DNA of 64,000 nucleotides from Polytrichum commune. Taxonomy: Eukaryota; Streptophyta; Polytrichopsida; Polytrichales; Polytrichaceae. How positions within the stretch are numbered: position 1 is the stretch's first letter; every line of letters begins with the position of its first letter. The stretch spans positions 29,871,501 to 29,935,500 of the forward strand of contig OX485805.1 in NCBI GenBank assembly GCA_950295325.1. Direction: 5' to 3'. This document shows positions 1 through 64,000 of the stretch, piece by piece. The notes under the pieces were generated by a model that was given only the letters and a program-made list of their open reading frames with translations, was not told the origin of the DNA and did not search any database. Both the position numbers and the translations under genes were made by a program.

Positions 1-68
1 AGTTCAAATTCACTTGACATAGCCTAGAAGAAAAATACACATCCCATATATGTATCTTGTAATTCAAA

Positions 69-463
69 CTCTCATTAAACATTGTTTTATACACCCATGT
101 GATACCCTAGTTGCAGGAGGTCACAAAAGTCAAGATTGATGGGTAATCCCTGTGCACCATTTTCTTCGTTGATGTGTCGGCAAGAAGGAGTAAACTAAGA
201 AGAAGAAGAAACGCTGACCATGTGATCAGCGTGATTGGAATGCCCGTTCGACCCACCCTTGGCATTAAACCCTCAGGGCATACGGTAATACAAGTGGTGC
301 AGGACTACTAACCCCTCTCGGGGTGGGCACACTCATTAAACATTGTTTTATACTCCCATGTGATACCCTAGTTGCAGGAGGTCACAAAAGTCAAGATTGA
401 TGGGTAATCCATGTGCACCATTTTCTTCATTAATGTGTCGGCAAGAAGGAGTCAACTACATGA
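69..463. repeat. Near-identical direct duplication (two ~130-bp copies)
   Basis: The segment at about 69-200 recurs at about 330-463 with only a few mismatches (both contain CATGTGATACCCTAGTTGC). The copies are separated by about 130 bp of unrelated sequence. The high identity suggests a recent local duplication, or two copies of a dispersed repeat. No coding sequence is recognised here, and nothing further is recognised at 464-836. Confidence 0.75.
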
Positions 464-836
464 CATTAAGCATTATTAACCTCAAAGGACCAACTTCAGA
501 ATATACTCTCTCTTTTTCTTTTTTTCCCGAATGACCCTTACAGCAACCCAGAAGCTGAGCCTCAGATTCTTTTCAACTCTTACACAATCAAGTTTGTTGG
601 CTGATCTTCACCGTATTTTGTGGACTGTGGTCTTTATATATATAAGTCTAGCATGAAGGGAGGGAGAAAAATAAGAAGAAAACAAACATAATACACCGTC
701 GGTGAGCATTCGTGAGTCCCAAGAACAATACATTATCTCTATCATCTTGAGCGTTATGAAACTTGAAGGGGCACCAAATTTGACGGATAAAAGGAGTGTG
801 TCTTGAGTTAGAACTAGAGTCATCCAACTTCCCTAA

Positions 837-1329
837 GGGCCACTTCACACACGCGCCAAGAGCCGTGACCATGAAATTGTGAGAGCCCAAAAGAAAGTGT
901 CCAAAGGCCGTCCTAAGATACCTCCAAAACCATGTAGCGTCGTCACGGATCCTTGAGTGTAGTGTGAAGTCATATGTGACGGGGTCCTCAACCAAATGCT
1001 ATTTCAATGAATCTCTTTTCATACAGGTCTTCATACATGATAAAATAGGATAAATCAACAGTTGTGAGCATTCGGAGTGTCACAGTCTCCCGGTTTTGTG
1101 TTAGGCTTACCTCCAAGAGGTGGTTTTTGAAAATAGTCCTAGTGACCATGATACATGATACATGATCCATTTGATCCATGTACACTTTACATCCATCTTG
1201 CATTCACATACCCCATCGGTCCCTCAAGCGTAGTGTGAAGCGAACTTGGACCGGCTTCGTCTTTTCCACCAATGAGAGTGCTTGAAGTGTGATAGTCACG
1301 GGCTCTCAATCTCGTGTGTGAAGTGGCCC
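837..1329. mobile_element. Tourist-like (PIF/Harbinger-type) MITE, family A copy 1
   Basis: A 493-bp element with terminal inverted repeats GGGCCACTTCACACACG and CGTGTGTGAAGTGGCCC. It is flanked on both sides by TAA (834-836 and 1330-1332), the 3-bp TWA target duplication typical of PIF/Harbinger insertions. It has no coding capacity. The intact ends make this a confident boundary call; placing it in the Harbinger superfamily rests on TSD length and the GGGCC terminus. Confidence 0.85.
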
Positions 1330-1525
1330 TAATCCTTGGAGTGGTGGAGAGGGGGCTGCACTTTGGATTATGATATTGACCGCAAATTCCAAATTAATTT
1401 TTTAATTTTTTTTTAAAAAAAAAACTTCAATAACTTGTAAGCTAGGCTCCTAAACTACACATAGTTCTAGTGCCAACTGAATTTGCCCATGCACTCCATG
1501 GGTGGATGTTCACAATATGTACCAA

Positions 1526-2028
1526 GGGTGGATGTCCACACACGAGACTGAGAGCCCGTGACCATTACACTTCAAGCACTCTCATTGGTGGAAAAGGCAA
1601 AGTCGGTCCAAGTTCACTTCACACTACACTTGAGGGACCAACGGAGTATGTGAATGCAAGATGGATGTAAAGTGTACATGGATTCCTACATGGCACCAAA
1701 TGGATCGTGTATCATGGTCACTTGGACTATTTTCAAAAAGCACCTTTTGGAGGTAGGCCTAACACAAAACCGGGAGACCATGACACTTTAAATGTTCACA
1801 ACCGTTGACTTATTCTATTCTATCAGGTGTGAGGGCCCCGCATGAATAGAAATTCATTGTAATAGCATTTGGTTGAGGACCCCGTCACATATGACTTCAC
1901 ACTACACTTGAGGATCCATGACCACGCAAGATGATTTTGGAAGGTGCATTGGGATGGCCTTTGGACACTTTCTTTTGGGCTCTCACAATCCCATGGTCAC
2001 GGCTCTTGGCTCGTGTGTGAAGTGGCCC
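1526..2028. mobile_element. Tourist-like MITE, family A copy 2 (inverted relative to copy 1)
   Basis: The reverse complement of family A copy 1. The right end CGTGTGTGAAGTGGCCC is intact and followed by TAA. The left end near 1526 has degenerated (GGGTGGATGTCCACACACG). Together with copy 1 it makes an inverted repeat with ~500-bp arms and a ~195-bp loop. Confidence 0.75.
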
Positions 2029-2031
2029 TAA

Positions 2032-5000
2032 ATCTTCCATCTCATTACTATTCCAAAGCATCAATATGAACCCCATTTTTTAAGGGAGATAAAAATTAAA
2101 AGATTAAAAGAAGAAGAAGAAGAAGAAGAAGAAGAAGAAGAAGAAGAATGGCGGGCAGCCCTTCCCCAAAACAAAAAGTGGTAAACATAACCCAAATTTT
2201 GATGTGGAACCATGCAAGCCATGCAGACTGGGCCGAAGTTCAAGGGGCATAATATGGATATCCCAATAACCGGGCCGGGAAATGCCTCCCGGGATTTCCT
2301 CGGGTAGGGGGTCCCATCCATGGAATATACCGGGTGGAATATGTTCCACCCACAGCCAGCTTAGCGGCCCCGCATTGCCACGTTGGCATCTGACATCATC
2401 AGACTGGGTCCCTGTGACGACGTCAGCATGCCACGTTATCAAGCCTTTGGAAAAGCATGGTTAATTTTAGACTGGATGATCCAGCCTGCATAGGATATGC
2501 TAGACTTCAAGGACTTGAGAGTTAAAGACTAGCATGCCGGAATGGTTCGATCCTTCACAAGCCTTTCCAAGTTGGATGTAGACTAAGTTATGTTAAGTTA
2601 AGCTAGTACTCAAGCTCACTCGTGTTGTGCCTAATTTTGATATTGAAATGGATGGATGGATGGATGGATGGTTGACGTGAGAACCGTGACCGCTTTTTCA
2701 TCCTTTTGAAATAGAATAAACTACGGGTATATTTCGAAATCTTGACATGTCATCAACACATCATGTGCCAATTTGGAATGGATTATTTACGTGCCCGAAT
2801 TCATGGACAAATTGGTCTTTCCGGCACCCACATGGTCCTACCAAAGGCGTGCCACCTATGGCCGTGGATGGTATCCTAACCTTACATTCAAAGCATATCC
2901 TTTGGAGTTTTACATTATCAATGACTATGTACATAGGGTAGTCCACACAATGAGTCATCGATCCTTTCCACACAATACGTAAAAAAAATAAAAATAAAAA
3001 ATAAAAAAGTTTACCCAAAGGTCAAGGCATCATATTCCATCCCAAACGACTTTATGCTTTAATTCACCTCATTCCCTTGCGTTGACTCTTGGATTAGGAG
3101 GTTTTATAAGGAGTTCTTGGTCTTTGTACACCAATATATGCAATTGAAATACCTTCAAAAATAGATTGCCTCTTTATCCATGTAAATTACCTTGGATCAA
3201 AATCATAATATAGAAACTTCTGACTTTGTTTATTCTTCCATATTGCCACAATAATCAATAGATAGATAGTTAGATATATAGAACCATGTATCTTGTTATT
3301 GTGGTAATAAACATCTAAAATAGTGCATAATGTCGATAAACCATCGTGGGACAACTTAATTGCACATAACAATGTAGCTTCCAAAGAGGGATGTCATGCA
3401 CATCAACTTCAAAAAGTTAATGGTAGACATTGTGAACACTGAGGTAGATGGTGCTAAAACCGTAATTTTAAACATTACATATATGCATGTATGTGTGTGT
3501 GTGTGTGTAGATCTATATCATTCATATGGTTTTTTTTGTTAACAATCAACATGGGATTCCAATGCACCAAAGGATGTTTTATTTGAATTTTATATGTAGA
3601 AGTTGTAAGGATTCAAAGTTTTACTACACTAATAATCCCAATCAGTGCATGTGGCACTAATTCCTGAAACACACTTTATTTTGCCAAGTCTCAAAATTAG
3701 CAAGGGCTGAATTATTTTAATGAGTGATACTAAATTCATGAATACATGCTCATTCACCATACATTTCATGGGGTTTAGTCGTGCTCTAAGGCACTTGTAG
3801 AGCAATTAAAAAGCTTCAAACACATGTGTTGTCAATTTATAGTGGTAGGATGAATAATGCCGGTACTTTTAGTATCACCTTTACTAATTTTCCATACACA
3901 CTATTAGCCCTCCCTCACTAACTGAGATAATCAATGTAGTTGATGACCCAAAACCAACATTGGAGCTTGATGTTAGGGTGGTGAATATTCTCAAAACCAA
4001 CATGTACTTACAATGCAACATTCTTGGTTTTGGATCATGTAATGGTTTTAGCAAGGTCAAATGCTTAAGTGAATGCTAGACAAGGAAAAAATATATTATT
4101 AAAAAAACAAAAAAAACAAAAAAAAAACACTTTGTCATGTTAGTGGAAGGAATTTCTTCCATAAAGTGCACCTCTCATGTATCCATACATGTGCATATCT
4201 TCCATAGGTTTGTGATAATTTCATTTGAAATGTGGGTCAAATGTATATCATTGGACTAATGCAAGACCTTTGAACCTCATTCCAATGTTGTATTATCTTT
4301 ACAAATTAATCTCCTACCTACATACTATTTTAGGGCTTTGCATTGCATGATGATTAGGGGTATGATCCTCTGCAATCATATGCTCTCATCCATGGGATCT
4401 ACATAAACTTGTCCCTTGGAGAGATGAGAATGAGGCCAATTATTCTCCAGGTTGACATTTTTATGTTTTTCGATGATTTGACTCTAAAAATGACAACAAC
4501 TACTTAAATTAGTCTATTGGGGCCAAATTGGAATGAAGCACCCCTCACTTTATAAGATAATATCAAATTATTTTTAAAATTGATCAAAGCCCCAAAATTC
4601 GGTCTCATGTGAAATGGTAGTGGGTGATCCCACTAGGATCAACATTTCTTCTCTCTCTCTCTCTCTCTCTCTCTCTGGTAGTGGATGTAAACATGCTTGC
4701 TTTGTGACCCCCCCCCCCCGCCTTACAATGGAATTTCAAGTTGGCAATAAAGATAATAACACCTAGATTATATGAGTATATTATGGTTGGCGTTGTTTGA
4801 GGAACCAAATATTGGATATTAAATTGACCAAAAAAAATTTTAAAAAGAAAAGGAATGTCAATGTATGGCTTGGTACATATTTGCAATAGGTGGACCATAT
4901 GTTGGTTTGTTAGTATGATTTGACAAAACCAAGTTGCTTCTATTATGGCTTTTGAAGCTCCATGCATTCACTTTCCATATCAACAAAACTATAAAATTTT

Positions 5001-5840
5001 AAATTTTACTTTGGTTGGCCCAACATTATCAAGTTGCGTGGTTGTGTTCCGTTCTATATTTGGCATATGAGATGGGCCTCCACTTTCTTATCTCCATGGG
5101 AATAAACTCATAAAACATGAAGAAATTGACTTTGGTACGAATAATGACTAGTGTCAGTTTGAATAGTAAGGATATTGCGAACAATGTCGGCATTTTCAAC
5201 GCTACATATGTTATTGAAAATAGATACATGGAATAATATTGTGATGACCAATGTTTCCTGCAAATATTCTTGGGATGAACAATACTTTCTGCGCATAGTG
5301 CCAAGAGTATAACCCCACCAAAATTCTCAAGTTCAACATAATATATGAATAGTAAGTGGATATTCCCAATCTAAGATATAGTTGACATGTTCCAGGGTTA
5401 TGAAGACGACCCACTTGTCTCAATAATGTTGTGGACTTTCTAATATGATAACACCATTGGCCTATTCAAATAAGCATAGAAGTATGTATTTACTAATCGT
5501 AACTTCACCTTTATTAGGTAGTTGTGTAGCAGGTGTTTTTGGTTGTTTTCTTGGTTTGCAAGGAACTGCATTAAAGCAATACCAAATGTTGATATCGAGT
5601 GCCCATGTCACTTTTGCATTGGAATGATCATACATAAGATTGTCACTCTTGTGATTGCTTTAATGTACCGGACACTTGAGTCAAGGGCAGTCCGATTGTG
5701 AGGTTCCGAATATATTGGGATAGAAAATGCACCTTAAATGATGAAACATGCTGCGTGATACTTGAGTGACTGCCATTGTTGTGTCTTTGTTTACGTTATT
5801 TTATTTTATGTGATGAGGAGGTCGTGGGCCAATATTCTTA
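2032..5840. other. Gene-free stretch with microsatellites
   Basis: No convincing gene is seen. It contains an (AAG)n tract at 2108-2148, a GGAT-type tract near 2645-2671, a (TG)n tract near 3493-3510, a (CT)n tract near 4647-4677 and a C homopolymer near 4707-4718. The open frames are short and low-complexity. Confidence 0.6.
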
Positions 5841-6207
5841 GGGCAAGCCCAATGGCCCTGGATCCACATCTGCATCTGCACTTTTTCATCCGCGATGCAG
5901 ATGCAGATCCAGGTAAGAGGCCCAGTGGTCCATGTTAAGGATAATTTCGGATGAAAATTTAAGCAGGAACTGACGCCCTCCCTGCACAACGTCGACTTGT
6001 GCAGGGAGTCTGCTATTTCAATAAGACGCGGTACTTGTCAGATAAGACAAGCCAACTGCCGACTTCATAGTGCATGCCCTTCCCTTGCATTGGAGCAACT
6101 TTTGCTTGTATGCAGGCATGATTGGCCGACTTACCTGCATTTGCTTCTGCATCCCACTTTCCGTTCCCGGATGCAGACGCAGGTGCAGGAAGTCATTGGG
6201 CTTGCTC
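5841..6207. mobile_element. Tourist-like MITE, family B
   Basis: The termini are GGGCAAGCCCAATGG at the left and TCATTGGGCTTGCTC at the right, flanked by TTA on both sides (5838-5840 and 6208-6210). The interior holds inverted GATGCAGATGCAGATCC/TGCATCTGC-type segments, so the whole 367 bp can fold on itself. The 3-bp TTA duplication fits PIF/Harbinger mobilisation. Confidence 0.75.
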
Positions 6208-6210
6208 TTA

Positions 6211-7647
6211 TGCCCCCTTCCCACTTGACTTTAGCTAAGCCTAAAAGTTGGTTCTAAGAACATGGCTTTCACACCATCGAACTATCTAGTCCCGAGCTTA
6301 GTTGGCAAATGATGTGACATGGTTAAAAAGTGGAGGTTCTAAGTGTCAAGCACTGACCCTCCCATCGGTATCTAGACATGAGGCAAGAATGTAGGACCTT
6401 TAAAAGTGTCGACTCTTGCCTTTGTGATTGGTTGTTTTTAGTTTTAACTTTGAGGGCACGAGGAGCTTCATTAACAAGAACCGATGGTAAGATAGACGAG
6501 TAGTAAGGCATTTGGGGATGGGACAAAAACTACCCAACATGTCATTGCTTGATAAATAAAATAATGAACATGTGTGAAAACTACTTAGCTGAAATCTACT
6601 TGAAAATCTTTGGAGCAAGTTCTTGTAGGTGCATTGGGATAGCTAGATGCATCTGCTATAACCGAGAGAGCTTTACCTGGTTTTTAGAAGACTTTGGTTA
6701 TTTGGTAAAGTTAGGTGGGAAGGAGACATTAGGAAAGTATGTGGCTGGCCTCCAAAGGGGTGGAGATTGGGTTCCAATTGAAACGTTGAGAATGTTTGAT
6801 TTGATATGAATTGTCAAATCAAAAATTAACAACCTAGGGTAGGATTGTCAATTTTGATTGTAGTATATTAGTATAGGTTCAATCACCGAGAAATTTTGTA
6901 GTGGAAGGATAGTTAACAAGACTTTACATTCACACGACATGATGAATTTATTCCATAAATCACTTCCTTATTTCACTATTCTTCAACACATACTTAATCA
7001 AGTTATAGCTCCTGGCCAAAGAGTAAATCAGATATCATAATTGCTAGATATTATGATGGTTTCAAACTCTAATGACCTTTTGGATTCAAGATGCAATCAA
7101 TTTGTCTTATGAATATATCTATGAACCCTATTTAAATTGAAATTAGACATGTGTTGTTTTTGGATCAAAATCTCATACAACATGACCTCCAAAGTAAAGA
7201 CATGATGGATATGTACTTCATAGAGATATTTGCTAAATGAACCATCATTTCTTTCCATTCTTGTGCATAGTTAATTTCATTAAATCCAATGTGTCCATGC
7301 ATGAATCCGAGGGGGGGGGGGGGAGGGGATTATAGAAAATTACCAAACATCATTTGACCAAAGGTATTGTGATCAAAGATTATGAGAAATAAGCCACTTA
7401 GGACCCATCTACCTTTGCTTTTCCTAGCTTGTATATTGGGAGTTCGACCAATTGAAGGGGAGGGGGTTGGGAAGGGGAAAAAAAAACAAACACCGTAAAA
7501 AGACACATTAGCACAACAATAGGAAGGGAACTTTATTTACAATGTTAAAAAATCAAAACATGCTAGCTTCACGTAATCCTCTCACAAGGATTCAAATGGG
7601 GATGTCATATGTTAGAGGTAGAGCATGCAGACATATACGAGTACAAT
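6211..7647. other. Gene-free stretch
   Basis: No gene or structured element is recognised. A G homopolymer with one interruption lies near 7310-7328. The short open frames show no recognisable motif. Confidence 0.5.
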
Positions 7648-8729
7648 CCAACCTCGTTAATACGACACCCTCGATATTACGACACATTTTTGCGAGTCCA
7701 AACTTTTTACTCCAAAACTCCCTCTTTTATACAGTCGCGACACCTGATAATGCGACATTTAGAATCTCCATTTTGTCATATTGAAGAGGTAGTTAATGCT
7801 AAAATTCCTTTCATCTATGTCATGTGCATCTAACATACATCCATTTTCACTTGGGAACTACTTGGGAACTTCACTTACCATTGAAAACTTAATGAGGATT
7901 AGGGTCACTGATGTAGAATGGACATGGTAAGGGTTAGCGTGGCTTGCGACACCAGAGATCTTTGGCTTCCTGTTTCAAGAGTTCTCAAGAACATTTGTAT
8001 GTATTTGGAGTTATAAGTTATTATTCCATACCATCTATATTGCTCAAACTCATTATATATATTTTAAAGCTCATATCACTTATGTTTTTGTATTCCCTCG
8101 ATAATATGACAACTTTACGCCATTTGTCATATTAATGAGAAGACGACACCTCGATAATATGAGTTTTTTGTGTGTTTCCCAAACGTGTCATACTAAAGAG
8201 GGAGGACAGTCGAGTTATAGAGTACACTTATAAAAGAGGGAGAAAAATCTCCATGCAAGGCATTCATAACTTTTTAGTTCATAACTCCCTCTTTTATACA
8301 ATTGCGACACCCGATAATGCGACATTTAGAATCTCCGTTTCGTCATATTGAAGAGGTAGCTAATGCTAAAATTCCTTTCATCTATGTCATGTGCATCTAA
8401 CATACATCCATTTTCACTTGGGAACTTCACGTATCATTGAAAACTTAATGAGGATTAGGGTTATTAATGTAGAATGGACATGGTAAGGGTTAACATGGCT
8501 TGTGGCACCAAAGATCTTTGGCCTCTTGTTTCAAGAGTTCTTGAGAACATTTGTATTTATTTGGAGTTATAAGTGATTATTTCATACCATCTATAGTGCT
8601 CAAACTCATTGCATATATATTTTAAGCTCATATCACTTATGTTTTCGTATTCCTTCGATAATATGACAACTTTACGCCAATTGTCATATTAATGAGAAGA
8701 CGACACCTCAATAATATGAGTTTTAGCAC
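7648..8729. mobile_element. Tandemly duplicated pogo/Tigger-like non-autonomous DNA transposon remnant
   Basis: The left end near 7648 reads CAATCCAACCTCGTTAATAC and is followed by repeated GATAATACGACAC-like units. This resembles the CAGT..AACCTC..ATAA termini of plant pogo (Tc1/mariner) elements. A block beginning AACTCCCTCTTTTATACA at 7716 recurs at 8283, offset 567 bp, with high identity over ~445 bp. No transposase is present. Family placement comes from memory of terminal motifs; the duplication itself is direct observation. Confidence 0.45.
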
Positions 8730-8734
8730 TTAGG

Positions 8735-8818
8735 GGTTATGAATGCCCTGTGGTGTACAGTTATAAAACAGGGAGAAAAATCTCCATGCAAGGCATTCAT
8801 AACCCCCCCCCCCCCCCC
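8735..8818. repeat. Short hairpin ending in a C homopolymer
   Basis: GGGGTTATGAATGCC (about 8734) pairs with GGCATTCATAACCCC (about 8792). The right arm runs straight into a run of about 16 C. A near copy of the inner segment AGGGAGAAAAATCTCCATGC occurs at 8236, suggesting this is an end of the preceding duplicated element. Confidence 0.5.
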
Positions 8819-8920
8819 AAATGGAGCCTCTGTCTCTGCAAGCACCATGGCAGTTTCTGCCAACAATTACACCGAGACACCGACCACCTCACCATTGCCG
8901 CTTAGCGGCACCTTCATTGT

Positions 8921-9187
8921 GTAAGACGCTTCAAATCCTCACTTGTGATTGGTCAAAAGGCTGAAATTGGCCCTAACCCCTTTACATCTACAGGCCGGGC
9001 CAATTCATTGTGTAAGAGGTTTGAAATCCTCACCTGTGATTGGCCAAAAGGCTGAAATTGGCCCCAACCCCTTTACACCTAGAGGCCGGGCCAATTCATT
9101 ATGTAAGAGGCTTGAACTCCTCACTTGTGATTGCCCTAAGGGTTGAATTGGCCCCAACCCCTTTACATCTAGAGGCCGGGCCGATTT
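8921..9187. repeat. 91-bp minisatellite, three tandem copies
   Basis: Three head-to-tail units share the landmark GTAAGA at 8921, 9012 and 9103, a constant 91-bp period. Each contains CTGAAATTGGCC-like, CCCCTTTACA and AGGCCGGGCCAATTC segments. Ninety-one is not a multiple of three, so a coding repeat is unlikely. Confidence 0.85.
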
Positions 9188-9662
9188 GGTGGTATGAATT
9201 TTTTAATCAAAAAATGCATGGTATGACACAACCCAACCTCATTGAATTGAGTGCACACAAAGTGGAAAGCCAATTCTTGGCCTCGAGGCCAATGTCAAAT
9301 TTCAATAAAAAAAAAACTTTCTTTATTAAAACATGGTTTTTTTAGCGATCCATATCCATTGGATTATGTGGAAATATGAACGGCTCTATGCTAGATTATG
9401 CTAGATCCGTTGGATTATGCTAGATTTATTGAATCGACCTAGCTTCTTGGCCCTAAGGCCTTTACATATGGGAAAATTGGCCCCCATTATAGTCTTATCA
9501 TAATGTGTAGTTGAGGCCGGCCTCCAACCCAAAAGGGGCTGAAATTTCATGCAATCGGCCTCAAATAAGGAATGAGTGTATGGGCTGGTTCGCCCAAGTA
9601 CGCTATTCCTCTCCCCCTATGGCTGCATAGCCTCCCTGGTGAGCCAACATAGGTCCCACTTA
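9188..9662. other. Gene-free stretch upstream of the Harbinger element
   Basis: No gene is seen. Short repeats of TTGGATTATG(C/T) occur at 9359-9430. GTGTATGGGCTGGTTCGCCC near 9577 matches the arms of the hairpin at 49011-49092, so it is probably a fragment of the same repeat family. Confidence 0.4.
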
Positions 9663-11849
9663 GGGCCGGTTTACATCATGGACCATGAAGTCGGACCATG
9701 GAAGATGGTTTTTTTCCATGGTCCGACTTCATGGTCCAACTTCCATGGTTTGACTTCTTAAAGATTTCATTGACAAAACCCTTTGGGCCCTCATTAGGAG
9801 TAAACCGAATGTGGACCGAGAGAAATGACCATGCATCAAAAAACAAATGAGTTGGTTTTTTTAATATATGCCCAATAAGAGCAGTTTTGAAAAAAATAAA
9901 AATAAAATCAAGTTTGACCATTATGTTGGCTTTGCTTGTTTCCTCTTGGCTTCACTTCTTGTTTTCGCTTGTTTTCACCTCGAATTTCAACAAGCATGGT
10001 TGCAATGGAGGAGAAAAGAAGGAGCCTTATTTTGCTCTTAGGATTATACATGGTTTTGTACATGCTTCACAAGCATGTTGTGGACATTCAAACATTGTTT
10101 TTGCATGACGAATAAGAGAAGTTTGCAATTTTGAGCTTGATTTATGAGAGTATAGGGCATTAAGATACGAGCATATGGAGATAAAAAGAAAACATATGTA
10201 TGGATTTGTAGACCGTTTGTTGTTGGGTTCGTGGACAGAGAATTTTTTTAGGGAGTGAACTCAAATGAAATACATTACATTCAGATTTTGTGTGAGAATT
10301 AAGCCCATATTCTAAGAAAGATGATACGCGTTTTAGGCACTACAAGAGAAACAATGGTTTTTAGTATAGTGTTTTAGCAAGCATGTGCTAATTGGACCAA
10401 CACTTCATGAAAAAAACGAAATCGACATGTTCCTAGTATAAGTGTTGGAAAATAGTCATTGTTGACACATTGACGCCCCGATGTTGTTTATAGGATGACT
10501 CACATCAATATTAGACAATTTGCCCAATAGATTGTGTGAATTATGGTCGGTAATTTTTAGGGCGTCTATGGAATGAGGTGAAAATGCAGGGAGTCCCGAA
10601 ACAAAATGAGCATTATTCATGTATGATTCCTACATTCTACTATTGGAAAGAGTTCTACATTCTACTAAGGGTTACTTTCGTAATGCAAAAAGGGGTAGCA
10701 ATGTCATTGCATAGGTTGGGTAGCGATGATGGATTACAAAGCATAGGACACTTGTATGGAGTTTACAAGAATACATTGTCAAAAATAATAAGAGAATTTC
10801 GTAGAGCCGTTAGGAACCATTTGCAACCAACTTTTGTACAAACTCCAAGTAGATTGCAATTTAGGATTTTAGCTTCAATGTTTAACCAATTGTATGATAC
10901 ACCTTACACTATAAGGACAATGAATGGGTTACAAATTTATGTTTTTATCTCTGACAGACGACGGAGAAGACTATTATTGTAGAAAGTCTTTTCATTCAAT
11001 AATTTTACATGGAATTGTTGGACCAAATTGTATATAATGTGGAATTATAAATTGAATGGGTATGATTTGTTTACGATTGGGTTGTTCTTCAAGTTATAAG
11101 CATCGGACATGTATAGAAGGAAAATTCCAACCATATAAACTTATAGGAGACGCCGTTTGTCCAGTGAGGCCTAAGATGTAGTGTTCATTTGAAAGTGGAA
11201 ATGCTCCATTATTTGGAAATGAGAGAAATTGGAATTTTATCCAATCTTCAAACATAATATGTGTAGAAATGACACCTAAAATTTTGAAAGGTAGATAGAG
11301 GTTGATAATAAAACGATATGAAAAACCTTTGAAGAAATTGTTTGATATTCTAGCAACTTGCATAGTATTGCACAATTTATGCATTGCAAACAATAAGGGA
11401 TTGTAGATGAATGGATTGTTGAGGTAGAAAATAAACTAGCTAGAAGAATTAATAAGGGAGGATTATGAGATGGCAGTGAACTGTGGTAAGAAAGAACTAT
11501 AATTATTGAAATGGAAAAAGAAATAACTAGGAATAATGTTCAAATTGAAAATGAAGTAAATGATGTAGAAAAAAGATTGTTTTAATTGAAAGAAAATGAA
11601 ATGGAAAATGACCTTCTCCGTGAAGCCATAGTGATGCATTACTGGTATAAAGTCTGTAACAGTACAAACTACGAAATCAAATCTAACATATTAAAAACAA
11701 ACAACGACAGTGAGATTGATATAATACAAAATAACTATAACTTATCTAGAAGAGTAATTTTTTTTGTTTGTGTATGTTCTTCATGAAATTTGTAAATTCT
11801 TAAAATGATGCAAAAAAACTCCAAAAGTACCAACAACATGTTCTAACGG

Positions 11850-11885
<36 letters not shown>

Positions 11886-13642
11886 CTTGAAATTGTATTA
11901 GTCCTTTTGACAGTCATGTATTATTTGTGAATGTATTTGTATTTTTTTGGGTAAAATAATAAAATACGATAATTTTTTTTGATTACAGTCACTAATTGAA
12001 TCTGCAATTCGGTCCAAGTATTAACACCTGCAAAAGAAAAAAAAGATAATGTAAAAACAAAATTGCAATGTTAGTAGGTAATGATGGAATATAAGGAGAC
12101 ATGTTAGTAGTTAGACTACAGAGACGGAATGGTTTTGAGCCGAATCGACGTGGATTTGAAACCCTTGGCGCGCAAAAAAAAAACTATATATAGTAAATAC
12201 ATCCCGAAGCCCTTGCGGCACAATCGATCCCGTTTCGGGGGGGGGGGGGGGGAGGGGGTATAGGGCCCTAGACGGCTAAGGCCTTCTCCAACCTCATCAT
12301 ACGGTCCACATACATCCTGTCGTGTAAATAGCGATCGTGTGTCATTGCAGCTCGAGTACCAACCACCACTAACAAACAACACTAAAACATAGCAAAGTCA
12401 CACATAAACAACACACTTCGACACTCATTGTGTGCATTTGAAGAGAGATTAAAGCTCTTATGAGTGTTTGACTCTCTTCCTTCTCACTTGGCAAGAATGC
12501 CAAGCCAAGGAGGAGGCTCCTCATTTAGGAGCCTTCCTCTTCACAACTAAGATTCATTCATTCAAATCTAAATGAATGAAACCCGACGGATAAGGTGTGG
12601 CCGCCAACGCCGCATACCGTGACAATCTGCATTTAACCTCTTGCAATATTATTTTTGTAAATATTTTTATTGACATTTTAAAATTTTACTGATGTTAAAA
12701 AAAATGTTGTTTATTTATTATTTTTGCAAATTCCTCATCCATTTTGTCTTAGATAGCAATAGGCAATGCACCTCGAAACCTTTTTACTTCATTTTTGCCA
12801 TTTATTATTATTATTATTAATCGGATTCACCAACCTCAATGAAAACCTTATTTGTTTTCTTCATCTTCTTTGCTTCCTCATTTGTTGATTGCCTTCTTTT
12901 CTTTTCATGTATTTGCTTTTTTGTTGTTGCTCTTACGGTCACTTTTTCCATTCCTTGGAAGATGCCAGTTTTAAGAGAATTCTCTAATTGTCCTCTTTGC
13001 AAAAAAATTGGACATGTATATAATTGGAAGGTGAAATGCACTAGAAGGAGAAGAAAGCAAATTAAGACCATGCAACATTTGAGAAATCAACGATTGGTTG
13101 CTCTTGAAAATTGGAGCTGCCATTTTTTGCATTCATTATGAATTTAGTGACCACTCTTCTTGTGACTTTGTACGTGATTCCTCATCAACAATATATCCCT
13201 TCATAAAATCACAGACTACTACCCAAACTATGTTATACAAGGATGCCAAAGAAATGAAAGATTGCTGAACATAACCACCTTATATATTGGTTTTTCGAAA
13301 TATAACGTTATTATGTAATAAAGAAAAAACCGCCATTTCATCTACAACCCCCCAAAAAAATTCATGAAAGAGAGAGAGAATTGTAACAACATTTCTTTGC
13401 CACGGGCCCTTGCCTTTTTCTACCAGACCACCTCTCTTGCCTCTCTCACCACAAAACATGTTGAACCATGTCAACGGATTATGCAGGCCTTCAAATATGT
13501 CTTTGGGGACCTCGACCTGCATGGTCACTCTATCATTTTTTCCTTGGTGTAAACTGAAATGGTCCCGGGATGAGTTCAACATCCAGTCAACGCTCTTACA
13601 ACACCATGGGACGACTTCATGGTCCATGGTGTAAACCGGCCC
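9663..13642 (+). mobile_element. Full-length PIF/Harbinger DNA transposon (3.98 kb)
   Basis: The ends are GGGCCGGTTTACA at the left and TGTAAACCGGCCC at the right. The inverted repeats extend about 32 bp with one mismatch into CATGGACCATGAAGTCG. TTA flanks both ends (9660-9662 and 13643-13645) as a perfect TWA target duplication. The left subterminal region (9675-9757) carries additional inverted copies of the CCATGGTCCGACTTCATGG motif, a likely transposase-binding array. A decayed transposase lies inside on the plus strand. The usual second Myb/SANT-like ORF was not recognised; the 12.8-13.1 kb segment encodes only short lysine-rich frames. The element also holds a G homopolymer near 12237-12252. 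Confidence 0.9.
10578..11410 (+). pseudogene. Decayed PIF/Harbinger transposase
   Basis: The 5' part reads as an open frame of about 134 codons containing the N-terminal helical region of Harbinger transposases (SLHRLGSDDGLQSIGHLYGV then TLSKIIREFRRAV). Around 10967 the frame shifts, and the following frame reads EDYYCRKSFHSIILHGIVGP, the DYYxRKxFHSIxxQG block before the second catalytic region. After further stops and frameshifts, remnants of the LIGDA, PVRP, SGNAPL, CVEMT and ILATCIVLHNLCI blocks are spread over frames to about 11400. The catalytic triad cannot be read in one frame, so the protein is inactive. Plant Harbinger transposases are normally about 400-450 aa. Confidence 0.85.
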
Positions 13643-14788
13643 TTATTCACATATTCAGATTCATGGCTTCAAAAAAGTTCCCAAGGAGTTTCGAAAGTAA
13701 CATATTTATTAGAAGACCCCAAAGCCGTTCAAACTTTTCGAACAACTTTTAGAAGGTTGGAGGAGCTGAGTTAGGGTTTCGGTAACAAGCTTCTTCAGGG
13801 TTGGGGTTTTGCGATCGATGGCGGGACCATCGGTTGCCACAAATCGAATTCCAGAAGGGCCTTTTCCTGCCATTTCATCGATTTCGAAGCAGAACACATC
13901 TGGGAGACTTGTAAATCATCAAGCTGCGATCCTGAATTTCAAGGTAATCGAGTGTGAGAGATTATTAGGGTTTAAGTGTTTAGGATGGTGTGGAGATTTC
14001 TAATTTATTTATGGAATAATTTGGTTGTTGTTGTTGACGTTGTTCTGAAACGATGAATAGTGTTGTGGATTGAGGAGTGCTATGGTTCACTCATCTTGTT
14101 GCAAATGATGAAATGGGTTTATAGTGTAGGTGTCACTATTTGGGTGGAAAATTGGAGTGGTTTAGGGTTTGGTGTTGTTGCTCATAAACCCTGGTCAAGC
14201 GATTGTTGTTAAAACCTGAGTTGAGAGTTCTGACAAAGGTGTGTACTTCTCCGAAACTATGTGCTACGTTCCTCTTTGTATCACGGGAATGAAGATTGTA
14301 AGTAGTGGAGGTGTTGAAATCTTGTGGAGACTTTGACGTAGTAGATAATGGCCATTGGGTGGCTGCAAGCCTGGTCGAGCCAATGACCATTGTCTTAAGC
14401 AAATTCCATTGGGAAGAGACTGTGCACATCATCAACGATTGTTGGGCCATATGACATATTCTGAATGAGGTGGATGTGCTTGAATGTGTGGTCCACCCTT
14501 AGAAACTCCATCTCAGGCGGAGGGCATAATCTCTTTCCTATGGAAATTTCGGTTGCTTAGGGTTTATGCGTTTTTCTTGAACCTTAGCCATCGATTCTGT
14601 GTTCTAGGAGAGACGAAGTTTTGAAGCTGAGAGGGATATGACAAAGGTGCGCAAGTTGCCGAGGGTTCTGGCTCTGGTGAAGGCCATTCATCGAGGGTTT
14701 ACTGACATTTTTTTGAATGTGCAGAATGTGTTGGTGACGGGGAGGTGAAAGGCAGTATTGATCACAGAACAGAGGGGAAGTCGGAGCG
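13643..14788 (+). promoter_or_regulatory. NUP58 upstream and 5' leader region with uORF or alternative first exon
   Basis: Several telo-box-like TTAGGGTTT motifs occur (about 13771, 13964, 14163, 14558), common near transcription starts of plant housekeeping genes. An ATG at 13819 opens a 42-codon frame starting MAGPSVATNRIPEGPFPA and ending at a good donor, AAG|GTAATC, at 13944/13945. Spliced to the CACAG acceptor just before 14767 it would run in frame into NUP58 as an N-terminal extension. Spliced to the GTGCAG acceptor at 14724 it would stop after eight codons as a uORF. A second short uORF starts near 14638. Which splice is used cannot be told from sequence. Confidence 0.4.
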
Positions 14789-16270
14789 ATGGCGTCGCCT
14801 CTGTTCCGATTTGCACAGTCACAGCCGCAGCAGCAGACACCAATGTTTTCACAAATGCAGCAGCAGAGTCAGCCACAGCAGCATATGCAAGCAGCGCAGG
14901 GATCGGGAGTGCATATCCACTTGTTCACGACGGCCAAGATGCCTGTGTCGTATCAGACGAAATGGGCCGATTTGAGCCCCGAGTCCCAGCAGCTCCTCCT
15001 CACCATCGAGGAAAGAGTCCAAGAGTACAGGGAGGAAAGCCGACGGCTGGAGCAGAGGGAACGAATTGCAGACTCGAGCGGCGCTCTACACAAGAGCTTT
15101 GAACATGACGCAGCTCGCATTTCGCAGGAATTGTCTGCGATAGGGGGAGCCATAGAAAGGGAAGCGGTTGGAGTCCGAGAAAATCAAGCAGAGGCCAGCG
15201 TTCTTCTGCTACGGCAGGCCGAAGTGGCAGTCCGGTCTTTTCTAAGCTTGCGGCCGCGTTTCATCGCTGCGCAAACTCAATTTTACGATTTCTACAGCGG
15301 CCTCCCCGGGAGACCGTCTCCCTTCTTGCAGCAAACCGTCGCCCGGTTTGAAAATCAAGTGGCTGAGTACAGGCAGCGGATCGAGGAGCTCGAGAGGCTG
15401 CTTCTGGCTTCTGTCGACGAGAAGGATAATGGTTATGGCTCTCAACAGATGTCGCTTCTGCAGTCCCTTCCCACCGTTATGACCAATGTGCATGATTTCT
15501 TCATCCACGTCGCCGCGGAGGTTGAGTCGCTGCATCAACATACAGGTGCGATGCGTTCCGCGTTTCTCTCTGCAAGACACAGGCGTGGGGACGATAGCGA
15601 TCCTTTTGTCGAAGCGGAGCGTCGAGCCGTCGCCCAGCGGGATGCGGCTGCGAAGCGAATTGTCCACCCTACTCTCCACCTTCCTCTTCCTCAACAAACG
15701 CCCGTGGCGCCCTCCGCTCCTTCCCCGGCCCCTTCTTCCCTCTTTGGAGGAGCTCAGCAAATTGCAACACCTCAAACTCAACCCACTGCAACAACTACAC
15801 CGCCGACGCAGTCCTTGTTTGGATCCACGACGGCGACGACCACCACTCCTTCGTTTTTCGGCGCAACAACCACCCCTGCAGCAACTCCCGCATCGACTTC
15901 CTCATTGTTCGGAGCCTCTTTTGGCGCCACAACTGCCACGCCTGCTGCAGGCTCCACCCCTGCCGCCTCCGGAGGCTTGTTTGGAACCCCAACCCCAGCT
16001 CCTACAGCTAATTTATTCGGCACACCAACTCCTGCGCCTTCAACCGGCGGCTTGTTTGGCGCCCAAGCTTCGACTCCTGCGGGAGGAGGGCTATTCGGTA
16101 CTCCTGCAACTGGTGCGGCCACCGGTTTGTTTGGTACTGCTGCTACAAATCCTCCTGCATTTGGTGCCGCTTCAAATCCTCCTGCGTTTGGTGCAAATCC
16201 AACCCCTTTGGCAACCACAACAAGCACAGCAGCTCCAAAGGCCAAGCCTCGCGGTACACGACGCAAGTAG
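14789..16270 (+). CDS. NUP58: Nucleoporin NUP58/p45-like FG-repeat protein
   Basis: Component of the central-channel NUP62-NUP58-NUP54 type complex of the nuclear pore (known for the family). The 493-residue protein starts MASPLFRFAQSQPQQQTPMF. Residues ~45-65 hold the conserved plant segment VSYQTKWADLSPESQQLLL, followed by a predicted coiled-coil helical region to about residue 290 including VMTNVHDFFIHVAAEVESLH and the AAAKRIVHPTLHLP junction. Residues ~310-480 are an Ala/Pro/Thr-rich FG domain with many LFG and GLFG motifs, and the C terminus is the basic PKAKPRGTRRK. The CDS is a single exon. GC content is clearly higher than in the surrounding DNA. The start ATG at 14789 is the first in this frame with family-like sequence; an upstream in-frame exon is possible (see 5' leader entry). 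Strong assignment from conserved blocks and domain order. Confidence 0.9.
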   Translation: MASPLFRFAQSQPQQQTPMFSQMQQQSQPQQHMQAAQGSGVHIHLFTTAKMPVSYQTKWADLSPESQQLLLTIEERVQEYREESRRLEQRERIADSSGALHKSFEHDAARISQELSAIGGAIEREAVGVRENQAEASVLLLRQAEVAVRSFLSLRPRFIAAQTQFYDFYSGLPGRPSPFLQQTVARFENQVAEYRQRIEELERLLLASVDEKDNGYGSQQMSLLQSLPTVMTNVHDFFIHVAAEVESLHQHTGAMRSAFLSARHRRGDDSDPFVEAERRAVAQRDAAAKRIVHPTLHLPLPQQTPVAPSAPSPAPSSLFGGAQQIATPQTQPTATTTPPTQSLFGSTTATTTTPSFFGATTTPAATPASTSSLFGASFGATTATPAAGSTPAASGGLFGTPTPAPTANLFGTPTPAPSTGGLFGAQASTPAGGGLFGTPATGAATGLFGTAATNPPAFGAASNPPAFGANPTPLATTTSTAAPKAKPRGTRRK

Positions 16271-17110
16271 ATTGCAGTCGAAGCTATCCTGCTATCCAAG
16301 GTTTGACATTTACAACCAGATCATTGTCTTATCTTGAGTGTTTCATCCTGTCAAACAGCTGCTTGGAGGATAAAAATTACATACTTACATCTTCAAGAAT
16401 TTGCATGTTTCCCGCATCCTCAAGAGACACGGACAGTTTCCTGACATTGAGGATTGCACAAAGAAATGTGGGAAAACACAAGTAGAAATGCATTGAAAGC
16501 TATGCTGCTGCTGTCCAAAGTTTGGCATCTCCAACCGTAGTCTTATCTTAAGCGTTTCATCTTGTCAAACAGCTGCTTGGAGAATGCAAATCACATACTC
16601 AACGTCTTCAAGCATTTATATGTTTCCCACATCCTCAAGAGACCAGGACAGTTTCCTGTCATCAAGGGTCGCACAAAGGAATGTAATCAAGCACTGAAGT
16701 GAAGTTATTTCCTTTGTAAGAGTGAAGTTGAACTGGATTACACTTCTTTTGAAGTGTTGCAAGAAGCTCATGTTAGCCATCCCAAAATTTTGATACTCTG
16801 AGAAGAGAATATGTAGGAGTTTCACAATTGGTCGTGTTCTGAAGTGCTTTATTCTGTCGAACGGCTGCTTGGAGGATGCAAATCACATACTTCAAGTCCT
16901 CAAATATTTGTACGTTTCTCACATCCTTAAGATACAAGGACAGTTTCCTGTCATTGAGGATTGCACAAAGGAATGTAGAAAAGTACTGAAGTGTAGTTGT
17001 TGCCTTGTAAGAGTGAAGTTTCACTAGAATGCACTTCTGCTTGAAGAAGTGTTGCAAAAAGCTCATATTAGTAATCCCAAATTCTGATGTCTCAGAGACT
17101 TCTAGATTGT
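16266..17110. repeat. Three diverged tandem units starting at the NUP58 stop codon
   Basis: The sequence from the NUP58 terminal AAGTAG (16265) recurs from AAGTAG at 16481, a 216-bp offset. A third copy lies at about 16830-17110. Each unit contains CAGCTGCTTGGAG-like, CACATCCTCAAGAGA-like and GGACAGTTTCCTG blocks. Units 2 and 3 also share a downstream ~120-bp segment (AAGAGTGAAGTT...GTTGCAA). On the minus strand all three keep an open frame with the pattern FLCAxLxxRKLSxxLxD, the longest open stretch being 16773-17318. Confidence 0.8.
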
Positions 17111-17319
17111 AGTTCTTTGTACTGCTAGCTGAAGTTTCAGATATTCCGGAAATTGTACTCGTACTGTAAATGCCCAACAATGTGATTATGGGAAAAATTA
17201 ACATTATGAGGTAGACTTGAGATCTGATACCTTTGAATACCTTGAGATCACTGTCACGTGTTTCTGTACTATGTAGGGAAGAAACAGCATAAGCCTGGTG
17301 GAAGGTAATTTGATTCATG

Positions 17320-17879
17320 GACTAATGAACCTCATTGACAAGCACTGAGAAGTGCAAGTCTTGAAACTTTGTCACAGATCTGAAATGCAGATAACGTCCA
17401 GACATTTGACCTCAGGATATGTAGATTGTAAGAATTTCAATTTTTTTTCCTGTTGTTATATTTTGTATAATACCTACCACCCCATCCATGCAAATGGTGC
17501 AAACAGAATTCACTTGACGGGGAAGTACATTTAATAGCACCCTATCCATGTATGGACTTCAATAGATAATGAATTTATTCTGATAAAAAGAAACATTATT
17601 ATAATGGAGGGTTGCACTGCACTTCCCCCTCAGCAAATAGTTGTTCAGGCTCCTCGTTTCTGGCAAAGCTCTAAGTAGAAGTAGATATATCGAACACTGT
17701 TTGATATCTGGTTGACTACAGCCAACTTATTGTTTTGAGTTAATACCTTATGCTTGCAGATGATCAATATGCAAGCCACTTCCCATAATATTTCGAATAT
17801 TTTTGTATAAGTTGCAGATGCCAATGAAATGAAATGAATTGATTCTGAAGTCCAATTTCAATGGCAAGTCTATGGTTCA
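17320..17879. other. Gene-free stretch
   Basis: Nothing recognisable beyond short T-rich tracts. CACCCCATCCATG and CACCCTATCCATG recur about 60 bp apart (17479, 17538). The LINE fragment on the minus strand appears to end somewhere at the upper edge of this stretch. Confidence 0.4.
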
Positions 17880-18760
17880 AGGTGTGGTAGGCACCAATGA
17901 TCTTGTGTTGTGGTGGAGTCGATGGTTGTTACAAGTACATTGACATTCGTATTCAAGAAAATCCTTGAGGTGTACGTAATCTAGTTTCTTCCCAAATCAA
18001 TGGAAAGAGTTCCACTTTTTAGCAAGAGAAGCCTTCTTGATATCAACATATGTTGTTTTTGATGTGGTTGGGTTGTCATGGGTTTCCGATGAGATGTACC
18101 CCATGATGTCTTTCACATGGTTGTTGATTTGTACTAAGTGTTGAAGCCTTGTTTGACCAGGTGTTGGGATAGTGAAGGTTGCTTTATTGACTAGCCAAGA
18201 GGGGGATAGGTGGGCAAGTCGTTGTTGAAAGCCATTGTAAGCTTGAGAGTGTTTAATCTATTGGAAGTTCTTGGAATTCGGCTAGTAAGATATAATAGGT
18301 AGTCAAAGAACACACTTTGACATCCTATGCATCTTCATGCCCTTCTCAAAGACTTTCAAATGAGAGTTTTTCAAGTCACCTCCCCAAATTTCAATGCCAT
18401 ACGTGAAAGTAAGAAGCACTAATACCCTGAATAGATGAAATGTGAGTTCCCAATGTGATGGTGACTACCACTTCTTTCCTTAATGTTCCCATCAAGGCTT
18501 TCAAACCTGCGATTCGTCACCTTTTACTAGATGGCTCAAAGTAACCACGTGAATAAAAATCAATCCCAAGGTATTTGTATTCATGGGTGATCTCAATTTG
18601 GTCTTTATCTAGGTAAAGTGTCTCTTGATTTAATTTCCTTTTGTTGTGGCCAAATATCATGTTTTTAGTCTTAGCTAGATTGACTTCAAGGCTACAAGGA
18701 GTGCAAAACTCATGTAGCTTGTTCAAAAGACTTTGTAGGCCTGTGCCTGCGTCAACATAT
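17880..18760 (-). mobile_element. 5'-truncated LINE (non-LTR retrotransposon) reverse-transcriptase fragment
   Basis: The minus strand at 18517-18726 reads KLHEFCTPCSLEVNLAKTKN then MIFGHNKRKL and HEYKYLGIDFYS, the block following the RT palm catalytic region in plant LINEs. Frames continue with stops and shifts through LKALMGTLRKE, YGIEIWGGDLKNS and FQQRLAHL to a C-terminal KKLDYVHLKDFLEYECQC-like stretch near 17960. The YADD core and the endonuclease are absent. It is a dead fragment. I recall very similar C-terminal sequences from fern-type genomes, which is the main hint about host lineage. Confidence 0.75.
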
Positions 18761-18999
18761 TTGTAAAATTCACAAACAAATTAGACAATTGACAATTGAC
18801 AATTTTTTTCATTGGATATAGTACATGTGTACATAGCAGTGTCATACCGGCAGTACACCTTGATTTCAAACATTTACAAGTCAAGCTTTACTTATTCAAA
18901 CCCTGAATAATTACTTCCCATGTAGGCAATGGACACCAAGCACCCTGGCCCATGATTTTGACCCCCCGATCCACTAACTGGGATGCTACTCATACTTCC

Positions 19000-21900
19000 T
19001 CACAAGACCGCGGTTTCCTGATGCTTTAGCAAGGCTAGGTCGACAACTTTCCTGAAGAAAGTTCTTGGGTAAATAGATGGTGTCTCTGCAAGAGCCTGAA
19101 AGAGAGATATCTATGTTAGGAGCCCGTCTAGCTTAGTATGCTGGGAGAATATATGTTAACATAGCCTTCAACATGAAAAGCCAACAGAACAGATGTTGAG
19201 ACCTAAAAAATTCCCAGGAGAAATAGCAGCAACAAACTGATAAGATACAAAGATAACAAAAATATTAAAGACAATAAAAGTGAAAAATACTTGATGGATA
19301 AGGACAGTTGATGGAGTCATCCCTGGCACTGTATTGGCTTCGATAATTATAACCTGCTCAAATTCAAAATAATGTCATTTCATTTCATATCCTCATAATT
19401 CAGTTGGGTAGGTAATATTTCCATTAAAATATCTGTAGTTATGACAGATAGAAGCTCTGATATTCAATAAAGAGATTACATAATTGTGGAGACCACCCCT
19501 AATAATTCTGTGAGGATCAATCACCATTCAAGCCAATACTTACCTCGCCTGTGTCAGCATGTACGAAGGCATCGATACGTGCAAATCCCTCCAGGCCCAA
19601 AGTGTTGGCAACAGCCTCTATTCGTATTTTACAAGCTGTGTTTGCTTCCTCCCTGTAAGGTTAAAATACCATAAATAAAGGTAAAGCTAAATCCGTTGAG
19701 CAGAGCCAAAGCATTCTACAGGAAGTTACTCAAAGAAAGAACCAGAGAAAAAAACATTTCACTCAATTCAAACTAGGTCTTACGTGATGAGTGATGTTGG
19801 TGGTGGTGTCAAATTAACACCAGTTCCACCTGCCACATTGTAACCCCCCATACATCCATTAGAAATCTGGTGAGGCTACTGTTACACAAAAGATGGTCAG
19901 CTAAGAAAAAACCTAAGAGAGTCTCTTTACTGACATAATAGAGTTATGTGCAAAGTCTGTCAAAGACTGATCAAAGTAGGAATTTGGTGCCTCTTTGAGG
20001 GACTTTCCTATGAAGAGCTCGAAATCTTGTCGCAGAGCCTAATTTTGAATCATTGGTGAAACTCCTTGAACCTCTTTCAATTCTTTTAAGAGAACTTTAA
20101 TTATCTATATAGCATTTCGCCACTGGGGCCCCCGAGCACCCTAAAATTAAACCTCGGACTATGTAAGGCTAGCTTGGCCCAATGATCCTAGTATGACAAG
20201 CTAGAAATCCGGGTATTTATAGCCCGGCCCCACTCTTTTAACATGTCAATTTAAGCCTTAAGAAAACTTGGGTGACTTTATGCATCAGCTCTCAAACTCA
20301 ACTTTGGAGACTCTATGAATAACTCCATCGTGTATTTTGAGAGAGAGAGAGAGAGAATGTACCTTGAAATTTCTCTTCGAGAGTTAAAATACCCCCTGTC
20401 TCTTTAACAGTGATGCTGGGATTCAACGCATGCATTGCTCCTTTTAAGCCGATAACTCCAACAGTAATCTCCAACCAGCGATTCTTGCCTTCCCAGGAAA
20501 GTTGACCCCTGGTTGGATTGCTCCCTGTGTTTTTGGAAGTTGAAGCCACTAACACATCATCTGTCTCAATGAAGGGTTCAAATAACAGTCTTTTGGGTGA
20601 TGGATTCGGCATCTCAATAATTCCATGTGGCTGTGGAGGTGTCCAGAGATATCACAAAACAAGATCAATCAACCATCAATTTGAATATACAATTCAGTTA
20701 CCCCTCAACTCAATGGGACTTTTCGTCGGGATTTGGTCCCCTTTGATCCTCATTGGTTCTTTTGCATACAGAACTAATAATTTCTTTCCACTTGTGGTGC
20801 ATGCTGGGATGTAGTGTTTGAATTCGAATGAAGAGCAACCTACTTTAGTTCATGGTATGCCAAATGAGTTTGACCCTTCACGAATTGATATAGAATGTTC
20901 TTTGTTCAAACCTTCACACTGAGTCCGAGCATCCACCAAAAACCTACTGAACATGACAAGTGTTGTATGCAAAACAATCAACTCCCAACCAAAAGTCCTG
21001 TCAAGTTGAAGGATAACTCTAAAATGCAGCTATTCATAAGAAGTTGAATACTTTCAAACTTTAAGCATAAGCATCCAACAGATACAAGCATCTCAGCAAA
21101 TCAAAGAAATTTGACAGGGACTAGACCCATAATAAGCTTAGTTAGATGATAGATTTGAGAGATATACACATCTGTAGTGTGCAATTACAGATAGTTCAGG
21201 GAAGCAGGACTTGCCTTGACAAAAGTACCAGGCTGTATTTGTGGAAGCCCATCCTGAATAGCCTTCACATATGCTGCCAAATCTTTCGCACAGCTACATG
21301 CCATGAGGAAACGAAATTCTCACAATTACACTCTCTTTTCTCAAACTAAAGCTAGGCGTGCCTAATTCAGTTACTGATCTTAATCAGAGACCTATATTTC
21401 AGTGGTATGTGGTTAGGTGTGGCTCCAAGGACGGATATGAAAAATCATATATTTAAAAGAGATCAGACTACATGCTCAAATATGATATCCATTTTAGTTT
21501 CAATAGTCAACATAATTGGAGGGGACTATATGACAATTTAACGAGCACGAGAATCTTTACTTTGATAATGCATAAGATATTCATATGAGCACCGAAAATT
21601 ATGAGGAAGGTGGCTATGGCCTCGATTTGGATTTGCTAACCATCTCATAATAATTACGTGTTTCATATCCTAGGAGAAGTGGGCTAGACAGAAAACTTAA
21701 CCATTTAAGACCCATCTACCTTCAGTAATAATCATTAGTGGCCTTTTTCAGCATAACACCATTGATGGACTTCTATTAAAACCCCATTATGGCCCCTTCC
21801 AACTCTACAATGCTGATCCTTTTCTATCACCTAGATTGAAGAGTGAGTTTTGGGTGGGTGGGTGGGTATAAGTACTGACACCCACGTGGGCTGACTAAAG

Positions 21901-24900
21901 GCTTGATGCTACCATACATAAAAGAAGGAATGAGAAAATAGAAACTACCCAACCAGAAACATAAAGTTGTGTGAGAGAGACATCAAGGATTAGTTGATAA
22001 CTCTCCGCCTTTTCACTACCATCTCTTATACCCTCCCAAGTCGTGCTCCAACTTCCCTAGAGTTTCACTAGTGGTAGTAGGTCGACTTTGCTCAAGTGGT
22101 TTCCATTCAACCTCCCCACTATATTCCAAGAACTCTAAATTGTAGCCTATTCGAAACAATTTAAAACTTTTCAATGGCATCCTCCACTAACCATGACGCA
22201 GTATTGCATTTAATATTTTCTCAAGTACGAATCCTTGCATGCAAGTTATGCTTCATGCACACATCTGATTACAGAGCTTCCAAGGCAAATAGCATAAGAG
22301 TACTAACCTCAATCTAGCTACACCTGTAGAGCAGCCATCACCTACTGGCTTCACACAGACATCATTTGCCTTTAATTCTTTCTTCAAATCCAACCACGTT
22401 TGATCACCATCTTGTATCAGCTCCTTCAATAATCGCACTGCTTTACCGGCTGTATGTACACCTTGGCTTGAAAGCTGCTGACAATCAGTGCAAATTCTAA
22501 GTGGAGTACAAGGTTAAAGTACATGAGGCAACAACATGAGGAACTTTGTTTGTTTGTTCAAATACATCATTGTAAGGGAGAAAAAAAAATCTTTCTTCAT
22601 CTTGAGAGACAACTCATAATGCCATAGATGGCAAACTCATCAAACTTACGTATTGACATCAACTTGCTGCCAAGGTAAGCGGATGTGAGTTGGTTACTTA
22701 TCATAATTAGACATCTTTATTTGAGTGGTGTGGTTTTACAGGGATCTAAGAATGGACGCCAAAAAGGCATCAAGTGTTTCAAAGGGATTGGATTATGATC
22801 TCAAAATTTGTTAAGTATTCTAGGTTCAATAGTCAACATAAATCAGGGGGACCTATATGGTCATAAGTTTTGACTTTGAGAATGCATAATTTTATTTTTA
22901 TTTTTATAAATTATAACGATTTAAATCTCATTTTTTTTATTGAGCTCCAAATAGAATGGGAAAAAATGGCTACAGCCTTGATTGCATTTTCTAATTATTC
23001 CGTACTAGGTAAACGGAAAAAATTAACCATTCAATATCTGTCTACCTTAGCAGATGCTTTGATAGACCCAATAACTCAAGATTAGAAACACGCTGAGCTA
23101 TACGATACATACATGTGCAATTGCAGCGCCTGTAGCTACTTTATCCATGCAGAGCCTTGATGCCTCTGCACCAGATCCTGCTCGTATCCCAACACAGGTT
23201 GTCATGTACAAAATTAAAAAAAATTAAAATATCCCCAAAACAGGCTATCCCCCTTAGATAAATAGATATAAACACTGGGTTCCTGAGGAAGCAAGGAAAA
23301 ATAAAGAGTGGTAGGTTACTGCCAACCAGAGCCCTACATTGGGTGCCCATACCCATGCCCATGCCCATACCCATGCCCATGCCCATACCCATGCCCATGC
23401 CCATGCCCACCCATGCCCATGGGTTTTGGGTGGGCATGGGTGCGATATTATTGTTCATGGGTGGGCATGGGTGGGCATGGGTGATCATGAGATCATTGCA
23501 GCGGTGAGCTTAGCATTGCCAATGAATCGGGATACCACTACTAAATTCAATATTCTCTTGTGGTGGAAGCTGAAAGGAGCCCCCACATTCCCCATCATGT
23601 CGCGCGTGGCGCGTTCAGTTTTGTGCATCCCTGCATCCAACTCCAAATCGGAGACAAACTTCTCGGATGCAAGGAATACGCTAACCAAGAAGCGCTCCGG
23701 GTTGAAGCCAACGATAGTGAACGACCTTTTATTTGTCCGATCCAACCAAGACTTGGTGTAGGCGGGTAATACACATTACACAATTTTTGAATACATGGGC
23801 GCAATTTGAATAGCATGGTGGGGCATGGGTGGGGCATGGGTGGGCATGGGTGGGCACATGTCATGCTATGTGTGGGCATGGGTGGGCATGGGTGCGCACA
23901 TGTCATGCTATGGGTGGGCATGGGTGGGTATAGGTCGTTGCTGATGGGCATGGTCTGGGTATGGATGCAATTTAAAAGGAAAATGTTGGGCTCTGCTGCC
24001 AACTTTCAGTGGAAGGCTTTATAATCCCCATATACATATAACAATATGTGTTGCTGCCTTCATGTTGAGAACAACAAAGTCACAAAAGATACACACCATG
24101 GTTATTGTCAGGATGAAGAGATAAAAGGATCATGCTTACAAACACCAATATGAATTGTACAAAAACAACTTGTATGTCATGAGCACGAGCTTATATAGTG
24201 AAAGACTCATTTAAGACAATAAGAATTCATCGAGGAGAAGAGAGCTACCTGTATGAGGTACTCCTGAAGCTTGCAGAAGAGCTTGCAAAGTACCATTTTC
24301 ACCAATGCCACCATGAACTGCAGTGCATACACAGTAGTCAAGATGGAGTAATTAGAAAATAGAAGGTCCCTATTTTCTGTATTAATATTGTCCCTATTGT
24401 GAGATTTCAATTTATTGGAGTCTGGCCATTACCCTCGTCAAGTGATAAGCACACTATCTGCACGCAAGTTATTCTAAATCCCTAATATGTCAAAAACCAT
24501 ACCTGCAAGAAAAACAAGTGCATTGCTTTGCTTTGCTTCCTGAATCCATTCCATCAGTGTGAGCTTCCTTGGCAAGTCTAAATCTCCGTTGTCAGACACT
24601 AAAGAGGCTTTGACATGTCCTTGCAAATCAGAGAGAACCTGCGATCTTAGTTTAGACACCTTGGCAGCTGTAGAGAGCTCCAATGACTCGAGGCACCCTT
24701 CCACGACTTCCTCTACTGAATGTCGTAAAACTGCTGCATATCTGTGTGAAACATTAGAGTTATCCATGTGAGGTAAACATGTGTTTTAAGGGAATCCGGA
24801 CCCTCTTAAGTGGGTTTGAGGGGTGAGGGTGAGTTTATCTGGAAAGTGAAGGCTCTTTGGGGAATTCTATATGGAGCCTGTATCACGGACCCTCTTTTAA

Positions 24901-27900
24901 ACTTCGAATAACAAAACGGTGACATCAACTTGGCCTAATGGAGGAGGGTGATGTCGTTTCGGCCCACATGGAGGAGGTTGATGTCTATTCCGGGGGACTC
25001 AAACTCAAGATTGGGCCCAAAATCAATCTTCCATACGTTTTTTTATGACTTAATAGAGGACACTCAATATGGAATTTTGAGAAGATTCCTCCATTCCTCA
25101 TGGGTTTGTCACTCCCTTTTGCCACTTTACAGATAACTTTATTATCATTGATGTATACTTGCAATTCATAGGATTCATGCTCTTTCTTGGGCTCTTCAGA
25201 CCTCAGAATAAATCACCTTTCATGCTATTGTTACTCTGGCTAATCTTATCTTATCCCAAGCAGACAAAACATATGTTGGGTTAGACATATTAGAGGTTTG
25301 AAATAACTTTAACCAGAATGATTATCCATTTAAATTTCACAAACTTCCGGAGGCAAAATTATCATGCTAAAACAATAAAATGTTAAAAAATAACAAAAAA
25401 TCTGAATTCTGTGTCATGATTGCATTGTTTTATTATCGTTTTCTAGCATGTGCCACATTATGCTACTACGAAGCAATTGTCACATAAGATTTATACATAT
25501 ATTATAAGATAATTGCATTATATACCACAAGGTCAAATTTTAACATAATAATTAGAGAGTAAACTCCCCTTTGGAGATTTGTGAGGAAAGACAAGAAAGT
25601 TTGTCACACGTGTACTTACGGCAATGCCCACACCAGCTTTTCCTCTGGATTAGCAGCTCTCAAATTTGTCTCAACGCCATCAGAATCTGGTGAGGCGAGC
25701 AGAAAGGGTGATACATCAAGCTGCAAAAAGACAAACATATATTACTTGCAACTTAGTATGAACATTTGAGAAGTCTGATTTGCATTCAAGAATCAACCAC
25801 TGAAATCAGATTTTAGTACCTGATGATCACACAAACATTTTCAGGCTAAGTAGAGTTATAAAGAGAAACCATTTGACCCAAAATTCAATTTGTGACTGGC
25901 CGGGCAGAATTGTACTTTTCAAGAAAATGCTTCCTCTAAGAGTTGTACTCCAGAAAAATGGGCAAGTTAGATTGAGGTTTATATAGCAACTTACATCATT
26001 GCAAGCCCGTAGGTTGAGCCAAACATTAGTGCCACTTATCAAAGAAACTTGTCGTTCTGAGGTGTCTCCCCCAAATAACACAAAGATTTTTTGCCTGGAT
26101 GAAACCTCTTCCTTTACCATTCCTGAAATTGATTTGGAAGCTCTGATTGATTCAGGGAGTGGGATGGTGGAGTATCGTGAACACGCATGCTTAAGAATCG
26201 ATCGAAGTATGTCAGCATGTGACATCCCCACCTGAAAATTGTCCAGGGTTAGGAACTGCAGTAATTGAATGATAGAAAGCAGACTTTATGGAATGGTAGA
26301 AAGCAGACACATGAAACCATTCTGCAGCAAAATTCCTTTTGGTCAGTTTTTCGTGGTCGACTACAAAATAAATCCTTCTTTTCTAAGTGATGATCATGTG
26401 CTGAATTTTATAACTACTTGTAATGTGCATCAAAGTATTTGCAGTCTTGTCACATGTATGTATTCCACAAATGCATCTGCGGTAGTTATTTAGGACGGAA
26501 AGTCCTTACAAGAGACCATTTTTACTTCAACCAAATCTTACATCAAGCAGAGACAACTCACTTGTGCACCTTGTTGAAATAGAATGCTGGTCTGCTCCAT
26601 TCCGCTCATCTGTAGGCTACTTCAAAATAAGCATTGGGATTCTGAACAACTGTTTTTCCATAAAACATACTCCCTCTGTTTCAAAATAAAAGTTACGTTT
26701 GGACATAAACTGCGTTACGAAATAAAAGTTACATTTGGTGAAATTTCTCTCAAACTTCGCCAAACGAACTGGAATGTTGCCAAAAACAATGTAAAAGTTG
26801 TTGCTGATGAACTACCAAGTCAAATAACTGATAATACATGTTTAATAATTGATATTTGGACTCGATGGCGTCGATGCACATCAACGCGGTTTTATGTGTG
26901 AGATCAATTGGTGTCAATCGTCAATGGCAATGAACGGGTGTTACTATGGACACCCCTAGCTTGCCGGAAAGAGCTTAGTGAGGGCTATGCAACGCACGCA
27001 GTTTCGTGCTAAAAGTGCGAAAATTGACCTTAAGCCCACGGATTTTCTAAAATGTAACTTTTATTCTGAAACGGAGGGAGTATGTCCACAGGTTGGTCTG
27101 ACAGATGCTCACATTCAAAATGACGATTTGTAAATAAATAAGCAAGAATAGGACAACAATCCTTACCAAGTTGATGTCAGAGAAAACAGTAATTCCTGTA
27201 TCCAATTGGCCAAACAAGCATTGTTGCCCTTTACTAGCAGCAGCAGTTAACATTTTGGGCGGTAGCAACCAACCATCAACACGAGCAACATCACCAAGCT
27301 CGAGTATTTGGAACAACTTGGCTGCTCCAGATCGAATATGTTGCACAATTTCCTCTGAAAACCGAGGTGGGGTGTGGAAGGACACCTATACAAAATACCA
27401 AAATTAGAATGAACTCTAGAAAATCCCATGTCAACAAAGTTAAGTTTGGAGTAACGTGCTTCAATACCAAGATTACACAAGGGAGACCCATGGAAGAAGC
27501 TTAGGTTCGAGTGGTTGTTCATCCTACTAAATGTAATCCACTAATAGAGAAGGAAACAGAACAGCAAGAAGATTCCAAACTTGAGTATCTAATGACTAAA
27601 AAATTACGCTATGCAAGTAGTTTCTTATGATAGACTACATTTCTTTCCGTTAAATAGATTCTATTGTACTATGTGTTACAGTTTGACATTTATATTTGAC
27701 TTCCCACTGACCTAAATACCTTAGAGTTATCCTTAAACTGAATGGGACTTTTGGTTGGGAGTTGGCTGTTTTGCATATAACCCTTTCCATGTTTGATAAG
27801 TTTCTTACCCAAGTTTGGAGGTTGTGTGGAGGTTTGAACAAAGAACATTCTATATCAGTTCATTGAGGGTCAAAGTCATTTTGGCATGCCAAGAGGTGCT

Positions 27901-30900
27901 AAAATGAGTTTGGTCCTCAATGAACTAAAATAGGGTGGTCTTTCTGTTATTCAAATACTACCTCCAAGCATGCACCACAAGTGGAAAGAAATGATTGATT
28001 TTTTATGCAATACAACCAATGGAAAATCATAGGGAACTGACTCTTGACGGAAGGCATTCTCTAATATAAACAATAGGCCCACAAGGACAAAGATGTTTAC
28101 CTAAATTCTCAAACTTATTAGACTGCTGTGTTAGTTCTACACCCCTCAATAGATAGGACCAAAAAGTGTCCAGAATTCTTTGACACAAAATACCTGGGTT
28201 GTGGGTAAGTATTTTCTGCGATAGTCGAATATAGTGTCTTCCTCCTCAATTGCATCTCGTTGCCGTAATTCTATCTGCTTGACATCAAACTTAATCAATG
28301 TCATTTGTGCAATTTGATCTAAAACCACTTTATCATCACTTTACAAGAAAGGTGACACAACATTGCTCATGATAGAAACTAGAGAAAAAGACAACCTCAG
28401 TTGGTAGCAGAGTGACAGGGCGAGACTGATATTTAGATCCCACATCAACCACAACAGCAGTAAATTCTATTCCACCCTCCGCAAACGCCTCAACAACAAC
28501 TCTGTCATGAATGCCCTGCACACAGCCGACAAAACAACTCATGATAATACTCCGAACCTCCCTGCAAGTTCAACCTTTGTTCCACTGCAACATAAATTGT
28601 GTAAGAGGACTCTCTAAAAAACATTTCGGCCTAATAAATTCTAAATGATAAATGTTGAGGATTTTGAGCTCCAGATACAACTACAGCATGTACCAAAATC
28701 TGTATACATTACACAAACTTATGGCAAACTTGACAGTTGCAATGATTCTCATTGATCTGAAATAGTATTCTTTGTTGGTTACTATGTTGAAGAACAGTAG
28801 GCTCTGTGAATCATGAGTCATGATCATCAATAGAGTTATCCTCTAACTAAACATGACCTTTGGTTGGTAGATGGTTGTTTTGCATACAGCACCTTCCATG
28901 TTCAATAAGTTTTTGGTGCAGGCTTGGAGATGATGTGGAGGTTTAACAAGAACAATCTATATAGGTTCATTGAGGGTCAAGCTCATTTTGTAATGCCAAG
29001 AGGTGCAAAAATGAACCGAAATAGGTTGCTATTCATTCAAAATTAATCACTACCTCTGAGCATGCACCAGAAGTGGAAAGAAATTATTGATTCGGTATAC
29101 AGCACAACCAATGGAAGACCATAGGGGGCAAACTCCTGACAAAATGTCTCATTGAGTTAAGGGATGACTCTAATGTAGAGTTCTTAAAGTAAGAAAGGTG
29201 TATCTACCTCAGCCAACAATGCCTTGGCTTGTTCCATGGCCATCTTCATACCAATGGCAATACTAACTCCCACACTTGAGCCTGCGCGTGCTGGTTTCAC
29301 CTATCAAGCAGGCTGGCTATTGAGTAGTATAACACAAAAATAAGGATTCTTCAACAGAGATTCAAGGAAAAATTGTCAACCACACCAACCAAAGATATAT
29401 CCACAACGGATGCCTTCAATTTGCACATAGTAGTGAACTATAGCAGTACAACATCAAAGGATAACAAGAACTCATGATAGAGGAAACAGAAAGAACTCAC
29501 AACCTCTGAGTCCTACGATGTGGACAAAGGGGGGAGGGGGGGGGGGGACTTTTTTTCCACGATGTTTAATCACCATTCCACTTCTTTGTACTCACCACAA
29601 CTCGTCCTGTGATAGAGTCTATGTGGTTGTTGTAGAACCATTTGGCCAACCCATAGTTGTCCACCTTGCCGGCCTGAAGAGCAAGGAGTGAGTATTTGTG
29701 GCTCCAATGTCACAAGCCAACATTCAAAATGCAAAAAGTTGGGAAATCTGTTGCTGGCAGGACAAATTACTGATTCCCAGTCACAACTTATTATTTTCTG
29801 TATGGCACAACAGCACTACGGTAGGGTTCAGATTTTTAAGATCTCTAGTGCGAGCAATTGTTAAGAAATAAAAATGCTTGAAATCAACAACATTGTGCAT
29901 TCATTCAGCATCAGTACATCAACAAGGTGAAACTGAACCGTCATCAGTATTTTCTCTCTAATTGTGGATGGTCGCTTTGCTTGGGGAATAGTGACAAGGA
30001 TTAGAAAGCACACCTCAATAAGAAACATTGGCAAAGTAGCAAACCCATGTCTTTCCAGCTCAACAGCTGCATTGTACTGCAGGTATTTTACAAGTCGAAC
30101 AGTAAGTCAATCATTACAAATTGAAAATAAGAGAAATAACCTTTATTTGGTAAATCCAGTAGATTTATCCTTTCCCTCAATTAGACTTTTCGTTGGGGGT
30201 TGGTCTCCTCTGATTTTCAATTGGTTGTATTGCATACAATAGTAACAATTTCTTTCCACTTGTGCATTCACAAAGGCATTGCTTGAATTTGAATGAGGAG
30301 CAACCTATTTTGTTTCATGGAGGGCCAAACTCATTTTAGCACCCCTTAGCATGCCAAAATGAGTTTGTCCCTCAATAAACCTATATAGAATGTTCTTTCT
30401 TAAACCTCCACATCATCTCCAAGCATGCACCAAAAACTTATTGGACATGGAAGGTGTTGTATGCAAAACAACCATCTCCCAACCAAAAGTCATGTAGAGT
30501 TTGAAGATAACTCTAATAACTTGGTTGAGAACATTTACCCACCTTATCGAAAGCACGTTGTGAAGCTGCAGAGCTAGTTCCTACGTATGGGATACCCTCA
30601 CTTTCGAGAAGCGCCTGAATAGCAACAACCCAAGTAGAAAATCACAACCAACATCAACACTATGCGTCATCAATGCAGGAGATTTTGCATCTCAATCAAG
30701 CTCACCAACACTAAACACTCATCAAGTCTAAACCTCAATCAGGCTCACCAACACACCCTTTCAAAACTGGCTAAATAGATAAGCAGCAATTGTGAAGCTC
30801 AGTTTCATATAGATATCTATTACCTCCAGTGATCATTACTGCTACACAAGGTACACTTAGGGCAACTCCTATGGTCACTGAAAAATGGTTCAATTGGCTT

Positions 30901-32542
30901 GCAAGGGTTTTGTTGGGCAACGCTGCATGCTCATACCACCCACAAAGCCCAAATGATTTCCAAATCGTCATTGCCCGCTTATTATTGAGAGAGACGTAAC
31001 CCTCTAAACCCCTAATTCTCACCCTCAAGAATTGACGGTCAGAGGACTTAGAGGGTACTCTCTCTCTTACTAATCAGTGGGCAATGAGGATTTGGAAAAC
31101 ATTTGGGCTTTGTGGGTGGTAAAAGCATGCGGCCTTGCCCAAAAAACCCTTGAAAGCTGATTATTGAGAGAATCATTTTCCAGTGACCATAGGAGTTGCT
31201 CTAAGTGAATAAACTTACTATTCGGTGGTTAATGAAGATTTATGGACTTTATGTGTGAGATGAGGATGTGACATTGGCCCAAAACACTATGAAAGCTGAT
31301 GATTATTGAGAAAATCATTCTACATTGACCATAGGAGTTGCTCTTATCCCTGAACATGAAGATGAAAGGTCACCTGGATGCCACCATCTTCGCCAAAGTG
31401 GCCATGAATGACAGGGAATACAATATCTGCAGATGCTTTCAGATGCTTGAAAAACTCAGCGTGGGATTCATACCCTGCTGAGGTGCTGTAAAAGGTTCCA
31501 CCAGAAATTACATATAATGATGCTAATCTTACTCAACCTTTGCAATAGCAGAACTCACATGTAATAAGAAATCTAACTTCAGAAGAGAAGGGTCTGTTCT
31601 GGTTCTTGCCTGGCTATTTTGAAATCGAAATCAGATGGTGTGTTTGAGTACATCTACAACAACAAGATCCATTGAGCCCACAAAATTGTCAAAATACAGT
31701 TTTTCCACACAAGCAAGTGTCCAATAGAGTAGCAGCAACTGTTAAACTGAAAAGGATATTTCAGTTATCCTATAACTCAACATGACTTTTGGTTGAGAGT
31801 TAGTTGTTTTGCATACAATACTTTCCATGTTCAATAAGTATTCAGAGCACGCGTGGAGGAAGTGTGGAGGTTTGAATGAAGAATATTCTATATCAGTTCG
31901 TTGAGGGTCAAACTCATTTTGTAATGCCAAGAGGTGCTAAGATGAGATTGGCCCTCAATGATCCTATGAAATAGGCTCCTCTTCATTCAAATTCAAACAC
32001 TACCTCCAAGCATGCACCACAAGTGGAAAGAGATTATTGACATTGTATGCAGCACAACCATCGGAAGATCATAGGAGACCAACTCCCGACGAAAAGTCAC
32101 ATTGAGTTAAAGGATAACTCTATTGATTTTGTCAAAATGAAAGTGAAGTCACTTACCTGTGCTGAAGAGATCGCAAAGGGCTTCAGCTCCTGGTTCAAGT
32201 AATAACACTGTACCAACACATCCTCTGCCTGAGGAAGCAACATTTCCAAAAAAAGAACAGTAAGTCAACATTCCCGGAAGAACCAGACAGCATGAATCCA
32301 TGTATACAACCAAATCCAGTTGCCCTTCCCAAAATTACACATTCCGGAATGCATACCTGAAGATGATCGAGTACAGAGCGAGCTGAATTTAACGAAATTC
32401 CTCGCTCCGCAGAAGGGCCACCGCAAATGATTGCAACTCGCAAGGTTTCTGGTCTGTTGTCATCGTTCTTACCGATGTTCGTTTCTTCTTGCAACACTGC
32501 AGGCGCGTCCATATGTAGCTCCGCCGCACTGATTTCCAGCAT
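19000..32542 (-). CDS. DDL: D-alanine--D-alanine ligase, tandem two-domain plant form
   Basis: ATP-grasp ligase joining two D-Ala; in plants linked to plastid peptidoglycan and division (known from moss). There are 24 exons: 32542-32357, 32228-32157, 31653-31610, 31485-31374, 30614-30543, 30076-30014, 29673-29596, 29300-29208, 28515-28396, 28274-28194, 27385-27167, 26609-26562, 26231-25995, 25720-25620, 24741-24503, 24317-24249, 23177-23113, 22477-22308, 21293-21215, 20630-20363, 19829-19784, 19652-19544, 19353-19291, 19095-19000. They sum to 2730 nt, 909 aa, and every phase matches. The first domain starts VAIICGGPSAERGISLNSA and has FPVIHGHFGEDGGIQ. The second starts FVLFGGDTSERQVSLISG, has VHGGIGENGTLQ and ends in IIEANTVPGMTPST. 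Introns after exons 3 and 19 use GC donors. The frame stays open upstream of the first ATG, with a transit-peptide-like stretch ending RRCGQLKIICAM but no in-frame ATG, so an upstream exon or a non-AUG start is possible. Confidence 0.93.
20695..21019. mobile_element. Palindromic MITE family P, copy 1 (DDL intron 19)
   Basis: One of nine copies of a ~350-bp self-complementary element. The ends resemble GAGTTATCCTTTAACTCAA and its complement. The arms contain TTTGCATAC and GGTGCATGC blocks, and the centre is a palindrome around TGAGGGTCAAACTCATTTTG. This copy is in the ACTCAATGGGACTTTT-first orientation. It has no coding capacity. Confidence 0.8.
21370..21722. repeat. Dispersed repeat family Q, copy 1 (DDL intron 18)
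   Basis: Shares long similarity with 22690-23053 and with two separated segments at 48760-48975 and 50940-51003 (common blocks TATATTT(C/T)AGTGGTA, AATAGTCAACATAA, ACCATTTAAGACCCATCT). The ends look like a CTAAGGTAGA-type inverted repeat, so this is probably a short non-autonomous DNA element. It is not coding. Confidence 0.6.
22690..23053. repeat. Dispersed repeat family Q, copy 2 (DDL intron 17)
   Basis: A more diverged copy of the repeat at 21370-21722. It contains GTTCAATAGTCAACATAAAT, GGGGGACCTATATGGTCAT and a terminal TCTGTCTACCTTAG. It also holds an A/T-rich insertion near 22885-22935. It is not coding. Confidence 0.55.
23327..23995 (+). mobile_element. hAT transposon deletion derivative with perfect 8-bp target duplication (DDL intron 16)
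   Basis: CTGCCAAC flanks the element on both sides (23319-23326 and 23996-24003), an exact 8-bp duplication as made by hAT transposases. The ends are CAGAGCCC and GGGCTCTG. The subterminal regions are dense in CCCATG/CATGGG hexamers (23337-23425 left, 23815-23960 right) in opposite orientations, a likely transposase-binding array. The middle encodes the C-terminal hAT dimerisation domain: FNILLWWKLKGAPTFPIMSR then CIPASNSKSETNFSDARN and TLTKKRSGLKP. The rest of the transposase is missing. The perfect duplication implies a fairly recent insertion. Confidence 0.9.
26670..27080. mobile_element. Stowaway-type (Tc1/mariner) element (DDL intron 11)
   Basis: The ends are CTCCCTCTGTTTC and GAAACGGAGGGAG, flanked by TA on both sides. 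This is the hallmark Stowaway terminus and TA duplication. The inner ends repeat AATAAAAGTTAC in inverted orientation. At 411 bp it is longer than typical Stowaway MITEs and encodes nothing recognisable. Confidence 0.88.
27724..28061. mobile_element. Palindromic MITE family P, copy 2 (DDL intron 10)
   Basis: Starts TA|GAGTTATCCTTAAACTGAAT and ends ATTCTC|TA. It is in the CTTTTGGTTGGGAGTTGG-first orientation, opposite to copy 1. The central AAACTCATTTTGGCA palindrome is reduced by a small deletion. Confidence 0.75.
28833..29170. mobile_element. Palindromic MITE family P, copy 3 (DDL intron 8)
   Basis: TA|GAGTTATCCTCTAAC at the left and GGGATGACTC|TA at the right, consistent with TA target duplications. 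The inner arms and GGTGCA blocks are as in the other copies. Confidence 0.8.
29527..29547. repeat. G-rich homopolymer tract in DDL intron 7
   Basis: A run of G with a single A interruption, close to the exon 7 donor side. It is length-variable sequence of the kind seen repeatedly in this window. Confidence 0.7.
30162..30513. mobile_element. Palindromic MITE family P, copy 4 (DDL intron 5)
   Basis: TA|GATTTATCCTTTCCC at the left and GAAGATAACTC|TA at the right. It has the clearest centre, with the AGCACCCCTTAGCATGCC spacer between two arms of GGGCCAAACTCATTTT / AAAATGAGTTTGTCCC. Confidence 0.8.
30860..31343. mobile_element. Tourist-like MITE family C with duplicated right end (DDL intron 4)
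   Basis: The left end is TTA|GGGCAACTCCTATGGTC. A matching right end, GACCATAGGAGTTGCTC, occurs twice, at about 31185-31201 and 31327-31343. Only the outer one is followed by TTA, which matches the left flank. The last ~145 bp look like an internal duplication of the right arm. The TTA duplication suggests the PIF/Harbinger group. Confidence 0.75.
31762..32120. mobile_element. Palindromic MITE family P, copy 5 (DDL intron 2)
   Basis: The left end is CAGTTATCCTATAACTCAAC and the right end AGTTAAAGGATAACTC followed by TA. It has the same arm blocks as the other copies and lies between DDL exons 2 and 3. Confidence 0.8.
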
Positions 32543-32661
32543 AGCGCAAATTATTTTTAGTTGCCCACATCGACGGGAGTTAAAAGGCAGAACAAACTTC
32601 GCAGATGCAAGTCGTGCAATGGGAAAAAGGTGTAATCGATCTATAACAAACTAACAATCCC

Positions 32662-32820
32662 CGCTTAGGAGGATAAGATAGAATGGCCTATTCCAGATCC
32701 GATTTTCTGGTTGAGGTTTCTGAATTCTGTCTATATCTTGAGCGAATCTTTGAACAGTGACTATTGCCGACTTCTCACTTCACGTCAGGTACATTGATAG
32801 AATTGGGAGGATAAATGGGG

Positions 32821-32864
<44 letters not shown>

Positions 32865-35262
32865 CGATTTACATTTCTTATTTTGGCGGGCCCTTTGATC
32901 TGGTAACACATCAATATGCAATTGCCGAAATCTGCTCCTGTGCACTAAGTCCAAGCTACAAAAGCCTCAATTTTCTTTACGCTCACCGTGATGATGTCGC
33001 TGCATTAATCTTCGAGCTGGAAGTCCGCCGTTGCGCTCGCACCTTCGGCAGTCGCAGCAGACTTGAGCATAACGCAGCTTGATCAGCACCTCCAGGTGCC
33101 AAATTCGTCTTTCTGTAGGCTAATTGCGAACATGGGGAAAACATCCCATCGACATTTTTTTGAACTACGGATGAGCTCCAAGAATGCAACAACACGCGCG
33201 ACATGATGCCGAATCCTCTCCTCTCCTTCAAAATCCAAATAATAAAAATCGCAGCACTCTGACTCACATTCCAGCAAAATCTCTTATCTGTGTCTCTTGA
33301 AAACCTAACGTAACAAAAACAATTATTACATGCATTCGATTCGATTTGAAACAGATGTCATGAAGCTGTTGATGAAATCCAAGGGAATCACGCAACAGAT
33401 ACTTTACGAGATTGGTGTTGACTCTAGCCGCAAGTTGGAGGTGAGAAATTTATGGTACAGTTATATTTGGTTTCCTTTCTCTCCAGATTGATGTCGATAA
33501 TATTGGAGGAGGACGTGATCTCTCGAGAACTTCAACGGCAGAGATGATTTGTCAGTACGGCAGAATAATGACGTGGGGTGCCATTCCACGAGTCGTGGAG
33601 CAGGTATCTCGATTCTCGACTACCACTTTGACGTGGAATTTCTAGGACTTTCCAAAACAATGAAAGGGGAGAACCGACCGCTAACTTAGTTAAAGGTGAA
33701 CCGGTTGAGTTTGAGACATAACCGGTTCGAATTAAAGACTTCACGAAAATTACCAATGAACTTCGAGGTATTTACAGAATATTCTCCAATTAAAAAACAA
33801 AAGATGTCAACGTGTAGCTGGTTGGTCTTGGGAACATTAGGATCTCAACCACTTATGCCTCCCGGACACTGTTCCAAAAACACCTAAACCCTTTCACGAT
33901 AACTTGGAGGTAGCTCACACTGGTCACTGGAGGCTTGCTTGTGAGGGAGACTGCTCATTGATGATCTGATAATTGATTCTCCTAATCAAACATGCACTTA
34001 AGCTTAAGCTTATCCCAGTTCACAATTCTTCAGCAACTGCATGCTCTTATCATCAATAAACAAGCCTGACAGATTTTTCTGGTAATTTGTAAATTGAACT
34101 AACAGTGAAATTGAAACTGGATACAAGCACCAGATGATTCACTTCAACAGAATGCATGTGCATAAAGTTAAGCTTTCGGCTCGTCTTCACATGCTTCTCT
34201 TCAAGCATGTTATTTCCGACAAATTACATGTGCATTTAGAATTGGAGCACTGAATGTTTCTCTGCAATAGAATATATGTGCATTAAGAAGTCGGCTTCTC
34301 TTCACACACCAGAATACACATTCTTAAGAATGACACTTTTTGATTAAAATCATTTCTGTACTCTAGCATTCTTAAGAATGTCTATGGACATACACTTCTA
34401 TTCGAGATATAACGATCAGTCCAAGAACCAAGGTCCTTGAATACATGCATGAATGCCAAGCATATAGTCAATGGCAAGCTTGCATAGTCAACACGTCATT
34501 GTTACCTATCTTCAGGGAAAGCCTTCTCCCATCTACCAAGATTCAACTAGCCAAAAAGAATCTCACTGTATAGGTTACACTCTTAAGTGCTTATCCAGGG
34601 AATGCTATGAACGTGTGTATATACAATTTATACACATTTGAAATATATATATTGGCAGTGGCAGGTCTACACATTTAATGGATGTGCTTGTGGGCTGGTG
34701 CTTGATTTGGAAAAAAAATACCCACAGGATTCTGATGACAATGGGAAATTGTTGCAGCACAGACAAAACTGGTCTTGGAATAAGAAAGGTTCATGTGCAC
34801 ATCCTGAATAATATTAGACCTCTATGCATACCAATGATCTTGGAATGACTTAAGGTATATCTATATCTTCAACTTTTTGGGTAACGAAACAATTTATTTC
34901 TGTCGATAAAATATACAGAGTTGTAGAGTGCTGTAAAATTGCACTGACATTAGAGTCTTGCATTCAGAGTGGCGGACAGGTGAAGATCTGCTCAAGCTCC
35001 ACTTTCCTCCCTGCAAATCTCACCAAGGTAAACAAAGCATTGATTCCTCTCAGGCTTGAACACCATCATACATTTGACATCATAGTGAAATTCAGAAACA
35101 AGCCTAAACCCTAAAGTCTTCAACACTACATCATTTTGGAGAATCAGTTGCGTCTCCAGAGCAGCTGAAAGGCTTCGTGGATGACTTCTTGCAATGTACT
35201 CTTCTTGTCAACATAAGAAAACATTAATAAAATTGTCAGTATTCTGTTTTGCATTTTAAAAC
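32662..35262. other. Intergenic region between DDL and thioredoxin
   Basis: A (CT)n tract lies at 32823-32861, in the presumed DDL leader/promoter. Minus 33083-33277 is an unusually protein-like open frame (CDFYYLDFEGEERIRHHVAR). The plus strand at about 33363-33600 has a frame starting MKLLMKSKGITQQILYEIGV with a candidate donor at 33440 and a continuation after 33485 (GGGRDLSRTSTAEMICQYG). Neither is recognised, and the implied 46-bp intron is short for a plant. Either could be a broken gene or an alternative leader exon. The rest shows nothing. Confidence 0.35.
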
Positions 35263-37578
35263 TTACAGAAGCTCTTCAACCTTAGTTCGCAACCTCTTTG
35301 AGTCTGCTCCACTGAATGATGATACAAGTTTCCCACCTGTGTGAAATTGAAAAGTTGGCTGCAGGTACAAAACCCACTCAAGTTTGTTATTTTTTACTTA
35401 AATTCACAGTTTAGAACAGAATTCCATATGCAAGCATGAAGAACTCAATAATCGTGGCAAAGCTACACAAAGTAAGCCTTGCCTGAATGCTAGACAAATG
35501 TTGCTGGACTAGACACTTGGTTGCACAGAGAGTGAAGTCAAAAAAGAATCTGTTACCAACAACCAATATGACCTAAATCCTAAAGACCACTCAGAGTCTT
35601 TGACAAAGTACCAGTGCTTGAAGTTGACAGAATATTCCAGAATAACAATCAAGCAAGTGAAAAGGCATACCACAGCAGTGATGCCAGCAGCATCTACAGT
35701 TCTTTGCAGCTCTGGCTGTTGATTCAAACCAATTCCAAAAACGTCATGTCAGTTAGGATACTCATGCAAACAAGTTATCAATCTCAGTCTTTCAATTACG
35801 TGTAACTTAAGGGGAAGCTGAGGTGTAGACATACCTCATCAAGATCGACTTTCAAAAACTTAACATCCGTGAAGTCCTCACTTAGAGAGTCAAACACTGG
35901 TGATATGTGCCGACCTGGACAGAAGAACCAAATAGCAAGTTAATTTATATACAGAAGTCCAAAACAGAAGACAACATTAGAGTTATCCTTTAAATCAAAG
36001 GGACATTTGGTCGGGAGTTGGTTGTTTTGCATACAATACCTTCCATGTTCGGTAAGTTTTCGGTGCATGCTTAGAGGCAGTCATGTGGAGGTTTGAATGA
36101 AGAACATTCTATACAGGTTCATTAAGGTCAAACTCATTTTGGCATGCCAAGAGGTGCAAAAAATGAGTTTGGCCCTCAAAGAACCTTATGAAATAGGTTT
36201 TCTCTTCATTCACTTTCAAACACTACCTCCAAGCATGGACTACAAGTGGAAGGAGATTATTGATCTTATAAGCAAAACAACCAATGGAAAATCAGAATGG
36301 AACATCAAAAGTTCGAATATGTCAAGAGGTGAGAGATCTGAATTGACAGATGAGGGATGCATAAACTTACAAGGACCGCACCACTTGGCTGTGAAGTAAA
36401 CCACTGCAACTTTGTTACTGTCTGCGAAATGAGCAAGCGCTTCCACATCAGTTCACCTCTCATTACGATACCAATATTCAATGTGCAGTAGATGGGTTTT
36501 TTTGGGGAAGTGTAGTAGTAGGAACTGAAGCTGATCGGATAATACCTTTTGCTTCCTTCAACAAATTGCTGTATTGATCAGCATTTGACACAACCACCAC
36601 TCCAGCTTTGGATGCAGTTTCACCTGTCAACCCATACAGACAGACAATTGACACCATACCAATGAGTGCCAGGGTTTAGGGTTTCACCGTTGAAGCATAC
36701 AGACATTTCTCTGTTCATTCGGAGGCCTGTACCGGTTTAAATTGCATTACACCATCATATATATGACCTACCTCCAGGATGGCAAGCCAGGAGAATGTCA
36801 AATCCTAATGCTTTGTAAATCTTGGTCTGAACTCACAAAGTTTTTTATTCACTTCAATTTGAAGTGATGCACCATGAAATTCGAAGAATTCCATTGAATC
36901 CATAATGCCAAGGCAATGTATGCTATCCAGGCGTTTTTTCATTTCTGAGAGGGATCCTTCAATGCAAGTGTAGGAGGATCCTTCAATCTTCTGGCCATAT
37001 TATGCTTTCAGGACATCGAAGTGGCACGGGCGAAGGTTTAAGGCCTGTAACTAAGAAATCTGACTCCAGTTTTTAGTGAACAAAAAACCTGAGAGTCATC
37101 AACATCATCGAGACTGTCGATTGAGTTAACCTTCCTCCAAACAGCATCACTGGCCAGTGGTCACCGCAGAATTCCTTCCTATAGGCCTTGCCGATGGATT
37201 ACACCCTCACTGCGCCCTAGCTAGACTTTTCAACCTTAGGAATTTGGTGCACTTCTAAGAAATTTGCGTTGTCAATGCAATTCCAGCTCCACATGCCAAT
37301 TCAGTGAACAATTGTTTCACAAAGACCCTAAACCCTAAACCAACATACAAGAGAGGCAGGCAAGATGAAAGACCTGAATTTGAAGTGATGGATCGGGCAG
37401 AAACCACCTTGAGCAGGTGGAGATTCTCCTTGCCAGAATTGTTGGCTCCAAATACATCAGAATTCTTGACAGAATTTGAAAGCAAGGATGATATAGGCGA
37501 TGGTGGCGGTGTGGCCAAAGTGCGAGGGACCAAGGAGTACAGTGGTCGACGCAAAGCTCTTAAAGCTCTAGACGCCAT
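35263..37578 (-). CDS. TRXO: Thioredoxin o-type, mitochondrial
   Basis: Dithiol oxidoreductase of the mitochondrial (and nuclear) thioredoxin system. There are six exons: 37578-37374, 36623-36546, 36448-36371, 35914-35835, 35715-35671, 35358-35263; 582 nt, 193 aa. Residues 1 to about 70 form an Arg/Ser-rich presequence (MASRALRALRRPLYSLVPRT). The catalytic WCGPC is at 117-121, split over the exon 3-4 junction. The KFLKVDLDE block is followed by ITAVPTFQFHTGGKL with the cis-proline at 163. The protein ends LRTKVEELL. Intron 2 lacks an AG acceptor in the needed frame: the only solution joins at GTGAACTG|ATGTGG, a TG acceptor, with an in-frame stop just upstream. That implies non-canonical splicing, a mutated allele or a base error. 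The gene is divergent from UFL1. Confidence 0.88.
35980..36300. mobile_element. Palindromic MITE family P, copy 6 (thioredoxin intron 3)
   Basis: Starts TA|GAGTTATCCTTTAAATC. The arms and centre match the other copies (ATGAGTTTGGCCCTCAAAG). The right terminus has degenerated, so its end is approximate. It lies about 65 bp from thioredoxin exon 4 and 70 bp from exon 3. Confidence 0.7.
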
Positions 37579-38296
37579 AGCTCTCCAACAGTGTCGATAA
37601 TAGGAAAATTCAATGAAACTCTCAACACGAAAACTGCAAGAAGATAATACAAATCTTCAATTCTAAGAACCTACTTCAAGGTAGCGTAAACCTATCGTCA
37701 CAGGAATCACGAGAGCAAAGCTGAAGGTTTACATAACCTGAACTTATAAGTTAACCTCCGAAGTCTCTTTTCTCAATGCTAACTTAGAAATAAGTTAGGA
37801 TGAACTTTGGAGTGCTCACGCAAGCTTTTAGTTGACCATAACTTTTGCACTCTGTAACTTAGGGTTAGGGTTCTCACGTCTATATGCCCTTTTCACCCTT
37901 GACATGATGTTTTTTCAACTACCGACCCATGTGTGCTTTCGATGCTTTCGGTGCACGCTGGGATCGTAATTCATCACTTGAGGTTCCTTTCTGACTCAGT
38001 GTAGAAATTCTGAATACGCCCCTGCCATCGAAAGCCCATTTGGCTCGAAAATCTGATCACTCAAACTGGCATGTTTTTCAGCGATTGACTCATGTGTGCT
38101 TTCGATGCTTTTGCACTCTGGGATCATAATTCATTACTTGAGGTTTCTCTCTGACTTGTTTTAGAATTGCTGGACACATCCCTGCCATCAGAACCCAAAA
38201 ATCTGCTCGCTCAAACTGGCAATCGAAGTTTTTCGCCTTCCTTCTAATTTCAGTAGGGGTTAGGGTAGTGGGGTGAGAGATTTGGAGAAGGGAGAA
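37579..38296. promoter_or_regulatory. Divergent promoter region between thioredoxin and UFL1
   Basis: 718 bp separate the two start codons. Telo-box-like TAGGGTTAGGG motifs are at about 37860 and 38255. A tandem duplication occupies about 37907-38232: CATGTGTGCTTTCGATGCTT begins at 37928 and at 38091, about 163 bp apart. Each unit continues with GGGATC(G/A)TAATTCAT, CCCTGCCATC and CTCAAACTGGCA. If the duplicated block carries binding sites, both genes would see the doubling. The function is inferred from position only. Confidence 0.6.
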
Positions 38297-41200
38297 ATGG
38301 ATGCGGATCTTCTAGCGCTCCAGAAACTCTTTGAGCAAACACAGGAGTCAAAAGCTAAGGTTCGGTTGTCAGAGCGAAATGTGGTGGAATTGGTGTCTAA
38401 GCTGCAAGAGATCAATCTCCTCGATGCCGATCTGCTTCACACAGTCTCTGGTAAAGAGTACATCACTCAGGTCAGTGTAAAGCACTATCTGAATTACCTA
38501 ACCCTTTCACTACAACCTTCAAGGCTGGAAATCTCGGTTTAAGCCCAATTTGAAAAACTACATGTCAAAATTGTCTTGCCAGGGCTTAGGGTTTGAGACA
38601 AACTAACTCCACTAGGACAGAGAAACCCTGGTCCAAGTTTCTCAGGCTGGACGGCAAAGTATGTGTGTTATGCTTAGAGACCGAAAGTATTGTATTCTCG
38701 CGTTTCTGATGAATACTTCACCGGGGACCTTGCACACTTTATTATTTTTCAATAGCATGGTTCAAGTGATTGGCAAAAGCATCTCTGCACATTGGAACAT
38801 CAGTGATGATGAATATGTGTAAATCATAACTGCAGAGTTTTAATTATGATGACTAAGTTAGCATTTGAAATAAAGGTTGTGTTGCAGCTGACTAAGTGTC
38901 AAGTTACAGGATCAACTAAGGCAAGAGATGGACTCGGAGATTCAGCGTCTCGGTCGAGTTTCTTTAGTGGACCTGGCCGGCACTCTTGGTGTGGAACTCA
39001 TCCATTGCGAAAGGCAAGCACAGCAAATTGTGCAGAGCAATGCAGACTTGACGTTGGTTCAAGGCGAGATTCTTTCTTCCGGTTACTGGGACGCGGTTGC
39101 AGAAGAGATCAATGAGTCATTGCAAGTGGCAGGGCAAATGTCTGTTGCAGAGCTTGCTCGGCGATTAACTGTTGGCGCAGAGCTCATAACCAATGTTCTT
39201 ACCAGCCGCTTAGGGACTTCGGTGAGTGGTGATTGCTGATAAATCTGGTTCAGTTATGATGTGTTTATAGACATCAGAAGATGAATGCCATCTCATATTC
39301 TTATTGAGTGGTTCTACATTGAATAGTACGTTGTGAAGAGCAAGCTTTTGTTCTGTATGTGATGACTGAGTCCTTTGTGCTAATTATTATAGTCAAGAAA
39401 TCAGGGTTCAATACACTTCCAAAACTCTTTTCTGCTTATGATTCTGCTTATGGTTACATACTGATTTAGCGACAGGCTTCAGTAACTAGGAGACTTGACG
39501 AGCCCTTGTTTGAGGGTTTAAGATGGTTGTGTGATTTATGCATGCTAATAGATTCATGGAAAGCTCGAAGGGGGCCAGCTCTACACACCAACTTTTGTTG
39601 CACGAATCAAGGCTACTGTGCGGGGTGCTGTCCGAGCTTTGATGGTGCCTACTACACTCTCCACCCTCTGGATTTCCCTTCAGCAGCAGCTGCGTGAGGG
39701 GGAAGAAGGGCCCGCTGCCAAAGTCAGTAGTGATGGGGGTTTGTATCACTCCATCCTCAACCAGCTGATCGCAGAAGGCGAAGTCAAAGGTTCTCTTCGA
39801 GGAGGAAATGCTGTCTACACACCTGCGGTATGTCATCCAATATAATCACTGCTTCCTTCAACGCTTTCTGGTTTTATCTTGAACTGTGTGTGGTTAAAAA
39901 TGCCCCAGATAGATTGTACTAAAAAATTCGTGAATGACAGGCCTGTATTGATCATGAACACATTTGTTTTGTCAAATCTATATTTGCTGTTGACTATTAA
40001 TGAAGTGTGTCAAGAGTTGTGGAAACAAAGTGGTACTAATTTGGCATCATTTTCCTGCCAAATGTTGGCAGTCCCCACTCAAGAAAATACTTCTAGTATG
40101 AGAAACCTATCTTCAAGCCTGAGTCCAAACTCGAGTCTGAAAGTAAGGTCCATTAGGGGTGTTTTGGACCTCAAGGTTCTTGGACCTGGACTTTAATGTC
40201 AACCCACCCCTAAGGTTGCACTAATGGTGATGTATGAAAATAATCTAGACTTGTATCACGATGCATCTGATTTTGCTCAGATTTTATATCAACTTTATTA
40301 CTGGTATTCAGAAAGCAGCAAGTTCTGGATGTGACACCATGGGATGATTTGCATTTCAGGTCTTTGCAGTGGCCCAACGAGGAAGTGTAGAGTCATTCTT
40401 TTCTCAGGTTTGTTTTCTATACCCGTTTATCTCAAAGGTTTACATACATCAGAACCTCTATGAACAATGTAGAATTGTAGCATTTCAAGTTTAAGCTGCT
40501 GAAGATGTGAAGGTGGAAGGAAAATTTGTCAAAGTTGTTTTGACTTGATATTGAGGTTGTTTGGTTTACTTCTTGCAAACAGAATGGATATATTACATAT
40601 GATACTCTGCGAAAGCTGAATGTGCCACAACCCAAGCAATACCTACAGGTCTGAAAATTACCTTCTGGTTTTGCTGTTAGCAAAGAGTTTTGACTGTTTT
40701 GGTTTGTATGCTTTGTCAATGTTATTTTTTGTGAACTGATCTGAGACGTCAACTTGCACTATGCTTGTGCTCATGGAATCTTCCCAATCACACTCTAAAC
40801 TTGTAAGGCCTGTCCAGTTTTAAGATCCTCCTGCTGGAAGTGTACTGTATAACTAAAATCGAATGTAGCTCATTTGTGCAAGGAGATCAACGTCCTGTTC
40901 CTCTTGCAGCAATTCATGGTCTAAATTCTGCATGTTTTTGTGCTGATGATGTTGTCCAGGATAAATATAGGGATGGGATTGCTTTAGATTCTGTTTTTGT
41001 CCACCCCTCAATTGTCAACCAGCTGGATGCAGTTGCAGAGGAGGCTATTGCTGGAAATTCCTGGTAATTGTTTTTCACCATATAATCTACATCTGTAACT
41101 CTCTCAGTGGCAAAGACCATATAAAATTAGAGCTGATTGTAAAAGTTTAGAGATAGAGTCATCCTCTAACTCATCATGACTTTTGGTTGGGAGTTAGTTG

Positions 41201-44200
41201 TTTTGTAAACAAAACCTTCCATGTTTGATAAGTTTGTGATGCATGCTTGGAGGTAGTGTGGAGGTTTGAATGGAGAAAATTCTATATCAGTTTATTGAGG
41301 ACTTGCAAGGAGATCAACGTCCTGTTCCATTTTTGGCATGCATAGAGGTGCTAAAATGAGTTTGACTATCAATGAACCGAATTAGGTTGCTTATGAACCA
41401 AATGTCAACACTACCTCCAAGCATGCACCACAAGTGGAAAGAAATTATTGATATTGGATGCAAAACAACCAATGAAAAATCATAAGGGACCAACTCCCAG
41501 CCAAAAAGCCCCATTGAGTTAAAGGACAACTCTAGTATTCCAAAGACAGTGACTTTTAGGATTTAGACTGAACCCCCTCACTTCAATTTGTCTCTATATG
41601 AACAAGAACAGATGTTCTGATTTGGTGGAGTTTGTCTTTGCATTTGCAGGTGTGATGCATTGCCATTGGTGCCGCCATCCATTGAGACCTCAGATACAGC
41701 CAAATTGGTGACGTTATGTCCATCTGTACAAAGAGCCCTCAAAGTGAGAAACAACAATTTGCCTGTACACATATTTAATTGTATTGCTGTTATACAGAAC
41801 TTTACTTCGACCCAGGCTGGAACTGAAAGTTGGTATGAAATTTGCTCAAGCTTTGAATACTGAGCTTGTGTTGAATACTCACTATGTGTTTGTAGGAAAG
41901 CGGGGCTGTTATAATGGCAGAGACATGTGTTGTGAGTAATGCGTTCATCAAGGTGAGGAAATCTCAGAGAGGATACCACCTTGCTTTTTGTGTTTCGCCC
42001 TCTGTTTATAGTACCCCAACCCTTTGCAATTGTCAATCATGAGGATTGTCATTTCAAGTTTCAGTATTGGATTAGAGATGAAAAATATTATAAGTGTTCA
42101 AGGTGAAGATTATCTTTGTCTTTATGTGATCACTTAGACCCTCTCAATTGTGTTCATTATTGCACCTAGAATGGTATCTAGATTTTGAGCACATAGTTTA
42201 ATCTCATCGTGGGTCATTTATTATGATGTCCAATCATCACTACAAGCCTTACCATACACCATTCACATAGTATCTCTGATTACATAAGGTCCACATTCTT
42301 ACCCTCCCTTGTCTCTTTCTCAAAAACTTGATTAGAAGGACCTCACCAACAAAGAGAAAAAGGATAGGGGATAAGGGACAACCCTATTGCACACCATGCT
42401 GAATGGTTCTCTTTACTATTTGCTTGAGAGTTTGTTTTATCTTTGTTGTTGTTGTTGTTGTTGTTGCTGTTGTTGTAAGTTCTAGCATGTGAACATGGCC
42501 AAGGGCCAATTTACTTTATGGCGAAGGGCCGTGACCATGATGAAACTGTGATGGCCCTTGAAACTCATCCACATGACATATCATGGAAAATAAAATTGAA
42601 TCTTGTGTGGTCACGGGCCTTCAAGTGTGGTGTAAAGACATACATGGCTGGGCTTTCAACTGAATGTTATGTCATTACCATCCTATTCGTGTGGGCCCTT
42701 AAGGGTTGAGATTTGAAGTGACATGGTCTCCCAATTTTGTTCTAGAGCCACCTCTTTGAGGTGGAACATGATGCAAAATCCAGCAGACCTTGAAACAATA
42801 TCCATTGCATGCCATGTAGGACTCACTCCATGTAGGTTTGATCCGTTCAAACTTCCTCGATCCCTTAGATCCTTAAGCTCTAGTGTAAAATGAAGTGGAA
42901 CGGTCTCAGTTTTGTCCACCAATGAGAGATTTTAGATTTCAACAGCCACAGGCCCTCAAGCTCTAGTTTGAAGTGGCCCTAAGTCTCTTACACTCCTGGA
43001 AATTGATATGGTCTCCATGCGATGTGTCTTTGGACAGGCTCTCTTTGAGAAATTTGAGGGTGTTGCTCGTGACCTTGCTGTAAAGAAAGCTGCGGTAAAG
43101 AAGCTAACCAAACCTGCAGCACACAGTGTTGCTGAGGATGGTCATCCAAATTTGGGAACAGAATTTGGAGTCGAGGATCTTGACTCTGGGAACACCAAGG
43201 GTGTGAGACGAAAAAAAGGGAACCAGACTGGTGTAGCAACAGCCAAACCTGTGCCAGAGATGGAAATTATGAGTGATCGTAAAGGAAAGAGGCGGGGTGG
43301 AAAATCAAAGGGAGAGAAACATTCTGGAGAATCTGTTGCTAATGTTTCAAAAGGATTGAAAAGCGGTGCTGCTGGTAAAGGAAGTGGTATTTCGAGTGAT
43401 GAGGATGACCACTTCACCATAGAGTATCTTGCTACGAAGATTCTGGAGTGGTTTCCTGATATGGAAAGTGCAGGAGTTGGTAAGTCACTTTGCATATCCC
43501 CATTGTTGTAGACATTTCAGGTTGAGTTCAACAGAGTTATTTGTGAACTCAATGGGAGTTTTATGTGGGGAGTTGATCCCCTATGATTTTCCATTGGCTG
43601 TTTGTGGATACGAAATCAACAATTTCCTTACACTTGTGATGTTACATTCTCAGAGGTAGTGTTTAAATTTGATTGAATAGCAATGTTCTAGCACCTCTTG
43701 GCATGCCTAAATGAGTTTGACCCTTAATGTACCGATGTAGAATGTACTTCATTCAAAACTCAACTCTACCTCCAAGCACGCACCAAAAATCTATCAAACA
43801 TGGAAGTATTTGTATGCAAAACAACCAACTCCCAACCAAAACTTCCATTGAGTTTAAGAATGACTCTAATATGGACAAAGTCTACCTTATGTGGTTGTTT
43901 TCTTAGGGTTGATATTTTTCTGTTTCAAATAGTGTGCATAAAGATCTCATTTAGGACCATTTTTTGCTGAAAGTAAGAGAATCCAACCTGAACTTTTCTA
44001 TTGCAGAAGAAGAAGATGGTGTGTTAGTGAGATCCTTGGCAGAGTCAGTTAGGCCAAAAGTAGTGGCAATTGCAGCTCAAGCAAAACAAGCTCTCTTTTC
44101 AGCTCAGGCTGAAGACCGCCGCCGCCGCATGGATACATTGCAATCAAAGATTGATGAGGTGATGCTCTTACAGTACTCAGCTTGTTAGTTGTGTTGAAAT

Positions 44201-47125
44201 ATATTGCCAAAAATGTGTAATTTATTCTTGGTTGTGAGTTTCAATGTGTCCAGTTTGGCTCCAATTCATATGGGGTTTATGGGTGCAGATATACTCAAAC
44301 TTTCAGCTGTTTTCAAAGGCATTAGACCTATTTGAAGACAATGACAAAATTGCGGTGGGCTTCTTACACATTTGTTGATTGCTTTTCCATCTATAAACCA
44401 AACTGGATTGCTCATTTCCTTATACAAATATTTCTATGGTGTCTATTTTGAACGAGCAGAGAAGTTTTACCTAGTTTGGAATGTCTTTGAGCAGGTGATC
44501 CTGCATCGGCATCTCCTACGAACGACAGGAGCCGAAGTAGTGGACTTATTGTTGAAAACCCTGGTAAGGCATTTCATGTGAGAATATTTTGTCCTGTTAC
44601 ATTGGAATAGAGTCAACTAAGACTAATGTCTACTCAGATCAAATTTAAACACTAACATCTTTTGAATCGTGAATGCAGACAGAGGACGAAATTATTGAAA
44701 GAGATACGTTGGGAATCACTCCTGACATGTCAGAGACATTAAGTACCTCACAAAGACTTTCTGTGGTAAGCAACAAGACTTGACACTTGTAGAGCAACAA
44801 TGTGGCTTGAGCTGAGTGGTTCTTGTATAAACTTGTCTAGCTTATTTGAGTTATCCTTTAATTTTGAAGGTAATTTTTGTGGGACTTGGTGGTTTTGCAT
44901 ACCACACCTTCCATGTTTAAGTTTGCGGTGCATGCTTGAAAATAGTGTGGAGGTTTGAATGAATAACATTCTATGTTGGTTCATTGAGGGTCAAACCCAT
45001 TTTGGCATGCCAAGAGGTGCTGAAATGAGTTTGGCCCTCAATGGACCAAAATAGGATGCTCTTCATTCACATTCAAACACTACCTCTGAGCATGCACCAC
45101 AAGTGGAAAGAATTTATTGACATTGTAAACAAAACAACCACTGGAAAATCATTGAGGACCAACTCCTGATGAAAAGTCACATTAGGATAAATCTAATATC
45201 ATGGTAACTTTGATGTTGCTGTTAATGCAGGCTAAGAATCTGGCAGGACGTAACTTATCTGCAAAGGCTGTGGAGATGGTTGAGGCTTTGGAGGGAAAGG
45301 TATGACTTACCTTGAAAGTTGACCACCAATTACTGAATGTACTCCACTGACATACTTATGTGGTCTAAGCAGACTATCTTAGGCTCTTCTGGATAGTATG
45401 AATGTTAAAAATGTTGATTTTCCAACACTGTATCGAGATTGCATCTACCTAGTTGCAATTCGTGACATTTTTGGTGTGAAATCTGAGTGCAGAATGTGGA
45501 TTCTTTTGACTCGGTATTGGAAGCTGTTGTGACTGAGAGGTACTGCTTCTCTTTCCTAAACTGTGAGATGAAGCATTAAGAACTTGGTAGTGACATCAAA
45601 TACTTGCTAGTATTAATGAATGATTCAATGTACGTTATGCTTAGCTTGTGATATGTGTACCTAGTTGCTGAGTTGATATATTTCATATTTCTTCAGCTGT
45701 AGTGTGGGCAGAATTATTTGCAAGCTCTAAACCCTAAACAAATCTAAAAAGGTTTCTTGCTGTGTATCAGTGGCTTGAGGCTGAAAAAGCTTGATAAAAA
45801 GAGTGAAAGGGCTCTGTTGTTTTCTTACCGAAAGGTACCATGACTTTCCAGCAAGAGTTGGTATTTACAATGTTGAATAAGTATAGTAATTGAATTCCAG
45901 TGGGCTTATAAATTCCAGGTTGTCTGACATTCATAAATACAGTGTAAATGAGAAGGTCATATATACTGGAGAGAACCATCTGTTATATTAATTTCTATTG
46001 AAGTCTATATATAGTTAACAGTTGTGTGCCTGATTTTTGGCAGAGTTTGGCTTCACAAATTGAAGAGGAGACTGATTGTGTGGCCCTGCTACCTAAAGTT
46101 GTGGGCTTAATCTTTGTTCAGGTTATCCTCTTTGTGGATATTCCGGTTTGTGTGAAGAACAAACTTAGTGCTTAAGACTGTTAGTTTAAGAATTTTTACC
46201 CTCAATAATTTCTCTTGAGCATCATGTGCCATGGTGACTACATAATCATACCAAAATTCGCCTCAGAGTAGTTTGTGGTCTTGTTCAGGTCCATCATCGC
46301 GCTCTTCAGGCACCAGGCAGGGCTGTATCAGCAGCTATCACGCGCTTGAAGGTTCGCATTCTAATTTAAGTTCAATTTACCGACTGAAGAAAGCACACAA
46401 AAAAATTTGAAGTTAAATCTATGTCTGGCTGCAACCTTATGGTGTATGTGGGTGTTTTATGTGCACAGGGTTCAATAGCAGAGGAGCTATTTGAAACTTT
46501 GATGGAGTATCATAAGTTTACAGTCCAACTTTTGTCTGCACAGGCTGCTCCAAACTCTGAGGTACACACTGCATACCTTCAACGTTTTAAAGTCTGATGC
46601 TCGAAGCTCCAAGTTCCATATGGTTGAAATCTGAATTTAATATCTTGACATGACATAAACCATGTCTAAGATTTTCATTGAAAATATCCTTAAGCAATCT
46701 ACAGCAAGGTATTAGACAATGAAATTGTGTCCTAAAACTAACCTATGTACAACAGAGTTTGCAGGATTGAAAAGAATGCAATCATGTGTAGGAATTGTGG
46801 CTGAATTTCAACATACTAGATATTGCATAGAATTGTACTATGGATTACTTCATGTACTTGACCATATTTGCACCCTAAATCCAACTTACTCCTTTAACCA
46901 GAGAATCTCATTAGAAGGATGAAGATGACATTTTTATTTGTCTGATCTTCAAAGTGCCATCAGGGCTATTCTGACTGGCTGATCATTGTCTTGGAACAGG
47001 AAAGTGCAAATTCCCCAAGTGATGAAGCCACAAAAAGAACACAGTTGGAGAGCCTTATGCCCAATTTGAGATCAATTGTACTCTCGTCCTCTTTACCTGC
47101 TTCAACAGTTAATGATAACCAATAA
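38297..47125 (+). CDS. UFL1: E3 UFM1-protein ligase 1 (UFL1)
   Basis: Scaffold E3 that transfers the ubiquitin-like UFM1 to targets such as ER-bound ribosomes. There are 20 exons: 38297-38470, 38910-39221, 39552-39827, 40360-40407, 40583-40648, 40960-41063, 41650-41743, 41896-41952, 43038-43479, 44007-44158, 44289-44354, 44495-44563, 44679-44765, 45231-45299, 45493-45539, 45771-45834, 46044-46121, 46289-46351, 46469-46561, 47000-47125. They sum to 2487 nt, 828 aa, with all junctions in frame. Diagnostic blocks: SERNVVELVSKLQEI and LLHTVSGKEYITQ (residues ~25-58), LVQGEILSSGYWDAVAEEIN, GKLEGGQLYTPTFV, VILHRHLLRTTGAEVVDLLL, and ALQAPGRAVSAAI near the C terminus. Exon 9 encodes a Lys/Gly-rich, probably disordered, variable linker (residues ~380-500). 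Start 38297 fits the family; an in-frame start at 38273 would add eight residues. Introns 6, 9 and 13 contain family P MITEs and intron 8 a family A MITE. Confidence 0.93.
41156..41532. mobile_element. Palindromic MITE family P, copy 7 (UFL1 intron 6)
   Basis: TA|GAGTCATCCTCTAACTCAT at the left and AGGACAACTC|TA at the right. The segment near 41304-41327 (GGAGATCAACGTCCTGTTCC) is an exact copy of sequence at 40880 in the preceding UFL1 intron 5 and is not shared with other P copies. That suggests local gene conversion or template switching. Confidence 0.78.
42503..42979. mobile_element. Tourist-like MITE, family A copy 3 (UFL1 intron 8)
   Basis: The right end GAAGTGGCCC|TAA and the interior (CCACCAATGAGAG, CACCTCTTTGAGGTGG) match the family A elements at 837-2028. 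The left end GGGCCAATTTAC is diverged and preceded by CAA rather than TAA. A (GTT)n tract lies just upstream at about 42444-42476. Confidence 0.75.
43534..43866. mobile_element. Palindromic MITE family P, copy 8 (UFL1 intron 9)
   Basis: The left end is GAGTTATTTGTGAACTCAAT and the right end TTAAGAATGACTC|TA. The orientation is as copies 1 and 4. The centre is partly deleted around 43689. Confidence 0.75.
44848..45193. mobile_element. Palindromic MITE family P, copy 9 (UFL1 intron 13)
   Basis: The left end is GAGTTATCCTTTAATTTTG and the right end TAGGATAAATC|TA. It has a well-preserved centre, TGAGGGTCAAACCCATTTTG / GAAATGAGTTTGGCCCTCA. It lies 37 bp upstream of UFL1 exon 14. Confidence 0.78.
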
Positions 47126-48738
47126 CTTCAACCCCCCCGGTTGATACCACCCAGTATCACATGTGGACACGAAAACATCTGGAGGATCCTTGCTAAGGTA
47201 AGTGGGTCTAAAAAGGAAACTTTGCACCCACTTCTTTTAGGATATTAAACATGCAATCAGTACGAGATGATTAGCGAATACAATTTGAGGCCGTAACCAT
47301 TTTCCTCATAATTTTCTAAGCTCATATGAATATCTGTATCCTTATCAAGTTTATCTTTCTTCTTGAATGATCATATAGGTCCCCTTAATGATCTTGACCA
47401 TTCAACCCTAGATTGTTCAAAAAAATGTTCAGCGCGTTTTTCAATCTCTTTACACACATGATTCCTTTTTGGTGTCCATTCTTAGATCCACACCTAACCA
47501 CACATCACTCAAGCTTAGGTACCAATTAAGACAAGTAACCAATTTTGGAACTACTTACCTTATCTGTAGCATAAGGCCATCAAGAAGTTCTAGACTTTCT
47601 GAACAAAAAAAATCTCGCTAAGAGACTTGTAGGCCCAATAAATTATTCAAACAATACAAGAGTGTCTCGAAATTGAAACATGGATATATGATGAGGCAAC
47701 TGACCTGGATGTTGACTATTGGCAATTGCAGGAGATTGAAGTGACTTTTGTGGGAAGCCTTGGAGCAAGCATCCATTCTCCAGTATTCATCTGACCTGAG
47801 TAGAAAATATCAGAAAATTTGTTCTGTATGAAGTTCAAAGAGGTTGGTGTTATTTGAAACAGCGCATTCACTTAGATTGAGTCTCTATTGTCGTCACATT
47901 AATTGTGTAGTTTTTATTGATTGTGTCACTCTGTTCTCCTTGGTCACTCCTTCGTAATGTGTCCAATAGGCTAGTGAATGTCAGTGAATGAGATTGAAAT
48001 GGTAGAGGGCAACACACAGAAGCTCATATAGCATTTTAGTTTTAAATCCCAAGGTTTCTTGCAATTACAGAACCATCACACCAGCTCATGACAGTTAGTA
48101 AGGATTCTGACAGCACACCAAAATGCTCGCCCCTGTGTATGGAAATACACTTTAGAACCGCCTCCACTAAATATCAATACTAAATATAGCACTTAGGTTA
48201 ATCTGTTCACGTCATCTACACTTTGGATCTGATTCCTGCAACCACTTCAATTTGACACATCTTATGCAATTGTGATTCTCAAGTTCATGGTAAAGGATTT
48301 CCCCTGAGCCCACCAAGGTCTCAATTGGGAAAGCCTTGCACAACTTTGCCATGTACATGGGCAACTTTGTGGATCGTTCTAAGAATATGTGTATTACTCA
48401 TATCCCCAATTTGCTGACACATGGTATGAACAAAACACATATACATGCACCTCTTGAGAAGACCTGTATCAAGTAGTGCATTATGTAGTTTGGCAGGGCA
48501 TTACATTTCTAGGCTAGGCATTATGTTGTTTACCAGGGTATTGTGCAAACCAATCAAAATTATGAAAATTCAGCATGAATATACACATTCGGTAATGCAT
48601 GAGGGGGAGGGCATTATGGGGAACACGAGGACTTATGTGTTCAGCCATCACCCCATACATTGCCCTATTCCGCAGAATGCACTCCCCTTCATGCATTACC
48701 AATTACAATTAGAATAGCCTTGCAACTCAAGAATGAGG
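47126..48738. other. UFL1 3' flank and gene-free stretch
   Basis: The UFL1 3'UTR presumably occupies the first few hundred bases; no clear polyadenylation signal stands out. A partial palindrome at about 48470-48700 shows repeated GGCATTA/TAATGC and AGTGCATTATG motifs with opposed arms (TGCATGAGGGGGAGGGCATT against GAATGCACTCCCCTTCATGC). It looks like a small foldback repeat. No gene is seen. Confidence 0.4.
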
Positions 48739-51011
48739 CAAGGTAGACTTGCTTAATTGGGTTATTGACCTTAATCAAAAGCCTATATTTTGAGTGGTAC
48801 GTGGTTAGGTATAGCTCCAAGAACGGATACCAAAAAGATGAGTTTGAAAGAGATTGGATTGCATGCTCAAAATATGACAACCATTCTACGCTCAATAGAA
48901 GTCAACATAATTAGGGAGGGGGGGACCTATATGATCGCTTGATTAGCAAGAGAATCCCCACTTTAATAATCAAAGGCTCCACCATGCTCCACCCAACCAT
49001 TGACGGCTAGGGCGAACCAACCCATACACTGGTTCCTTGGAGGCAAGGGTTTAGGCATCCAACAAGGAACAAGTGTATGGGTTAGTTTGCCCAAATCACC
49101 ATTGACAATGCTATTGTATGTGATTTACGTAGTAGAAACAAAAACCAAATAATATTGGTGTATTTATTTAGAAATTGTGATTTGAATTGGCAAATATTTA
49201 TTTGGATATTGAGACTGTTTATAAGTTAATTATTTTAATATCAGCATGTATCATGGTGGGGTGGGGCCGGGGTAGTGAAAGTTGTCTCCTACATGGTCAC
49301 TTTGGAGAGTCATATTCATTAAAATAATATATTATCATTTTTGGGGTATATACTATATGAACTCCAATGAAAGAATTTAGGGGCGAAACAACCGTATAAA
49401 AGTGTTGGGGTTCCAAATCAATTCAAAGATGTATTATAAAATGTACCTTAATTTCAAAGCTTGCTTTGTAGTGAGCATACAAAAGAAAGTTGTACAAAGT
49501 GAATTTTAAACTACATCCATACAACTGGAACTAGCACATCATCATTATTTTTCATCAAATATTTTTAGAAAGATTTGATTGCATATAAAAATACACATAT
49601 ATTAAAATACATTAATTAGTATTTTAAGATGGGTGATAGTTATTGCCTTGCAAACCCTTCTCTCTCTCTCTCTCTCTCTGCACCTTCAATCTTGTTCACA
49701 ACCGACTTATGCTAAAATCGAAGGAAAAAAGAAGTTACTACATATTGAGCTTCGACCTCCAAAATTATTCAGATATCATTTACAACACAATATAGGGATG
49801 GGGGGGCTTTTAATGAGTGTGAGACCAATGTCGGGTGGATGATGATAAGGGATACCAAAGTGAAAGATATATGGAATGTGGAAGTTGTTAAATTCAAATT
49901 AATTTCATGCTAATTGAGTCTAGAGAAGCATTTAAAGTTTGGCAACTATGACATTACAAGCATGCTTACATGAAATCAAGGATTATGCTCTATGATTGCC
50001 TAAGATAAAGATGTGAGTCTTTATATTATGTAGAAGCCTTGACTCTCAACTTAGGGACTTTGCATTGATTATGTGATTGCAATGTTACACATGCCCATTT
50101 ATGACATTGCTCTCAAATACTTCAACAACTCCATTGTGGTTCTTACATGTGCTCAAAAACATTGTGTGTTGGTCCAAGTGACTTCCCAATGATTACCCAT
50201 GCTCAAAAAAACTCCCAAAGGTTTATTTGCAACTATAACTACAAGACCATTTTGTATTGGTCCAAGTGAAACAAATCAAACCCAACCTGGTGCAAGCATA
50301 ATAAAGTGGACCCCTCTTGATCCCTACAAAGAGTTAAGTGAAAGTGATTCAAAACTATATGTACTGACTTTGAATTTTTTGAAAAAAAAATCATAAACAC
50401 TTTCATAACATATTGAATTACAAAACCAAGAAGTTTATGTTGACAAAAATTAAATTAAATATGTATACATATTTTAGAAGATGGTGACAATGGTATGCAA
50501 ATAGGTGATATTGAACAAAGTAATTGTCAAGTTTTTAAATACAATAAAACTAAATTAAATAGATAATTTCATGATGCCCTCAAGCTTATAATAAATTCAA
50601 GAAATATGAAAAAATGAGGTTCAAAATAATTAAGGTCACAAAATTTACATGCAACACCATATTTAGCCATTTTCTTTTGAACATTACTTTAATGATAAGC
50701 TTTGAAGATCACATGTTGATATTCTAAATTTGAGTTCTTAACACAACAATAGGACATTATGGGGGGGGGAAATCCAATATAAACAAAGTTTTCCTATTAG
50801 TTTTATGCATTTGACAAGAAAAACTATCATTTTAGTATACCAGAGCACTTTACTGATCCACTTTATCATGCTTGCAGCCCAATTCATGTGCAAATGAGCA
50901 ATTTATCTCCTCCTCTTCACTTTAATGCATCAACCCTAATCACGTGTTTCATATTCTAGGAGAAGTGGGGAAAAGGTAACCATTTAAGACCCATCTTACC
51001 TTAGCCTGGGC
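48739..51011. mobile_element. Candidate ~2.3-kb element whose ends match dispersed repeat family Q
   Basis: The left 230 bp and right ~65 bp correspond to the two ends of the compact repeat at 21370-21722, here about 2 kb apart. The ends read AAGGTAGACTTGCTTAA at the left and GACCCATCTTACCTT at the right, a rough inverted repeat. CTCAAGAATGAGG occurs just outside each end (48726-48738 and 51012-51024), either a 13-bp target duplication or part of the element. The A/T-rich interior has no recognisable transposase. It includes a hairpin (49011-49092), a (TC)n tract near 49660 and a G run near 50761. Confidence 0.4.
49011..49092. repeat. Short hairpin repeat
   Basis: GGCGAACCAACCCATACACT pairs with AGTGTATGGGTTAGTTTGCC across a ~45-bp loop. 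The arm sequence also occurs near 9577, so it belongs to a dispersed family. Confidence 0.6.
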
Positions 51012-51239
51012 CTCAAGAATGAGGTAAGAGGGCCGACTGCGCATTCATGCGAGTCTTGACAACGAAGTCCGCGGAAGACCGGGGACTTCGGGAGGGGGTC
51101 TCGGAACTGGGCTGGGGGTCTTCTTATCCCCTTCGTCTTCCCCCATGAGACCTTCCTTATCCGCAACAACATCGACAACACTGAGCGAGCTGGGAGCTCC
51201 AACTTCAATCCGGGTGTGAGTGAATTGCAGGCAAACCCT

Positions 51240-52657
51240 ATGGCGATGGCGACCGCCGCATCCTCCCTCGCGGGTATGCTCAAGGGCCTCTCCATCTCCG
51301 CCAGCTCCGCCTCCTCCTTCCTCGCCGGCGACTCCAAACTCAAAGTCTGCACCCCCGTCTCCTCTGGCAACAATGTCATCCGCCTGCTCACCATCGAGGC
51401 CGCGCACAAGAAGGGTTCCGGTAGTACGAAGAACGGCCGTGACTCCAAGCCTAAGATGCTTGGTGTCAAGATTTACGGTGACCAGAAGGCTCAGCCCGGT
51501 GCCATCATTATCCGCCAACGGGGTACCAAGGTATGGAGAATTGCGCGGATTTGAGCGTTCCTTGAGTAGAAGCCTGATTCTTGGAGTGAGTGTGTGTGCC
51601 ATTTGTGGAATTTGAGGCAGGACTGAATAGGTCTGGCTATAACGTTGTGTTGTTGCTGCTCTGTTTGTGCAGTTTCATCCCGGCAAGAATGTTGGCATAG
51701 GAAGGGACTACACCATCTACTCTTTAATTGACGGTTTAGTGAAATTCGAGAAGTTTGGAGCCGATAGGAAGAAGGTACCCTCTAATCATTCCTGTTTTTA
51801 TTATTTTTTGTCCTCTTTTTCCGAATTTGAATCTCACCTCTGGCTCTTTGTAAGCTACTCTGCGTTGTGCATTATCTACATTCCAGCTTTCGAGAACCGG
51901 CAGAATTGCACAATGGTGCCGTGTTGTTAAGAAATGCAACCAGAAATCTCTTCAACTTTAGTATCAGGATTCCGCAGATGTGAGGGAGGGTTTGCAAAAT
52001 CAACAAATTCGTAGAGGGCCGAACGTCCCATTCCAGGAGTGATGTGATCAGTTCCAGTGCCTGCGTGTTGCTGCTGCTTATGTGTCCGGGAATGCTATAC
52101 AACAGTTTCCTTAAGTATTCCCGTTACCACTAGACACTTACCAGAAACTCAGCACAATGATCTCCTGCCTGCAACAATTTGCTTGAGTCTTCCCGTTACC
52201 TCTAGAGATGTAGGTGTAACAAGGCTCCACTGTTGGGAAGTGATGAAGCCAGTGGGGGTGTGTATGTCTGAGAAGGTGCCTTCCTACATGCAGATAGATT
52301 GTTGTGGATGGTTCCTGGTCAAATGGCTGATCACCATTTGGCCAGCGCTGCTTGTGTGAGTTGTAAATTTTGATATACCGGGTACCCCTATCTGTAAGGG
52401 TTGTTTGAACATTGGTGCTTACAAGGATTATATATGTCCCGGAACCCTATCGGTGTTTGCAGATTAGTGTCTACCCCATCACAGAGGAGAAGGTGGAGAA
52501 CCCTAACAGTAGGCGTGTGAGGCGAAGGGAGTTCTACAGGGAGCGCCGCGAACGCCGAAAGGCTTACCTGGAAGGAGGGTCCAACATTTTTGAGCCAAGT
52601 CTGTCCATGGCTTCAGCTGAGCCCATTGAAGAGTCCGACGAAAAGGCTCTCTGCTAG
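51240..52657 (+). CDS. RPL27: Chloroplast 50S ribosomal protein L27 (bL27c)
   Basis: Plastid large-subunit protein near the peptidyl-transferase centre. The three exons 51240-51530, 51673-51774 and 52463-52657 give 588 nt, 195 aa. Residues 1 to about 55 are a Ser/Ala-rich chloroplast transit peptide ([20 protein letters not shown]). The mature protein begins near [19 protein letters not shown] and continues [20 protein letters not shown], then [18 protein letters not shown], all bL27 signatures. The C-terminal extension after residue 131 ([20 protein letters not shown]) is the basic plant-specific tail. The start 51240 was chosen over the in-frame upstream frame because it gives a typical transit peptide; a second ATG follows at 51246. 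The CDS is much more GC-rich than its flanks. Confidence 0.95.
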
Positions 52658-55050
52658 ATAGGTAGTTTTAGTGCTGTAGCTAGCTCAGAAACCACCATTT
52701 GCTCTTTCCAAGATAAAGTCTTTTCTCTGTAAAGTTTCAAACCACAAGAATTCTTTATTTCACATACTGGCTGCATCTGCTTTAACATGTCATGAGTTGA
52801 GAGAATACCACCATGGCATCTCGGGTTTCCAGAGTTTAATGTTGAGTCAGAGTTTAATGTTGAGTCAGTGTTGATACACTGAGGGTTTAACGCCTTTTCA
52901 GCACTAACTCAACCTCCAGCTATTGATTGATTCTACATCAAATTTATTAATTCCACCTTTCAGGTCTTGCAACTATAAAGTAATTTTCCAGGCATTGTTG
53001 GCATCTGTTACGCTGTATTTTGTGTAGACACCATCACGGCCACAATATCTTGGCGTTTTTTTCCACAGACGCCAGATACTTTAACAAGTCCTTGCTTCCC
53101 AGCTTAAGTTTTTCCCAGACCACGCTTGAAGTTGCTCATGGGAAAATCTGTGATTTCTTATTGCCCATGGCATCATATCAATTGCCCATATGAGAATGCC
53201 CGTCATCACAGACATACATTGTCATCAAATTTATGACATTCAAAGTAATACTATCAAAATGACACCTTGGATGACCTCTGTACCAAGCCTCAGACCGCCA
53301 ACTATCATATCATACCGGATCAAATGTAGAGCGGCTGTGACTGTCAAAGGCAACTGCCAATTTTTATTGTTCAGGAACTGCAGATGATGATACAATAAAT
53401 GTGTATTTGGGCAGGTAATGCTACAATGTGCATTTGAGAAAAACCAGATCTAGGACAACGGACGATCTTGACATGGAGAGATTTAAATGAGGGGTTGATT
53501 GGGTGCCAGTGATACTAGTTGAGCTTGAAGCTTGTATAGGTATAACCATTATGGTGAGGATTAAGCGTTAACCAACAACCAGAAATGTATAGGGAAGTTT
53601 TTAACATCCTGTCATGAATTCCAGGGTCAGAGCCCACCTCCTGAAACTAACGCTACCTTGAAGCTTGGTAATACACAATCAAGGTTATAAAGAATGGGCT
53701 CCACTCACGTCAGTGTACAAAACATGTTGACCAAATCTTGAGGTCATTGAATCTTGTAAATAATGCAGTGGTTGATCCCAAATTACATGGATATGAAAAT
53801 ACCATAAACACCAGGTGACTAACAACGGCTTTGATTGCAAAATATCACAACTACCATGAATATGTTAGCATGGACAAGATGATAATTGCCTACAACAGCA
53901 AGTGGTGCAAAACCCAACAATCTATGAGAGACGAGCCTATAAGGCATGGAATCAGAGTTTGATGCTTACACAATTTTGTGTCCAAATTCTACTACAATAT
54001 GTATGTACATCTTGGAATTTTCCACTAAGCCTGGAATTTCTTTCTTTCTTCCTTTCTTTCTTTCTTCATTTATTTATTTGATTTTGTAATTTATTACTTT
54101 ATAAAAAAACACTTTGGAGTTGGATTATCTAGTGGTGAAGCACATGTGGGTTGGCTTTTACCACTTTGGATAAATATAATTAAATATAAGTAACATCGGG
54201 ATTTGGTTTATACACCGACATGAATGGGAGCATGTTCCCCTATATTGTGTTCATGTTTGACCAAGCGTTACCGTAAGGGTACTTCCTCCCTTTTGGAAGG
54301 TGGGCTCCTTAAGTTTCCAAGAAAGCGCGATATCTAACATCTAGGGGGGGGGGTCTACTGGGGTTTGTTTGTGGTTTAGCTTCCTTTTGTTTAATATTAG
54401 GTATGTGAGGTACTTAATGGCAATTTGGTGTAATTGTTTCATAAATGTTTTGATCTCATGTTTGGGTATTTTGAGTGTTTCTAAGTCTTTGATTGGTTGT
54501 TTGTGTATAGCCCCTCTAACTCCTACTGTGATGGTGATAAGAGGGTTTACTTGCTAACCAGCTATTCTAAGTGCTTGTATGAGTGGGACACTTTGGACAC
54601 ATGTGTGTGACGGACAAATGGTTTTATTTGCCACTCTTGTACTTGGACTTGTTGAAGATTAGGGTTTATGCCATGGGCACAATGAGATCCTACAAAAAGG
54701 GGTTTCTAATGTCGTTGAACCATCCAAACATACTCCCTTTTGTTACCCTAAATGTCAAAATACACTAGTCCAACATTATTTTGGCAATGCATGGGTTTGA
54801 GTGGCCGTGAATTTTCTTAGCACATGATGTCCCCCTATGGCTAGAGCTCAGGGAGGGCACTTAATGTAGTCCATCCAATACTATGTGGTGTACAAATGGG
54901 ATTAAAGAGTTTTGCTTATGCAGTACACATATGAGATGGTCATTGTTCATCTAATACCTTAGAATAAATATGGTAATATCATTGAGATGTTGGTGTACTT
55001 TGAGGCCCCCTAAGGTTTCTCACGAGAAACTTATTTCATCCATATATATA
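52658..55050. other. Gene-free stretch downstream of bL27c
   Basis: It contains the bL27c 3'UTR, a short direct repeat GTTGAGTCAGAGTTTAATGT / GTTGAGTCAGTGTTGATAC near 52842-52880, a pyrimidine (CTTT)n tract near 54040-54065 and a G run at 54344-54353. No coding sequence is recognised. Confidence 0.5.
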
Positions 55051-56515
55051 GGGGATCGCTATTTCCACACATTTTTTGGCTAGATTCACACCTTTTTGCT
55101 GGTTCGGTTGGCGTTGCACTGAGGCGCTACATATAAGATTCTTCATGGTGCATCCGGACCGTTGATCCACCAAGGCCCATCCAAGGGCCTCAATGATCCT
55201 AGGTGGCGGTGGGGTGGGGGGCGGGGGTGGTGCTTGCCACCAAGGCGGGGTGGGGCCGTGGGCCTCATGTCTTTTTTGGGGAGGCCGGATTTAGGGTGGT
55301 GTCGGGCCTAGTGGCTAGGCAGGCCCAGTGGCTAGGCCTACTTATTATATAACTAGTTGGTTACCCTTACTCTACTTACTAAATAACTAGTTGGTTACCC
55401 TTACTCTACTTACTAAATGACTAGTTGGTTACCCTTACTCTACTTACTAAATGACTAGTTGGTTACCCTCACTCTACTTACTAAATAACTAGTTAATTAG
55501 CCTTACTCTACTTACTAAATTACTAGTTGGTAGTCCATAGTGTCCATCTATGGTAGACGGGTCTTATCATGTGGCTTAGTTTCTTTAACGTTGGAACCCT
55601 AGATGGTTAGCAAATCCAAATCAAAATTTAGGAGCTCATATGAATATCTTAGTCATTATCAAAGTGAAGATTATGGTGTCAATAATGATCATATAGGTGT
55701 CCATACCTAACTTCAAGACTTGCACATATACCACTCAAATATACATGTCCAATTAAGAAGAGTGACCACGAAAGGCCCATATACATTTGTAAATAATTGT
55801 ATCCTACTTAGTGTCACCTACATTACATAATCTATGTATCATCCCTATTGTCAAGCAAATCGAATATATTCATCCAGAAATGTAGTGCCTCTAATGACAT
55901 TACCATTATGTTGTAATTCTATGCTATATGATTGTGGATAGTCTCCTTCCTTGCAATGGTTGTAACATGATAGCCTACCAAAATACCAAGTAAGGGTAAC
56001 CAACTAGTCATTTAGTAAGTAGAGTAAGGCTAATTAACTAGTTATTTAGTAAGTAGAGTAAGGCTAATTAACTAGTTATTTAGTAAGTAGAGTAAGGGTA
56101 ACCAACTAGTAATTTAGTAAGTAGAGTAAGGCTAATTAACTAGTTATTTAGTAAGTAGAGTAAGGGTAACCAACTAGTCATTTAGTAAGTAGAGTAAGGG
56201 TAACCAACTAGTTATATAATAAGTAGGCCTAGCCACTGGGCCCGCCTAGCCACTAGGCCCGACACCACCCTAAATCCGGCCTCCCCAAAAAAGACATGAG
56301 GCCCACGGCCCCACCCCGCCTTGGTGGCAAGCACCACCCCCGCCCCCCACCCCACCGCCACCTAGGATCATTGAGGCCCTTGGATGGGCCTTGGTGGATC
56401 AACGGTCTGGATGCACCATGAAGAATCTTATATGTAGCGCCTCAGTGCAACGCCAACCGAACCAGCAAAAAGGTGTGAATCTAGCCAAAAAAAAGGTGTG
56501 GAAATAGCGATCCCC
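55051..56515. mobile_element. 1.46-kb foldback transposon with 34-bp internal repeats
   Basis: The left arm (55051 to ~55530) and right arm (~55990-56515) are near-perfect reverse complements ending GGGGATCGCTATTTCCACAC. They flank a unique ~450-bp centre. The inner part of each arm is an array of 34-bp units (ACTAGTTGGTTACCCTTACT-type), about 5 copies at left (landmarks 55351, 55385, 55419, 55453, 55487) and about 7 at right. TATATATA lies at both flanks, compatible with an 8-bp duplication but ambiguous in an AT repeat. The centre encodes nothing recognisable. The G-rich termini resemble MULE or foldback elements. The high arm identity argues for recent formation. Confidence 0.85.
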
Positions 56516-58242
56516 TATATATATCCTATAACCCCCAAAAGTTCATGTGTTTTCATTCATGAACCAAACCTTGTCATCCCATGTGTCATATTTCAATGAC
56601 TTTGTCAATAAAAAGTCTATGATTTGCATGTATAGTTTTCTTCTTTGAAATGAAATTTCCTATATAGAGATTTTTAATAAAGGGTCCTCTTCACACATGT
56701 GGACCCCACCTCAAATAACGGTCATATCATGTGTTCCAAGAACTCCTTCATGAGCTTGCAAAGACTCTTCTAAGGTACTGAGGCCTTAAAGTAACACCTT
56801 CCTTTTGGTGACACCTGTTTTCCATCTTTGAGTTGTCAACTAATAAGTGCAATTGTGCCATCGAACAAAGCCATTGTTAAAAGCGGTTAATCATATGCAG
56901 CATCGAGTACAAAATAACACCACTTTGGTCATTCATAGTAGCGGTGTAAGAAGGATGTGAAAAAAAAATTAGAAAAGCACCAACTTTGGCCAATCACAAT
57001 GGCTAATTAGGGATCTATCCGCTCAACAAGGTTGTGTAAGAAGTGATGCAAAAAAGGAGGACAACACTTTCAATTAATAAAGGATCCCTACCCACAACAA
57101 GGGTGATTTTGTGGTGATTCTCAACTAGCAATCCAACATCAAAGAGGAACGTGACAAGTTAGATGCACTTGTAGTTAGTAAGTGTTTTGGGCCCTTGCAA
57201 ACAAATTAAGACTTGTGACACCCTGGTTCATGGGATTTGTAGGCTAAGGCTACAAGAGGCTAGCTATGAGGTAGAATGGCTTGATGGAAAAAGGCCAAGA
57301 AGGGACAAAATAATATTATAAAAGCCTTTCTTTGCAACTACCCAATAGCCTAGTCAATCAACCCCTATAGGACGGTATTGAGAAGCTATTGTAATACAAG
57401 TTGTGAAATAATTGCCTTCTATATTTATATTATTGTGAAATTCTGAAATAAATAAAGAAATATCAAACTTATGGCAACAAGCTTCCGTAGTCCATTTGCT
57501 AAATTATTTTTGTGCTCGCCTATATGCTATATAGGTTATATCAACCAAATGGGTCAATTTTAGAGCCCATTACCTTATATGTGTCCAAGTGGACCTAGTG
57601 TTGGGGCGAGGGATGGAGTACTTTACTTTGTCATAATGATGGGTGTCGTACTTAGACCCTGGTGAAAAATCAAGCGTCTTCTTTGTGGGACCAAAGAGCT
57701 TTGAACCCTCCATGCACAATCCCTAGTATTCAAATCTCCCACACCTAGATACATGTCTACTCTTACTCTTCAACTCATATTGGCCTATGTACTGTACATG
57801 TATGTCATATTCCTCTTTTACACAAGAATTATATAATCATGAATGCACATGAGACACCAATATTGAAAACTTTCAAACTTTGTACATTACAGAAGCTTTA
57901 CAACTTAAGCACGATATTGTGATAGAACCACTTCACCATAGGAGAGAAACAATAAGATGATCCTTTCCCCGAGCTCTCTTATAGCCAAAGGCACTCCTAG
58001 TCTTATCCATCTATATCCATAGTATCTAAGAGGTAATTTCAATAGTCTCAAGTCTTACTAAATGCAACCTAAAGCTTTCTTATCTATATACATAGATCAT
58101 TTCACGGTATGATCCTTTCCTATCTTTTGGTTCAATTATAACCCTTTAGTTGTAATTGTCTATTTCCAATTAGATTCATTCATTCATTGAGAGTTGTCTA
58201 GCTCTCATGAATAATATCCATCCACCATGAGTTGTCTAATTC
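56516..58242. other. Gene-free stretch
   Basis: No gene or mobile element is recognised. It is A/T-rich with only short open frames. Toward its right edge the motif GTTGTCTA(A/G)CTC begins to repeat, leading into the interrupted ORF on the minus strand. Confidence 0.45.
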
Positions 58243-59196
58243 CTATCCATATCTTTTAGTTGGAATTTGTCTAACTCCAACACAAAGCTCTTCCAAAAGG
58301 AGGTGTGTAACTCCCAGCTGGAGTTGTCTAACCTCAACATAAAGATCTTCGATTGAAAGTTGTCTAAGGGGTGCTTCACACTATGGCCGAAGGTCGAGAG
58401 GCTATCGATTTCCACCAATCATATTGCAAGAAACCAAGAGTTCGGCCTCTTGGCCCTTCACACTAAGGCCAAAGTCCAAAGGCCACCATAATTTAAAATG
58501 ATTACTTTTTGAAGTAGGCGACAAATTCTCGAAGGAAGTTTGGGTCGGATGGGAATGGAAACCCAAACTATGGTCGAGAGGCCGTCGGTTTTTTTTCATT
58601 AAAAAATGAAACATTGACAAGATCTTGGCAGTTAGATCAGAGAGGTTGTTTTGGGCAAGGAATGAAGTGGGATGCTCCTTTGGGTTTGGACTTTGGGCTT
58701 GGCCTTTGGAGGCTTCACACTATGCATGGCCGAAGGCTCCATATACTATATATTATTGGCTATTTTCAGCCCATTTCTTTGGACTCTCAACAAAGTTTGG
58801 CCATTCAATCCCACGGCCTCTCGACTTCGACGGTCATAATGTGAAGCAGCCCTAACTGCCATGCACAATTCCTTCATGTGTTGTCTAACCCAGGCGTAAC
58901 ATTCTTTCTTGGATTGTCTAACCCAATTCTTTCTTTGGAGTTGTCTAACTTCAAACATCATCTGCTCAAATGCTAAGTATAGCAAAGTATGATCATTCTT
59001 TCTTGCATAATCCACCATTAAATCTTTTAGTCCGGGTATATCACAATTTTGTTTGGCCAATAAGCCTAAGCACCTACAATTTGTCCAGGAGTTCAGCATG
59101 CTAAAGATGCAATCGTTCACTCTTGAAAGCAAGGCATATGAATGTTTTTCCAGGAAGTTAAGTGCCATGCAGAAAGCTTCAGGGATCAATTGAAGC
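58243..59196 (-). pseudogene. Unassigned ORF interrupted by a Tourist-like MITE
   Basis: On the minus strand an open frame runs from a possible acceptor (TGATGCAG|GCTTCAA, about 59201) through IPEAFCMALNFLEKHSYALL and DLMVDYARKNDHTLLYLAFE to ELCMAVR at the MITE edge (58853). Conceptually removing the MITE and one TAA copy, the frame continues without a stop for about 40 more codons on the other side, ending at TAG 58243-58245. The distal part repeats VRQ every ~10-20 residues, so it may be helical or coiled-coil. I do not recognise the family. It could be a terminal exon of an older gene or a chance-open repeat. Confidence 0.35.
58368..58852. mobile_element. Tourist-like MITE, family D
   Basis: The ends are GGGGTGCTTCACACTATGGCC and GACGGTCATAATGTGAAGCAGCCC in part, with TAA on both sides (58365-58367 and 58853-58855). 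The inverted repeats extend to GTCGAGAGGC. An internal extra copy of the terminal motif (CCCTTCACACTAAGGCC, about 58455) suggests nested or rearranged structure. The TAA duplication and CTTCACA terminus place it near family A. Confidence 0.8.
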
Positions 59197-59641
59197 CTGC
59201 ATCAGTGAAGGCTGTGAACCAACCTCTCAGCCCTCAGCGTTCTGAAATCTCAACCTATCCCCATGAAGGTTAACTGTACAATACTTCAATATTTATGTAC
59301 ACATGGAGAAAACATCAAGATGCAACGTGTTACTCAAGGCACAAATTGTCAAAAAGTGATGGATTTACATCTCTTGCTCACAGCAGAATCCGGTTAAAAC
59401 TGCATGGCAGGGAAGCCCTGCCCTTGGGTACAGGACCTGAGGAAATTTTCCTCTTAAGGGAACATCCATGACTCTGTACATACAAAATATTCAGTGAAGA
59501 AATAGTTGTTTCTGCCCTGAGATGCTCTAGAGGTGTTGGAAAACCAACCATTCCGCAAGAAACGTCCATCCATCATGCAATGTGATTATCATTGCCATCC
59601 TAATGATTGATAGGAATGTAACGTCAACCTAACTACTGTGA
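59197..59641. other. BAH/Agenet gene 3' flank
   Basis: This presumably holds the 3'UTR of the minus-strand BAH/Agenet gene. No additional coding exon was recognised, and the short minus-strand frame at 59378-59569 has no identifiable motif. Confidence 0.4.
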
Positions 59642-62393
59642 CTATGATACTTTTGATGGTATTTCATTTGGAGATGGTTGTTGCTTTACAGAGACCATTT
59701 GCACTTCATTTGTCATCTTTGACTTGTCAGTTTTGGCCGGGTTGGCAGCTTTAGCAGCTGCATCCGGGTTGCAAGGGATGTCAATCCAGGAACCATAAAC
59801 CCAGTCTCTTGACATACGCAAGTCTTCAACTTTGAAGACCTCTGTATCTCCTTCTCCTGAAGGCATGCCAGTGCTCACTGTCAGCCAAATCAACCATTGG
59901 ATCAAGTATGTCAAAGAATAAAAGTGGTGCGCCATGATCAAAGTAGAACATTCACATATAGACAAAGAGGTGTACCTGGAAAGTAGACCTGAACGTTTCC
60001 TCCAGATTCTTTGTTGATGACAATCCCTTCCCACCGTCCATCATTCCACCATGCATCTACAGCTTGTCCGATACTACAGTCTCCTGGAGATACATTTATG
60101 CAAGGGAAAGGTCTCACAGTGGTTCTACCAACAACACGCATCCCTAACTTGTCAGGCCCTGCCAGTCGCCAAGCAGACACCCACTCCTGTCCATATAGCA
60201 AAAATAAGATAAGAACCTGAGCCAAACAGCAACAATTCTGCCAACTAATTCATACAGAAAATAGGAGAAGAGCATAGAAAGCTCAAAAGCATTAAAATAA
60301 TGTGCACACTTCATACTTCTCCAGTCACCTTTTGAAAAGCAACATTGCAATCGGAAAAATGGGGCAAGTGAATCAATACCTCAAGATTCCCTTCACCATC
60401 CTCATTTTGCAGCTTATCATACATAACTTTCAAGCGTTTTGACACTCGTCTTGTGATTGTTGCTTTAAACCAGCAACCCCGCAAGCCACTGTCTTGAGAG
60501 AGAATTTCAACTTCTGTACCAGCCTTGAACTCAAGTACTTGTGCACTGTTCTTCACCTCCTCCCATTTGCCTTCCCTTTTGTTAGAAGGTAATCTTGCAT
60601 CACTAATTGATGTTGCAAGGGCTGTCTCACCACCTGCAACAGCTCCATCACTAGTAGAGCATGCTCTATCTGCTGGAGACGAAACCCATGTAGAATGATT
60701 TCCAGAGTCTCCACCTTGCATGCGTAAGCTGACACCCACTCTCCTTCGGGTTGTCCGAGCAGTTCGTGGTCCACGCCTTATTACATTTCCAGGCTCTGCT
60801 TCGTCTTCATCAATGTCAACATCTTCACTTCCAGGCTCAGTGTGTGGAGGAGACCATTCACCTTCAGGAGGTATTTTTAACCCAATATCTAACAGAACTT
60901 TCTGGCGTAAATACCCTTTCACTTCTTGGATGTTGAAAGCCTTCAGACCCTCATTACTGTCGAATTGACGAGAACACACATGCAAGTGCTTGACAGCCTC
61001 TGCAGGCAGTAACTTAACGCAAGAGTCAAAATGCTCTGGGCTTAAAACTATTGCCACACCATCCACACACTCCACACTTAACACTTGAGGGAAGGACGTA
61101 TAAAAAACTTCTCGTGTATGAGGAGCAGGTGGTGGAATTTTGCAAGTTAACTCGCTTGTTTTGTGAAACCACCGTACGCGTATCTTTTTCTTCCATTTCT
61201 TGTCATAGTACATGTCTTCAACATATGCAATGTGACGATCATGCTCTGTTAACACATATACAAAATCATGAACCTGCAAAAAAATAAAACTCATTCAGCT
61301 TTACCTGACAAAAGGCAAGGATTAAAGAATTAAATATATCATTGCACCTACATAACTACAGGCTATTCAGTATGAGGATGAACGAGATAAAATACCGAAA
61401 TGGTGGTGCCAGCCCGTTGAAATGATTGGTAGTGTTCTAGTCCCTTGCGGCAGGTCCATGGTCCACCTATCCAAGTAACATCTCCCCTTCTGGGATTTAT
61501 CTGATGTCTTACATACTCCTGTATGACCATATCCAATGTAGAATTCAGCAAATAGCTTCTTATAGAACAAAAGCTCACTGTTTCACTTTGCCACTTCTCA
61601 TGTACATTACAAGCAGAACACTATGTACAACAAAAGTACCAAAAGAAACCATTGCACCTAGCCTCTGATTATTGCTTATTAACAGATCACTACCAAAACT
61701 AGATACAACAAGAAAGACTGACAAGTACACAGCAGGGACAGGAATGGCCACATACAACATATTCCCTTGGTCCTGTTTGCGGCCAATATTCTGTTGCTTC
61801 GCCATTTTCTTCCATCAAAGTGTCAACTTCTGAAGATGCTGCTGGCTCAGTACTGGGAGACCCTGAAATACAAGACATAACAAGAAGGGATGTACCAATA
61901 AGAAGCAGACTAATCACAAATTGGAAGGGGCCCTGTGAGCAGAATACACTCAGACAGCTGGCTGATCAGCTCCTATCCTCTTAGGACAAAAACTGATAAA
62001 TGCCTGTCCGATTGTTATACTCATATCAAACTACATACAGCTACATACATTCACAGGAACAGATATAGAGACATGTAAGTAACCTGAGCTGTGATACTGC
62101 TCAGAGGAGCCAGAGCGAGTCTTCGTCAATAAGGTCTGTAGCCAATCCACAACTTCACGTCGGGCTCTCCACTTGAATGCAGAGGTTGCCGACTTATCCA
62201 GACCAGCGAGAGGAAGAAAATCATCACATACAACATACACCATGTGGCGAAGGCTTCTCTCCGTTCCAACCACAGCCAAAGAATATTGGCCATGGCGATC
62301 TTTCAAGTAGTAGTGGACAACTCGGCTCCCTCGATCATGTGAGACATATTTTTCTTCCCAGTCCACAAAAAGCTTTAGGTCCTGAGTTGCCAT
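59642..62393 (-). CDS. BAH plus Agenet/Tudor-like domain protein (putative chromatin reader)
   Basis: Six exons: 62393-62084, 61862-61756, 61500-61396 (or from 61518), 61273-60380, 60186-59976, 59856-59642; about 613 aa. The N terminus (MATQDLKLFVDWEEKYVSHD, VVHYYLKDRHGQYSLAVVGT, FKWRARREVVDWLQ) is a plant-specific domain I recall preceding BAH-Agenet proteins. The BAH domain begins around WTCRKGLEHYQSFQRAGTTI and continues VHDFVYVLTEHDRHIAYVED and IRVRWFHKTSEL (about residues 155-330). A first Agenet-like unit is at LEFKAGTEVEILSQDSGLRG-CWFKATI (near 430-460). A second is at SIGQAVDAWWNDGRWEGIVI (near 515-535), followed by VEDLRMSRDWVYGSWIDIP. BAH and Agenet modules usually bind histone tails; partners here are unknown. 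The exon 1 donor (GTTACT) is weak and the exon 3 acceptor is ambiguous. The start is the first ATG in frame. Confidence 0.85.
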
Positions 62394-64000
62394 AACACGG
62401 CCAGCACCAAAGCAAGGCAGGTCCACGATGCATGTGCCTTAAACTTGAATTTCATAGGATTTGGTGATCCAAGCTCCAGTCTTCCTCAGAACAAATATCA
62501 TATAGCTCCAAAGACATTATCACCATCTAAAATAACTGCAACCTTGGAAGTCTGCTGATGATGCTTCACACAGCTGATGAAAGTCCACAAAAGCTCTGTC
62601 ACATGGAAGATACACCAGCTTTGGTATTAAGTTTTTTGAAACAAACCTCTGCTACAATGCATAACTAGGAAAGAATTCCTTGATCTCTGTTCAAGGCAGT
62701 CACACTAATAATAATACATGCCATCGATACATTAAGCACTGGACAGACAATGAATAATCTGACACCTATCCCAGCATAAAAGAAGTGGAACACAAGGCGT
62801 GTGATTCAGAGAATACAACTTTCAAACAATCAAGCCATAAACAGTGAAAGTCGTACATGACAGAAACGCAAGCCAATAATGCTTCAGCCTTGGCAGACAA
62901 TGACAAAGCCAAGGAGCGTTTGGCCAAGATTGCCAAAACTTAGATGTGCAAATTGAGCTCAAAATAACTGGATAGTGTGACCTTGGTCCAATAGTAAAAC
63001 CCTACAGTAAACGACAATCGCCATAACTCAGAATAGTAATATTCCACCTGGATTAGGACAAATTAGCTCTCTCAAAGACATGCAGGTAATCCCCGAATTG
63101 CCCAAACTAAGTAGGGTTTTCCCGGCTATGTTGATCGACCCAAGTCCCCAAAAGAGAAATATTCCCGAAATCTCTCCTCCACTTCCCAAATCTAGGCGAA
63201 ATGACAATTCACGGTGGAGGATTCCAAAGTGAGAAAATTCCTACATTATCGACACCAGGTTGTAAATGGTCATTCCGAAACAAAATTTCCGGGTTAAAAT
63301 ACTAGAAATACAGTTGATAAACGTAGCATATAGTGCTCCTAACTGCTCTGTAACTTTCTACACACGACACAGAGTGAAGCAATGACACAAGATCTTGTCT
63401 TGTTGAACAACTAGGTTCGTTGGTCCATGAATCATTGTCAGGAGAGGAAAGAGCAAAGTCCAATCACGACTATTTCCAAAGCTTGAAGTCTCTCATCCTC
63501 GAGCAATTAACAGAGCGTCCTACGTGCAATCAAAAAATATAATGCATCTCTGGAATGAGCTTTCAGATTTTCGAGATCAAGACAGAAGTTGAACATGTGA
63601 AGAGCGCGTTATCAGTGTACTCTCTTGCGAGAAATTGGGAAACTTTTAGATGCTCATGAAGGTTGTAAATGAGAAACTCTAGGGAAGACACAGAGTCAGG
63701 TGCCGAATTATAGAGTGCCACAAGCACCGAGAGAGAAAAACAAATTTTCTCCTCATTTTCTCATCGTTGGAATCATGACGGCCATGATGAGACTTAGGCG
63801 AAGTAGACCAACTTCTGATACGCTTGAAAGAGAGTAAGAAAACAACGCATCTACTCCTCGAAGTGGACGGGCAGCGATCAAGGAAATTGCGTTAAGTGAG
63901 GTTGAAACCCACCAGTGTAAGACTCTTAGTACTGTAGACCCTACAACATCTTTTGCATTCTAAACACTTGGGAACAGAATATGAGAAGTCTGGTGTACGT
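62394..64000. other. Upstream region of the BAH/Agenet gene
   Basis: About 1.6 kb with no recognised gene. The reading frame of BAH exon 1 is open for a few codons upstream of its first ATG, so a further 5' exon is possible. Otherwise the stretch is A/T-rich with short frames only. Nothing structured was seen. Confidence 0.4.

Follow-up and report, generated by a model that had tools for sequence, protein, structure and literature searches.

Family P, present as nine copies in the window (the whole 64-kb stretch of DNA analyzed here), is a MITE of ordinary build, and its well-preserved copies are associated with genes and with introns, an association in which targeting and survival stand unseparated. 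The account that we favor, and consider very probable, is that of a MITE mobilized in trans, inserted at TA and spread long ago, whose well-preserved copies lie mostly in introns, often several to a gene region. P would thus be a short, non-coding DNA transposon consisting of one imperfect palindrome of ~356 bp, and presumably a transposase made elsewhere recognized its GAGTTATCC ends and inserted it at TA in the manner of Tc1/mariner-type enzymes. Its old spread could reflect a preference for the DNA of genes, better survival there, or both. Introns would tolerate P because the element is spliced out and, after insertion, each hairpin would decay like ordinary intron sequence.

A profile search of the 64 kb at maximum sensitivity returned nine loci with E-values of 1e-114 to 8e-91 (Table 1), the first match below them having E=2.2. 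Self-comparison concurs with this search, both placing nine copies in the interval 20.7-45.2 kb and leaving the rest of the window without any. Because the element is self-complementary, every locus also gave a match in the reverse orientation, with E-values of 9e-41 to 2e-27. The copies are 325-378 bp long (n=9), six in plus and three in minus orientation, and the profile search found none between genes. The preliminary description, which had listed nine copies in both orientations with no intergenic member, was accurate on each point, and the starts that it gave are right to within about a base.

Table 1. Copies of family P in the window, the genes that carry them, and genomic loci with Pfam matches round a P copy. 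Joined exons are those flanking the intron named, unless stated otherwise.
Feature	Position	Strand	E-value (profile search)	Intron	Remarks
DDL gene (D-Ala-D-Ala ligase-like)	19003..33283 (approximate)	-			Dala_Dala_lig_N and Dala_Dala_lig_C on joined exons; five P copies
Thioredoxin-like gene	35250..37656 (approximate)	-			Thioredoxin E=2.3e-14; one P copy
UFL1 gene (E3 UFM1-protein ligase 1)	38292..47800 (approximate)	+			E3_UFM1_ligase on 5' exons; three P copies
P copy 1	20695..21019	-	4.1e-94	DDL 20631-21214 (GC-AG)	Joined exons open, no Pfam match
P copy 2	27724..28061	+	6.5e-105	DDL 27386-28193	Right end damaged; joined exons Dala_Dala_lig_C E=3.1e-7
P copy 3	28833..29170	+	5.9e-104	DDL 28516-29207	TA/TA; joined exons Dala_Dala_lig_C E=2.8e-5
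P copy 4	30162..30513	-	2.1e-108	DDL 30077-30542	TA/TA; joined exons open, no Pfam match
P copy 5	31762..32120	+	1e-114	DDL 31654-32156	Nearest to nine-copy consensus; whole-intron RNA folds at z -7.9; exons joined across this intron and the one before it, Dala_Dala_lig_N E=3.9e-9
P copy 6	35980..36332	+	1.5e-100	Thioredoxin gene 35915-36370	Right end not placeable; joined exons Thioredoxin E=2.3e-14
P copy 7	41156..41532	+	4.6e-106	UFL1 41064-41649	TA/TA; joined exons open, no Pfam match
P copy 8	43534..43866	-	8.1e-91	UFL1 43480-44006	Joined exons open, no Pfam match
P copy 9	44848..45193	+	5.5e-108	UFL1 44766-45230	Joined exons Pfam UFL1 E=0.0015, below cut-off
L008					Glycosyltransferase 8 both sides (Pfam)
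L030					TIP41 both sides (Pfam)
L031					DEAD both sides (Pfam)
L035					PPR both sides (Pfam)
L032					Rubisco activase round the copy (Pfam), one side weak, E=0.012
L034					GAF-HisKA receptor round the copy (Pfam), GAF side weak, E=0.0053

That these copies form one palindromic MITE family, as had been proposed, is borne out by a 356-bp consensus that is self-complementary along its whole length and folds from end to end in 145 pairs (-210 kcal/mol). Set against its own reverse complement, the consensus is 72% identical, with about 21 bp in the 3' arm that are absent from the 5' arm, a difference in length seen in most window copies; the ancestor was therefore already an imperfect palindrome. 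Its ends, GAGTTATCC and GGATAACTC, are terminal inverted repeats. The conservation of these termini, to which the preliminary description had attached importance, is evident though the ends are worn: the left end is exact in five of nine copies, carries one mismatch in three and two mismatches in one, and the right end is exact in one copy; copy 27724 has a damaged one, and in 35980 it could not be placed. Exact GAGTTATCC occurs seven times in the window vs 0.34 expected, six of these being ends of P and one (24757) lying outside any copy.

TA stands outside the left end of seven window copies and the right end of six (the end of 44848 being shifted by 2 bases), and on both sides of four, including 27724 with its damaged right end; a duplication longer than TA was not seen among the window copies. 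Of 32 copies, window and genomic together, 26 have TA on the left, 18 have it on the right and 13 have it at both ends; 27724 is not among the 13 because the 32-copy alignment places its damaged right end differently. These flanks fit a TA target with subsequent decay, and the TA could also belong to the terminal repeat. Comparison of the 300-bp flanks found nothing common to any of the nine window copies, and segmental duplication was rejected as their source on this ground. The copies are independent insertions.

All nine window copies lie in different introns, five in the DDL gene, one in the thioredoxin gene and three in UFL1, as had been claimed for them. Their placement relies on splice signals and reading frames; when the exons flanking each copy were joined, the frame was open across the junction in all nine pairs, and the expected Pfam family was found in five (UFL1, at E=0.0015, below the cut-off) and no match in four. 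Joined pairs did better than single exons, of which five of the ten submitted to Pfam had no match or only a weak one, and comparison of single window exons with solved structures gave no relevant match. The identity of UFL1 is secure, its 5' exons matching E3_UFM1_ligase with E=1.3e-32 and 3.9e-17; the exons round copy 7 we take, by eye, to be UFL1. Eight of the P-bearing introns are GT-AG and the ninth, round copy 20695, has a GC donor. They measure 456-808 bp, of which the element occupies 325-378 bp, and family P amounts to ~16% of the intron DNA of the three genes when approximate exon masks are used. The window also holds a nucleoporin FG gene, a BAH/Agenet gene and a bL27 gene whose product is closest to plant chloroplast bL27, a set that marks the host as a plant.

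Other repeats accompany family P in the window. Another DDL intron carries a second, unrelated palindromic MITE-like element (30854-31207, 79% self-complementary, ends near TTAGGGCAACTCCTATGGTCACTG), accompanied by a partial direct repeat (31214-31344). A further dispersed repeat family, 69-74% identical, is found in the regions of DDL and UFL1, and also downstream of the latter gene (21370-21683, 22690-22864, 47227-47542, 48789-48936). Two inverted repeats have arms of similar length: that at 836-2029 (~490 bp, 87% identical) is intergenic and perhaps a larger foldback element, and that at 55042-56524 (~489 bp, 97% identical), which also has short repeated units, looks young. Just past the 3' end of DDL, 18520-18780 resembles the terminal part of a reverse transcriptase (below cut-off for RVT_1, E=0.012) and is probably a LINE remnant, and an ORF at 10554-10979 looks by eye like a PIF/Harbinger-type protein; Pfam returned nothing for this ORF up to E 5.

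The preliminary description had suggested a possible intron bias from the window, and this is the point at which the window alone does not suffice. With exon masks that are approximate and placed by eye, introns make up 39% of the non-coding DNA of the window, against which nine intronic copies out of nine would be improbable (P=2.3e-4); within the stretch from the first to the last copy, introns make up 86% of the non-coding DNA, and the same result has P=0.26. When the nine positions were slid as a block, all were intronic in 116 of 2381 placements that avoided exons (P 0.05). Bias is thus not provable from the window, because most of the non-coding DNA between the outer copies (the 86% above) is intron. 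Furthermore, the window had been read before it was tested, and therefore its statistics prove nothing by themselves.

Support for the bias comes from the best-preserved copies elsewhere in the genome. A search of 407.8 Mb in 64 contigs, in which 40 of 3352 first-look candidates were scored, placed the best family P loci on at least seven contigs (C1 to C7). From these we took the 17 copies ranked 2-18 by likeness to one copy, with ~1.5 kb of flank on each side. Six of the 17 have Pfam matches to the left and right of the copy that share a strand and follow the order of the domain (Table 1). At another seven, exons were recognized by eye on both sides (L002, L005, L006, L007, L029, L037, L038), in a reading that was not blinded and to which random loci were not likewise subjected; at least one side of five of these seven has Pfam backing, weak or good, and neither side does in L037 and L038. 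The genes so recognized resemble those for TRAPP, TRRAP, CAX, ALMT (left side), NhaD and others. The context of the remaining four is unclear (L003, L004, L033, L036), L033 being flanked on one side by an exon with a Rubicon domain (E=5.2e-14), and an intergenic setting was demonstrated for none of the 17. Upstream of that exon, L033:171-2239 holds four complete P copies in 3.3 kb in alternating orientation.

The sequence on each side of the 17 loci, and on each side of 60 random points drawn from 20 random 10-kb stretches (200 kb), was scored for coding potential with a model trained on 7.5 kb of exons from the window. Median scores were 16.5 for the P loci vs 7.9 for the random points (P=2.6e-5; P=2.0e-5 with a noncoding model trained on the window). 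Both flanks scored at least 15 at 9/17 P loci vs 9/60 random points (P=0.0025), and at least 10 at 15/17 vs 24/60 (P=0.0004). Taking one random point per stretch gave P = 0.0003, 0.00001 and 0.007; when the highest-scoring of the three points in each stretch was used, the severest comparison, the difference was not significant (P=0.098). The score misses real introns, as L008, a certain intron, scores only 9.0. The 200 kb of random DNA contained no complete P copy and five partial matches of 22-121 bits at four or five places (L014, L016 with two, L020, L021), that in L021 running off the end of the stretch beside strongly coding-like sequence. The flanks of the 17 P loci (50.4 kb) held six further complete copies and three partial ones. 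P therefore clusters in certain gene regions, the window among them, and gene content alone is insufficient to account for this, because some random stretches, with up to 31% coding-like sequence, were as coding-rich as the window and yet lacked a complete copy. Thus, the proposed bias stands for the best-preserved genomic copies, 6 to 13 of 17 being intronic, and not for the window taken alone. The genome search that had been suggested thus covered the context of 17 ranked copies, with 200 kb of random DNA for comparison.

The copies are diverged. Those of the window share 84-90% identity with the nine-copy consensus and 74-82% with one another, and their tree is star-like with weak inner support; 23 added genomic copies average 89% identity to the common consensus (range 82 to 93%). 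Substitution rates lie between 2e-9 and 1.3e-8 changes per base and year, at which the copies would be roughly 10-75 million years old.

Several other explanations bear on the window. It might be supposed that these introns owe their existence to the P elements, acting as introners, and indeed the element makes up most of the intron in six of the nine cases (335-378 of 456-586 bp). In all nine, however, the ends of P are set back from the splice sites, by 30-195 bp on the 5' side and 37-338 bp on the 3' side, which rules out introner identity for the window copies, and introners are reported to be absent from land plants (PMC9860276); we attach next to no probability to this origin. Local hopping, or the duplication of gene segments, could have produced the cluster, given that copies 28833, 30162 and 31762 form the closest set (K2P 0.20-0.23, support 0.65-0.75) and that clusters occur elsewhere, as in L033. 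Nevertheless, distance along the window correlates weakly with divergence (r=0.26, P=0.09) and the flanks share nothing, and so we regard such an origin as unlikely. The preliminary description had further suggested that the hairpins affect splicing or are a source of small RNA. Each of the nine window copies does fold far better than 60 shuffled versions of itself (z -4.2 to -12.6), as does the whole intron of copy 5, but strong folding is to be expected because the copies descend from a palindrome. Were pairing selected, mutations would break fewer pairs than random placement; in the nine window copies 1021 of 1229 pairs were kept vs 1028.6 expected (sd 7.2), the largest single-copy deviations being those of 43534 (z 1.65) and 35980 (z -1.79), and in 32 copies 3772 of 4375 were kept vs 3753.3 expected (sd 13.3), with 83 of 1000 simulations as high. 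Nor was any Rfam family found at threshold in the window, or any tendency of the nine copies to lie nearer splice sites than by chance (P=0.59; the lean toward the 5' site is not significant, P=0.09). Pairs are lost as often as randomly placed mutations would break them and therefore no role in splicing or as small RNA is indicated; the suggested effect on splicing finds no support, and hairpins kept for either purpose are highly improbable.

Within the favored MITE account, two explanations of the intronic distribution compete. P may have been directed into transcribed gene bodies, by its transposase or by open chromatin. Well-preserved copies that are mostly intronic speak for this, as do remnants in random DNA fewer than expected had P also landed between genes (five partial in 200 kb). 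Against it, the 17 copies were chosen by their rank in similarity to a single copy; such ranking favors well-kept copies, and therefore the pattern could look alike if P were lost faster outside genes. Moreover, the coding-like random stretches without a complete copy argue that genes as such are not enough. We would place this explanation somewhat short of an even chance. Alternatively, P may have landed everywhere, its intergenic copies then being erased or broken faster. The DNA between plant genes turns over fast, the copies, about 11-13% diverged from consensus, are old, and the partial matches found in random DNA fall below the intronic copies in both length and score, all of which favor survival, but the remnants of P in random DNA are few. 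This, too, is a serious contender that falls a little below evens, and the two are about level. It is tempting to speculate further that P, with ends unlike those of Stowaway, is directed to transcribed gene bodies throughout the genome, most of its copies being intronic and several to a gene, by targeting and not by survival; taken as a whole, this proposition is doubtful.

Whether target choice, tolerance or survival makes MITEs accumulate in and near genes is disputed, and a family such as P, most of whose well-preserved copies are intronic, offers a clean test of that dispute in an assembled genome.

In its classification, family P presents what is expected of a MITE: short elements in many copies of similar length, terminal inverted repeats and independent insertions, the absence of coding capacity being judged from size and divergence. 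No DNA transposase was found among 18 distinct window ORFs given to Pfam, several of which are ordinary genes, and no autonomous element with P ends was seen in the window. A 29-base degenerate P pattern had no match in viral contigs, a search from which near records were possibly left out, and a 9-mer of the family recurred in the literature in unrelated contexts among the matches listed. Tourist MITEs (PIF/Harbinger group) resemble P in size and gene association, but the target of Tourist is the three bases TWA; the third base varies among the P copies 27724, 28833, 30162 and 41156, all four with TA on both sides, and Tourist or PIF/Harbinger membership was rejected accordingly. Introners, like P, are transposon-like and occupy much of an intron, but their ends or target duplications supply splice sites, and the ends of P are splice sites in none of the nine copies.

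A further likeness in build is to the Stowaway MITEs of the Tc1/mariner group, which are likewise short, non-coding and hairpin-forming and lie in or near plant genes; they target TA, which would fit the TA flanks of P. Stowaway ends are of the CTCCCTCC type, those of P GAGTTATCC, and we have not filed P as Stowaway because of this difference. In distribution, the families may also differ. Surveys disagree on how intronic such elements are: 1,991 of 11,674 Stowaway copies in carrot are intronic (PMC8227079), vs 6 to 13 of the 17 best-preserved P copies, samples that were not chosen alike; Stowaway-like elements of sugar beet show relative enrichment in introns, yet higher per-base density upstream (PMC12804786); and MITEs in three plant families are ordered with promoters and downstream regions above intergenic DNA and introns (PMC12550479).
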